NCBI RefSeq assembly: GCF_000002425.4
Contig: NC_037255.1
Location: forward strand, 24,145,389 to 24,209,388
Length of the DNA: 64,000 nucleotides
Origin: Physcomitrium patens
Taxonomy: Eukaryota; Streptophyta; Bryopsida; Funariales; Funariaceae
Direction: 5' to 3'
Position 1 is the first letter of the stretch. Every line of letters begins with the position of its first letter. Positions 1-64,000 of the stretch are shown piece after piece. Under the pieces are notes generated by a model. The model had not been told where the DNA came from, did no database searches, and was given only the letters and a program-made list of their open reading frames with translations. The translations under genes were made by a program, and so were the position numbers.

Positions 1-1100
1 TAAAGTTGTAAAATTTATTATAGATAATATATCAAGTTGATAAATTTCTTATAGATAATATATGAAATTTTTATAGATTTATTAAAATAATTCCTAAAAT
101 TAAGAACCCTACTTTTTAAATAACACATTATTTACATTGTTACTAATAAATAATAATAATAATATTGCTTTAAAAAATTCTAAATCTAACTACTTTGACA
201 ATACTTTGCTTATATAAAGTATTCTATGTTAATATTCTTTACTAAAGAACTATGAATTTATTTTCTTTATAACAATATATTTACACCATTACTTAGAAAA
301 TAATATTCTTACAAAGATATTGTCTGTAACTTTCTTAAGTAGCTACTTAAGAATACTAAAAGACTTATTCTTTTTTTAATATTATTGTATCTATGTTTAC
401 AATTAATATGTTTTAGAAAAAAATTAACTAACTGTTTTATAAGTTTTATAATGATGTAAAAAAAAAGTAAAAAGTAAAAAGTGTTTTATCTAAAATATTT
501 GTTCATATTTTCAAAAAATTGGTAAACTTCTCAAGATTACAAAGATTATTTTATCATGTGTGATTTTACTTTGAAAACGTTGTCAAAAATCTTACAGAAT
601 CTCATTTATTGTCCTTATATTTGTTTGATTGATTCCATTGACCTGAAATATTACTGAAGTTTCCAAAGACATTTAATTCTCGCCAAATTCTTATTTAGTC
701 AACAGTTGTGGCTCAGCAGTACAATTTTAAAAAATAGTAACCTTATTTTGTTAAAGACACTTAATTTATGAAGAACTTCAAACTTTAAAATGTTGCCTAA
801 TCCGTTTTAATGAGTTCTGTTTGTTGAAAAATTGGTTTGATTGCCTTCATATGTACAATAAAGTTACGGAAAAATGCTAAAACCTTCTTCAACAAAAACA
901 AGAAACCAATATCAGTAACAGTTTTTGCTGTAACACATTCAGTCATCACAACAAAGCATGCATCACTGATAATTCACAAACAATTTTTGTTACTATACCA
1001 TCAAAATATTCAAACTGATACGTCCAAAACCATAAAACTTCATCTCTCTCACAACAAATGCTTCCTACTTCATCCCCGAACACTCAAATGCTATTCAATT
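1..1100. other. AT-rich stretch, no gene seen
   Basis: The sequence is very AT-rich with short homopolymers. The only open frame of note (837-1109, plus) has no recognisable domain and a composition typical of chance frames in AT-rich DNA. No repeat shared with the rest of the window was noticed. Confidence 0.6.
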
Positions 1101-3500
1101 TTAATGTAACAAAACGATGTGAACTCTCTATTCCAAAGCCAAAACAAGACAATGGAATGGACAAAGTGAAGCCTTTCTGGGCTTTAGAAGCACCCTGATG
1201 ACCGAAGACAAAAGAGGATCTTAAAATACAACTAATTATAAATAAATGAAAACAGAGTGAAACAAACAAACTGCCTTTACATGTTCGAGACAAAACCTCG
1301 CAACGCAACATCAACAAGAGCAGCTGCTGCGAGGATGGTGGCAGTTTGTTGGGGCGAGGACCTCGGCCATAAATCTACTCAACGAAGGCTGCGTGGGCAA
1401 GACCCACAGATGAGCAACAGCTTCGGAAGAAAGCATCGACAACTGGCGAAAAATGCAGGCGTTGATGGTGATGGAAACGGTCACCGACTGCAACAGTTGC
1501 GATATCTAGATGGCATGGCAGGAGGAACGAATGGACTTTGAGCTCTGGATGTGGCTTGCCTACCTCGCTACCATTCGAAAATGAATGCGAAGAGGAGCCA
1601 TCGAAGACAATGGTTATCGATGCCGACCTGCGACGGAGGGTATTCAATCGGCTCATCTGCAGTCGCAGGTTGGGTCGAGGGCTGGCCGGTAGTGACGATC
1701 GGTGTGGAGGTGTGTCGGAGTTGGGCTTGAATTGCAGCCAAGTCTCTGGAGAAGCTTGAAGTGGACGATGGACCTTCCGGATCCTGGACTTAAAAGAGAA
1801 GAGCGGCAGAGATTGCAGTCCATGCCCGCGTCGAACTTGCTGTTCAATGCCCAGCCTGCCAAAATGGCGGCCACCAGATACAAGCACATGTTGAGGACCA
1901 ACATGGGCGTGGCTAACCCTTTTCCTCGTGCAACTGCCATGGCTGCAATTCCAGAGAGTTCCTGGGTCTACTTGACGATGCCTACACGCACATCTGCGGC
2001 ATTATCAGCGCTGACCGCCAAGACGAGAAGCTTGTGCTAAAGTTTTGATTGCAGTGTTGTTGTGGGACTAGCTGTTACCTGTTACTAAATTCAGACACCC
2101 AGTGGCCGTGACGCCATCGCCTGTGAGACATTGCCACCCCAACCGGTGGGCAGATGTCGCCTCAACATGAAAAAAACGTCGGGAGGATCGGTGTGGAGGG
2201 GTTGCACATCGCTCCTTTCCGCTTGAGTTGTGGGAGTTGATTTGTGTAGGTCAATGACCAACGTGATGAATCTTCTGCATGGTCAGTGCTAGTTTTGCGC
2301 ATTGAGGATGTCAGCAATGCGCATTCAACCAAACCTCCCGGAAACCCATCCGACTAGTGTGAGCTGACTTCAAACAAATACAAGGACAAATCATAATTCA
2401 CAAAACCTTGCTAAAATTACACTGTGCACCGAATGGACTGGAATTATTCAACTTGAGTTGCCTGTTTCTTCCACAGGTTGCTCTTCCTCGTTGTCGACAA
2501 GGTGCGAGCTGGAGTCGGCTACGACAACTGTAGCGCTGTTGCCTTTTCGGAGAACAGCGGGACTTAATTTCTGTAACATATACCAGGTGATACCGCACCC
2601 ATATGGACATTTCCAACAGGCCTGCGAAACTAGTATCCACGTGCCGTTCCAACAGCTCACCCAACTCTTATTCTCGGGACGAAAAAAATATCAAAACAAA
2701 CACACAAATACTTTCATTAGAAACTGGTGTCAATTTTCAATTCCCTGCTTTTGGAAACTGGGCAAGAATTGTTTCAAGGTCGGTGGAGGAGATGCTTCCA
2801 CAGATGCTAGAATCTGCTGTAGGAATCGAGACAAGTCCACCACCGTCGAGCGCCGCTTCGGACCCAGGCTTCGTAATATCAAGGACCAGACTTAGAAAAC
2901 CCCCCATGCTGAGTCTACAAACGACTGCACTCACTCGTGGCCCATGCACATCCAACACAGAGAAATGACTCACATTGACCAGGCATTTTCTGCACATGCT
3001 ATCTGTGCTTCGAGAGAATGCACCCAACATTGTTGGTTATTTCCGATCAGTTCCTAATGCCAAATTCAGTTCTAAACAAGCATATCGAAAACCTCCGATC
3101 TGATCTTCTTTCTGCGCTGGATCTCCATGGGACCTGCTCAGAGCCTGACATGCTTGCTAGCTTGCATTTAAGGGCTTTGAATTTATTCACTAGTGGAATT
3201 TAGATTCTTCATACTTTGCCAACACATTTTTTTAATGGTCGACGCTGTTGTGATCGAATGAGTAATCGTTGGAGATGCTCAAAGACTAATGAACATAGTG
3301 TTGATTTTAATGGTGAGTTTGTGCAAACTGTGGTGTGTTTCAACCTCAAAAGCGCGTGTTTTGATTTGATAGTGGGTGTTAGCAGAAGGGATGGGTTGGT
3401 ATATGAAGAACTGAGAATAACTTTTAACTACAAAAGGAAGGCAAATTCTACCTATGATTGTAAAATAACATTGAAAAATTTGGCAGTTTAAATTTTAGTT
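1100..3500. other. GC-richer unique region, possible decayed host locus
   Basis: Base composition changes abruptly from the AT-rich flanks, and no part of this stretch recurs elsewhere in the window. Minus-strand frames at 2737-3030 (97 codons) and 2448-2660 (70 codons, acidic tail) have protein-like composition and could be exons, but no family was recognised and no convincing splice sites join them. Plus-strand frames at 3018-3203 and 3216-3491 are equally unassigned. Apart from the AWPM-19-like fragment, no product is proposed. Confidence 0.35.
1653..1940 (-). CDS. AWPM-19-like membrane protein, N-terminal exon or fragment
   Basis: The frame starts at an ATG at 1940 and reads MAVARGKGLATPMLVLNMCL, followed by a hydrophobic stretch ending AGWALN. 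This charged start plus first transmembrane helix resembles plant AWPM-19-like proteins (stress-related, four-helix plasma-membrane proteins). After about residue 40 the frame loses the hydrophobic character the family should keep (second helix and the loop before it are not visible) and stops at residue 95. Either an intron begins here or the gene is broken; short hydrophobic runs occur in other minus frames further down (1300-1600) but were not joined convincingly. Identification rests on the first 35-40 residues by recall, without a database search. This is the best evidence for a plant host. Confidence 0.42.
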   Translation of the reverse strand: MAVARGKGLATPMLVLNMCLYLVAAILAGWALNSKFDAGMDCNLCRSSLLSPGSGRSIVHFKLLQRLGCNSSPTPTHLHTDRHYRPALDPTCDCR

Positions 3501-3683
3501 GTCATATGTGATATCCAAAATAGTTGTCATTGCAAAATATCCATCATATTTGATGAACCTAGCACAAGGATGAATATAGTATATGTGCAGTTCTGAATTT
3601 ACTGTTCTTATTAATTTACCCTATTTTCTACATTTCTTGCACTTAAATAAAGTATACAGTGATTTGATTGTTTGTTTGATACA

Positions 3684-3710
3684 TTTTTTTTTTTTTTTTT
3701 TTTTTTTTTT
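3684..3710. repeat. T27 homopolymer
   Basis: Uninterrupted run of 27 T. It could be the tail of an old minus-strand poly(A) insertion, but no LINE or SINE body or target duplication is visible beside it. Confidence 0.9.
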
Positions 3711-5475
3711 CATATCGCAATTAATTATTAAGTGATTGTATTGTTGTTACAAGTCCTAAGCACTAAATAAAGAATATTTTCTATTTTTAAAAATATTTTT
3801 TATTATAATAAATCTATGATTTTTTATAGAATGATATTAAAAAATACTTACTAACATAGATAACCAACTTGTGGCAAGGAATCTTAATTAATTATTGTAT
3901 ATTTGTTCACTAATCTTATTAATTAAAAAAATCCTACTTGAAAGTTTAATAAAAATAAGAAATCTTTGTACAACCTTTATAAAAGCAAAACACATTTTTA
4001 GTTTATTTGGTGGTATTATAATTCCAGAAACAATTGTATAACTCTTAATATATTTTCAACTTGTTTTGTGTAGTATAAGACAAATCTCAATAATTTACAT
4101 AAATGAAAAAGTTGCACTTTTGCACAAAACATTATATTAAAGCTTCCTTAAAGAATTTTTCTTGGTTTGATTATGATACTTTTTTCAATTTGATTTTTTT
4201 AGAATGGTTCTCATTAGCAAAATATTAACGATTTTTTAACTTTTTATTATAAACAATTAAGTTAGATATACCAGGACTTATGGCAAAAAATATTATTGTG
4301 TAATTTCTTGCTTTTGCAATTGATGCAATATTTATTAGGTAAGCAAAAATTCACTGAAATACTTTAAAATTTTATATTTTACTGCATCTAAATAAATTTT
4401 TAAATAAGACACATATAAAATTTACATAAATAAGATCTATGATTTTTTACATATATATTTTTTATATTTTTAATTTTTTAATATTTTCATGAACTGTAAT
4501 AAATTTTTATTTTTGTTTATTGGAGAGATATATTACAATTACATGATTCTATGACAGTTTTAAAACTTTTTGAATGAGAAGTTTTACACATTATTTTGTT
4601 CTGTTGCTGTAATAACTTTAGGTCATGTACATCCTAACTCTCCCTATTTATTATAAAGTCCATATTTATTTTGCCTAAGTTATCTTGTTAAAATTCCTAT
4701 ATTAAAGGAAAAGATATCTGTTAAATATTTCATAACTGTATATGTTCATCTTTTTATAAATGTAAATATATTTTCTTAGTATAATTTAGTATTTTTTTAG
4801 TTCAAATATAAACTCTTATCTTAAAACAAGAGGATATTGCATTTGATTTTAATTTTTTCAAAAATTAAAACTAAAAATTAATGATACAATGTAATTTTTT
4901 AAAATAAAAATGAATAAATAAAAATAATTATATTTTAATACATACTTATCAAGTATTATATTAAATTTTATTTAAGAAATATATAACAAAAACTAAAAAT
5001 CTAAAAATCTTTAGAAAGACATATTTTGTATCTTAATTTTTATAAAAATCACATTAATATTTTCACTATTTTTTTCATGATTATGAATCATTTTGTATAC
5101 ATCTTCAAAAACATGTAAAACAAAAAAAAATCCTTTCTTTGTTGTAAATTGAAATCTGAATTTATTAATAATTTAATATTAATGAAATAATATAGATAAT
5201 TTATAATATATTACATCCATTCCAAAATCAGATAATAATCATAACTCGTTGATACAAAAATATATTTTATAATAAATAATCGGTAATTTCTATAATTTTA
5301 AATTTTTTAAAAAAATATATATCGAAATTCATATTTTTATTTTTCTATTAGACATAGAAAATTCTAAAAAAAATAAACATCAATGTACAAATTCAAAGGA
5401 AAATTTGTAAAATACTTTTAGATTTGAATATGACATATTAGTATATTTAAAGGACTTAATTAATCATTTTAATAT

Positions 5476-5478
<3 letters not shown>

Positions 5479-5507
<29 letters not shown>
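5479..5507. repeat. TA dinucleotide microsatellite
   Basis: Perfect TA repeat of about 14 units in AT-rich intergenic DNA. Confidence 0.9.
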
Positions 5508-5510
<3 letters not shown>

Positions 5511-5825
5511 TTATAAAATATTTACATAATGTAATTTTTTTTGTCGTTGAGACATAAAATAAAAATAATAGATCATATATTTGATGACAATGGCATTGAA
5601 TGTTGTAAATGTTAAGTTATTACTAAATAAATTAAGACTTAGGTATAGAGTACAAGCTTCAATAAACTTGGATATTTTAATTTATGATTTCCTAATTCAT
5701 AGTTATACATAATTTAAAGATTCAATATAATATATAGATATATTTTTTATTTTGATATTTTGTATACAAAATTAATTTAATTTATAATAAGAAAATATAA
5801 CCTTGACAAGAAATTAATTATATTG

Positions 5826-5829
<4 letters not shown>

Positions 5830-5866
<37 letters not shown>
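5830..5866. repeat. AT dinucleotide microsatellite
   Basis: Perfect AT repeat of about 18 units in AT-rich intergenic DNA. Confidence 0.9.
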
Positions 5867-5872
<6 letters not shown>

Positions 5873-6531
5873 ATAAATAATGATTGTTATATATAATAAA
5901 ATATAGTATCATAAATAAATCATAAAGTATGCAATCTAAACCAAATATAAATGCATAATAAATTTTCTTTTAAAGAAAGATGATGAATTAATATACAAAT
6001 AAGTTAAGCTATTTTTTAAACTATAAAAGGAAGATCTAAGAATGCATGTGTAAATAGAAAAACTCAAGCTTTATTAAAATGACTAAACCACCACATCCAA
6101 GCAAATCCTTACAATACAAGATTTTTTTATTCAAAATCACTCATAAGATTTGACTTAATAAGAATATTAAGTTAAGCATTTTTATCTATTTAAGAATTTA
6201 AATTTTAGTTGATTCTAATAAAGTCAACTAATAAAAAATTTCAATGCATAAAAAACCACTAAAGCAAATTAAATTGCTTACATTTCACATGATTGTGTAG
6301 ATAAAGATTATTACATATAATAGCATGAGTGTCATATATCAATCATAAAAAATTCAATCTAAATCAAATAAATACATAATTAAAATATTGTCAAGTACTT
6401 CTTCCATCTCCCTTCTCCTAGTTGATTAAAAGTTCCTTCACTTATTTAAAATAATGATACATACATATTTAAAAACAAATCCCACAATGATGTTATTACA
6501 AATTATACAAATCCAAACTAATATTATATTA

Positions 6532-7062
6532 TGGATATACATATTTACTTAAATAATCACCTATATGATTAAGTAGAAGTAGGAAAAAGTAAATTAATTT
6601 CATAATATCTTTTAGAGAAGCTTCTTAAAAGTTTCATAGATGTAGTTTTGACTTTACATGTGTTTGTAATTGATTGGTAGGTTAGAAATTTGGTCAATAA
6701 ATCAAACACATATTACATATGTTCGTAGCTTATGGAATAATCTAACTATATGGCATACATACAAAAACCTTGTCTTACAAGAAGATATGTGTTTTATAAA
6801 GTCAACACATGTTGAAGGTCTTATAAAACATTGCCACATAGCTCCTAATTAGATAGTATATATGGAGGAAAGAATGAAGCCTTTTATACTCATGTCAACA
6901 CCTTTCTAGTCTTTACTCTTATTTCAAGACTTTCTAATCTTGTTATCTTTAGTAATATCTATTCTAATTCAATATATTACCATCTTTGAATGACTTTCTA
7001 ATCTTTTTGATTAATATAAGAGTGTATCAAGATTTCTTTCATTGAGATTCATGTCCTTAATA
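6532..7062 (+). repeat. Element I 5' LTR (decayed)
   Basis: Aligns along its length with the LTRs of C (41423-41973, 47062-47613), including the block around GTCAACACAT and the TATATA region, and ends just before TTTGACAAGAAT, the decayed primer site. The left boundary is approximate, set by a shared TATGGA start with the LTR of G. Confidence 0.65.
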
Positions 7063-7895
7063 ATTTGACAAGAATCATAACTTATTATTCGTGTTTTTTT
7101 TTTTTATAGAAATGAGTTAATTATCCCACTTCTATTATAGTATTTTTAAAAGTTATGAACTATGTACCTTTAATTTAATTTATAGTCTTTTAACATTATA
7201 TATATATATATTTTAAAAAATTATCTTTCTTTATGAAAACTTTTATTTAATATTAGAAATTATGGATTATCTTCTTTTAATTTAATTTTTTGATTTTTTT
7301 GAGTTGTACATGAAAGATAAAATTATAGATGCTATTTTTGATAAAATTAAGAATTGATTTGTAATTATTTTAAATCTTCAGAAGCTTATCAATATTCTTG
7401 GGATAGAAATCTCACGTATCTCTAATATAAATTGTACAGATACTATTCCTATGCTCATAGAAGAAGTCAATAATAAAATTTAAAATTTGTACCAAAAAGT
7501 TGTGCAATTAAGAAAAGTAAGTTGATTAAGTTCACAACTAAATCCAAAAAGTCTTGGTACTACAAGTATAATAAAAGCAAAGATAAGTATGTTGAAGAGG
7601 TTTTATAGAATTGGATCAAAGTTTCAAAGGTTATTACAATAAATAAAGCTTTATATAAGATTACATCTTTCTCAATGCCTTTATGGATTTATTCAAGTTT
7701 GATTTATAAGAGATTTTTTTTATAAAAATCCTATTTCTTGATTTTTACTTTTGATAGAAAAAGATTCATAACTATTCTAAAATTTGAATTTATTTTTAGA
7801 AGTGTTTACAAGTACATTTAAAAAAAATCATTAAAAAGAGTAACAAAAATCAAGCATGCATCTCTATGACAAAGATTATGTTTAGCTACCTATTA
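7063..7895 (+). pseudogene. Element I gag remnant, 5' part
   Basis: AT-enriched sequence, from about 7380 recognisably similar to the G gag region at 48770-49150 (for example the stretch around 7600-7700 against 48820-48900). Stops and frameshifts fill all frames. It ends where G inserted. Confidence 0.6.
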
Positions 7896-8429
7896 TGGAA
7901 ATAGAGAAGTATTCTAGTAAATACTTAAATGATTAAGTAAGGATAGGTAAGAATAGATAAAAGTGGATTAATTTTATAAGACCTTTTCGAAAAGCTTTCT
8001 AAAAGCTTCATAGATGCTGCTTGACTTTACATGTGTTTGTAGTTGATTGGTAAGTTAGAAACTTGGTCAACAAGTTAATCACGTATTGGTAGCTTGTGGA
8101 ACAAGGTCATTATGTGGCGCACATATAGAAAACTTACCTTGCATATTAAAATATGTGTCTTACAAAGTCAACACGTTTTGGAGGTTCTATAGGATATCGC
8201 TATATATCTCTTAGTTAAGAGTATATATGGAGGCAAGAATAAAGCCTTCTTCACTCTTCTCAATGCCTTTCTAGTCCTTAGTCTTATTTCAAGATTTTCT
8301 AGTTTTCTTGTTTTTGGTAATAGCCATTCTAGTTCAATATTATATCATCTTTGAATGACTTTTTAGTTCCTTTCAGTGATACACAAGTGTGTTGAAGATT
8401 TTCTTTCTTCAAGATTCATGTCTTTGACA
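7896..8429 (+). repeat. Element G 5' LTR
   Basis: Matches the LTRs of C and I over about 530 bp and ends in TTTGACA. The following TTTGACAAGAG corresponds to the primer-binding region of C. D inserted about 15 bp downstream. The start is approximate because the terminal bases have decayed. Confidence 0.7.
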
Positions 8430-8444
8430 ATTTGACAAGAGTAT

Positions 8445-9020
8445 TGTTGTTTTCATTGCGTTCAAGCTTCAGTAGACTAAAGCAATTGAACTAATAGAGG
8501 TTGGTTCAAACGTGGGAAAAGACTGGTTATATGAATTGGGTCTGTTAGTGCTACAATTGACTGTACTTTGGCTATTTGAAATCAATTATCAAACTACAAA
8601 ACACCGAGGCTTATTACTTCCATCTTAATTCAATCCATAATCCATTCTACGATTATCAATTCAACAATACTTCTCTCAATCACAATTCTTCATAAGCAAA
8701 TAATAAAAAAAATAAAGAGGTAGCACCAAGCTTATTCAAAGAGTCAATCTAGCTCTCGGCTTATGACTCTCACAATCTGGCTCTCGGCCTATGACTATCA
8801 CAGTCTGGCTTTGATCTCTCTTTCTTCAACCTATTTATCCCACCAAAAAGATGATCCATCAGCCAGTGGATTCCAAAGGTTATGACTCTTTGAATTCTTA
8901 ACTATTTATTCTACTAACAACCTACTGTTACCAATTAAATTGCCTAACCATCAGTCTAATTTTTAAAGTTGTCAATAACCAATCAGTAACTTATCACAAA
9001 ATTTATTCACCTATTCTACA
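8445..9020 (-). repeat. Element D 3' LTR
   Basis: Direct repeat of 48157-48708 over about 560 bp (shared blocks such as CAAGCTTCA, AAATCAATTATCAAACTAC and TTCCAAAGGTTATG). It starts TGTT and ends TACA. The left border is fixed by the perfect AGTAT duplication. Confidence 0.88.
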
Positions 9021-9035
9021 TAGTCCCACTCCTAA
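9021..9035 (-). promoter_or_regulatory. Element D polypurine tract
   Basis: Read on the minus strand, the bases just before the 3' LTR are TTAGGAGTGGGACTA, a purine-rich run in the position expected for second-strand priming. Confidence 0.65.
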
Positions 9036-9105
9036 TTGTGTAGCGTCCTCGCAAATATTATTTAGCCTCAATTTATGAAGACGTAGCAGCATTGTCGTAT
9101 TACAT

Positions 9106-10777
9106 TGTCGTGTTGTAACACGAGTATACTGTGAAAATATAAAGAAAGAAGACTTTTATTAATGTTCAATTACCTCGAATATTGGGAGCAATGACCAATT
9201 CCAGTACAAATACTGAGAGGCTAGGTTCAGTCACCCCGTTACAGTCAGCCGGGGCATACTAAAATGCTCCGTTCGATTCCAATAAGGGGAGTCAGCAGGA
9301 AGGGAAAGGACCAATTCACACGACGGGTGAGCCTGGTTCGAAGAGCTAATTGGATCCAATTTCAAGAATCCAATCCAGGTCCTCTTACCCAATATGAGAC
9401 CTGAATTGGTCGAGCAACCCAATGCAGTCTAATTAAGGGAAAATCCACATCTTACTACGGGCCTCAGCTAATCTGACGCGAAGGACGATTTTGATCCAAT
9501 TACGGGAACATCTGGGTCTTACTACTGGACTCTTAGCCAATATGAGACCTGAATTGGTTGGGCGACTCAATGTGGTCCCGATTACGGGGTTTCGATTCTA
9601 TTTCAGGCTGTCCTGTTCTCTGTGCCATTTCAGAGAATGTTGTTTTTGATAAAAGGATCTCTTAAAGGTAAAAATGGAAGAGAAAGCTCTGACGGCGAGA
9701 GCCAATTCTGGATCCAAGACGGAAAGAGCCAATTCCGGATCCAAGATGGAAGGATCCAATTCCGGATCCAAGACAGAAGATTGAAGAAATTCAAAGGCTA
9801 GGGTTTGAAAGAGGAGAGAATTAGGATTAAAGGAGAGGAAGGTTAAGAAATAGGGGGGGGGGATTTTTTTCAGATCGGATTTTTTTTAGATCAAAGAGCT
9901 AGCTTCAAGCTCTTTTCAAGGTCACTAGTTTGGTTTCATTAGGGTTTGTGAGGAGAGAGCAATCGCTGCTCAAAGTCAGTGTTTATTTTGGTGTTTCGGA
10001 TTTTATATAAAACATTGATGGTTTGCATTCTCAATCGGTTTGTGTAAGTCGTGTAGCATCTATAGATCAAAATTTGGTATTGTCTGGATAGTTGGGTGTG
10101 CTAAGTGTATACAAAAATTTGTATTAATCTAACAATGCAATCAAGAGATATCTAGGTTTTAGTACAAAGGATTGTCGGAAGTTGGTAGTCTAGGGTTGGA
10201 TAGGGTTTCTGGGATATCTGAAGATCTACTAGTTGGATCGACGTAATTTTTGGCTTGGTAATAGAAGATTTGGAGATCAAGCGGCTATTCAATTTTGAGC
10301 TAGAGTTAATGGTTGACAAAGGAGAAATCACTTCTGGAGTTTTTACATCAAATTTCAAGGTTGCGGCCGAGTGTCATCAGTGTGGTTTTTGGGCGTTTTC
10401 TTGCAATCTGTAAGTTGGATTGGGCTGAAATTTTTTGAGCATATAGAAGGCTTATACTGGTATTTGGGTGCAAAATTTCACACTAAGTGAACGGTTGAAT
10501 CAAAAGTTACAGCTTTTCAAAGCTCACTGGCTAGGATTAGGGCTTGTTAAGAAAAACAAAAGCAACTTAATTATAAAAGAAATAAAGCAATTGAAATATT
10601 GTATGGTTAAAATGACTATGAGGAGTGTTTTTAAATACTTGAAAATTGATATTTCAATTATATTCTTCATACATGGATAAAATCTATTAGGGTTTCTTTG
10701 TTATTTGCAAAAACAACTATACCTTCCACAGCCAGATACCCAGTGTATTCCCGAACAAGACAACACGTAATACGACA
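9106..10777 (+). repeat. Element A 5' LTR
   Basis: 1672 bp, starting TGTCGTGTTGTAACACGA and ending AATACGACA. The 6-bp ends TGTCGT/ACGACA are inverted repeats, and a second inverted repeat TCGTGTT-GT-AACACGA lies at the very start. It differs from the 3' LTR at a few dozen positions by eye, mostly transitions. A G10 run is at 9853-9862. Confidence 0.92.
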
Positions 10778-10781
10778 TAGG

Positions 10782-10799
10782 TGGTGAACCCGACGTGAA
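10782..10799 (+). promoter_or_regulatory. Element A primer-binding site
   Basis: TGGTGAACCCGACGTGAA starts four bases after the LTR and would pair with a tRNA 3' end including CCA. The same site occurs in E (one change) and B (C-to-T changes). The tRNA species was not identified from memory. Confidence 0.75.
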
Positions 10800-11043
10800 T
10801 GCTTGGGGTGGAAGGCATTGGATTTTGTATGTGGTTATTTGGATTGATGGTGCAAGATGACAAGGTTGATTTTAGAGTTTTTAAAAGACTTGGAGCTTTG
10901 GAGGATATTTTGAAAAGCAATGGTGATATTTGGATTATTATGGAATATATTATGGCTTTATAGACATCTTGGGGCATTTTGAAGTATCATAAGTTATTTA
11001 TTGGAGCATTTCAAGGGATATTTTTTTAACATTGTGGAAGAAA

Positions 11044-12597
11044 ATGGAAGATATTTCAATGAAGTCTTTGGATAGGTTGAATACTTTGGATGGACCAAAT
11101 GTTAAAGAGTTTTTTGAGGCTTTTTGTATATTTATGGAAGAACAACAAAAGATACAAGCAATTGAAAGGGATATCACAAAGGCATTATAAGGAATTTTCA
11201 ACAAATTTGGGAGGTTTAACAGATGCAACATCACTAAGTTTTTACAAGTTTATACATGTGAGATGGAGACATGCCAAATCCCTGAGGCAAAGATGATTTC
11301 AAGCTTTTATTTGGCTATTGAACCTGAGATTCATAAAAAGGTGAAGAGATTACTTGAAAGGGGTGTGGAGACATGGTCAAAATTTCAAGAACTTTTGAAG
11401 AAAGAATTTATTGATGCAAATGAGGATAAGATTACCAAGCGATAGTTTTTAGATTGGATAGAATTACAACCAGGCACGCATATGGATCTTTATGAATTCT
11501 TGAAAGAATTTGAAAAGAGGTTTTATCAACTGTCATCCTCAAAGAGACAGTCATTGGATGCTATAAAAATAGAATATTTTTAAAATGGTCTTGATGATGC
11601 CATGGGAGACAAACTTTTTATACTTCTTACAGATGAGTCTACGGAGAGTGGTTGTACTAACAATTGGGAAGAGTTGAAAGAAGCAACAATTCTTTTAGCA
11701 AAGCAACAAAGAGCACAAGCTAAAGGAGTTGGAGTATGGTCTAAGAAATCTTCTACTTTGGCTTCTATATCATCTTTATCAATACAAGGGATTAATCTTG
11801 AAAAAAGAGAAATGGAACAGCAACTGGAGGACTTCGAAGGAGGAGCCAATTTTTTGCAAATGAAAGAAAGTGGATCTTTTATCAAGGATGGTAAAGGAAA
11901 GAACAAAGACTTTAATCAAATTATTACTATGGAAGGTCAAAATATCAAAAAAATTGAAGGCAATATGGAACCCAAGGATTTAGAAATTAATGACAATAAG
12001 GATGAAAATTATGGCTATTCTACATTGAATATGTTTATGCAAGTGGATGATGGCAATTTGGATGGAACATCTCATGGTGGTAAAACAGATTATGGTGAAA
12101 GTTACAAGATTTTTCAAGAACATGAGGTTTCACAAGGCTATGAAATTTTTCAATATTATGAAGTAATACAACATATTGAGATAACACAAGGTTATGATGT
12201 TTCACAAGGATGCATTCAAGAAGAAATGAAGGATGTTTTACAAGGATACATTCAAGAAGAAATGATAGATATTTCACAAGATAATGTGGTGAAAGAAGAT
12301 TATGGAATCAAAGGTAAAGGTACTAAATCAATGGCTTTAATGAAGTTAATTGTGAGTACTAATTTTTTGGACCAAGATCAAGGTTACATGGATAATGCAC
12401 ATGTATTGGGGGCACAATTGGATTTTGATAAGAAAAAGATTCATCATGAAGTGTGGAATTCAAAGGTTGAAAATCTAAAAATCTTCAAATATAAAGACAT
12501 GGGCAATGGATTTAAGGATTATATGGACGTCTTAAATCAAGCATGGAATCAAAGGAACAAGAAAAAAGATACAAGCAAGATGTATGTGGCCATATGA
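11044..12597 (+). pseudogene. Element A Gag-like protein (broken)
   Basis: The first part (11044-11600) aligns with the capsid-like half of the Gag of E: motifs NITKFL, the block around ETWSKFQELLKKEF, FLDWIE, and LLAKQQ near 11700. Breaks are a stop at about 11188, frame changes near 11200, TAG at 11443 and TAA at 11581. From 11602 one frame stays open for 331 codons; after the gag match it becomes a glutamine- and tyrosine-rich region with short repeats (SQGYEIFQ, IQEEM) at about 12110-12290. No CCHC zinc knuckle is visible, unlike the Gag of E. With protease and polymerase absent, this would be the only product of the element, likely a particle protein. Whether the repeat-rich tail has a role is unknown. 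Confidence 0.7.
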
Positions 12598-12772
12598 AAG
12601 AAGTTTCAATTAAATCTTTCCATTTCAAAATTTGTACCTCGCCAATGGTTTGGTCATGTACAAAGTTGGATGTTTCCAATTTACTTGTACAAGATGGAAA
12701 CATGGATTTTTGGTATTGAATAAAGAATAATGGTGTACTGAATTTGGCACATACCGGAGGATGTGCAGGTTC

Positions 12773-12784
12773 AGAGGGGGTGGA
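12773..12784 (+). promoter_or_regulatory. Element A polypurine tract
   Basis: AGAGGGGGTGGA directly abuts the 3' LTR. The identical string precedes the 3' LTR of E on its strand (33193-33204), and one base differs in B (16228-16239). Confidence 0.85.
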
Positions 12785-14456
12785 TGTCGTGTTGTAACAC
12801 GAGTATACTGTGAAAATATAAAGAAAGAAGACTTTTATTAATGTTCAATTACCTCGAATATTGGGAGCAATGACCAATTCCAGTACAAATACTGAGAGGC
12901 TAGGTTCAGTCACCCCGTTACAGTCAGCCGGGGCATACTAAAATGCTCCGTTCGATTCCAATAACGGGAGTCAGCAGGAAGGGAAAGGACCAATTCACAC
13001 GACGGGTGAGCCTGGTTCGAAGAGCTAATTGGATCCAATATCAAGAATCCAATCTCGGTCCTCTTACCCAATATGAGACCTGAATTGGTCGGGCAACCCA
13101 ATGCAGTCTAATTACGGGAAAATCCACATCTTACTATGGGCCTCAGCCAATCTGACGCGAAGGACCAATTTGATCCAATTACGGGAATATCCGGGTCTTA
13201 CTATTGGACTCTTAGCCAATATGAGACCTGAATTGGTCGGGCGACTCAATGTGGTCCCGATTACGGGGTTTCGATTCTATTTGAGGCTGTCCTGTTCTCT
13301 GTGCCATTTCAGAGAATGTTGTTTTCGATAAAAAGATCTCTTAAAGGTAAAAATGGAAGAGAAAGCTCTGACGGCGAGAGCCAATTCTGGATCCAAGACG
13401 GAAAGAGCCAATTCCGGATCCAAGATGGAAGGAGCCAATTCCGGATCCAAGACAGAAGATTGAAGAAATTCAAAGGCTAGGGTTTGAAAGAGGAGAGAAT
13501 TAGGATTAAAGGAGAGGAAGGTTAAGAAATAGGGGGGGGGGATTTTTTTCAGATCGGATTTTTTTTAGATCAAAGAGCTAGCTTCAAGCTCTTTTCAAGG
13601 TCACTAGTTTGGTTTCATTAGGGTTTGTGAGGAGAGAGCAATCGCTGCTCAAAGTCAGTGTTTATTTTGGTGTTTCGGATTTTATATAAAACATTGATGG
13701 TTTGCATTCTCAATCGGTTTGTGTAAGTCGTGTAGCATCTATAAATCAAAATTTGGTATTGTCTGGATAGTTGGGTGTGCTAAGTGTATACAAAAATTTG
13801 TGTTAATCTAACGATGCAATCAAGAGATATCTAGGTTTTAGTACAAAGGGTTGTCGGAAGTTGGCAGTCTAAGGTTGGATAGGGTTTTTGTGATATCTGA
13901 AGATCTACTAGTTGGATCGACGTAATTTTTGGCTTGGTAATAGAAGATTTAGAGATCAAGTGGCTATTCAATTTTGAGCTGGAGTTAACGGTTGACAAAG
14001 GAGAAATCACTTCTAGAGTTTTTACATCAAATTTCAAGGTTGCGGCCGAGTGTCATCAGTGTGGTTTTTGGGCGTTTTCTTGCAATCTGTAAGTTGGGTT
14101 GGGCTGAAATTTTTTGAGCATATAGAAGGCTTATACTGGTATTTGGGTGCAAAATTTCACACTAAGTGAACGGTTGGATCAAAAGTTATAGCTTGTCAAT
14201 GCTCACTGGCTAGGATTAGGGTTTGTTAAGAAAAACAAAAACAACTTAATTATAAAAGAAATAAAGCAATTGAAATATTGTATGGTTAAAATGACTATGA
14301 GGAGTGTTTTTAAATACTTGAAAATTGATATTTCAATTATATTCTTCATACATGGATAAAATCTATTAGGGTTTCTTTGTTATTTGCAAAAACAACTATA
14401 CCTTCCACAGCCAGATACCCAGTGTATTCCCAAACAAGACAACACATAATACGACA
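12785..14456 (+). repeat. Element A 3' LTR
   Basis: Same length as the 5' LTR (1672 bp) and roughly 98 percent identical by eye. G10 run at 13532-13541. Confidence 0.92.
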
Positions 14457-14654
14457 ACGTGCTATCTTGCTTGAGAATGTACTAGATGTCTAGCTGTGGA
14501 AGATAAAACAATGTTTGCAAGTATCCAGGTAGGCTAATGGATTTGAAATATTTAAATACAAACTATTTCAGATTTCAATGTAAAAGCTTAATCCCAATAC
14601 AAAGTGCTTAGAAATACTATTTTTAATAAGTTCAAGATATTATAAGTATAAAGT

Positions 14655-14758
14655 CTTTTTTTATTTGTTATTTTTTATTTTTTATTTTATTTTATTTTAT
14701 TTTTTATTTTATTTTTTTATTTTATTTTTATTTTTATTTTTATTTTATTTTATTTTTA
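14655..14758. repeat. TTTTA-type microsatellite inside B LTR
   Basis: Degenerate array of TTTTA/TTTTTA units, about 100 bp. The homologous array in the other LTR (22391-22465) is shorter, which explains part of the LTR length difference. Confidence 0.88.
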
Positions 14759-15489
14759 ACCCTAACTCTACACAGCGAGCTTCAGCAAGTTATAATTCTC
14801 AATCTGATCGTCCGATTGTTATAAATTTCTACTACTAGTGTCTTTGAAAGTCTTTTTAATGTTCAAGAAGTTTCAATCCAATCTAACTTACAGGTTGTAG
14901 GAAAATGCCGTTAATTCACATTGATATATCTTGACTGCCGCCTAGAAGTCCTTGACTTACTATGCTAAAAGTCACCTTATTCTAGCTGGTAGATTTCTAG
15001 ATATTACATAAATCCTAAATAATCCCAATCTGCTAACTTTTGATACCTCTTTACGCTAATGGTCAAATATCCTCTATCTGTTTCATTAGATTAATACAAA
15101 CTTTTGCATGCACTCGGCATATTCAACCTTTTAGATACCTCTAAGTTTCAACCACAGTATTTTCTTCAATTTCACAAAATAGTCAAGAGTTCCAGTGGTT
15201 ACTTTATTGCAAAAAAAAAACCAATTCACCAATACAAACACTGACTTTCAACAATGATTGCCAAAGTTCTCCCAAATCCTATGAAATCCAATACTACACC
15301 TTTCGAAGGAGCTTGAAGCTAGCTTTCCGATCCCAAAAATTCTGATCTCCGAATGCCTCTTTCCTTATCCTCTCCTCCCTTTTAACTCCATGTGGTTCCC
15401 TTTTCTCCCGCCCTGGACTTCGAATTAGAACAGTTGACGATGCTTTCTCGGAATTCCTGTCTCTAAGACGATCTTTCCACCGAAAGGGT

Positions 15490-16100
15490 GTTTTTTTCAA
15501 AACGGCATAGAGAATAGAACAGCTTGAAATAGAACCAAAGCCTCCGTTTTTGGGATGTCATTGGGTTGCTCAACCAAGTTAGGTCTCATACTGGGTAAGA
15601 AGCCTGTATCAGAACCTAGATTGGATGCCCCCGTAATTGGGTCAAATTGGCTCTTCACATCAAACTCACCCGAATATTGAATTGGTCCTTTCTTTTTTTT
15701 TTGACTCCTCATAAGAACGGCTCGGACTTATTCCACCTGATTTATTGAAGAATCTTGAGGACCTTGATTTATCTCTTCAATTTTTCCTTGACTTTGGATC
15801 TGCTGATCCTATTTATTGAAATTAGACGGAGCATTACATTACTAATAAGTATGCCTTGAGTGCTTGCAATTCCTTCACACTGGTACGTAATCATCACTGG
15901 CTTTGGGATTGAAACATTCACTGACATAATGACCAACCTATCTGTAACGGAAACAACAAAGTGGTCTTCTTGCACTCCCATCATGTATATTGGGTGTCTC
16001 CACCAGTATATACCTACTAGGCTTATTCCATGTAGGATTGGAGAATGATCCTAGTTGTCCCGTTGGTACGAAGGGTACTTGGTTCGATGACGCCAATGGG
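15490..16100 (-). pseudogene. Gag fragment of D type captured within B LTR
   Basis: Minus-strand frames read a linker (around DVKSQFDPITGASN) preceded by zinc-knuckle residues (VGHYVSEC, NPKASDDY). They align to the gag-protease linker of D (29282-29691) and, continuing without interruption, to its zinc-knuckle part (31493-31790). Nucleotide similarity is obvious over about 600 bp. The copy has stops and is not part of any gag gene of B. The same segment is in the right LTR (about 23200-23810), and a shorter derivative is recognisable in the LTRs of A and E. Confidence 0.8.
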
Positions 16101-16227
16101 GTGACATTAATTGACCTTGAATATTGGCGCTAGAATTGGCCACTATTTCTAATATCTAAGATGACTAAATATTAATAATATCTTTTTGATTTATATTTTT
16201 ACCATATAGTCATGTTACAACACGACA

Positions 16228-16239
16228 TCCACGCCCTCT
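16228..16239 (-). promoter_or_regulatory. Element B polypurine tract
   Basis: Minus-strand AGAGGGCGTGGA abuts the 3' LTR; one base differs from A and E. Confidence 0.75.
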
Positions 16240-16289
16240 GAACCTGTCTATCCTCTGATATGTACCAAATAACCTAGTTTTTGTTTGAT

Positions 16290-18000
16290 TCATAATACAT
16301 TCTCTAAGTCTTTGTCCAAATCCTCTTCATTATTTTTGCTATCCATATCTAATTCATCTTCATGTTGAAGAATATTTATATCTTCACCAAGGTCTTCTAT
16401 ATTTATTTCTGTGTATCTTTGTTTAAATATTTTTACTCGCTTCCTTGTAATTGGTATTTTTAACCTTCTTCCATCTAACTCCCACAACGAGTAAGTTACA
16501 TTATCATCAATAGTTGTTACTACATATGGACCAAACCATCATTTAGAAAACTTCCTTAAAGTACTATATTGATTGTCTAAGCTACTATCATAGACCAAAA
16601 TCCAATCACCTTCTTCAATTGTTTTAGGCCTCAATCGTTGCTACTTATCAAATCATATCTTGTTTTATAACCTCACTCTTTTTAACCTTTCTAATGCTAT
16701 TTGCACATCTTCTGATCTTTGCTCTAATTATTGAATTCTAATAGCTACAAGTTCTTCTCTTATCAATCCATCTTCCCCTGGTAGTACACTCCAAGTAGGT
16801 ATTTTTTCTTCAATTGGCATAATTAATTTTTGGCCTATCATAAGCTCAATAGGCATCTATTCCATTACTGAGCTATAAGTTGTTTGATCAGTCCATAATG
16901 CAAATGACAAAATTCGTGGCCATTCTCTAACCTTTCGATTACAAGCTTTAACTAATGCTTTCACAATCAGTGGGTGACCACGTTCACTTTTTGCATTTCC
17001 TTCAAGATTATAAGCAATAGTTAGTGATATGTTAATTTCACATCTTTCAAAGAATTCACGAGATTCTTGTGTATTTAATTCTCCACGATCCGAGGTGATT
17101 TTTCCTACACATCCATAGCGGCAAATAACATCTTTAAGCAAAAATCTACAAATTCCTTCTGTAGTTTTTGTTCTCAATGCTCTTCCTTTTACTTGATTTG
17201 ATAAATCTTCACGAGTTAAGACCAAATATCTCATTTGCCATAACCCGATTGGCATAATAACCAAATCAACAACCCATTCAAAATGAATAGCTAGAGGATA
17301 TATATGATGAAGACCATCTCGATGTTGTATATTAGAATACACTTGAAAAATTTTACATGATTCTACAAATAAGAGCACATTTTGATACATATTTTTCTAC
17401 CAATATTGTTCCTTAAGCTTAGCAAAAGTAGTCCAAATTCCTCTATGTCGTGCCCATAAACTATCACGAAACTCCTTTAATAATTTTTCTTTTTCTTCCT
17501 TATTGCCTATCACTCTTTGTAGCATTCCAATTACTTTCTTTGGTCTCTTCTATAAGAATCTTTCTTGAAGCAAAAATCCATATGCTTTTTTTCTTATTTG
17601 TTTAAATTTTTTTGTAGACCAATTTTTTTGCTTAGTCAAGGTATTCAAGTAATGACCAATATCCAATAATTCTCCTTCATAATTTTCTTCAAGAAATAGC
17701 TTGTCTTCTTTGTTAAGATTTGATACTGAATAGAATTTTGACCCAACAACATCAATGTCTTCAACGATTTCATCTTCTCTTTCATATCTTGCTCAAGATA
17801 GCATGTCTGCTACTAAATTGTCCTTTCTAACAATATGATTAAATTCCAGATTTAATGACTTAATATAAGCAATCCATCTTAACATTATAATATCTGGGGT
17901 TGAATAATTAGTAATCATTCCAAGCAATGGCAAGCAATCTGTTTCAATTACTACTGCTGAACCAATCAAATAATCCCTTTCAGCTTTCATAGCCGAAATA
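16290..18000 (-). pseudogene. Element B integrase and RNase H end, broken
   Basis: Frames at 17793-17990 (RNase H end, NLVADMLS), 16857-17390 (integrase core, with MPIGLWQMRYLVL, the second Asp in TSDRGEL, and the Glu region around NAKSERGHP) and 16290-16487 (C-terminal tail, RVKIFKQR, acidic end) line up with one continuous product in E. They are separated by stops and frameshifts. The first catalytic Asp (VVDLVIMP) is kept. Confidence 0.85.
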
Positions 18001-18005
18001 ACTCT

Positions 18006-19760
18006 CTAAAGTTCTCTTTTGACTTGCGAACATGCACGTTGACGAGTACTTAAAACTTTAGCTCTAAATTGAATAGCAAATCTATTTCCACTTAAGTCAT
18101 CTTGACCCACAGCCCATCCAATAGCAATAAGACTGGTATCCACAGTAAGAATTACTTGTCTATTATAGTCATAATCAATTTTTCTTAAAATTGGAGGTGT
18201 CACCAATAACACCTTTAGCTTCTGCATTACTTCCGTATGTTTTCTTTCTCATTTAAATCGATAATCCTTATGCAATAATTCATATAAAAGATCTCCTACA
18301 TGAGCATAATGAGGAATCCATATATGATAAAATACACAAGCTCCTAAGAACTTGCGTACTTTTGTTAAAGAGTCACATGAATCCTTCATCCTTCCAATTG
18401 CATCAACTTTGCTTGGATCTGGCTTTCTCCTATAAAATCCATACAAATGCCCAACAATAAGAACTTCTTCCACTCCAAATATAGATTTTGTTCCTGAAAG
18501 TGTAAGATGAATCTCTTCAAGTCAAGTTAAAATCTTTTTACAATCTTATATATGATCAACAATATATTTGCGACACCCCCTCTCATCTAAAGTTTCATCT
18601 TTTTTTCCTTCTTTACATCCCTTGATAGGAACATCATCTAAAAAGGACATAGTTTTTTCAAGAATGAAGTCTCTTAATACCTTGTTCATCCCATTTATCA
18701 TATGTGCAACTGAGTTAGTAGCACCCTGAGAGAGAGTGCACATTTTAAGTAATCCAAGTGGCGTTCTCATTGTTGTTAGATCTTTACTCCCATGTACAAG
18801 TTGAAATTGATCATAACCCGAATAAAAATCATCCATTGAATAAATTGCCCTTCCTACAAATGCTTCTACAAACTCGTCTACTGAAGGTCCTATACCTATA
18901 TTTTTTATAGTTACTGCATTTATTGGCTACATATCTTCAATAAAATGTAATGATCCATTTTTCTTAGGCATCATAAGCCAACGACTAGAATATGGAGCAC
19001 AAAAAGGCTCCAAAAATTTCATTTGTATCTTTTCTTTCAATAATTCTACCAATTTAGGTAAATGTGCCCTCGGTGTGGGAATTGGCCTTAAGTTCCAAGG
19101 CACATGAGGTACTGTAAAGATAACCATAGGAGTAACAACATTAGGATCTACACATCCTATCTCACGAGACCCAAAGGCAAATGATTTACCTCGTTTTGTA
19201 AGCATTTTTTTAAAATATTCAATTTTTGTTGGAAATAAGGAACCATCACATCCAATCTTCAATTCTTCAAAAGTCTCCTTTGTAAACTGATGTCCAATCT
19301 TCTTTGGATCTCTTAAACTCTCATTTTTTGATGTTTCTTCCATCTGTTCCTTAGAATCTTCTGATAAAGGTCCGACAACAGGTTTTACCTTTTTATGTAC
19401 TGTTTTATATTTTATTTCCACAATAACTTGTGGTACTTGAAAAGATTCAAATATAGAATAAACTTCCCTCAAATGAATTTCCAAAATCTTATCATTATTT
19501 TCTAATCCAATAGATGCAATTAATTCTAAAAAATCCTCCAATCTATTTTCTTCATAAACACCTAAAGTCTTCTCATCATCTTCTAGTGTTCCTAACTTGC
19601 GTAATTCCTTTTCAATACTATATAATCTTTTCCTTTCTTTTCTTTTAAAATCATCAACTTTCTTATACATAATATTTCCATTCTCAAAAATATCAATAAA
19701 ACTTGCATCAAAGGTACCTTAATCTCGCAAGAGTACCTCCTCTTTTGTACCTCCATAATC
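18006..19760 (-). pseudogene. Element B reverse transcriptase, broken
   Basis: Frames at 18927-19670 (N-terminal region and RT start, PHVPWNLRPIP), 18546-18836 (polymerase core with the box SFLDDVPIKG), 18249-18473 (connection, FLGACVFYHIW) and 18006-18227 (RNase H start, TVDTS, GWAVGQDD) match E in order. Stops and frameshifts separate them. Confidence 0.87.
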
Positions 19761-19765
19761 CCGCT

Positions 19766-20250
19766 TCATAGTGGTACTTCTCCAAAATCCTTAAATCCTT
19801 CAACAACCTTTGGCAATGGTTTCTTTCTCAACCTATCTCGATTCCGTTCATGATTAGGAAGTACTGTCAGAAATTGTATAGCTTTCCTTGCATCTTCACT
19901 ACGTACCCTTACATAAGCAAAACCATCATCAAGTACTTTTGTTTCCATCCGTGTTGCCGTAATATAAGGTTGTCCTAAAATCAATGGATAAGACGTTGTA
20001 TCTTAAACAAAGAAATGTTGTTCTCTCGCAGCATCTCCAATCCAAATTTTGACATACGAACAAGCTCCATATAATTTGCCTCATGTGATATTAGCTGCTC
20101 GTATTGTCCATCCATGTTCCATATCAATTGGCCATTTTTGCTTCTTATAAAGATCCTTAGACATAAGATTTATTTGAGAACTATGGTCAACTAAAGCAAC
20201 TATTGGTTCTTCTATATCTCCTACTTTCACCAATACTTCAATAGTTGCCA
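19766..20250 (-). pseudogene. Element B aspartic protease, broken
   Basis: Matches the protease of E (ILGQPYITATRMETKVLDDG). The active-site region reads DHSS where E and F have DHGS. Stops near 20005 and 20085 break the frame. Processing of Gag-Pol would be its role. Confidence 0.75.
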
Positions 20251-20437
20251 TTGTCCAATGTTTCCAAGTATAATAGCTTAAAGCTTTTATTTCCTTATCA
20301 CTATAATCTTCGAAATATACTTCTTGATTATATCCATTTTTTTCATTTGTTGATTACTTGTAACTATTATCAACCTCTTCTTTATCTTTATATAATCCTG
20401 CATCAATAGTATGACTTATTCTAGCTTCGCCCATTAA

Positions 20438-22114
20438 TTACCTCTTCTGCTTAATGCTATTAATGATAACATCATGAAACTCTTTCTTTGCAATTTCTAA
20501 AATCTCTTTCAATGTGAATTCCACCTTAGTATTTAATATACATGCTTCCAACACCCCTTTTAAATTTGTTGCCACTTCAATATCAGAAAGTAGCTTATAA
20601 GCAATTGATTTACTTTTATCTTTTGGTTCCTTTGTTTTTTCTTCCAACGATGCTGAAATATCCTTTATAGGCAATTCTTGTGAAACCGCCTCACGAGCCT
20701 CGTTTCCTTGAGTTTGCCTCTTAGAAGAATTTCCTTCTCTTCTTTCATCAAAATTTTCTCGTCTCTTTTCTTCCATCAAGGCTTCATGTTGGCTTGTAGC
20801 AATATATGCATGAACTGAAAGAGACTCAATAGGATCTTTCCAACTTGTTGTACCTCATATTGTAGCTGCAATCCTCAATAACGCTTTTCGAGGCATTTTT
20901 TTCTTTTTTATTGTAGAAATGGCAGAAGTCCAAAATTTATTAGTTCCCATACTTCCACCAAAGTCATCATCTACTCTAGTGCCATAACTTCCTACTATTA
21001 AATAATCTTGAACCAATACTCTTATACCTCCTTTGCCAAAATTAGTTTGAAGGAGATCCTTTGTATCCTTCAATGCTATCTTTCTATCTTTCCAATAAAT
21101 AACTCCTTGTTGCACCATATTATTAAATTCACTGCAATCCTTTCTAGTATGTGAAATGTCATCACACCAGATACATCTTTGTACATACCCTTGTTTTGAA
21201 ACATTCTTCAAATTATTTGTAGAAGTATTTTCTTTGAGTCTTGTCAATTTGATTTGAAGATCTCACATTCCACATATAATTTCTTCAATCTCCATGTCTC
21301 CTTTCTTTGATAAAGATGTTGAAGGTTGAACAGTAGGCATTGTCGATCGTGTTGTATGTACTGGAATTTTAGGTGCTTGTACTACTTTTGGAATATTACT
21401 CCGATCCTTCTTCCTTTCTCTTTTTACAAGCAAATCCATCGTATTTTCAACATTTTTCTACTTTGTTGTCAATCCTTCATCTTCCTCTTTGTCTTCAAGA
21501 AGCAACTCCAATTTCCCTTGTAATTCTCTATCAGCAGCTTGAAGAAATAATTCAACCTTGTTTGGCTCTAATGTCAATTTTTCTACCTTCGATAATTAAA
21601 AATATTGCCTTTCAAATTTCCTTAGTAGCTCTGTTGCTTACAAATTCTTATTACGCTGCTCAATCCATTCTAGAAATAGTTTCTTAGTAACACGATCAGT
21701 GTCCTCCAAGAAATATTTGTCTTTTAATGTATGTGAAAAAATCTTCCATTAATTTCCATAATGATCCATAATTGAGGTAATATACTTTCTTATCTCTGGT
21801 ATCATGGCTTGTCCAAATAATTCAACCATCTTCTTCTTAAAAATCCAATTTAATTCCATTTCTCAAACATAACATCTTAAATACTTTGAAATATCTCTTC
21901 CATCAAACTAGTCCATTTTATTGACCACTGCTTATAAAGCTTTGGTTGCTAAAACTTCCTTGCCATCATTACTTTGTTGTTGCTACATAGATAATGATAA
22001 GGCTTAAAACATACTAGCAATGGATGGATCTATGTACATATCCTGTCCTTTAGAAGAAGCTCCACTTAAAGCTCCTTCCAAATATCCTTCAAAATTTTTA
22101 TTCTCGTTCTCCAT
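20438..22114 (-). pseudogene. Element B Gag, broken
   Basis: Starts at ATG 22114 with the same first residues as the Gag of E and matches it throughout. The zinc knuckle CIWCDDISHTRKDC (CX2CX4HX4C) lies in the open piece 20855-21247. The piece 20438-20779 matches the basic region before protease. Several stops and frameshifts lie between 21250 and 22100. Confidence 0.85.
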
Positions 22115-22161
22115 AAAATAAAATGAAAATAAACGAAATCCAATATCTTCCACTTCAAGCT

Positions 22162-22179
22162 TTTATGTCGGATTCACCA
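22162..22179 (-). promoter_or_regulatory. Element B primer-binding site
   Basis: Minus-strand TGGTGAATCCGACATAAA, the site of A and E with three changes (two of them C-to-T or G-to-A). Confidence 0.7.
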
Positions 22180-22183
22180 CTTA

Positions 22184-22425
22184 TGTCGTATTACGTGCTA
22201 TCTTGCTTGAGAACACATCAGACGTCGGGCTGTGGAAGATAAAACAATGTTTGTAAGTATCTAGGTAGGCTAGTGGATTTCAAATATCTAAATATAAACT
22301 ATTTTGGATTTCAATGTAAAAGCTTAATTCCAATATAAAGTACTTAGAAATACTATTTTTAATAAGTTCAAGATATTATAAGTATAAAATCTTTTTTTAT
22401 TTGTTATTTTTTATTTTTTATTTTA

Positions 22426-22456
<31 letters not shown>

Positions 22457-23934
22457 TTATTTTTAACCCTAACTCTACACAGCGAGCTTCACCAAGCTAT
22501 AATTTTCAATCTGACCGTCTGATTGTTATAAATTTCTACCACTAATGTCTTTGCAAGCCTTCTAAATGTTCAAGAAGTTTCAATCCAATCTAACTTACAG
22601 GTTGCAGGAAAATGCCGTTAATTCACACTGATATATCTTGACCGCCGCCTAGAAGTCTTTGACTTACTATGCTAAAAGTCACCTTATTCTAGCTGGTAGA
22701 TTTCTAGATATTACATAAATCATAAAAAATCCCAATCTGCTAACTTTTGATACCTCTTTATGCTAATGGTCAAATATCCTCTATCTATTTCGTTAGATTA
22801 ATATAAACTTTTGCATGCACTCGGCATACTCAACCCTTTAGACACCTCTAAGTTTCAACTACAGAAGTTTTTCCAATTTCACAAAATAGTCAAGAGTTCC
22901 AGTGGTTACTTTATTGCAAAAAAAAAACCAATTCACCAATACAAACACTAACTTTCAGCAATGATTGCCAAAGTTCTCCCAAATCCTATGAAATCCAATA
23001 CTACACCTTTTGAAGGAGCTTAAAGCTAGCTCTCCGATCCCAAAAATTCTGATCTCCGAATGCCTCTTTCCTTATCCTCTCATTCCTTTTAACTCCATGT
23101 GGTTCTCTTTTCTCCCGCCCTGGACTTCGAATTAGAACAATTGACGATGCTTTCTCGAAATTCCTGTCTCTAAGAGGATCTTTCCACCAAAAGGATGTTT
23201 TTTTCAAAACGGCATAGAGAATGGAACAGCTTGAAATAGAACCAAGGCCTCCATTTTTGGGATGCCATTGGATTGCTGAACCAAGTCAGGTCTCATACTG
23301 GATAAGAAGCCCGTACCAGGACCTAAATTGGATGTCCCCGTAATTGGATCAAATTGGCTCTTTACATCAAACTCACCCGAATATTGAATTGGTCTTTTCT
23401 TCTTTTTTTGACTCCTCATAAGAATGGCTTGGATTCATTCCACCTGATTTATAGAAGAATCTTGAGGACCTTGATTTATCTCCTCAATTTTTCCTTGACT
23501 TTGGATCTGCTAATCCTATTTATTGAAATTAGATGGAGCATTACATTACTGATAAGTATACCTCGAGTGCTTGCAATTCCTTCACACTAGCATGTAATCA
23601 TCACTGGCTTTGGGATTGAAACACTCACTGACATAATGACCAACCTGTCTACAACGAAAACGACGAAGTGGTCTTCCTACATTCCCATTATGCATATTGG
23701 GTGTCTCCACGAGTATGTACCTACTAGGCTTGTTCCATGTAGAGTTGGAGAATGATCTTGGTTGTCCAGTTGGTACAAAGGATACTTAGTTTGATGACAC
23801 CGATGGGGTGATATTAACTGACCTTGAATATTGGCGCTGGAATTGGCCACTATTTCTAATATCTAAGATGACTAAATATTATTAATATCTTTTTTATTTA
23901 TATTTTTACTATATAGCTATGTTACAACACAATA
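22184..23934 (-). repeat. Element B 5' LTR
   Basis: 1751 bp, starting TGTCGTATTACGTG on the plus strand. The far end reads ACAACACAATA where the other LTR has ACAACACGACA. It includes the T4-5A array (22391-22465) and the captured D-type gag segment (about 23200-23810). Confidence 0.9.
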
Positions 23935-24374
23935 ACGTTGGCTTCTTCAATCAATGGCATTGGCTTACTACTCTTTGAATTGGTGACCTTCTTTACTACT
24001 ACATCTTCATCGTCTGCCTTGATATTCGAGGGTTCTCCATCCCAATGCGCCATCAGATCTTCATTCAACAAACCCAATTTTCGTACCTGAGACTCACATC
24101 GGGTAATTTGGTTGTCACGCTCTTCCAACATCTTGTGCCATTCTTCTGTCAGTTTCAAAGATATCTCGAGAGGTATTGTCGCTAAAACTGGCATATTGGT
24201 CCGCACTAAATTATTGGCCTCCTTTCCTAATGCGGATAGTTTAGTCTGCAACATCGCAACCTCTACCTGCAACCACTCTTGCCATTCCTTCCAATCGTTC
24301 TCCATCCTTGCTTTCTCAGACACCATGTTCACTATCTTTTCATTAACTACAAAAGTAAACACGATGCTTGTCAA
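23935..24374 (-). pseudogene. Element D ORF3: coiled-coil protein after integrase
   Basis: Open for 150 codons from ATG 24374, just after the integrase end. The middle is rich in charged and leucine residues with heptad-like spacing (around WKEWQEWLQVEVAMLQTKL and a second stretch ending LLNEDLMAHW), so a coiled coil is likely. B inserted near its end: removing B and one ACGT copy lets the frame run a few more codons to a stop at the other side of B (9070s), before the polypurine tract. It is therefore nearly full length and otherwise unbroken, unlike gag and pol. No family was recognised. It may be a plant-Ty3 extra ORF or a captured fragment. Confidence 0.6.
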
Positions 24375-24419
24375 GAATCCTCCTTCTACTTCTTACTATG
24401 GTCTAATCAATTAGATCGA

Positions 24420-25373
24420 CTCCCCTTTTTGTAATAGAAAATCCGTCTTGGATTTATGGATAGTAAAGTTTAAGCCGATTACTATTGATCCGTGTCATAA
24501 ATTTAGTATCCATAAAATCTTCCAATTATACTCAACCATTTGGAAATCCTTCAATAACTCGATATGGTCCATGCCATCGAACTTGAAATTTTTCTGAAAA
24601 TTTTTTAAATCAATTATCATAAAGAAGTATCAAATCATTTGGCATAAAAGCTTTTGGTCTAAGCTTACTATCATAATAAGTCTTTTTTTTTTTTTTGTGT
24701 AGTTTTCATTATCATTAATGCATTGGTTCTAGTTTCATCCAATTTTTCTAATTCTTCTAAACGGTGCCATAATGAATCATGATATTTCAATCTAGTATCT
24801 ATAGTAATTCGTAAAATTTGGACTTCCAATTCAATAGGTAATATTGCTTACTGGCCATAAACCAATTGAAAAAGGATAGCATTGGTAGTAACTTTAAACA
24901 CAGTATGGTATGTCCATAAAGCTATGAACAACTAGTGTCCCAATCTGTTCCCGCTTCTGAAACTGTTTTTGTTAAGATTTTACATAAAATTTCATTAGTC
25001 TTTTCCGTTTGTCCATTGGCTCTAGGGTGATACAATGTAGTTTTTTGATATTTTATCTTGTATTTAGCCGTGAGTGCTTTGATTGTATTATTTATAAAAT
25101 GAGTTCTTCGATCACTAACCAATTCTCATGGACAACCAAACCGTGTAATAATATTTTCATGTAAAAAGGTTGCTACTATACTTATATTATTGGTTTTTGT
25201 AGCTACCGCTTCACCTAATTTTGTTGTGTAATCCATTGCTACTAGTATATATCAATCTTGTCCATTTCTCGAAGCTGATACAATTGGTTCTACAAAATCA
25301 ATTCACCATTTTTCAAAAGGTGCTTGAGCTAAAATTGGTACCAATGGCATTGCTGAAGTTCTAGTACGTCGAC
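24420..25373 (-). pseudogene. Element D integrase core and C-terminus
   Basis: Minus-strand frames show the catalytic core: the stretch before LVAMDYTTK (first Asp), VSDRRTHF (second Asp; the usual DRG/DNG is DRR) and HPRANGQTEKTNE (Glu). A C-terminal part reaches about 24420, containing a typical WHGPYRV-like strand. There are several stops. The other half of integrase lies beyond S2 at 26368-26554. Confidence 0.82.
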
Positions 25374-25377
25374 CCAT

Positions 25378-26367
25378 TGTCGTATGGCATGATTTGCTAT
25401 CTAGGAATACACTAGGTATCTAGCTGTAGAGAGTGTATCTTAAACCTTTATATGATTCTTGTCTCAGCTTCCAAAACTCCTTTATTTTTGTATAAAACTC
25501 CAAATATAATAAAATCCCTTCAAAACATATTTTTCACGCGAAGGGTTTTCTTGCTTCGAACTTTAGAAAATCATAACTATTGATCTAACCGTTCAGTTTG
25601 TCTTAAATTTATAAGATAGGTAGAATTCACCCTTAACTTCTACCCCAAAAAAAACCAACTGCAAATTCACTTCCGATCTTCTAGCATCTAAAAACTCCTA
25701 GCAGGCACTCTAAACCCTAATTTACAAGCACTCGAAAAACTATTTTCCTTACATCTCAAAAATCCAAAATCCAAATTCCACAAAACTTATATATAAAGCT
25801 TTATAACAAGATTATACACAATCTTAGAAATTTTGAGCCAAAACCTCATCAAATTGTCTAAGATATAGCTCAAATCACAAGCACAAGTAAATTGGGCTAC
25901 TTACTATCGTTAGATTCTAAGTGCTGACTTCAAAATTCAATACCTCCTTCACTATAAATTGTAATCTAGTAAGAAATACACAAAAAGTATAGTTGCAAAA
26001 GTGCTCTCTTCAGTCGCAGTTGCCGATCCTCAATTGCTATTTGTACGCGTGCGTTATGTCCAAAAGAGTGACAGTTGGTCCAAAACTAATACCTTAACTT
26101 TGAGCGCCTATAACTTCTTCATAAAAACTCCAAATGACTTAAAACTTCCACCAAAACCATAGCCAAAAACCTAAACCTTCTGACCACAGCCTTCAAAATC
26201 CGAATGGCCTCGAGAAACTATCCCTAATCCCTAATATGGCCTCGAGCAGCCTCTTCAAAGCCCATTGGTCATGATTTTTGACCAATAGGAATGAAGATTT
26301 TATATAATTTATATATTAAGTACATAATTACATTATTTTCATATAGTAGCTGAACTACAACATGATA
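25378..26367 (-). mobile_element. Solo LTR S2 (F-family type) in D integrase
   Basis: 990 bp, starting TGTCGTATGGCATG and ending ACAACATGATA (decayed GACA). It is flanked by CCAT (25374-25377) and CCGT (26368-26371). Its inner part matches the F LTR in reverse (around the CCAATGGGCTTTGAAGAGGC block of F). No internal genes, so a solo LTR. Removing it with one CCGT copy restores the integrase frame right after the zinc-binding CX2C. Confidence 0.88.
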
Positions 26368-27225
26368 CCGTTCTCTGACATGGATCACAATAACGGACAA
26401 ATTGGTGGGCATCTGCAAATAGTGTTGGCCACCAATAACTAGCCTGTAAAGCTTTACGAGCCATGCTATCACCCACAAAATGTCCACCACAACTGTTCAA
26501 GTGGCAACCTTCAAATATAGTACGTACTTTAGTCTGATAAATATAGCATTGCAAAATTCCATCCTTGCCTTGTTTATATAAAGTATTACCAATTATCGTA
26601 TAAGGTGCACATTTTAATATTAAGAGTCGTTTAAGCTTTTATTAAAATTGGATGAGAAGGTTTGAAATGTCAAGTATTGAATTATTTCACTATAATTCAG
26701 AGTAATTACATCTACTACAAATAGTTCTGTATTGGGTAGTGCATCATTAATGAATTCATTATCCAATATATTGGATAACCGAGATAAATGGTCCGCATTG
26801 GAATGTTATTTTTTTGGTCTTATCTGAATAGTAAAGTAAACTCCTACAAGAGTAGAACCCATCGTACAATACGACCACTCAATTGAGGCTTATTAATCAT
26901 ATATTTTAAAGCATCATGGTCGATATGGAAAATAAATTTATAACCAAGAAGATAATGTTGAAACTTTTGTAAGGAATAAATCATCTCTAATGCTTCTCTT
27001 TCGGTTGTTGTATAATTTCTTTCAGTTGCTACCAATTGACGACTTGCATAATAAATAGAGTGATCAAAATCTTGATCATCTTTCTAGCTTAGCACAAAAC
27101 CAATCACGACATTAGATGCATCCATATAAACTTGGAATGGTTTTGTCCAACAACGTGCCACCAATATTGGTGCTGAAACTAATTTCTGTTTCAATGTTTC
27201 GATTGCAATTGTACATTCCTTAGTC
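26368..27225 (-). pseudogene. Element D RNase H and integrase zinc-binding region
   Basis: 26339-26554 carries the HHCC domain (HLNSCGGH ... CDPC). 26844-27035 has RNase H residues (ERNYTTTEREALEMIYSL, HIDHDALKY). The region between is decayed but collinear. It would degrade the RNA template and bind viral DNA ends respectively. Stops are present. Confidence 0.82.
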
Positions 27226-28150
27226 TAAAATGGACTGGTCCCATTGGTTGGTGGTTTCTTCAAGAGATTTGTCAAAAAAAGGTATATAACTACAAATAGA
27301 TAGATAAATCGTCGATAATAACTGACATGGTCGACAAATGCTCGAACACCTGTAATAGTGTCTGGTTGCTTTAATTCTATTATAATCTTTATTTTATCTG
27401 GATTTGTAGTAATGCCTGCCATCAAAACTATATGACCCAACAATTTACTAGAAAACACACCAAATTGGTACTTTTTTTATTTTAAAGAAATTCCATATTT
27501 AGCATATTGATTCAAACATTAACCGAGACATTCTAAATGCCTCACTCTTGTACTAAATATATAGAAATCATCTAGAAATATTTCCATTGAAATTCGTAGG
27601 TAATCCTAGAACGCTTGTGTCATTACCCTTTGAAATGTAGCAGATGCACTACAAAGCCCAAACGGCATAACCTTAAAGGCAAAGGTCCCTCAGGCCATAG
27701 TAAAAGTAGTTTTTAATTGATCTTCTTTTGCAATCTTAACTTGATTATAACCGGAGAATCCATCAAGAAATGAATAACATTCATATTCAGCGACGACATC
27801 CAATATACTATCCGTGAATGGTAAAGGAAAATAATCCTTCTTAATAGCCACATTTAATTTTTGAAAATCTTGACAGATGTGAAATTTTCCATTCTTTTTC
27901 GATACCATAATAATTGGTGAAATCCATTCACTGAAAGGAACCAAATAGATAAATCCAACCTCCAAGAGTTTATCTAGCTCTTCTTTTACCATAAGTGAGT
28001 ATTTTGGATTAAGTCGATGTTGTCTTTGGCATACTGATGTAGCGTTCTCCTCCAATATAATTTGATACTCACAAACTTCAGCTAGAATTTCTTTCAAATT
28101 TGCATACGACTATGCGAAAGTAGTTTTATGCGTTAAAAAGTAATCTACCT
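27225..28150 (-). pseudogene. Element D reverse transcriptase
   Basis: 27690-28097 has the RT start (VSKKNGKFHICQDFQKLN, FLDGFSGYNQ). 27225-27458 has the thumb and connection (FSSKLLGHIV, YYRRFI). Between them lies the decayed polymerase box. The sequence type is that of ordinary plant Ty3 elements and is distinct from the FLDD-type RT of A/B/E/F relatives. Confidence 0.85.
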
Positions 28151-28465
28151 AAATTTTTTTCACCTTGCCATTTATACCATCATAAATCTCAATGATTTGG
28201 AGAGCCTCCCTTATACCTAAATTAATTGGCTGACATCATAGAATTTCAGGAGTCCTAAGACTGATATTCTGCTCAATTCCAGAATCCTTCATAAAATCTG
28301 ACACATTAGAACTTTCAACTCTAGTTCCATAGCACTAACGTGATTAACATCGCGTCTATTCATCCAACATGCAATCATATGATCAAAATCATCAATAACA
28401 TCTGAAAGAACTAAGAACTCTCCCAGTCTCCTATACTAGTAGTTCATTTTAGTATGCTCGACAAC

Positions 28466-29281
28466 TTACCTTGTATCAGCATAAATTAGGTCAGGTGCAC
28501 CAATTTCTTCTTCTGTAGATTCATCTTCACAATCTGATGTAAATTTTGAATTGACAACTCGAGTTTCTCCGTGATATTGAATAGGGTACATTTGAAGCAC
28601 AATTTTATCATTACCTTTCCCAATTATCAATGTACCACGGCCCCAGTCATTTTGAGCTTTAGCTTGATACAACCATGGTCGCTCCAATAAAATTACGTAT
28701 GATAATATAGAGCTTTGCAATCAAAAAATAATATAATTAATTTTGTAGGTAATTCCTACAATTACTATATCAATACTTTGTTAAGTATCCAAAGGTTTAA
28801 CTCGATTGAAGTCAGCCATTCTAAAAACCACTGTAGTAGGCAATAAGTGATCCAAACCCAGCTCTTCCATTGTAGCGACATTCATAAGATTTACACTAGA
28901 TCCTCTATCTACTTGCACTCCTGATAATAATACTCCATCAATTGAGACATCAATCATAGGTGCACTCGGATCGAGATTCAAACTTACTTCTCGGATTTTT
29001 TTATTTCGAGATCTACGACGAATTAATGAGAAATTCAATATAGTTTGGTACTCAGGTGCTATCGCCAATAGTTGTGTCATAGAGATCGTGGGCTGTATGG
29101 TACCCAAATCTTTTAGAATATCATATGGTTCTATATTAGTGATAATTTCTAATGTCCGTTTCTTCTTCCCAATCCTAAATACCAACCCAGATAAATTGGT
29201 TTTCTCTATATTAAAAATTGGTAGAGCTATTGGAATTGAATTTGACGGAGCCTCTAAAATTATTTCTTTCAATGTATAAGA
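28466..29281 (-). pseudogene. Element D protease region
   Basis: 28781-29272 ends with the aspartic-protease active site region VDRGSSVNLMN (DRG in place of the usual DGG/DSG). 28466-28720 carries the C-terminal protease lobe and following linker (RPWLYQAKAQNDWGRGTLII). The two pieces are separated by stops near 28740-28780. Confidence 0.75.
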
Positions 29282-29691
29282 TTAATCTTTCAATTGGGCT
29301 AATATTGGTTCTTTAGAATTTATGCCTCTTAGAAGATCTTTCAATCGAAAGGACGTTTCTTGAAACTGTGTAAAGAATGGAACAGCTTGACTCGAAACTG
29401 AAGCCTCCATAATTGGTACCTCATTAGAGTGCACAACCGATTTAGTTCTTATATTGAGTAAGGGATCCATGTCAGGACCTGGATTAGATGGCCCTGTAAT
29501 TGGGTTTAATTGGCCCTTTGCTTCAAGATCATCCAAATGTTGAATTGATCTTTCTTCTTTTGTTCACTTCTTGTATGGATAGCTTGGACTACTTCTACTC
29601 GATGAACTGGTGAATTTTGAGGACCTTGATTTATCTCCTCTATTTTTCTTTGGCTTTGGATCTGTTGATCTTGATTATTGAAATTGAACGG
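29282..29691 (-). pseudogene. Element D Gag-protease linker
   Basis: Minus-strand frames around INQGPQN, KKKDQFNIW and GQLNPITGPSNPG continue the Gag of D after S1. This is the sequence that recurs inside the LTRs of B and, in shorter form, of A and E. A frame change near 29510 and a stop at 29282 separate it from protease. Confidence 0.75.
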
Positions 29692-31492
29692 TGTCGTAAT
29701 ATGTGAAGTCTTGCTTGATAATGCTCCGGACACCTGGCTGTAAAAGGAAGAATAGAAATTGCGATAACAAAATCCTAAATAGAATACTAACAATGCTCTC
29801 ATTAGACTATAATAATAATAAATAAAGGTAATCAAATTCAAAAAAACTCAAAGAAATTTCAAACAAACAATAAAATTCTTAAAGAAATATTAGAATGATC
29901 ACAAATTTTATTCAAATATATGTTAATTCAACCTTAATTTAATTCTAGTTAAAATCCTACTGAATTTCACTCAACTTTAGACCAAACCTAATTAAATCTT
30001 AAACCCTAATAATTCCTAAACCCTAAGTCAAATCTTAAACAAATCTTAAATTAAACCCTATTTCAAACCCTAAACCCTAAACCAAACCCTAAATCAAATC
30101 CTAAACCAAATCCTAATCCAACCCTAAATCCTAAACCAAACCTTAAATCAAATCCTAACCAAATCCTAATCCAAATCCTAAATCAAACCCTAACCAAATC
30201 TTAAATCCTAATCCAATCCCTAATCCAAACCCTAATCCAATCCTAAACTCTAATCCAAATCCTAAACCCTAAACCAAACCTTAAATCAAATTCTAATCAA
30301 ACCCTAATCCATACCCTAATCCAAATCCTAAATCAAACCCTAACCAAACCTTAAATCCTAATCCAAACCCTAGCCAAACTCTAATCCAAACCCTAATCCA
30401 AACCCTAAACCGAACCCTAGCCAAACCCTAATCCAAATCCTAGTAATTCCTATGACAGATTTAAACCTCAATATCTAATGAATAAACCGTTGATCTCAAT
30501 TCAAAATTTGCACACTTCTTAAAAATCAAGTTTAAAACAAGAAATTTTTTTTTGAAAAGGATCGGAGTTACCAAATTGACGAAAACCTCAAAAATGTGTT
30601 CGGGTGTTAGCCGGCCTCCTTCTCCAATCTTGTTGCCAACCTTCCAAAGCCAATTTCTCTTCTTTGTGCCGTTCGATTGGTTTCAAATTTCTCATGGACA
30701 TAGAAAAATAAGTCTAATATCCTCTCACATAAGTTTTACTCTAATCCAACTAGTAGATTGCATGAAATCTTAAAAACTCTCACTAGACCTAAAATTCTAC
30801 TTTCTGAGACCTTGACTCACTTAAACCTCAATATCTCTCAGTTCAACTGTTAGATCAATCTCAAATTCACAACATGTATTCAACACAACTATAACCATGA
30901 ATCCAAAAAAAAATCACTTGTAGATCTGCAACAAAACTCTCGAAATCACTCAAAACATAAACCCTATTTTATTTCATAAAATCCAAGTCATCCGAAAAAA
31001 AAAACTCAACTTTTCAAAGCTCTTACAAATTTATATCAACTTCAAATCACCCAAAATCAATGTCAATAGAAACCTTATCCAACCTTCTCTCAAACCCCAC
31101 TCTCCAATTTGCCAAAGAGTCCCGGAGTCGTCGTCGAGACTCAGTTTTGTGCGTCAAGGTCTGATTTCGACCCTGGTTCATAACTGGCCCTCTCCGGGTA
31201 TCAATATCTAATTTTTCTAAGTAATTTTTTCTGGAATTTACTCTTAACTTTCTTCTAAAGATTCTTATATCATTTATTCTTCCAATCTATTTTGATTTGC
31301 CTTACTTATGGTACTACAAAGTAAATAGAAGTCACCTTTCTAAAAGGTAGCATTGATATCTTTTAATTTTTCTACCCCTTTGGCTATTAACTATATTTCT
31401 AAGATAATTTGTTCTAATACTTTGAACTAAGATCTCTTAAATTATAATAATCTCTACACTCTTTCACCTATTAATCGTGTTACATCACGACA
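29692..31492 (-). mobile_element. Solo LTR S1 in D gag
   Basis: 1801 bp, starting TGTCGTAATATGTG and ending GTTACATCACGACA. It is flanked by ACGG (29688-29691) and ACAG (31493-31496). The captured copy of the same D region in the LTR of B is uninterrupted here and shows a single ACGG, giving an empty-site control. The frame is restored on removal. It contains a telomere-like array and no internal genes. Confidence 0.9.
29995..30445. repeat. Degenerate CCCTAAA-type (telomere-like) array
   Basis: About 450 bp built of AAACCCTAAACC, AAATCCTAATCC and similar 10-12 bp units, related to the plant telomere repeat CCCTAAA but with variable spacing. It lies wholly inside solo LTR S1, so it is an LTR-internal expansion and not a chromosome end. 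Confidence 0.85.
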
Positions 31493-31893
31493 ACAGAGCA
31501 TTATATTGTTGATAAGTATATCCCGACTGCTTACAATTCGCACATGCTAGCGCATAATCATCACTAGCTCTGGGATTGGGACAATCACTAGTATAATGAT
31601 CAACGAAAACAAAAAAGTGGTCTTCTTGCACCCCCATCCGGCGTATTGGGTGTCTCCATCAGTGTATACCTACTAAGCTTGTTCTATGTAGGCTTAGAAA
31701 ATGATCCTAGTTGTCCCATTTATACAGAGGGTACTTGGTTTGATGATGCCACTGGAGCATATTGCTGATACCTCTACTGCTCTTTTCCATAGTTCAGAGG
31801 GTTTGATGCAGACCCTTGATTAAAATTGGAACTTTAAAAATTATTGAATGTTTGATTTTGTCGATTAGATCGATTTCCATTCCATCCATACGT
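31493..31893 (-). pseudogene. Element D Gag, second zinc-knuckle region
   Basis: Minus-strand reading gives residues such as DCPNPRASDDYALACANCKQ, the remains of two CCHC knuckles, preceded by a glutamine/asparagine-rich stretch that starts at the E insertion point. Several cysteines and histidines are lost. The LTR-captured copies keep more of them (VGHYVSEC), which supports the reading. Confidence 0.7.
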
Positions 31894-33192
31894 TGTCGTA
31901 TTACGTGCTTTCCTGCTCGAGAACACGCCGGGCATCTGGCTGTAGAAGGTAGTATGGAGATTCACCGATAGTCAAGCAGTCTATCAGTTTTTGACTACTG
32001 GAATATAAACGACTGCAACAATGTACCGTTAATCTATACGGATGCTCTTCGACTGCTTGTCGAAGTCTTTTTTTTTTTGCCCCAGCCGATAGGTCTCTAG
32101 ACGTTACAGAGAACCCCGAACAATCCAAACTGTTAATCTTCAATACCCCTTTGTACTTACGATCTTGTATCCACTGACTGTCCTGTTAGATTAACCCAAT
32201 AAATTTCATTCACTCCGCATACTCAATCCTATAGACACCCCTTTAATCCTTCAATCACAGACGTAACTCGATTTTACAAAATAGTCAAGAGTATTCAAAC
32301 CCACTTCATTTAAAAATCCCGATTCACCATTACAACACTGACTTCAGCAGCGATTGCCTCAGTCTTCCCAAAACTCTATGAAGAAGAAAAATCCAAATTC
32401 TATGTCTTTCCTTCCCCGACCCGAAGCATGAAGCTCCTCTCTCTAATTCCCTTGATCTTCAAAAACCTCCCATGGTACCCTTACAAAAGCTTGAAAACTC
32501 CCTCCCCCCCCCCCCCCCCCCGATTCCCCCCTAACCTTATCCTCTGAATTTCTTCAATCTTTCGTCTTAGATCCGGAATTGGCTCCCATCTCAAGCTTGG
32601 ATCCGAAATTGGCTCTCGCCGTCAAGCTTTCTCCTCCGTTTTTATCTTTAAGAAATCCATTTACCAAAAACAACGTTCCCTGAAACGGCACAGAGAACAG
32701 GACAGCCTGAAACAGAATCGAACCCCGTAATCGGGACCACATTGAGTCGCCCGACCAATTCAGGTCCTATATTGGGAAAGATGCCCATAGTAACCTGGAT
32801 GTTCCCGTAATTGGGTCAAATTGGTCCTCGCGTCAGATTGGCTAAGACCCGTAGTAAGACCTAGATTTCTCGTAATTAGACTGCATTGGGTTGACTGGCC
32901 AATTCAGGTCTCATATTGGATAAGAAGACCCGGATTGGATTATCGAAATTCGATCCAATTGGCTCCTCGAACCCGTCGTGTGAATTGGTCCTTCTCTTCT
33001 TGCTGACTCCCGTTATTGGAATCGAATGGAGCATTTCAGTATGCCTCGGCTGACTGTAACGGAGTGACTGAACCTGACCACTCAGTATTTGTACTGGAGT
33101 TGATTGATGCTCCCAATATTCGAGGTAACTGAATATTAATAAAATTCCCCTTTCTTTTTATTTTCACTGTATACTCGTGTTACAACACGACA
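31894..33192 (-). repeat. Element E 3' LTR
   Basis: 1299 bp, TGTCGTATTACGTG to ACAACACGACA. C18 run at 32504-32521. The minus-strand frame 32554-32742 is a derivative of the D-type gag linker (FQAVLFSVPFQ). Confidence 0.92.
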
Positions 33193-33204
33193 TCCACCCC
33201 CTCT
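33193..33204 (-). promoter_or_regulatory. Element E polypurine tract
   Basis: Minus-strand AGAGGGGGTGGA adjoining the 3' LTR, identical to A. Confidence 0.85.
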
Positions 33205-33254
33205 GAACCTGTGCATCCTCCGGTATGCACCAATTTACCCAATTGCTGTTTGAT

Positions 33255-34418
33255 TCAGAATATATCCCCTACGTCTTTGTCCAGTTCGTCTTCGTCACCT
33301 TCATTATCCATATCACTTTCATCTTCTTGCTGCAGAATCTCTGTACCTTCATTAAGGTCTTCCATATTCATCTCTGCGTGTCTTCGTTTAAATATTTTTA
33401 CTCGCTTCCCTGCAATTGGTATTTTCAATTTTGTACCATCTAACTCCCGTAATGAGTAAGTCGCATTATCATGAACAGTTGTTACCACATATGGTCCAAA
33501 CCAACGTTTTGAGAATTTCCGCAAAGTACTATGTTGATTATCTAGACTATTGTCATAAACAAGTACCCAGTCACCTTCCTCGATTGCTTTTGGTCTCAAT
33601 CGATGTTGCTTATCGAATCGCACCTTGTTTTGTAACCTTGCTCTTTTTAACCTTCCCAATGCTATTTGGACATCTTCCGTTCTCTACTCCAATTGTCGAA
33701 TCCTAATAGCCAGAAGTTCTTCTCTTGTCAATCCATCTTCCCATGGTAGCATACTCCAAGTAAGTACCTTTTCTTCAATCGGCATAATTGGTTTTTGACC
33801 TGTCATAAGTTCTACTGGCATATATCCTGTCACCGAACTATGTGTTGTTCGATCAGCCCATAATGCAAATGACAAAAGCTGTGACCACTCTTTAACTTTC
33901 CCATTACAAGCTTTAACCAATGCTTTCACAATCGGTGGGTGACCACGTTCGCTTTTTGCATTCCCTTCTGGATTATAAGCAGTAGTCAGTGATAGTTTAA
34001 CTCTACATCTTTCAAAGAACTTACGAGCTCCTTATGCATTTAATTCTCCACGATCTGCAGTGATTTTTCCTACGCACCCGTAACGGCAAATGACATCTTC
34101 AAGCAAAAACCTACAAATCCCCTCTGTAGATTTTGTCCTCAATGCTCTTCCTTCTACTTGATTTGATAAATCTTCACGAGCTAAAACCAAATATCTCATC
34201 TGCCATAACCCAACCGACATAATAACCAAATCAACAACCCATTTAAAATGAATAGCCAGAGGATACGTAGGATGAAGACCATCTCGATGTCGGATATTAG
34301 AATACGATTGACAGATTTCACATGACTCTACAAATGAGAGCACATCTCGATACATATTTTTCCACCAATATCGTTCCTTGAGTTTAGCAAAAGTAGCCCA
34401 GATCCCTCTATGCCCTGC
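33255..34418 (-). pseudogene. Element E integrase
   Basis: Pieces 34032-34355, 33684-33929 and 33255-33659 form one collinear integrase separated by single stops near 34418, 34032 and 33684. Zinc-binding HHCC: the His pair lies around the 34418 stop (HDSL-stop-AGH) and the CX2C is CEIC. Catalytic residues are the Asp in VVDLVIMP, the Asp in TADRGEL and the Glu in NAKSERGHPP. The C-terminal strand KRWFGPYVV and basic RVKIFKRR are followed by an acidic tail ending at 33255. No chromodomain is present. The stop at 34418 replaces a Trp codon kept in related copies. Confidence 0.88.
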
Positions 34419-36551
34419 CTATAAACTATCATGAAACTCCTTTAATAATTTTAGTTTTTCTTCCCTTTTGCCTATCACTTGTTGTGGCATCCCAATTCCT
34501 TTCTTCGGTCTCTTCCATAAGAATCCATCTTGAAGTAAAAATCCATATGCTTTTTTTCTTATTTGTTTGAATTTTTCTGTAGACCAATTCCCCTGCTTAG
34601 ACAAGGTATTCAAATAATGACCAATATCCAATAATTCTCCTTCATAAGATTCTTCAAGAAATAGCTTGTCTTCTCTGTTGAGATTCGATATTGAATAGAA
34701 TTTCAATCCGACATCATCAATGTCTTCAACCATTTCGTCCTCCTTCTCGTATCTTGCTCGAGATAGCATGTCTGCTACTAAATTGTCCTTTCCAGTGATA
34801 TGCTTAAATTCTGGATTTAGTGACTTAATATAAGCAATCCATCTCAACATTGCAATATCTGGCGTTGAACAGTTAATAATCATTCCAAGCAATGGCAAGC
34901 AATCTGTTTCAATTACTACTACTGCCCCAATCAAATAGTCCTTTTCAGCTTTCATAGCCGAAACGACTCCCCATAGTTCTCTTTTGACTTGCGAATATGC
35001 ATGCTGACGAATACTTAAAACTTTAGCCCCAAATCGAACTGCAAATCTACTCCCATTCGAATCATCTTGACCCACAGCCCATCCAACGGCAATTGGACTA
35101 GCGTCTACAGTAAGAAACACTGGTCTATTGTACTTATAATCAACCTTCCTCAATATTGGAGGTGACATCAATAATTTCTTCAATCTTTGCATTGCCTGAA
35201 TATGCCTTTCTTCCCATTCAAATCGGTAATCCTTGCGTAACAGTTCATATAATGGATCTGCTATGTGAGCAAAATGAGGGATCCAGATTCGATAAAATAC
35301 ACATGCACCCAAAAACCTGTGAACCTCTGTTAAAGAACCACAATCCTCTTTCATCCTTCCAATTGCATCAACTTTAGTCGGATCTAGTTTTCTTCCGTAA
35401 GATCCGCATAAATATCCAACAATTACAACCTCTCGCACTCCAAATACGGACTTCATACCCGATAATGTAAGATGAACTTCTCCAAGCCGAGTTAAAATCT
35501 TTTCACAATCTTGTATATGATCAACAACATATCTGCGACACTCCCTCGTATCTAAAGTTTCATCCTTGTCTCCTTCTCTGCACCCTTTTATAGGAACATC
35601 ATCCAGAAAAGGCATAGTCTTTTCCGGAATAAAATCTCTCAATACCTTATTCATCCCATTCATCATATGCGTAACTGAGTTGGTCGCGCCTTGAGGAAGA
35701 GTGCACATTCTAACCAATCCAAGCGGTGTTCTCATCGTTGTCATATCTCTACTTCCTTTGGCAAGTTGAAATTGATCATAACCTGAATACAAATCACCCA
35801 TTGAATAGATCGCCCTTCCAGCAAACGCCTCAGCAAATTCATCCACAATAGGTCCAATTTCTGCATTCCTGACAGTTACAGCATTCACCGGCTGCATATC
35901 TTGAATAAACCGTAGTGACCCATTCTTCTTAGGTACCGTAAACCATCGACTAGAATACGGCGCAAATGAAGGTTCTAATATTTTCATCTTTATCTTTTCT
36001 TTCAATAGTTCCATCAATTTAGGTAAATGTACCCTCGATACTGGAATCGGTCTTAGATTCCAAGGTACATGCGGTACAGTGAAGATAACCATAGGTGTTA
36101 TAATATTTGGATCCACACACCCAATTTCATGAGATTCGAAGGCAAACGATCTACCTTGTTTAGCCAACATCTTTTTGAAGCAAGTAATTTCCTCCGGCAA
36201 TAAAGAACCATCAGAACCAATCTTCAATTCTTCAAAAGTCTCTTCAGTAAACTGATGTCCAATACTCATTGGATCTCTTAAACTTGCTTCTTTTGATGCT
36301 TCTCCCATTTGTTCTTTAGAATCCTCTGGTAATGGTCCGGCAACAGGCTTTACCTTCTTATCTGCTGTTTTATATCTCGTCTCTACTGTGACTTCTGGTG
36401 CTTGAAAAGATTCAAGCATGGTATAAATCTCTCTCGAATGAATCTCAACAATCTTATCATTATCTTCTAACCCAATAGATGTAATCAATTCCAATGAATC
36501 TTCCAGTCCATTTTCTTCATAAACACCCAAAATCCTCTCATCATCTTGCAA
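34419..36551 (-). CDS. pol: Element E reverse transcriptase-RNase H
   Basis: 710 codons without a break. Residues 1-150 are a linker; RT begins near PHVPWNLRPIP (about 160). The catalytic Asp is 253 in GDLYSGYDQ, the motif LPQGATNS (285-292) stands where most Ty3 elements have PFGLTNAP, and the polymerase box FLDD is at 315-318 in place of YVDD/YIDD. RNase H follows with D483 (TVDAS), E525, D550 and D594 (NLVADMLS). The polyprotein would copy the element RNA into DNA. Upstream, stops near 36567 and 36728 separate it from protease; downstream it runs into integrase after a stop. It is the longest intact pol piece of the superfamily here. Confidence 0.92.
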   Translation of the reverse strand: MQDDERILGVYEENGLEDSLELITSIGLEDNDKIVEIHSREIYTMLESFQAPEVTVETRYKTADKKVKPVAGPLPEDSKEQMGEASKEASLRDPMSIGHQFTEETFEELKIGSDGSLLPEEITCFKKMLAKQGRSFAFESHEIGCVDPNIITPMVIFTVPHVPWNLRPIPVSRVHLPKLMELLKEKIKMKILEPSFAPYSSRWFTVPKKNGSLRFIQDMQPVNAVTVRNAEIGPIVDEFAEAFAGRAIYSMGDLYSGYDQFQLAKGSRDMTTMRTPLGLVRMCTLPQGATNSVTHMMNGMNKVLRDFIPEKTMPFLDDVPIKGCREGDKDETLDTRECRRYVVDHIQDCEKILTRLGEVHLTLSGMKSVFGVREVVIVGYLCGSYGRKLDPTKVDAIGRMKEDCGSLTEVHRFLGACVFYRIWIPHFAHIADPLYELLRKDYRFEWEERHIQAMQRLKKLLMSPPILRKVDYKYNRPVFLTVDASPIAVGWAVGQDDSNGSRFAVRFGAKVLSIRQHAYSQVKRELWGVVSAMKAEKDYLIGAVVVIETDCLPLLGMIINCSTPDIAMLRWIAYIKSLNPEFKHITGKDNLVADMLSRARYEKEDEMVEDIDDVGLKFYSISNLNREDKLFLEESYEGELLDIGHYLNTLSKQGNWSTEKFKQIRKKAYGFLLQDGFLWKRPKKGIGMPQQVIGKREEKLKLLKEFHDSL

Positions 36552-36730
36552 TGTACCTATCTTGCGTTACTGTCCTTCAATATCATATAATCTTTTTCTT
36601 TCTTTTCTTTTAAAATCATCAACTTTCTTATACATAATATTTCCATTCTCCAATATATCAATAAAACTCGCATCAAAGGCACCTTCATCTCGCGAGAGTA
36701 CCTCCTCTTTTGTACCTCCATAATCTCGCT

Positions 36731-37198
36731 TTACAGTGGTACCTCCCCAAAATCCTTAAATCCTTCAACAATCTTTGGCAATGGTTTCTCCCTCAACCTA
36801 TCTCGATTCCGTTCATGGTTAGGAGGTACTATTAGAAATTGTACAGCTTTCCTCCCATCTTCGCTCCGTACCCTTGCATAAGCAGAACCATCGTCAAGTA
36901 CCTTTGTTTCCATCCGTGTTGCCATGATATAAGGTTGTCCTAAAATCAACGGATAAGACGTTGTATCTTGAACGAAGAAATGTTGCTCCGTCCCAACATC
37001 CCCAATCCGAATTTTGACATCTGGACAAGCTCCATATAATTCGCCTCGTATGTTATTAGCTGCTCGTATTGCCCATCCATGTTCCATATCAATTGGCCAT
37101 TTTTGCTTCTTATAAAGATCTTTAGACATGAGATTTATTTCAGAACCATGGTCCACCAAGGCAACTATTGGTTCTTCTATATCTCCTACCTTTACCAA
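36731..37198 (-). CDS. Element E aspartic protease
   Basis: A 155-codon frame with VDHGSEINLMS near residues 16-26, the active-site loop with DHGS instead of DTGA/DSGA, and the second-lobe motif ILGQPYIMATRMET. It would cleave Gag-Pol. A stop just upstream (about 37217) disconnects it from the Gag frame, and another follows at 36731. Since F has the same DHGS, the unusual loop is a family trait and not decay. Confidence 0.82.
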   Translation of the reverse strand: MVKVGDIEEPIVALVDHGSEINLMSKDLYKKQKWPIDMEHGWAIRAANNIRGELYGACPDVKIRIGDVGTEQHFFVQDTTSYPLILGQPYIMATRMETKVLDDGSAYARVRSEDGRKAVQFLIVPPNHERNRDRLREKPLPKIVEGFKDFGEVPL

Positions 37199-37199
37199 T

Positions 37200-39107
37200 A
37201 CCTCAGTAGTTGCCCTTGCCTACTGCTTTCGAGTATAATGGCTCAAAGTTTCCATTTCCTTGTCACTAGAATCTTCGAAACGTACTCGCTGATTATACCC
37301 ATTCTTTTCATTTGTTGGTTGCTTGTAACCAATATCAACCTCTTCTTCATCTCTACATATTCTTGCATCAATAGCATGACTCATTCCAGTTTTGCTCATT
37401 AATTGCCTCTTTCGCTTAATGCTGTCTATGATAACATCATGAAACTCCTTCTTTATAATTCCCAAGACTTCTTTCAATGTGAATTCCACCTTAGCGTTTA
37501 ATAATACGTTCTTCCAAGCACCCCTTTCCAAGTTTGTTGCCCGCTTCAATGTCAGAAAGTAGCTTATAAGCAATTGATTTGCCCTTATCTTTTGTCTCCG
37601 TTGTTTTTTCTCCCAATGATGCTGAGGTATCTTTTACAGGCAATTCTTGTGAAGCTGCCTCCCGAGCCTTGTCTCCTCGAGTTTGCCTCTTAAAAGAATT
37701 TCCTTCTCTAGTATCATCAAAATTTCCTCGTCTTTTTTCTTCCATCAAAGCTTCATGTTGGCTCTTAGCAATATATGCATGAACTGAAAGAGACTCAACA
37801 GGATCCTCCCAACCTGTTCTTCCTCGTATTGTAGCTGCAGTTCTCAATAACGCTTCTCGAGGTAATTTCCCTTCTTGCATTGTAGAAACGGCAGAAGCCC
37901 AAAACTCACTAGTTTCCGTACTTCCACCAATTTCATCATCTATTCTAGCACCATAACTTGCACTTTCTCGTACTACTGTTTCATGCTCTTTTAAGTAATC
38001 TTGAACCAATGCTCTCATTCCTCCCTTGCCAAAATTGGTTTGAAGAAGATCCTCCCTATCTTTCAATGCTATCTTTCCATCTTTCCAGCAAATAATTCCT
38101 TGCTGTATCATATTATTAAATTCATTGCAATCTTTTCTAGTGTGTGAAGCATCATCACACCAAATGCATCTTTGTACATATCCTTGTTTTGAAACATTCT
38201 TCGAATTATTTGTAGAAGTATTCTCTTCAAGTCTTGCCAATTTGATTTGAAGATCTCGCATTCCTCGTATAATTTCTTCCATACCCATATCTGCTTTCTT
38301 TGACAAGGATGTCGAAGGTTGAACTGTAGGCATTGTCGGTGGTGTTGTACGTATTGGAGCTTTGGGTGCTTGTACTGTTTTCGGAATATTGCTCCTATCC
38401 TTCCTCCTTTCTTTTTTTGTAAGCAATCCCACCGCATCTTCAACGTTCTTCCACTTCGTTGTCAATCCTTCATCTTCTTCTTTGTCTTCAAGAAGGGGTT
38501 CTAATTTCTCTTGCAATTCTCCATCAGCAGCTTGAAGAAATAGATCAACTTTGTTCGGCTCCAATGTCAATTTTTCTACCTTCGATAATTGAGAGTACTG
38601 CCTCTCAAATTTCCTTAGTAGCTCTGTTGCTTGCAAATTCTTATTGGGCCGTTCAATCCATCCCAGAAACAGCTTCTTAGTAACGCGATCAGCATCTTCC
38701 AAGAAATATTCGTCTTTCAATGCATGTGAAAAATCCTCCCATGAATTCCCACAACGATCCGTAATCGATGTAATGTGGTCCCTTATCTTCGGTATCGTGG
38801 CAAGTCCAAATAGTGCAACCATTTTCTTCTCAGAAACTCGATTTAATTCCATTTCACGAACGTAACATCTTAAATACCTTGAAATATTCCTCCCATCAAA
38901 TTGATCAATTTTATTGACCACTGCTTGCAATACTTTGGTTGCCAAAGCTTCCTTTCGATCATTGCTTTGCTGTTGCTGCATTGACAATGAGAAGGCTTGA
39001 AACAAACTAGCAATAGACGGATCCATGTGCATACCTTGTCCTTTAGAAGACTCCCCACCAGAAACTTCTCCCAAAAATCCTTCAAAATTTTTATTTTCGT
39101 TTTCCAT
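37200..39107 (-). CDS. gag: Element E Gag (one frameshift near its end)
   Basis: 538 codons open from ATG 39107 to 37491, then a frameshift; the correct continuation is the frame 37220-37573 (KVEFTLKEVLGIIKKEFHDV), as seen by comparison with F and B. Residues 60-235 form the capsid-like region (FDGRNISRYLRCYVRE, FLGWIE, LLTKKER). A zinc knuckle C314-C317-H322-C327 (CIWCDDASHTRKDC) follows a coiled stretch. The C-terminal third is charged. The start codon lies about 50 bp after the primer site and shares its context with B. Gag forms the particle and packages RNA. Confidence 0.88.
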
Positions 39108-39156
39108 AAAAATAAAGATAAAATCAACCGAAATCCAATACCTTCCACCTCAAGCT

Positions 39157-39174
39157 TTCACATCGGGTTCACCA
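39157..39174 (-). promoter_or_regulatory. Element E primer-binding site
   Basis: Minus-strand TGGTGAACCCGATGTGAA, four bases inside the 5' LTR; one transition from A. Confidence 0.8.
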
Positions 39175-39178
39175 CTTA

Positions 39179-40491
39179 TGTCGTATTACGTGCTTTCTTG
39201 CTCGAGAACGCGCCGGGCGTTTGGCTGTAGAAGGTAGTATGGAGATTCGCCGATAGTCAAGCAGTCTATCAGTTTTTGACTACTGGAATATAAACGACTG
39301 CAACAATGTACCGTTAATCTATACGGATGCTCTTCGACTGCTTGTCGAAGTCTTTTTTTTTTTTGCCCCAGCCGATAGGTCTCTAGACGTTACAGAGAAT
39401 CCCGAACAATCCAAACTGTTAATCTTCAATACCCCTTTGTACTTAGGATCTTGTATCCACTGACTGTCCTATTAGATTAACCCAATAAATTTCATTCACT
39501 CCGCATACTCAATCCTATAGACACCCCTTTAATCCTTCAATCACAGACGTAACTCGATTTTACAAAATAGTCAAGAGTATTCAAACCCACTTCATTTAAA
39601 AATCCCGATTCACCATTACAACACTGACTTCAGCAGCGATTGCCTCAGTCTTCCCAAAACTCTATGAAGAAGAAAAATCCAAATTCTATGTCTTTCCTTC
39701 CCCGACCCGAAGCATGAAGCTCCTCTCTCTAATTCCCTTGATCTTCAAAAACCTCCCATGAAACCGAACTGGTAACCTTACAAAAGCTTGAAAACTCCCT
39801 CCCCCCCCCCCCCCCCCCCCAAAAACCCCCCAACCTTAACCCCATAAATTCCTCAAACTTTCTACTTAAATCCCAAATTTATTCCCCTTTCAAGCTTTAA
39901 TCCCAAATTGGCTCTCGCCGTCAAGCTTTCTCCTCCGTTTTTATCTTTAAGAAATCCATTTACCGAAAACAACGTTCCCTGAAACGGCACAGAGAACAGG
40001 ACAGCCTGAAACAGAATCGAACCCCGTAATCGGGACCACATTGAGTCGCCCGACCAATTCAGGTCCTATATTGGGAAAGATGCCCATAGTAACCTGGATG
40101 TTCCCGTAATTGGGTCAAATTGGTCCTCGCGTCAGATTGGCTAAGACCCGTAGTAAGACCTAGATTTCTCGTAATTAGACTGCATTGGGTTGACTGGCCA
40201 ATTCAGGTCTCATATTGGATAAGAGGACCCGGATTGGATTATCGAAATTAGATCCAATTGGCTCCTCGAACCCGTCGTGTGAATTGGTCCTTCTCTTCTT
40301 GCTGACTCCCGTTATTGGAATCGAATGGAGCATTTCAGTATGCCTCGGCTGACTGTAACGGAGTGACTGAACCTGACCACTCAGTATTTGTACTGGAGTT
40401 GGTTGATGCTCCCAATATTCGAGGTAACTGAATATTAATAAAATTCCCCTTTTTTTTTATTTTCACTGTATATTCGTGTTACAACACGACA
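39179..40491 (-). repeat. Element E 5' LTR
   Basis: 1313 bp, nearly identical to 31894-33192 except a C20 run (39801-39820) followed by about 85 bp with some 27 substitutions and almost no G, and a short insertion near 39760. Confidence 0.92.
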
Positions 40492-41422
40492 ACATATTTG
40501 CTATTTGAACTTGATTGACTTTCCATTGAGTCGTTGAGAATATGGTCTGATTACTGAATTGTTGTTACCTTTGTAAATGCCAGCAGTTTTGAGTAGGGTG
40601 CTTTCCTCCGCAAAATGTACATTGAACACCCGTTTGTCTAGGTGATGGACATTCCGTATCAAAATGACCTTGTCCCTTACAATTATTACACCATACATTA
40701 GGGCTCGTAATTAGAAGGCTTATGTCGTTTCTCCTTATCTTTAGCCAAATTTACAGCCAATTCTTCTATCTTCTTTATTAGATTTAATAATAAGGCTTCA
40801 TTTGGATCTTTAACAGTCGCATTTATGAACAACTCCGATTGTTGATAGGTTGGCAATGTAAAATAAGGTGTCATCATTATTGGCACTATTTCTTGGAATG
40901 GTGTAGCATTAATTGGTTGTTGCAACATAACGTTCTTCATATTAGAGGCTACCATTTGTGGATAATTATCCATCGACACATTTCTCGGTTGTATTTGTTG
41001 GCTTCTTCAACTTAAAATTATCTTGGCCCCCACTGTTAACAATTGATCATAATGACATTCTTTCTTTACCTTTGCTTGTGCCAACGATGCCTCTACCGTA
41101 GTTGGTCCAGCCTCTTTTACAAACATTTTCAATTCTAGTAGATGCAAATCATTGATTAATATCAACAATATAAACGCATCTGGTATTTGATTATTTGACC
41201 ATTTACCAAGTATATCCATGATCCGGCCATAATAGGACTCTATGGATTCCTTTGTAAATATCTTGCTATTTATAAAACTTTCTCAAAGCCAATCTTCAAA
41301 TCCAATTGGTCTAAAATGGATTAGGAAGGCATTCTTCAAGGCCTCTCAATTGAAAAATCTATCCACTAGTTGTCGAATATACCATTCAAAAACTATATCT
41401 TTTAAAGTTGTTAGCAACCATC
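40492..41422 (-). pseudogene. Element D Gag, middle part with first zinc-knuckle pair
   Basis: Capsid-like region (frame 41007-41219, around IPDAFILLILINDLHLLELK) followed by 40698-40979 and, in another frame at about 40580-40680, two knuckles CNNCKGQGHFDTEC (CX2CX4HX4C) and CTFCGGKHPTQNC (CX2CX3HX4C). Frame breaks occur near 41000 and 40698. It is cut on the left by E and on the right by C; both host junctions restore the frame when the inserts are removed. Confidence 0.8.
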
Positions 41423-41973
41423 TGTCACGGCCATAATCATGTAAGCTAATAATTACATATAGAAATAGGTAGAAGTAAGTAAAAGTAGATAAAAGTAAGT
41501 TAATTCTATAATATTTAATATGGAAGCTTCCTAGAAACTTCCTAGATACTGCTTTGACTTCATAGGTGTCTTTAATTGACTTTTTGGATTAGAAACGTGG
41601 TCAACAAGTTGGCCATGTGCCACACATGTTGTTACCTTGAAGATCAAGCTAACTATAAGGCCTACACGTAGAAAAACTTATCTTGTAAGTCAAGGCATGT
41701 GTCCTACAAAGTCAACACATATTGGAGGTCCTATAGAACGTCGCCACATAGCCCCTAGTTAGATAGTATATATAGAGACAAGAGTGAAGGCTTCTTCACT
41801 CTTGTCAACTCCTTTTTTGCTCCTAGTCCAGATTCAAGAGTCTTTAGTTTCTTGTCTTGTGGCAATAGCCATCCTAGTTTCCTTTTAATATACATACTTA
41901 TTTATATTTTGACTTATTATATCGAGATAGCCTTTTGTGTATATTTTCTCTCATCGAGTCTTTGTCCTTGACA
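41423..41973 (+). repeat. Element C 5' LTR
   Basis: TGTCACGG to CTTGACA. It contains TATATATA at 41767-41774 and the self-priming match at 41797-41808. Confidence 0.93.
41767..41808 (+). promoter_or_regulatory. Element C TATA box and predicted RNA start
   Basis: TATATATA at 41767-41774 is followed 30 bp from its start by CACTCTTGTCAA (41797-41808), the exact reverse complement of TTGACAAGAGTG just inside the LTR (41976-41987). The spacing puts the predicted RNA 5' end at the complementary segment, as in self-priming Tf1/sushi-type elements. The start site is inferred, not measured. Confidence 0.7.
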
Positions 41974-41975
41974 GA

Positions 41976-41987
41976 TTGACAAGAGTG
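41976..41987 (+). promoter_or_regulatory. Element C self-primer-binding site
   Basis: TTGACAAGAGTG, two bases after the LTR, does not look like a tRNA 3' end complement (no TGG start) and pairs over 12 bases with the predicted RNA 5' end. Confidence 0.7.
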
Positions 41988-42184
41988 CACTTACAATAGC
42001 AGAGCTTTGTTTTTCTTGAGTAAGAGTGGATTACCCCTTTCTCTTGACAAGACATAAGCGTATTAGAAGTTTGCGGATTACCCACTTCTAAACTAATATT
42101 GTTTTTAGTATCTTCTTTGTTATCAAGTCTTTCTTTTCTTTTGTCTTGAGCAGTATCAAACAAATTTTTCTTCTTAGTGTCATT

Positions 42185-43188
42185 ATGGCAGAGCTTGTTG
42201 AAATGAAGAGTGCAATGGCACAAATGCAAGAGCAAATGAGGGAGTTAATGCTTGCAATGCATCAACTCAATTCACCAATATAGGAAAGAACAAGAATAGC
42301 AGAAAGTGGGGATATAGAGATGATCGGAGCTGCTTCAACATCTACAACAAATCACATTCCTTCCCCAATTGTACAACACCTTGTAACCACTAGAAAACCA
42401 AGAATTACCTTACCCGGGAAATTTGATGGTACGAGATCAAAGTTTCGAGGGTTCATCAATCAAGTACAATTGGCAATTGAACTTCAACCGCAAAGCTATC
42501 CAACTCCAGGATCACAAGTCACATTTATTGGCACTCTACTTTCTGGTTCTGCATTATTGTGGTTTTCATCTTTTCTTGAACAACAAAATCCAATATTGGA
42601 CAATTTGGAAGCTTTTTTGGCGGAGTTTCGATCTATGTATGGTGAACACGATGCAACTCGTGTTGCAACAAATAAGATCCGAATTCTGCGACAAAGAAAT
42701 CGCTCTGTAACAGTGTATGCTTCACAATTTCGACAACTTGCAATTGACATCAAGTGAGATGATGCTGCACTCATCAGTCAATTTCTTTATGGATTGTAAT
42801 ACGAAGTAAAAAAATTGATACTCAACTTACCTGATCCTCAAACTTTGAGTCAAGCAATCGATTTTGCGGTAAAATGTGATAATCGACTTTTCGAATTTCG
42901 ATCCGAAAATCATTCACAGGAACCTCAACGTTATTATTCAATGGCAACATCAACATCTTTGCCAAACGTACATTCGAAAGTAGAAGACATGCAAATTGAC
43001 GCGGTACGTTTTAAACCCCTAACTGAGTAAGAAAAGATTCATTGTCGTCAAGAAGGATTATGTTTATATTGCGGAGAACCTAAGCACACTGCTCAACATT
43101 GTCCAAAGAAATGACGCAACTATAAAATGAGGGGTACGGCGGTCAAAGAAGACAACATGTCGGAAAACGGATTCGTCCAGCTACAATA
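42185..43188 (+). pseudogene. Element C Gag (five in-frame stops)
   Basis: One frame from ATG 42185 to the TAG at 43186-43188. An N-terminal coiled stretch is rich in Met and Gln, the capsid-like core is around GSALLWFSSFLEQ, and a zinc knuckle CLYCGEPKHTAQHC lies at about 43060-43105. Stops near 42281, 42757, 42798, 43028 and 43112 break an otherwise collinear frame; most are explained by single transitions. Pol starts 6 bp after the terminal stop. Confidence 0.85.
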
Positions 43189-43194
43189 GGGACC

Positions 43195-45180
43195 GTGCAG
43201 CTGGAACCTTGTACAATTCCTAATGAAGGTCCTATCCTCTCCTCAGAACCCTCTTCTTGTTTTATAATAGACTTATATTTAGGACCTAAGAATTACAAAG
43301 CCTCTGCTTTATTAGATTCGGGAGCCTCACCATGTTTTTTAGATGAACAATTTGTTAAAAGTCGTAAAATACCTTTTATACAGAAACCTAAACCAGTACA
43401 TGTAGAAATCATAGATGGTCGTCCCTTGTCTTCTGGAGATGTCACTCATGAAACTCATCCTATAAAAGTAACAATAGACAGTCATGATAGCTACATAGCT
43501 TTTAACATAATTAAATCCCCGTCCAATCCAGTTATTTCAGGTTTATCCTGGCTAGAAAAATATAACCCTCGAATAGATTGGAATTTGCGTAAACTTGACT
43601 TTTTCCAGAGCATTATTAATAGTTCTACCAACCAAGTAAAAAATTATAAGTCTAGTATAGTAAAACCCGTACTGATAGGTGCAAAAGCATTTATACATGC
43701 AGCAAAAGAAGGATCAACTTTTGCTATTTATGCTGCACCTATTTCTAAAAATGTAAAGACTTTAAGTGGCATTCCAAGTCAATATCAGGAGTATCTAGAC
43801 GTTTTTGAGAAAAAGAATGTAGATATTCTTCCTGAGCATCGCCCATATGATTGTTCAATCGACCTCAAGGAAGGAACTCAGCCATCATTTGGACCAATTT
43901 ACAATTTATCGCAAGATGAGTTGGTTGAACTCAAGACATATATTGACGAGAATTTAGCGAAGAATTTCATATGCCATTCAAAATCTCCAGCAGGAGCTCT
44001 AATTCTATTCGTAAAGAAAAAAGATGGATCTTTACGAATGTGTGTTAATTATCGAGGACTCAACAAGATCACAATCAAGAACAGGTATCTATTACCTTTG
44101 ATATCAGGACTCCTTGACCAGTTGAATCAAGCTAAGATCTATACAAAAATAGATCTAAGAGGAGCATATAATCTAGTACGGATCAAAGAAGGAGATGAAT
44201 GGAAGACTGTGTTTCGAACCAGGTATGGACATTTCGAATATAATGTCATGCCCTTTGGACTCACGAATGCACCAGCTGCTTTTCAACATCTCATGAATGA
44301 TGTATTTCGTGAATTCTTAGACAATTTTGTCGTCTGCTATCTAGACGATATCCTGATCTATTCTAAGAACGTCGAAGAACATGAAATACATGTTCGTCAA
44401 GTATTACAAAAACTTAGAGATGCAGGATTGTACGCCAAGATGGAAAAGTGTGTATTTTACACTACTCAAGTTGACTTTTTAGGATACATCATTTCAAATG
44501 ATGGTCTCATGATGGATTCTAAGAAAGTCCAAACAATCATGGATTGGAAGATTCCAAGGACAGTAAGAGATGTCCAATGTTTCTTGGAATTTGCCAATTA
44601 CTATCGGATCTTCATCAAAGATTTTTCACGAGTTGCAGCTCCACTTACACGCTTGACTAATAAAGATAAATTCCAATGGAATCAAGAAGCGGAAGCAACA
44701 TTTGAAGCCTTGAAGACATCGTTTGTCTCTGCATCAGTCTTATATCGTATTGACTTTTCCAAGGCATTTTTTATGGAAACAGATGCATCAGATTTTGCGT
44801 TGGATGCAGTTTTATCACAAATGGGATCAGATGACAAACTTCATCCGATAACTTTTCATTCAAGAAAATTCTCAGCAGCCGAGATTAATTATGAGATCTA
44901 CAATAAAGAACTTCTTGCGATCATGGATTCCTTTCAAGAATGGCATCATTATCTAGAAGGTGCTTCTAGTCCAGTCACTGTGTATACAGATCACAAGAAC
45001 CTTGAGTATTTCATGTCAGCACGCGTATTGAATCATCGTCAAGCTTATTGGAGTATGTCTTTGTCAAGATTCGAGTTCATTATCACTTATCGGCTAGGAA
45101 AACAACAAGGTTTGTCCGATGTCCTATCTAGACGTTTTTATTTTGCACCAAAAGAAGGAGATGCAGCTTTTGAGCAATAA
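43195..45180 (+). CDS. pol: Element C protease-reverse transcriptase-RNase H
   Basis: 661 codons unbroken. The protease active site is DSGA at residues 41-44 (LLDSGASPCFLD). RT has the catalytic Asp at 320 (KIDLRGAYN), VMPFGLTNAPAAF at 351-363 and YLDD at 382-385. RNase H has D530 (ETDASDF), E572 and D599 (YTDHKNLEY). These are canonical Ty3/chromovirus motifs, unlike the FLDD type in E. It ends at a TAA before the integrase frame. Confidence 0.94.
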   Translation: MQLEPCTIPNEGPILSSEPSSCFIIDLYLGPKNYKASALLDSGASPCFLDEQFVKSRKIPFIQKPKPVHVEIIDGRPLSSGDVTHETHPIKVTIDSHDSYIAFNIIKSPSNPVISGLSWLEKYNPRIDWNLRKLDFFQSIINSSTNQVKNYKSSIVKPVLIGAKAFIHAAKEGSTFAIYAAPISKNVKTLSGIPSQYQEYLDVFEKKNVDILPEHRPYDCSIDLKEGTQPSFGPIYNLSQDELVELKTYIDENLAKNFICHSKSPAGALILFVKKKDGSLRMCVNYRGLNKITIKNRYLLPLISGLLDQLNQAKIYTKIDLRGAYNLVRIKEGDEWKTVFRTRYGHFEYNVMPFGLTNAPAAFQHLMNDVFREFLDNFVVCYLDDILIYSKNVEEHEIHVRQVLQKLRDAGLYAKMEKCVFYTTQVDFLGYIISNDGLMMDSKKVQTIMDWKIPRTVRDVQCFLEFANYYRIFIKDFSRVAAPLTRLTNKDKFQWNQEAEATFEALKTSFVSASVLYRIDFSKAFFMETDASDFALDAVLSQMGSDDKLHPITFHSRKFSAAEINYEIYNKELLAIMDSFQEWHHYLEGASSPVTVYTDHKNLEYFMSARVLNHRQAYWSMSLSRFEFIITYRLGKQQGLSDVLSRRFYFAPKEGDAAFEQ

Positions 45181-45192
45181 AGAACGGTCTTC

Positions 45193-46315
45193 TTGAAACC
45201 AGAGCAATTTCATCTCCGAGCAATGAAATCAACATTAACTGTTGATTCAACTTTTCTCAAGCAAATCCAGTCCAGTATGTCCTCAGACCCTCTTGTTCAT
45301 GATATCGAGAATAATTCTTTCAAGTCTCATGATCCTTCTAAGTTCGAGTTCAAGAATAATCTATTATATTTTGAAGGACGCCTATATGTTCTAGAAGGAG
45401 AAGCACGTTTACGTGTTCTTCAAGCACGTCATGACTTTCCAGCAGCAGGGCACTTTGGATATAATAAGACTTTGGAACTCATATCAAGAGATTTTTGGTG
45501 GCCACAAATGTGAAAGTCAGTCAAAGACTTTGTATAATCTTGTGATATTTGTTCAAGATCAAAAAATTCCTCGTCATCGACCTTACGGACTTCTTCAGCC
45601 ATAACCTATACCAGAACAACCATGGTCTTCTGTTTCTATGGATTTCATCACAGATCTTCCAAGCTCAAGATCTTATGATTCTATATTTGTGATAGTAGAT
45701 CGTTTCACCAAGATGGCACATTTTGTGCCATGTATAAAATCTATCACAGGTGAAGAAACAGCTAAGCTTTTCATTGATAATATCTATCGCTATCATGGAT
45801 TACTTAAAGATATCATATCGGATAGGGGAACTCAATTTGTGTCAAGATTTTGGAGGACCCTTTTCAAGATTTTAAAAGTGGACATAAAGCTATCTTCGGC
45901 TTTCCATCCTCAAACTGATGGACAAACAGAGCACATAAACCAAGTCTTAGAGCAATATTTAAGGTGTACTATCAACTACCAACAAGATGATTGGACAACC
46001 TTTCTGCCATTGGCAGAGTTTGCTTATAATAATACGGTACATTCTTCCACACAACAAACACTTTTCTTTGCCAATTATGGCTATCATCCACAACTTGATA
46101 CTTTTGATTTTTTGAAAGTTGATAATCCTGCAGCAGAAGATATGGCAAATCGGTTGTTAGAGTTACATACAATAATGAAGACGCAATTGAAGGGAGCTCA
46201 AGAACGACAAAAGATAAACGCAGATGTATATCGTAAGGAGCAACCACAACTCAACGTGGGTGATAAGGTATGGCTATATAAAGAAGATAAATGCCATTGC
46301 CTCCTACAGAAGTAG
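45193..46315 (+). pseudogene. Element C integrase (frameshifted, C-terminal deletion)
   Basis: 45193-45513 carries the zinc-domain His pair region (HDFPAAGHFGYNKTLELI) ending FWWPQM. A stop and a frameshift follow. 45638-46315 carries the core: MDFITDLP (first Asp), ISDRGTQF (second Asp), HPQTDGQTEHIN (Glu). The C-terminus is lost: compared with G, about 185 bp are missing between KVWLY and the chromodomain, so the two are no longer in one frame. Confidence 0.87.
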
Positions 46316-46482
46316 ATAATGATGAAGAATTTGAGGTGGAAGAGATATTAGACTCAAGGCTGTGCCGAAATAAGCTGGAATATCTTGTTCATTGGCGCGG
46401 ATATGATATTAGTGAATGCACATGGAAGCCATCCAAGAATCTAACAAATGCATCAGCTAAAGTCAAAGTTTTTCATCAATGA
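46291..46482 (+). CDS. Element C chromodomain
   Basis: 63 codons with the chromodomain pattern EVEEILDSR, YLVHWRGYDISECTW, PSKNL. Chromodomains on integrase guide insertion towards modified chromatin. Aromatic cage candidates are the Tyr and Trp of YLVHW and the Trp of ECTW. The domain itself is intact, but the upstream deletion uncouples it from integrase. Confidence 0.88.
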   Translation: MPLPPTEVDNDEEFEVEEILDSRLCRNKLEYLVHWRGYDISECTWKPSKNLTNASAKVKVFHQ

Positions 46483-46597
46483 CATCCATCAAAACTAAGA
46501 TGAAAATCTTTCTTATAAAAGAGACAAGATTGAGGCAAGATAACATTCAATTTCCTATCCTTGTTTGTAACTTCTTTGTATTTGTGATGCTAATTAG

Positions 46598-47020
46598 ATG
46601 GAGAGCCAACAACCAGCCAATTCAACTCAAGAACCTTCGTTTGCTGACCTGTCGGACGAGACATTACGATTGTTACAACCTTCAAGACGATGCAATCGAG
46701 ATGAAGATCTTCAAGAATGACATGTTCTTCCTCGAATAGATGGTGAGATACAATGCGTTTGGTATCACGATTTGGGAAGGGACTCCCGATATTTGGTGAT
46801 TTTGCTAGAGGTAGGAACAACTCCTGATGGTGTTCCAAATATTCTATTCGAAGGAAGTTACGAAGGCCTCAACAATGATCAAATAACTGGGTGGTCTTCC
46901 CGCCTTGGTATGGGACACTACCGATGGTTGAGAGGCCCTATCAATCATCTTCGAAGAGAACAGAGATCAGAGTATGTGGCGAATACAATTCATCGCATCA
47001 TAGATTTTTTCAACATATGA
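46598..47020 (+). pseudogene. Element C ORF3, unknown protein after the chromodomain
   Basis: ATG 46598 opens a 140-residue frame with one TGA at codon 41 (46718-46720). The second half reads smoothly from VWYHDLGRDSRYLVILLEVG to WLRGPINHLRREQ and ends 40 bp before the LTR. The decayed element G has the same ORF at 61380-61740 with the same TGA position, so it was a standing part of this lineage. No family was recognised. It could be a captured host fragment or an extra chromovirus protein. Confidence 0.6.
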
Positions 47021-47047
47021 TGACCGCTCCTCGTGGAACTCATCTCT

Positions 47048-47058
47048 AGAAGGGGGGG
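47048..47058 (+). promoter_or_regulatory. Element C polypurine tract
   Basis: AGAAGGGGGGG, three bases before the 3' LTR. Confidence 0.8.
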
Positions 47059-47061
47059 TAA

Positions 47062-47613
47062 TGTCACGGCCATAATCATGTAAGCTAATAATTACATATA
47101 GAAATAGGTAGAAGTAAGTAAAAGTAGATAAAAGTAAGTTAATTCTATAATATTTAATATGGAAACTTCCTAGAAACTTCCTAGACGTTGCTTTGACTTC
47201 ATAGGTGTCTTTAATTGACTTTTTGGATTAGAAACGTGGTCAACAAGTTGGCCATGTGCCACACATGTTGTTAGCTTGAAGATCAAGCTAACTATGTAGC
47301 CCACACATAGAAAAACTTACCTTGTAAGTCAAGGCATGTGTCCTACAAAGTCAACACATATTGGAGGTCCTATAGAACGTCGCCACGTAGCCCCTAGTTA
47401 GATAGTATATATAGAGACAAGAGTGAAGGCTTCTTCACTCATGTCAACTCCTTTTTTGCTCCTAGTCCAGATTCAAGAGTCTTTAATTTCTTATCTTGTG
47501 GCAATAGCCATCCTAGTTTCCTTTTAATATACATACTTGTTTATATTTTGACTTATTATATCGAGATAGCCTTTTTGTGTATATTTTCCCTCATCGAGTC
47601 TTTGTCCTTGACA
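47062..47613 (+). repeat. Element C 3' LTR
   Basis: 552 bp, nearly identical to the 5' LTR. The copy of the self-priming segment (47436-47447) has one T-to-A change. Confidence 0.93.
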
Positions 47614-47982
47614 ACATCTCAACCAAATGTCTTCAGTTCTACCATTATTAGCTACGCATGCTGTCAAGAATTTAGATATATGGTGATCGAGATCAGAGCC
47701 TGGCCAACCACTAAAAGTAGGTAATGGTGCCACACTTGTAGTTCAGTCTCCTAGTACTCTCATTTGTACTGCAATTGGTACTTCTGGCACTCGCGCAGCC
47801 ATTGGTGTTATCACTAGTCTCCTTACTATTTGAATCTGAATTTTTCTTCTTTTGGTTTTTCTTGGACCTGCAATTCTTTTTTGTTGTTCCCATAAGCTAT
47901 TTCTTATACGTAATTGCTCCTGTCTTTCTTTCGTTTGTTGATTAATTCTTTGATAATCCTCTCCTCTATGATTATGACTCAT
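47614..47982 (-). pseudogene. Element D Gag, N-terminal part
   Basis: The frame starts at ATG 47982 with a basic, glutamine-rich head (47743-47982), then a frame change to FSGWPGSDLDHHISKFLTAC and NNGRTEDIWLR at 47620-47733, typical of plant Ty3 capsid starts. It is cut by C at 47613. The start lies about 150 bp after the primer site. Confidence 0.78.
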
Positions 47983-48132
47983 AATCTTTCATTTTTCTTT
48001 ATAAAATCAATACTGCCTTGAATTATAACTTACATATTTGTAATCCTAAAATTGGTTCTTCTCACGTTCTCATTCAACATATAATTCCATCTCCCATACA
48101 ATCAATTTCTAATATTTCATATTGTTATCATT

Positions 48133-48150
48133 TCCTCGGCAGCGGCACCA
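48133..48150 (-). promoter_or_regulatory. Element D primer-binding site (tRNA-Asp type)
   Basis: Minus-strand TGGTGCCGCTGCCGAGGA resembles the complement of the plant tRNA-Asp 3' end, a common Ty3 primer, with about three differences. It lies six bases inside the 5' LTR. Confidence 0.7.
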
Positions 48151-48156
48151 AAATAT

Positions 48157-48708
48157 TGTTCTCATTACATTCAAGCTTCAATAGACCAAAGCAATTGAAC
48201 TAATAGAGGTGGATTCGAATACGGAAAAAGATTGGTTATATGAATTGGGTCTGTTAGTGTCACAATTGACTATACTTTGGCTATCTAAAATCAATTATCA
48301 AACTACAAAACACTGAGGCTTACTACTTTCATCTTAATTCAATCCATAATCTATTCTATGATTATCAATTCAACAATACTTCTCTCAATTACAATTCTTC
48401 ATAAGAAAATAATAAAGAAAACAAAGAGGTAGCACCAAGCTTACCCCGGCTTATGACTCTCAATCTGACTCTCGACTTACGACTCTCACAGTCTAGCTTC
48501 GATCTCTCTTTTCTTATCCTATTTATCCTACCAAAAAGATGATTCATCAGCCAGTTGATTCCAAAGGTTATGTCCCTTTGAATTCTTAACCATTTATTCT
48601 ACTAATAACCTACTATTATCAACTAAACTGCCTAACTATCAGTCTAATTCTCAAGGTTGTCAATAACCAACCAGTAACTTATCACAAAGTTTATTTATCT
48701 ATTCTATA
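48157..48708 (-). repeat. Element D 5' LTR
   Basis: 552 bp matching 8445-9020. The right border is fixed by the AGTAT duplication at 48709-48713. Confidence 0.88.
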
Positions 48709-48713
48709 AGTAT

Positions 48714-49610
48714 TAACATATTTTTTTTATCTTGTTTAAGAAGTAATTGGATTACCTCACAACCAAATCCAATAAGTTTTGCTTCTATGAGTATGACGAG
48801 GACAAGAATTAGTAGGCTTGAGAAGTTTGATGGAACAAGATCAAAATTTTAAGGATTTTTACAACATATTAAGCTCTATTTAAGGATGTATTCTTTCTAA
48901 TATCCCTATGGATTTACTCAAGTCAGATTCATAGGCACACTTCTATCAAGAAGTGCTCTTTCTTAGTTTGCACCTTTAATAGAAAAAGATTTGCAACTCT
49001 TTTATGATTTGAATTCATTCCTAGAATTATTGATGACCACGTTTGAAGAAAGTGATCAAGAAAGAGTAGCAGAGATCAAATTCTTATCTTTATGGCAAGG
49101 ATCATGGTCAGCTATCATATATGTTGCTGAATTCGAAAACCTCACTTGTAATGAGGATTGGAATGATAAAGACCTTATCAATCAATTTCAATATGGATTG
49201 AAGAATAATATCAAAGACTTATTACTGAGAATGCTAAAGATAAAATCTTTGAAATAATTTATTACTCAAGCCATTGCATGTGACAATTAATTATTTAAAA
49301 GATATCAAGAATAAAGATATGGTTGGAGAAGAACAAATCAAATAATGACAATAGCTCCTAAGTTTTCAGAAACTTATTTATGAAAGCCAGAACCAATGCA
49401 AATTGATACATTACATTTTAAATCCTTCATAGAGCAAAAAAAGGATCAACGATGTCAAGAGAGCTTATGTTTATATTGTAGAGAAACTAAACATACTGCT
49501 CAATATTGTCTAAAGAAAACACGTAATTACAAAATGAGAAGCATGATTGCCAAAGAAGATAATGTATCAAAAAACAAATTGATCCAGTTACAATAGAGAT
49601 TGTGTAGCTG
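48714..49610 (+). pseudogene. Element G Gag, broken
   Basis: Collinear with the Gag of C. The piece 48991-49257 covers the capsid end (around FNQFQYGLKN-like residues). The piece 49396-49596 carries the zinc knuckle CLYCRETKHTAQYC and ends like C with a run of Leu/Gln before a stop. Several stops lie between. Confidence 0.8.
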
Positions 49611-49639
49611 GAATCATGTGCAACATCTAATAAAGGTCT

Positions 49640-52476
49640 TATTCTTTTCTTTGATCTCTCATCTTATTTTATAATAGAAGTTTGTTTAGGACCAAAAAAG
49701 CACAAAGTCTTAGCCTTGTTGGATTCAGGAGCCTCAACATATTTTATAGATGAAGACTTTGTTAAAAAATAAGAAATATCCTTAGTTAAAAAAATCAAAC
49801 TTGTGCATGTAGAAGTAATAGATGGATGTTTATTATCTTTTGAAAATGTTACATATGAAACTATTCTAGTAGAAGAGCGATCTTTTGTTATATATGCCAT
49901 GCCCATTGCTGATAGTGAGAATTTATCAAGTGATATTCTTAACCGATATCAAGATTTTCAAGACATTTTTGAAAAGAAGAATGCAGATATTCTTCTAAAG
50001 CATCATCCTTATGATTATACCATTGATCTTCAAGAAAGAACTCAACCACGCTTTGGACCAATCTATAGCCTATCACAAAATGAGCTGACTGCATTCAAAG
50101 AGTATATTGATGAGAAGTTGACTAAGAACTTTATATGCCATTCTAAATCTCCAGCAGGCATTTCTATCTTATTTGTGAAGAAAAAAGACGGATCTCTGTA
50201 GATGTATGTCGATTATTGAGGACTTAACAAGTTAACCATCAAGAATAGGTAACCTATACTTTTGATTTCAGGACTTCTTAATCAAAAAAATCAAGCAAAG
50301 ATCTATACAAAAATAGATCTATGATGAGCATATAACCTAATCTGCATCAAAGAAGGAGATAAATAGAAGACAAATTTTCGAACTAGGTATGGACATTTTG
50401 AATATAATGTCATGCCTTTTGGACTCATAAATGTACTAGCTACTCTTCAACATCTAACGAATGATGTCTTTTATGAGATTCTTAATGATTTTATTGTTTG
50501 TTATTTAAATGACATTTTAATCTATTCTAAGAGTACAAAAAAGCATGAAGTTCAGGTTTTTCATGTGTTATAAAAATTAAAAAATGTAAGATTATATGCA
50601 AAGATTAAAAAAATGGTATATTCTATACTACCCAAGTTGACTTTTTGGGATACATCATTTCTAATGAAGGCCTTATGATGGATACAAAGAAGGTCCAAAC
50701 TATTATAGATTGAAAGATTTCAAGAACAGTAAGAAATGTGCAATACTTTTTTTACTTTGCTAATTATTACTAAATCTTTATCAAGAATATTTTTTAAGTT
50801 GCAGCTCCACTTATACATTTGACTTGCAAAGACAAACTTGAGTAGAATAAAGAAGCTGAACCATTATTTATTGCTTTAAAGAAGGAATTTATTTCTGCAT
50901 TAACTTTGTATTGTGTTGACTTTTTTAAAGCATTTTTTATGGAAACAAATACGTCAGACTTTACCTTGGGTGCAATATTGTCACAAATAGAAACAAATGA
51001 TAAACTCCATCTAATAGCTTTCCATTCTAGAAAATTTTTAGCAATCAAGATTAACTATGAGATCCACAATAAAGAACTTTTTGTAATTGTGGATTTATTT
51101 TTAAGAATGTCATCATTATCTAGAAGATCCTTTAAGTCTAATCATAGTATATATAAATCACAAGAATCTTTAGTATTTCATGTTGCATTTATTTTAAATT
51201 ATTGCTAAGCCCATTGTAGCATGTCATTTTTAAGATTTGATTTCAAAATCACATATCGACCTAAAAAATAATAAGGTTTATCAGATGTTCTTTTTAGACA
51301 CTCTTATCTTGAAGCTTAAATATTTTTTTCTTCGAGCAATAAAATCAACATTGACTATTGATTCGATTTTTGACAAAAAAATTTAATCAAGTATGTTCTC
51401 TGATCTTCTTGTTCATGATATCAATAATCTTTATTCTACGTCTTATGATGTTTCAAATTTTGAGTTCATAAAAAATTTACTCTACTTCAAAGAATTCTTA
51501 TATGTTTTAAAAAGAGAACATCTCTTTCTTTTGGTATATCTAGAGATTTTTGATAGGTGCAAATGTGGAAGGTAATAAAAGACTTTGTCCACTTATGTGA
51601 CATTTTTTCAAGATCAAAAATTCTTTATCATCGATCTTATAGACTTTTCCAACCATTATGTATACTTGAATAACCATGGTCTTCTATTTCTATAGAATTT
51701 ATTATAGATCTTCTAAATTCAAATTCATATGGCTTTATATTTATAATCATAGATCGGTTCACCAAAATGGCATATTTTATACCATATACAAAATCTCTTT
51801 CAAATAAAAAAATAACTAAGCTTTTCATTGATAATATCTATCGCTATCATGGATTGTCAAAAGATATTATATCGGATAGGAGGACTCAATTTGTATCAAG
51901 ATTCTAAAAAATCCTATTCAAGATTTTAAAGGTGGATATAAAACTTTCTTCAACTTTTCATCCTCAAATTGATGGATAAATAAAATGGGTGAATCAAGTT
52001 CTAAGGCAGTATTTGAGATATACCATCAACTATCATTAAGATGATTAGACAATTCTTTTATCATTAACAAAGTTTGCATATAATAATTCGATACATTTTT
52101 CTACTTAATAAATACCTTTATTTGCCAATTATGGTTATCATCTACATCTTGATACTTTTGACTTTTCAAAAGTTGATAATCCTACGATGAAAGATTTATC
52201 AAATCGTTTGTCAAAGCTACATGCAACAGTGAAGATACAATTAAAGGAAGCTCAAAAATGATAAAAGACCAACGTGAATGCTTATTGCATAGAGCAACCA
52301 TAATTCAACGTATGTGACAAGGTTTGGTTACTTTATCATAATATCAAGATTATTTATTCTTATGATTAGTTTGACTATCATAAATTAGAATCTTTTCTTA
52401 TTTGTGAATAAATCAATCGTATTGCTTATTGATTACATCTATTGGAGTCTATAAAGAACCACCTTGTATTTAACGT
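49640..52476 (+). pseudogene. Element G Pol, heavily decayed
   Basis: Protease LLDSGAST near 49720, RT from about 50000 (frame 49803-50201; the later RT is full of stops, with the YLDD box changed to YLND near 50500), RNase H around 50900-51200, integrase 51400-52330. It retains the integrase C-terminal region that C has lost. It is interrupted at 52476 by F. Most differences from C are transitions towards A/T. Confidence 0.82.
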
Positions 52477-53732
52477 TGTCATACTATAAATGCTTACAGT
52501 GTATAAAAATTAGTTAAAACATATTATATGTTGATAAATCTAAATGTGTATTAGAGTGGCTAGTAGATTAAATTAAAAAGAGTTGATATAAGAAACTTTA
52601 CTTTGTTTCTTTATTTCTTTTTATTTTGACATTAAAATATATATATATAGGACCTAAATGTTTAGTATGAAACCTTAGGAAAAGGTGGAAACCTAAGGAT
52701 GAAAATCTAAACTAGTAGGAGGCTAATTGGGAGGGATGAAAGCAAGGCATGGTAGGATGAAGGCAAAGAATGGGGAACTTCATCCCTATTGGTCGAATAC
52801 CATGCCCAATGGGCTTTGAAGAGGCTGCCCGCGACCTTAATAAGGGATTCGGCAACTTCAAAGAGGGCATTCGGAGATTACAGGCTAGGATTGTAAAGTT
52901 TAGGATTTGGAGTACAATTTTTGTACAAAAATTATAGGATTTGGAGTTAGGGTGAAAAAGTTATAGCCGTTTGAAGTTAAGGTATTTATTTAAGATAATT
53001 GTTACTCTTTTGAGAGTACGAGGAGTTTTACAGTAGCTTTTGAAGATCAGAAGGTGCGACTGGAACGGCGATTTCAAGGCCTACATTTTTCACGAAAGAA
53101 TTATTGCTTTTGGAATTTATATGAAGGAGTTGTAAGGAGTTGAAGGTGGCACTTCCAAATCAAAAGCAATAAGTAAAGGGGTTTGTTTGTATTAATGGTT
53201 GGAGCCATTACTTGAGTATTCAGACAAATTTTTGGCTCAAACTTTTTTGGAGAATGTAAATTTTGTGTTAAAAAGCTATATATACAAATTTCGTGGCATT
53301 TGAGATTATATTTTGTGAGATATGAAGAAAATTTCATGTAGGTATATAAAGATAAGGGTTTGAAGCGAGTATTAGGGTTTTTAAGATATCTCAAGATCCG
53401 CAATGAATTTGTGGTTGAAAATTGTTGTAAAAGTTAAAATGAATACATCAGTACTTTAAATAAAATTTGAGTTTGTTTGGACGGTCGGATTAGGAGATAT
53501 GAGGTGTTGAAGTTCAGAAAAATCTCCACATAAGAATTTACAAGGGTTTATAAGATTTTATCATATTTTGGGTGTTGTTGGTTACTTGAGGCTTATGTAT
53601 TTGGTGTAATTACTTAAAAAGGGAAAAATTATATATAAACTTAGGGCTTCTCTTATTTTCAAGCTTGATTGAATAATTAGTGACAGCCAGAAGCCTAGCA
53701 TTTTCTTGAGGCAAACTCTCTCTACCCCGACA
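52477..53732 (+). repeat. Element F 5' LTR
   Basis: 1256 bp, TGTCATAC to CCCCGACA. Shorter than the 3' LTR because of a smaller TA array. Confidence 0.9.
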
Positions 53733-53735
53733 TAT

Positions 53736-53753
53736 TGGTGCTTCTACTGAGAG
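53736..53753 (+). promoter_or_regulatory. Element F primer-binding site
   Basis: TGGTGCTTCTACTGAGAG, three bases after the LTR. It resembles the complement of a plant tRNA-Thr 3' end with several differences. The assignment is tentative. Confidence 0.55.
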
Positions 53754-53777
53754 AGCCTTAAGGCATATGTTTAATTT

Positions 53778-55644
53778 ATGGAGGAAAGGCAACAGGTGCA
53801 TGGAGAGGATAGAAACACTACTAAGGCCTTACAAATAGTAGTGGACAAAGTTGAGAGGTTTGATGGAAGGAATATCACCAAGTTCTTAAGGATTTACACA
53901 TGTGAAAGGGAGGTGCATCAAGTTTCAGAGATGAAGATGATTACCACCTTTGATTTGGTAGTAGTACCAGAAATTAGAGAAAGGATGCAAGAGTCACATA
54001 CTAAAACTATATCATAGAAGAAATTTGAAGAATTCTTGAAAGATGAATTTTTTGAAGAAGATTGAGAAAGAATGACAAGACAGACTTTTTTTGGAGTGGA
54101 TTGAGCAAAGGCTAGGGAATCAATTGACTCCAAATGAATTAATTAGAGAATTTGAGACCAAGTTTGGGCAATTACCACTGCAAGAGAGGCAGCTCTTGGA
54201 AACAAGAAAAACTGGATTATTTTTATAAGCAGCTGATGAATATTTGGAAGACAAGCTTCTCTTTTATCTAGCAGATAAGACATCTGAGAGTGGTTTTATA
54301 AATAATTGGAAGCTAATAAAAGAGACTGTGGAACTTTTGACTAAACAACAGAAGATTAAGACTCGTGGTTTAATATTGAGATTGAAACTAGTACCTACAT
54401 CTCAGAATCAAGGACTACCTCAAAAAATGATCAAGATTGTAAATGATGGTACTCTTCAAGAATTAATTAAGGACATACAATATTTGAAGGTAGAAATGAT
54501 AGAGTTGAAGAAATTCCAAATAGTAAATTCATTAAAGATAATTGAAGGCTCAAAGGGATTTGTAGAGAGATGTATATAGTGTGACAATCCAAACTACAAG
54601 TGAGGTGAATATAACAGCTATAAAGGTGCAATCAAGGAAGATATTATATACTTCAAAGAAGGCAAGATAAGACTCACAGGGTCAGATGAGCCTTTAAAGA
54701 CAAATTTTGAAAAAGGTGGCATGAAAAAATTGATAGAAGAGTAAATAGCAAGAAATAATGACATATAAGGAGAAGGAGTTGAGTCTTACTTTGTTACAAT
54801 TGAACAAAAAATACTTAAGGCTATTTTCCTACCAACTACAGAAGTTATGATCAGGAGAGCTGAAGCTATCAGAAAAATGATTGAATAGAATGATCTAATT
54901 GATGCTATTAGTATTAAAGCATATTTATGTGGAGACAAATATGATGATGATTTATACAATGCCATGGTTGAAGAAAAAAGAGGTAGAGCTATTCATGAAG
55001 AAGATGTTATTGAGCTTGAAAATAAGAGGAGGTCTCCAAGAAACAAAGAAGCTTTTAAGGACCAAAAATCGGAGAAAATGCCTTCTTCTACTCATCTTGG
55101 TGGTGCACCATTACCAAAAGAGTGGTGGGAGAAGAGCAAAGAGAAGGAAAAAGATGAAACAAGCAAACCTAAACGTAAAAATCCTGCTTATAAGCTTCAA
55201 TCTGACATTGAAACATCTACAAATATGAAGAGCATTTTGAAAAAAAAGATCTTAGATGCAAAAATTGAATTTACTCTAAGAGAGATTCTTGGTATAACTA
55301 AAAAGGATTTCCATGAGTTGATCATCAATGTGATAAAGAAGAAGAGGCAAATGACATTTGAAGCTATTATGGTAGAGGCATTGGATACTTGGATAACTAT
55401 GGATGAGGAAGAAGAGATAGAGCAGGTATTTACACAATTTGCAATATTAAAAGCTAGAATTAAGGTTGATATGGAGAATGAGGCTTTAAATAAATATGAA
55501 GAAGCTATAGATGAGCATCAAATGAAATGTGCATCTATGAAAATTACTGGGATAAAGAAGAATGCACAAGAAGCAAGTGTAAATACTTGTTCTAAATGTG
55601 ATAATGATGGAATGGGAAATAATAGCTATTTAATTCTTTATTAG
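53778..55644 (+). pseudogene. Element F Gag, broken
   Basis: Pieces 53778-54017, 54244-54579 and 54964-55644 follow the Gag of E (FDGRNITKFLRIYT, LLTKQQK, KIEFTLREILGITKKDFHEL). The zinc-knuckle position (near 54570-54620) has lost its conserved His and last Cys (both now Tyr) and has a stop. The last piece contains a second Cys pair (CSKCDNDG) of unclear role. Confidence 0.85.
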
Positions 55645-55668
55645 GTTAGAGCTACTACGGAGACATAT

Positions 55669-56115
55669 GTGAGGTTGGGAGACTCTAAAGATCCAATTTT
55701 GGCTTTAGTTGATCATGGATCAGAAATCAATATCATGTCAAGGCAAATATATGAGAAAAATAAGTGGCCAATTGATACCAATCATGGTTGGATAATTAGA
55801 GCTGCAAATAACCAACAAGGTGATTTATACGAAGCTTGTCCAGCTATAAGGACTAGAATTAGAGATGTAGAAGTGGAGCAAAATTTCTTCGTGCAAAACT
55901 CTACTACATATTCGATAATACTTGGTCAATCCTATATTATAGCTACTAGAATGGAAACTAGAATCTTGGATGATGGTTCACACTATGCCAGGATTCGTAG
56001 TTGGGATGAAAGAAAAGCTGTGCAGTTTATTACTGTGAAACCTATTCATGAAAGGCATAAAGAACAATTAAGAGGGATGCCTTTGGAGCCAAGAAACAAC
56101 TTTGTAGATTTCTAG
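55669..56115 (+). pseudogene. Element F aspartic protease
   Basis: 148 codons with VDHGSEINIMS and ILGQSYIIATRMET, collinear with E. The piece itself is unbroken; stops separate it from Gag (about 55643) and from RT (about 56113). Confidence 0.82.
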
Positions 56116-56141
56116 AAAGCACCTTTGTAGAATGGGGACAC

Positions 56142-58418
56142 ATGGGTGCAAATAAGTCATCTACAAATCCCATTGTAGATAATATGAATTTTGGATTTTT
56201 AAACTTGACTAGTAATGGATTTGTGAATATTCGAAAGATTAAAGATTTAGATTTTGTACATAGAAGAATGGTGAAGAAACAAGAGAAAAACTTAAAAAGA
56301 GTGGATTTAGTTTCAAGTGATGAAGCCATAGTTGGAGTAATAGAAGTAGGTTTGGAAGATGATTTGATAAAGGTTCTCGAGAATTTAGCTATAAGCATAG
56401 ATGGAAATGTTATAGTAGAAATATATTCAAGAGAGACTTATGAAGAATTAGAAAAGATAGTGGTAATTGGTGGGCTTGCTACAAGCTATGGATTGAAATA
56501 TGAAGCTAAAATACAAATTAAATATAAAGTTGTAGTAAGAAAGGTAAAGCCTATAGCTACTCAATTACCAATTGATACTATGGATCATATCAACCAAGCA
56601 ATTAAAGAGCCAAGTCTAAGAGAAGGACGTAGATTTGGGCATCAATTTACTTAAGAATCATTAACTAAATTGAAGATTAGAGGAGGTGATTTCTTGACAT
56701 CAACAAAAAAAATTATATTTCAAGAAATGCTTATTAGGCATGGTAAGGCATTTGCCTCAACTCCTGATGAAATTGGATGTGTGGATCCTAACATTGTAGT
56801 ACCTATGGTAATCTTTACTGTGTCACATATTCCATGGAATTTAAAGCCTATACCTGTGCCTAGAGCTTTACTTCTAAAGTTGATAGAATTACTAAAAGAA
56901 AAGGTGAAGATGGATATTTTAGAACCTTCAATTGCTTCCTATTCTAATAGATGGTTCACAGTACCCAAGAAGTCAAGGGCATTAAGGTTTATTCAGGATA
57001 TGCAACCTGCAAATAGAGTAACTATTCGAAATATGAGATCAGGTCCTATAGTAGATGAAGTAGCTCAACAATTTGTAAGTCATGCCATCTACTCTATTGG
57101 AGACTTATATTCTGGATATGACCAATTTCAATTAGCTAAAGAGAGTAGGGACTTAACTACCATTAAGACTCCTTTGGGTTTAATGAGGATGTGTACCTTA
57201 CCTCAAGGTGCAATCAACTGAGTGGTTCATATGCAAAATGTTATGAAACAAATATTGAAAGAATTTATTCCTGAAAAAACCATATCATTTTTGGATGATA
57301 TACCTATAAAGAGAGATAAAAAAGAAGACAAGGATGAGACTATGGAGGTTGAAGGTTGTAGAAAGTTTGTGAAGAAACATATTGAAGATGTGGCTCAGAT
57401 ATTGGAGAGATTGGAGTCAGTGAATCTCACGTTATCTTTGGAGAAATCAAGCTTTGGAGTTGATGAGATTCTAGTGGTGGAACACATGTGTAGCAGGTAT
57501 GGTAGGAAACCAAATTCTGATAAAATTGATGCTATATCTAGAATGAAGGCTTATAAAAATATTATAGAAGTTAGAAGGTTTTTAGGAGCATGTGTGTTCT
57601 ATCACATTTAGGTGCCTCACTTTGCCCATATCTCAGAGCCACTATATAAGTTATTAAGGAAGGGTAAGAGATTTGTTTGAAAAGAAGAACAAAAAATAGC
57701 TATGAAAAACATAAAAAAGGTGTTGAGTTCATTACTTGTGCTTAGATAAGTAGATTATCAATGTGGAAGATCAATGGTTGTAACAGTGGATACAAGCCCT
57801 ATAGCAATTGGATGGGCTATTAGACAAGATGATGTAGAAGGGAGAAGATTTGCTATAAGGTTTGGAGCTAGGATTCTTATAAAGAGGCAAAGGGCTTATC
57901 CACAAGTTAAAAGAGAGCTTTTGAGAGCACTCACCGTTTTAAAGGTTGAGAGGAATTATTTGATTGGAGCAAGTATGGTTATGGAAACAAATTGTTTGCC
58001 ATTACTTGGAATGATAATTAACTGTACTACTCCAGACATTGCCATGTTAAGATGGATAGCCTACATAAGAACATTAAATCTTATTTTAGTACATATCACT
58101 GACAAAGAAAACTTGGTGGCGGATATGTTGTCTAGAGCTAGATATACCTTTGAAGAGGAAATGATGGCACACGAAGGAGGTGAAGATCAAGAAGAGAAGA
58201 GTTATGGAAATTCATTTGTTATTGGTGGAATGGATTTTGGTGATAAGGTTCAAAAATTCTATGAAGGTTTATATGAAGGTAGATTGAAGGATATTGGAAT
58301 TTATTTAAGCACAATGAAGAAACAAGAAGGAGGGATGGATAAAACCTTCAAAGATATTAAACATCAATCCTATAGTTATTTGCTTAGAGATGGATTCCTA
58401 TGGAAGAGGCCAAAATGA
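56142..58418 (+). pseudogene. Element F reverse transcriptase-RNase H
   Basis: Pieces 56142-56654, 56670-57221, 57222-57611 and 57774-58418. RT has GDLYSGYDQ, LPQGAIN (the E motif with T to I) and SFLDDIPIK. RNase H has TVDTS, KREL, METNCLP (the third acidic residue of E, Asp 550, is Asn here) and NLVADMLS. Stops at 57611 and about 57680 fall where E has Trp. Confidence 0.87.
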
Positions 58419-59600
58419 GGTGAAAAAATTCCATTGAGGATAGGAGATCTTGAAACTAAGTTTAAGATTTTAAAAGAATATCATGATATACTTTGGGCAG
58501 GGCACAAAGGAGTTTGGACTACATATACCAAGATCAAAGAAAGGTATTGGTAGAAAGATTTATACAGGGATGTAGAAGACTTTGTGAGCTCCTGTACAAA
58601 GTGTCAACTACAATCTAAAGTTAGGTACAGAGATGGATTACATCCTACTTATCGACCTTCAATACATTTTCAATAGGTGATTGATTTGGTAGCTATGCCA
58701 ATAGGACTTTGGGGTATGAAATACTTGATTTTGGCAAGAGAAGAGCTATCAAATTATGTTGAAGGGAGGTCTTTGAGAACCAAGACTACAAAAGTAATAT
58801 GCAAATTTATATTGGAAGACATCTTTAATAGATATGGTAGCATTGGGAGGATGAGAGCTGATAGAGGAGAATTATATGCTGTTGAAGAAAGAGAATTTTT
58901 CAAAAAGTATAGAGTTCAATTGAAGTTGACTACTTCTTATAATCTTGAAGCCAACTGAAAGAGTGAGGGATCATCCTCCTGTCATTTATGCATTGGTTAA
59001 GACATGTAAAGGTAAATCAATTCAATGGCCTAAACTGCTTCTATTTTTTTTATGAATTGATAGAACTACTTACAGTACTATCATTGATTATATGCCCATG
59101 GAATTAATATTAAGACAAAAATCTATGATGCCAACTGAAGAAACCTATCCTACATGGATATTTTTATCTTGAAAAGATGATATAAATAGAGAAAGATTAT
59201 TGAAGCTTCAAATCCAACAATTGGGTAGGTTACTTAAAGACCTACAAATTGTAGCTGAGAGGTTAAAGAAAGCAAGATTGAAAAATAAAAAAAGATTTGA
59301 TAAGACTCATAGGTTGAAGCTTAAGCCTATAGAAATTGGAGATTAGGTTCTAGTTTATGATAGCAGCCTTGAGCATCAACATAGTACTATAAAGAAATTT
59401 ACAAAAAAATAGTTTAGACCATATGTCGTGGTTACAGTCCATGATAATACCACATATACTTTACGTGAGTTAGATGGAGCTATCATAAGGAATCCAATAG
59501 CAAGGAAGAGGATGAAGACTTTCAAAAAAAGAGATGGGTTATTTCAAATAGAAGACCTTCAAGAATTCTTACCTCAATATTTAAACCAAGAAGATTAAGA
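58419..59600 (+). pseudogene. Element F integrase
   Basis: HHCC zinc domain (HDILWAGH, CTKC), then the core: first Asp in VIDLVAMP, second in RADRGEL, Glu region shortly after 58950 disturbed by a frameshift. Piece 58677-58958 is open. The C-terminal strand and basic tail are readable to about 59597. At least six stops coincide with Trp codons of E. Confidence 0.83.
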
Positions 59601-59696
59601 AGAAGAGTCTATGAGTAATTCAAAGAAAACTCAAAAAAATGAAGAAGAATAATATGTGGCATATACTTAAGGATGTACAAATTTGGAAGGAATGGA

Positions 59697-59896
59697 TGTC
59701 ACACTATAAATGCTTATAATGTGTAAAAATTAGTTAAAACATATTATATGTTGATAAATCTAGATGTGTGTTAGAGTCGCTAGTAGATTAAATTAAAAGG
59801 AGTTGGTATAAGAAACTTTACTTTGTTTTTTATTTCTTTTGATTTTGATATTAAAATATATACAAATATATATATCTATATACAAATATATATATC

Positions 59897-59928
<32 letters not shown>

Positions 59929-61011
59929 GGACTTAAATATTTAGTATGAAATCTTGGGAAAAGGTGGAAACCTAAGGATGAAAATCTAAACTAATAAGAG
60001 GCTAATTGGGAGGGATGAAAGCAAGGCATGGTCGGATGAAGGCAAAGAATGGGGAACTTCATCCCTATTGGTCGAATACCATGCCCAATGGGCTTTGAAG
60101 AGGCTGCCCGCGACCTTAACAAGGGATTCGGCAACTTCAAAGAGGGCATTCGGAGATTATAGGCTAGGATTGTAAAGTTTAGGATTTGGGGTACAATTTT
60201 TGTACAAAAATTATAGGATTTGGAGTTAGGGTGAAAACGTTATAGCCGTTTGAAGTTAAGATATTTATTTAAGATAATTATTACTCTTTTGAGAGTACGA
60301 GGAATTTTACAACAGCTTTTGAAGATCGGAAGGTGCGACTGGAACGGCGATTTTAAGGCCTACATTTTTTACAAAAGAATTATAGCTTTTGGAGTTTATA
60401 TGAAAGAGTTGTAAGGAGTTGAAGTTGGCACTTCCAAATCAAAAGCAATAAGTAAAGGGGTTTGTTTGTATTAATGGTTGGAGCCATTACTTGAGTATTC
60501 AGACAAATTTTTGGCTCAAACTTTTTTGGAGAATGTAAATTTTGTGTTAAAAAGCTATATATACAAATTTCGTGGCATTTGAGATTATATTTTGTGAGAT
60601 ATGAAGAAAATTTCATGTAGATATATAAAGACAAGGGTTTGAAGCGAGTATTAGGGTTTTTAAGATATCTCAAGATCCGCAATGAATTTGTGGTTGAAAA
60701 TTGTTGTAAAAGTTAAAATGAATACATCAGTACTTCAAGTAAAATTTGAGTTTGTTTGGACGGTCGGATTAAGACATATGAGGTGTTGAAGTTCGGAAAA
60801 ATCTCCATATAAGAATTCACAAGGGTTTATAAGATTTTATCATATTTTGGATGTTGTTGGTTACTTGAGGATTGTGTATTTGGTGTAATTACTTAAAAAG
60901 AGAAAAATTATATATAAACTTAAGGCTTTTCTTATTTTCAAGCTTCATTGAATAATTAGTGACAGCTAGAAGTCCAACGTTTTCTTGAGGCAAACTCCCT
61001 CTATCTCGATA
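59697..61011 (+). repeat. Element F 3' LTR
   Basis: 1315 bp, matching the 5' LTR except for a longer TA-rich array (59855-59928) with a duplicated block TACAAATATATATATCTATA. Preceded by the purine-rich GGAAGGAATGGA (59685-59696). The terminal GACA has become GATA. Confidence 0.9.
59855..59928. repeat. TA-rich microsatellite in F 3' LTR
   Basis: TA array with two copies of a 20-bp unit. The corresponding place in the 5' LTR (about 52637-52648) has only a short TA run. Confidence 0.88.
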
Positions 61012-61015
61012 ATGT

Positions 61016-61260
61016 GTCCCTTCTTGAATTGTATAAGACATTGAATATCTCAAGAAGAAGATAAATGCCATCTCCTCTTATAGAAGTGGATAATAATTAA
61101 AAGTTCGAGGTCGAAGAAGTCTTAGACTCAAGGTGGTGCCAAAATAGGCTTGAATATCTTGTTCATTGGCATGGATATAATATTAGTGAATGCACATGGG
61201 AGCCATCAAAGAATCTTGAAAATGCAGCAAAGAGAGTTGAAGCCTTTTATGGATGACATC
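61016..61260 (+). pseudogene. Element G integrase end and chromodomain
   Basis: Continues G after F. It gives the last residues of the integrase C-terminal domain, then a chromodomain region recognisable from LEYLVHWHGYNISECTW and PSKNL, close to C. Confidence 0.8.
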
Positions 61261-61379
61261 TATTAAAATAAAGATAAAAAATACCAAATCTTTACTATAA
61301 AAAGAAACAAGATCAAAGAAAGTTAATATTCTATCTTCTATCTTTTTTTATAACTTCAGTGTATTTGTAATGCTAAAGA

Positions 61380-61740
61380 GATAGAAAATCAACAACTAGC
61401 AGATTCAACTCAAGAGGTTTCATTTGCAAACTTACCAGACAAAATATTGCAATTGTCACAACCTTCAAGATAACAAAATTGTGATGAAGATCCTCAAGAA
61501 TGATATGTCCTTCCTTAAATAAATGGCAAGATATAACGTATTTAATATCAAAATATTGGAAGCAACTTCCAATATTTTGTGATTTTATTAGAGATTCTAA
61601 ATGTTATATTTGAAAAAAGTTATGAAGGCCTCAAGAATGACCAAATAATAAGGTGGTCTTTTTGTCTTGGTATGGAACTCTATCAATGGTTAAGAGGGCC
61701 TATCAACTATCTTCAAAGATTAGAGTATGTAGAAAATATA
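61380..61740 (+). pseudogene. Element G ORF3 remnant
   Basis: Aligns with ORF3 of C (46598-47020) along its length, including LFEKSYEGLKNDQI-like and WLRGPINYL residues, with extra stops and a shared TGA at codon 41. Confidence 0.65.
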
Positions 61741-61744
61741 ATTG

Positions 61745-61857
61745 TAATAGCCATTCTAGTTCAATATTATATCATCTTTGAAAGAACTTCCTAGTTCTTT
61801 TCAATGATAGATAAGTCTATTGAGGATTTTCTTTCATTAAGATTCATATCCTTGATA
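61745..61857 (+). repeat. Element G truncated 3' LTR
   Basis: Only the last 113 bp or so of the LTR remain (matching 8317-8429). They are joined directly to ORF3, so a deletion removed the first three quarters of the LTR and the polypurine tract. Confidence 0.7.
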
Positions 61858-62347
61858 CTACTACATATACTATTAAATTCCAAAATCTTACTTGTGATGT
61901 GGATTCAAATGACAAAGTCCATATCAATCAATTTTGATATGAATTGAAAGACAATGTCAAAGATTTATTGTTGATTATGTCAATAGCAGATTCATTAGAA
62001 TAATTTATTCAATAAGCCATTGTATGTGAAAATCAACTCTTTAAAAAATAACCAGAATGAAGATTTGATTGAAGAAGTACAAATCAAGCCATAGCCATGC
62101 CTTCTAAAATTTTGGAAGTTTATTCATCCATGCCAAAGCCTATGCAAATTAACATGGTATGTTTAAAACTTCTTTTTGAGTAAGAAAAGACTTATCGTCA
62201 TCAAGAAGGTTTGTGCTTATTTTGAAGAGAATCCAAGCACACTGCTCAATATTGTTCAAAAAAACAATGTAATTATAAAATAAGGAACATACTTTGCCAA
62301 AGTAGATGATGTGTCAAAAAATAAGTTTTTTTGAACTATAATAGGAA
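61858..62347 (+). pseudogene. Element I gag remnant, 3' part
   Basis: Matches the end of the gag of G (49110-49600), including the decayed knuckle region near 62215-62260, and continues the left remnant that ended at 7895. Full of stops. Confidence 0.7.
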
Positions 62348-62351
62348 TTAT

Positions 62352-62676
62352 TGTCATATAGCATGATTTTTTATTTGGAAATATATTGAGTCCCTAACTA
62401 TAAAGAATTTAGCTTTAACTTATTAAGTAAGCTCTAATAAGTGATTTATTCTTAATATAAAGGATAAATAAATATAAAAATATCAATAGATATTTTATTA
62501 ATAAAAAACTTTATATTTAAGAAGATTTTTATATAAGGCTTTTTAAAGCATCTAAAAATGTCCCAACATCCTTTGTTATATCAAATCATAACTACTTATT
62601 TGCTGGTAAGTTAGATTTCTAATAATCTCAAAGAAAATCTATAATCTCTTTTCAAAAATTTATCTTTATATCTCCA

Positions 62677-62719
<43 letters not shown>

Positions 62720-63912
62720 TGGCTTTCAAAAATTCTTTTATTTTGTATAAAATACTTAAATTGTAGCAAAATATTTTCAAAATATTTTTGTTTGAGAAAG
62801 GATTTTTTTCTCCAAACTTTAAAATTTTATATCACTTGATCCAATTGTTAAATTTTTTTCAAATTTCTACATAATATAGTATTTATTCTTAAGTTCAACT
62901 AAAAAATAAATTAATTATAAATTTACTAAAAATTATCTGGCATATTAGAAATCCTAGCAAATATTCTAAATCCTAATTTATAAGTACTTAAGTATTATTT
63001 TCTTCATATCTCAAAAACCAAAAATTAAAATATCACAAAATTTGGTATATAGCTTTACAACATAATAATACACATTCATAAAAAAAATTAGCCAAAGATT
63101 TATTCAAATTCTTAAGATATGGCTAGAATTAAATCCTTAATGAAATTGATTTATTAACAAACCTCAATTTGAAAGTGATGTCTTCAAGCAATCATTTCTC
63201 TTCCAAATCTACTCTAAATCTTTTATCTTTTTTATTAAAAATATTTTTTTTTAAATCAACTTTTCAATTGCATAATCCAATCCTCAAAAATCTTTTATAT
63301 ACATGCACTATGCTCTAAAGAGTGACAGTAGATACAAAATCAATACCTTGACTTTGAACGCTTATATCTTCTTCATAAAAATTCCAAATTATATAAGATT
63401 TTTACTAAAATCATATTCAAAATTTTAAACTTAATGATCTTAACTTCTAATGTTCAAATCTCTTTAATATAGTAACTTTCATCTCTAATGACACCTCCGA
63501 CAGTCTCCTTGAATTCTATTGGGCATGACTTTTGGCCAATAGGAATAGAGATTTTCATCATCCATATGATTACTCTAATTATTTTTTTTAATACAAAAAT
63601 CTTTTTCTAATTTTTTTTCTAATAAGTTTGAAATAGTATGTGTCCTAAACACCAAATAAAAGAAACAAAATAAGATTTTAAGATTCACCAATATCTAAAT
63701 AAAGGTATTTCTAAATATATAAAACTATTATCAACATAAAAATCAATCTTAATAGTAGCCTTTTTAGACTAACTACCTCAAAGTATCAATCTAATTATAT
63801 TTTGTAACCAACTAAAATCTAATAAGATGGCTCTTATTATATTATGTAATAAATTATATATTAAATATATACATGCATTATTTTTACATACTAGCCAAAT
63901 CACAACATGATA
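62352..63912 (-). mobile_element. Solo LTR S3 (F-family type) in I
   Basis: About 1561 bp, starting TGTCATATAGCATG and ending ACAACATGATA like S2. Inner blocks match S2 and the reverse of the F LTR (around 63520). Flanks TTAT (62348-62351) and CTAT (63913-63916) align to CCGT in the intact equivalent of C (about 43190). Confidence 0.8.
62683..62713. repeat. AT dinucleotide microsatellite in S3
   Basis: Perfect AT array of about 15 units. Confidence 0.88.
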
Positions 63913-63916
63913 CTAT

Positions 63917-64000
63917 ACAATTAGAATATTATATAATACCTCATAAAGGTCCTATTCTCTCTTTAGATCTCTCACCTTATTTTACAATAGAGGTTTATTT
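63917..64000 (+). pseudogene. Element I start of pol, cut by window end
   Basis: Matches the first codons of the pol of C (43205-43280). It continues beyond the window. Confidence 0.7.

Follow-up and report, generated by a model that had tools for sequence, protein, structure and literature searches.

The window, the whole stretch of 64,000 nucleotides of Physcomitrium patens DNA that was analysed, holds nested LTR retroelements, solo LTRs and a plant AWPM-19-like exon; a search with that exon gave 11 candidates, all with E values above 0.01. Element A (9106..14456, plus strand) has two 1672-bp LTRs (9106-10777 and 12785-14456) with 97.6% identity and ends TGTCGT...ACGACA. Its internal region is 2.0 kb and carries no recognised pol, and the LTR end and primer binding site lie at 10772-10793. 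The target copies of A are ACAT on the left (9102..9105) and ACGT on the right (14457..14460). A is nested in an LTR of element B (9093..23934, minus strand), which is flanked by GCAT (9089-9092) and ACGT (23935-23938). Element E (31894..40491, minus strand) contains a long pol and upstream reading frames, and its flanks are ACGT (31890-31893) and ACAT (40492-40495). The pol frame (34419..36566, minus strand) encodes 715 aa with reverse transcriptase and RNase H (Pfam RVT_1, 1.5e-11; RT_RNaseH_2, 1.6e-16), and its relatives include Riccia sorocarpa proteins. The primer site of A, B and E presumably matches tRNA-Trp. A tRNA scan found none, and scans of viral contigs found no relatives.

Element F (52477..61011, plus strand) represents a second subfamily, with flanks ACGT (52473-52476) and ATGT (61012-61015). 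Its host is an element similar to C, in which F sits between the integrase core and the chromodomain. Three solo LTRs, all on the minus strand, complete the set: S1 (29692..31492) between ACGG (29688-29691) and ACAG (31493-31496), S2 (25378..26367) between CCAT (25374-25377) and CCGT (26368-26371), and S3 (62352..63912) between TTAT (62348-62351) and CTAT (63913-63916). The LTR ends of A, B, E, F and the solo LTRs are TG...CA or decayed forms thereof. Element C (41423..47613, plus strand), a chromodomain-type Ty3 element, serves as control. As the sequence-only reading had it, C has a 5-bp duplication without CpG (CCATC at 41418-41422, ACATC at 47614-47618), though with one mismatch.

Four-bp duplications in the window

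That reading had also assigned CG-centred 4-bp duplications to A, B, E, F, S1, S2 and S3, and re-derivation of ends and flanks confirmed all seven. Once CpG decay is allowed for, a CG-centred tetramer underlies each duplication, in most cases MCGK. At length 4, with transitions allowed, 7/7 flank pairs agree (28/28 positions, 20 of them identical); by the same rule no pair agrees at lengths 3, 5, 7 or 8, and one of seven does at 6. All 8 differing positions are transitions, and 6 of the 8 fall in the two central positions. The chance of at least six central CGs in seven is 5e-9 at local CG densities and 6e-6 if CG makes up 5% of dinucleotides. The proposal that every flank derives from ACGT or ACGG/CCGT needs adjustment at B, where the original target was possibly GCGT because its flanks are GCAT and ACGT.

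The empty sites for A and S3 agree with a CG-centred target. B's other LTR has one ACGT (22193..22196) at the place corresponding to A, and element C has CCGT at the site where a related copy carries S3. These single copies already refute a reading in which the CG is part of the element ends rather than of the target. The near constancy of two flank positions speaks for such a reading, but the outer bases vary and still match across one insertion (GCGG/GCGG, TCGT/TCGT, CCGC/CCGC), and CG is missing where the LTRs of A, E and C meet the internal region. We give it almost no credence.

Reading frames give partial support for the length. Removal of the insert and one 4-bp copy had been said to restore the host frame for B, E, F, S1 and S2; this stands for F, S1 and S2, is ambiguous in the case of E and does not hold for B. 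For S1 the open frame is longest at join lengths 1, 4 and 7. At the F join the motif NHLVF-NV-SLLELYKT supports length 4, the corresponding sequence of protein P0122 being IHPVFHVSLLEPYKT; open length gives no support, being 13 codons at length 4 and 17 at length 5. Length 4 is supported for S2 because the zinc motif CDPCQRTG and a following stretch resembling the integrase core then share one frame; again open length gives no support, with 23 codons at 4 and 24 at 0 and 1. The E join leaves 18 codons at length 4 versus 24 with a length of 2 or 5. At B no more than five codons are left on one side by a 4-bp join, as against 28-29 if the length is 2 or 5.

Target flanks across the genome

The survey used the first listed matches in the window's assembly (470,438,890 bases in 101 contigs). 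For the A/B/E family, 100 matches to the U3 end (5′ LTR end) were listed; 9 that resembled inner junctions, all on contig C1, were dropped. Among the remaining 91 outer flanks the centre is CG in 79, CA in 6 and TG in 6, and these flanks comprise 78 distinct 7-mers. The U5 flanks (100 of the matches listed, none dropped) have CG 80, CA 6, TG 6, TA 2 and other 6, so that 94/100 among the matches listed fit CG or a decay product and 6/100 do not, the scoring of TG and CA centres as decay being an assumption. Because these are the first listed matches, the A/B/E counts lean strongly on repeated copies and on a single contig. The S2-type U5 flanks are more decayed, with CG 39, TG 31, CA 17, TA 8 and other 5 (100 of the matches listed, none dropped); 95/100 among the matches listed fit and 5/100 do not. 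In the 85 C-type control flanks kept among the matches listed (15/100 were dropped), CG occurs 0 times, CA 3, TG 7 and TA 12. CG makes up 1.59% of background dinucleotides in 20 systematic 10-kb stretches. The genome-wide target profile that had been proposed as a check thus shows central CG enriched in the listed flanks and absent from those listed for the C-type control.

Only seven sites in the window carry the pattern, S3 relies on a reference outside its own flanks and B is mismatched at position 1, all of which leaves room for chance or for a selective reading of the seven. The flanks listed from the genome and the C-type control already refute this account, and its probability is negligible.

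The duplication is predominantly of 4 bp rather than 5 bp, as predicted. When LTR ends were naively paired, 33/40 agreed at 4 bp with transitions allowed and 22/40 exactly, versus about 4/40 exact pairs expected for random pairing of the same tetramers (hand arithmetic from counts). Of the 22 exact pairs, 12 were retrieved, and 0/12 extend to 5 bp. Five of the 7/40 mismatching pairs span more than 10 kb, and we took all seven to be wrong pairings. The outer bases are mirrored: in 66 distinct CG flanks position 1 is A30 C22 G9 T5 and the complement of position 4 is A29 C22 G9 T6. This bias differs from the window background, where T is commonest, with p 1e-12. MCGK accounts for 40/66 of the distinct CG flanks versus 20-24% of NCGN in background. 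Separately, the 20 systematic stretches contain two F-like LTRs (L029 and L026) with flanks CCAT/CCGT and CCGT/CCGC, too few to count; other LTR-end matches from the same stretches are untallied, some of them without CG.

Integrase and the proposed mechanism

The integrase part of the relative P0002 matches the integrases of prototype foamy virus (PFV; E 1e-20) and Ty3 (7e-16). PFV also makes 4-bp duplications. P0002 and a second relative, P0009, have reverse transcriptase, RNase H, H2C2 and rve domains. A Chromo domain was absent from both at E up to 1, and so these two relatives lack the chromodomain at the integrase C-terminus that marks chromoviruses. P0122, which shares 89% identity with the C pol across 93%, has one (1.5e-14). 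In a tree, E, B and F are set apart from the sequences found with C. After the second catalytic Asp, D-R-G-E-L occurs in 23/23 motif-matching proteins among 120 listed relatives of E, and at this position P/T/S-Q-F occurs in 58 of the 70 motif matches shown for 120 listed relatives of C. We regard DRGEL as a candidate integrase signature, by correlation only. In the alignment of the P0002 integrase part to PFV integrase, the Glu of DRGEL aligns with the first PFV residue after D-Q-G, which we take to be A188 (S119 in HIV).

The insertions share a 4-bp duplication, a central CG, mirror symmetry and differences that are transitions only. Very probably, the best explanation is CG-centred 4-bp targeting by the integrase of a non-chromovirus Ty3 clade, with later CpG decay. 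The integrase would join the two cDNA ends to the target with a 4-bp stagger and accept almost only targets with CG as central dinucleotide. Since the target is approached by two integrase subunits in a symmetrical arrangement, the outer bases would be selected in mirror image: A or C is favoured on the left and G or T on the right, and T is avoided at position 1, as is A at position 4. NCGN would then be left duplicated on either side by gap repair. The duplicated CpG would later decay to CA or TG, presumably via deamination of methylated cytosine, and the two copies in the window would differ at the centre because of this decay. The earlier suggestion that the integrase prefers a CG-centred tetranucleotide is supported, the preference being near-absolute in the listed genome flanks versus 0/85 in the control.

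Methylation or chromatin could instead direct insertion, the complex being drawn to methylated CpG or to a bound protein while the integrase's own preference is mild. The decay of the targets resembles that of methylated CpG, and a passage in PMC5408687, citing a 1992 study of CpG methylation, lists methylation among the factors that affect target choice. However, the CG coincides exactly with the dyad of the duplicated 4 bp, the outer bases are mirrored, and among the S2-type flanks listed CG occurs in 39/100 at +2,+3 and in 0-3 at neighbouring steps. Dyad position, mirrored outer bases and CG-poor neighbours together suggest contact between integrase and the dyad rather than distant tethering. 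We consider direction by methylation or chromatin distinctly unlikely, and infer that CG is read by the integrase itself, not by a tether. Direct reading of 5-methyl-CpG by the integrase may occur. A stronger version, in which CpG at the insertion dyad is essentially obligatory, the methylated form may be read and DRGEL, which across the clade replaces the residues usually found there, is part of the reading surface, is in our estimate rather unlikely; if true, it would describe a retroelement integrase guided by a DNA methylation mark with single-base precision.

In most LTR retroelement integrases the choice of target bases is only weak. A clade whose insertions are almost confined to CG would be a natural model for base-by-base target reading by integrase. 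The duplications form a built-in record: two identical CpGs are present at the start, and their subsequent loss can be counted. The NCGN preference becomes testable through its strictness, the outer-base rule and the presence of a CG-indifferent element in this genome.

Comparison with known systems

CG-targeting is not new as a phenomenon. One published sentence describes Phygy, a clade of non-chromovirus Ty3 elements in P. patens, as the exception among plant Ty3 elements in that it prefers NCGN (Neumann et al. 2019, PMC6317226); the view that such targeting would be unusual for plant Ty3 is thus borne out and already in print. In the cited part of Jedlicka et al. 2019 (PMC6911290), 4-bp duplications are the most common for Phygy. 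Phygy copies are also often nested in Tcn1-type chromoviruses. The window elements are alike in their non-chromovirus Ty3 type, NCGN targets and 4-bp duplications, and F in its nesting in a C-like element. The A/B/E/F/S elements are very probably Phygy, matched by these published features rather than by sequence. By the published criterion Phygy is a short element whose polyprotein fills nearly the whole internal part. E measures 8.6 kb, of which about 6.0 kb are internal; its long reading frames fall within 34419-39149, and the other window copies are broken. Jedlicka et al. report a palindrome signal for Phygy that is not significant within a 20-bp window (p 0.94). A common insertion of all Phygy copies between INT and CHR at the exact site of F is ruled out, since the sites described in that paper are always at least 50 bp apart. 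Phygy is also listed in the consulted part of a liverwort paper (PMC12885004).

Element C, likewise Ty3/gypsy and in the same genome, differs as a Tcn1-type chromovirus by the chromodomain of its close relative P0122, a 5-bp duplication and central CG in 0/85 of the matches listed. It is probably the P. patens family RLG1, the chromodomain family described as dominant in the 462.3 Mb genome in the cited passage of PMC7466625. That paper also describes insertions that are polymorphic in several families, with 67 for RLG3. The ZAM subgroup of Drosophila errantiviruses is, by description, also gypsy-group with a palindromic CG-containing target, CGCG (passage in PMC5408687). It differs, again by description, in its CGCG core, as against NCGN, and in its AGT/AnT LTR ends, which characterise errantiviruses there; the present ends are TG...CA or decayed. 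Relative to Phygy, where the published wording is a 'preference', the present elements have near-absolute NCGN and an outer-base rule. Beyond the published passages (PMC6317226, PMC6911290), the analysis adds that the preference is near-absolute, together with the rule for the outer bases, the signature of decay and DRGEL as a candidate integrase signature.

Seven insertions and the length of their duplications

Every end of the seven insertions was re-derived, and the flank tetramers are those of the sequence-only reading. LTR element A (9106-14456, plus strand; ACAT/ACGT) lies inside an LTR of element B (9093-23934, minus strand; GCAT/ACGT), which it interrupts. Element E (31894-40491, minus strand; ACGT/ACAT) and the solo LTRs S1 (29692-31492; ACGG/ACAG) and S2 (25378-26367; CCAT/CCGT) are inside retroelement H. 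Element F (52477-61011, plus strand; ACGT/ATGT) sits between the integrase core and chromodomain of an element like C, a chromodomain-type Ty3 element in the window, and the solo LTR S3 (62352-63912; TTAT/CTAT) is inside a further C-like copy. With transitions allowed, 4 is the sole length at which all seven flank pairs agree; none agrees at 3, 5, 7 or 8 and one at 6. The chance of at least six central CGs in seven is 5e-9 at local CG density and 6e-6 at a generous 5% CG. The site of A in B's other LTR has one ACGT copy. The S3 flanks are compatible with decay, because element C has CCGT at the equivalent site.

The further statement that removing the insert and one copy restores the host frame of B, E, F, S1 and S2 is too strong, because E is ambiguous (lengths 2 and 5 are slightly longer) and the 4-bp join in B gives no restoration. 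It holds for F by motif, with NHLVFNVSLLELYKT at the join versus IHPVFHVSLLEPYKT in P0122, a close relative of C pol; open length alone favors 5 (17 codons versus 13 at length 4). It also holds for S1, whose frame is longest at 1, 4 and 7 bp, and for S2, where a single frame runs from the zinc motif through to integrase-core-like sequence and open length alone is not decisive. The 4-bp duplication length is independent of the frame-restoration argument.

Three of the seven insertions (S2, S1 and E) interrupt host H, which occupies ~24925-41282 on the minus strand. Its RT (~27693-28109), accompanied by the integrase zinc motif CDPCQRTG, is presumably Athila/Tat-like. Stretches of the B LTR (22184-23934 and 14457-16227) are 74% identical to parts of the gag-like region of H (29317-29685, 31496-31763), as if this LTR had captured foreign gag sequence. 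Solo LTR S1 contains overlapping direct repeats (29978-30442; offsets 54 to 243 bp by self-comparison). The internal part of A is only 2.0 kb with one 337-aa frame (11584-12597), and the enzymes that move A are probably supplied by a full-length relative. The primer-binding site TGGTGAAYCCGA... (10772-10793, 22168-22189, 39163-39184), which we take to be tRNA-Trp-like, is common to A, B and E; that of F differs (TGGTGCTTCTACTG..., 53733 onwards). The F internal region (54001-60000) is strongly CpG-depleted, with observed/expected 0.04-0.26 versus 0.62-0.95 in E, a difference of age or methylation. An AWPM-19-like plant exon (PF05512; 1656-1967, minus strand; E 7e-6, just under the Pfam cut-off) in a GC-rich stretch (1001-3000) is probably a host gene.

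Target flanks across the genome

The assembly containing the window (470 Mb, 101 contigs) was surveyed for LTR ends, a check proposed with the original claim. The outer 5' end of A/B/E-type LTRs gives 1777 matches. Among the first 100 listed, all on contig C1, nine resembling the inner polypurine junction were left out (one, ending in GTGG, is ambiguous and would count as TG), and the center of the other 91 is CG in 79, CA in 6 and TG in 6. The outer 3' end (1976 matches, 100 listed, none left out) shows CG 80, CA 6, TG 6, TA 2 and other 6. Background CG is 1.59% of dinucleotides in 20 systematic 10-kb stretches of contig C1. In the C-type control (outer 5' end, 1156 matches), 15 polypurine-like rows among the 100 listed were left out; central CG occurs in 0 of 85, and CA, TG and TA together in 22. 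The second subfamily, S2-type (3' end, 180 matches, 100 listed, none left out), has CG 39, TG 31, CA 17, TA 8 and other 5, and its neighboring steps carry CG in 0 to 3 of these 100. Its greater decay would fit an older family. The pattern of CG-centered 4-bp duplications noted for the seven insertions is real, and very strong.

Forty naive 5'/3' pairs from the listed matches include 22 identical over 4 bp, 11 with transitions only and 7 mismatched, 5 of which span >10 kb. About 9% identity is expected for random pairs of the surveyed tetramers (hand arithmetic from flank counts). None of 12 duplications fetched from the 22 identical pairs extends to 5 bp. The family's own LTR ends also hold targets, because one copy (C1:14145769-14147260) is inserted within the CG at the start of a second copy's LTR, TG[TCGT]GTTG, and another (C1:19197958-19198140, 19206508-19206680) at the LTR position equivalent to that of A in B.

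The outer bases mirror each other. In 66 distinct A/B/E-type CG flanks, base counts are A30 C22 G9 T5 at position 1 and, after complementing, A29 C22 G9 T6 at position 4, different from the T-rich (T 40%) window background around CG (p 1e-12). MCGK accounts for 40 of the 66, against a share of 24% across the window and 20% across the 20 stretches.

The integrase and a possible mode of target reading

Element E encodes RT and RNase H. Its 323 relatives, of which 120 were listed, are of two kinds. Proteins from the liverwort Riccia sorocarpa have 48-72% identity among those listed; of the other database proteins the best reach 65-67% across almost the full query, and one has 84% over 69% of it. 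Two relatives, P0002 and P0009, contain H2C2 and rve; a chromodomain was not found in these two and is present in P0122. Compared by its integrase part, P0002 hits PFV integrase at E 1e-20 and Ty3 at 7e-16; for the whole protein the top match is Ty3 (1e-56). In a 36-row tree, E and B cluster with four Riccia proteins, the two F pieces are placed with other proteins close to two more from Riccia, and C belongs to the set retrieved with it. The second catalytic Asp is followed by D-R-G-E-L in all 23 proteins matched by motif search among the 120 listed E relatives, and by P/T/S-Q-F in 58 of 70 matches shown for relatives of C.

The exact dyad position and mirrored outer bases suggest that the integrase itself reads the target. 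A symmetric complex would cut with two active sites 4 bp apart, and its dyad would fall on the central dinucleotide. A flexible pyrimidine-purine step at the dyad is favorable in related complexes such as that of PFV. Flexibility alone also admits CA, TG and TA, so near-exclusive CG would require base reading. What is read may be CG or methyl-CG, two forms that look alike in sequence.

Relation to known elements

The A/B/E/F/S elements probably belong to Phygy, a non-chromovirus Ty3/gypsy clade of P. patens. An NCGN target preference of Phygy is stated by Neumann et al. 2019 (PMC6317226), the only report on NCGN in retrotransposons found within the collection of papers searched. The proposal of an integrase with an unusual CG-centered target is right in outline, and our finding is therefore a rediscovery with more detail. 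Jedlicka et al. 2019 (PMC6911290), covering 12 plant genomes, describe GC-rich centers in 4-bp duplications and 4 bp as the commonest duplication length in Phygy; in P. patens, no recurrent nesting is commoner in their data than Phygy inside Tcn1. A CGCG target preference is described for Drosophila ZAM-type errantiviruses (PMC5408687).
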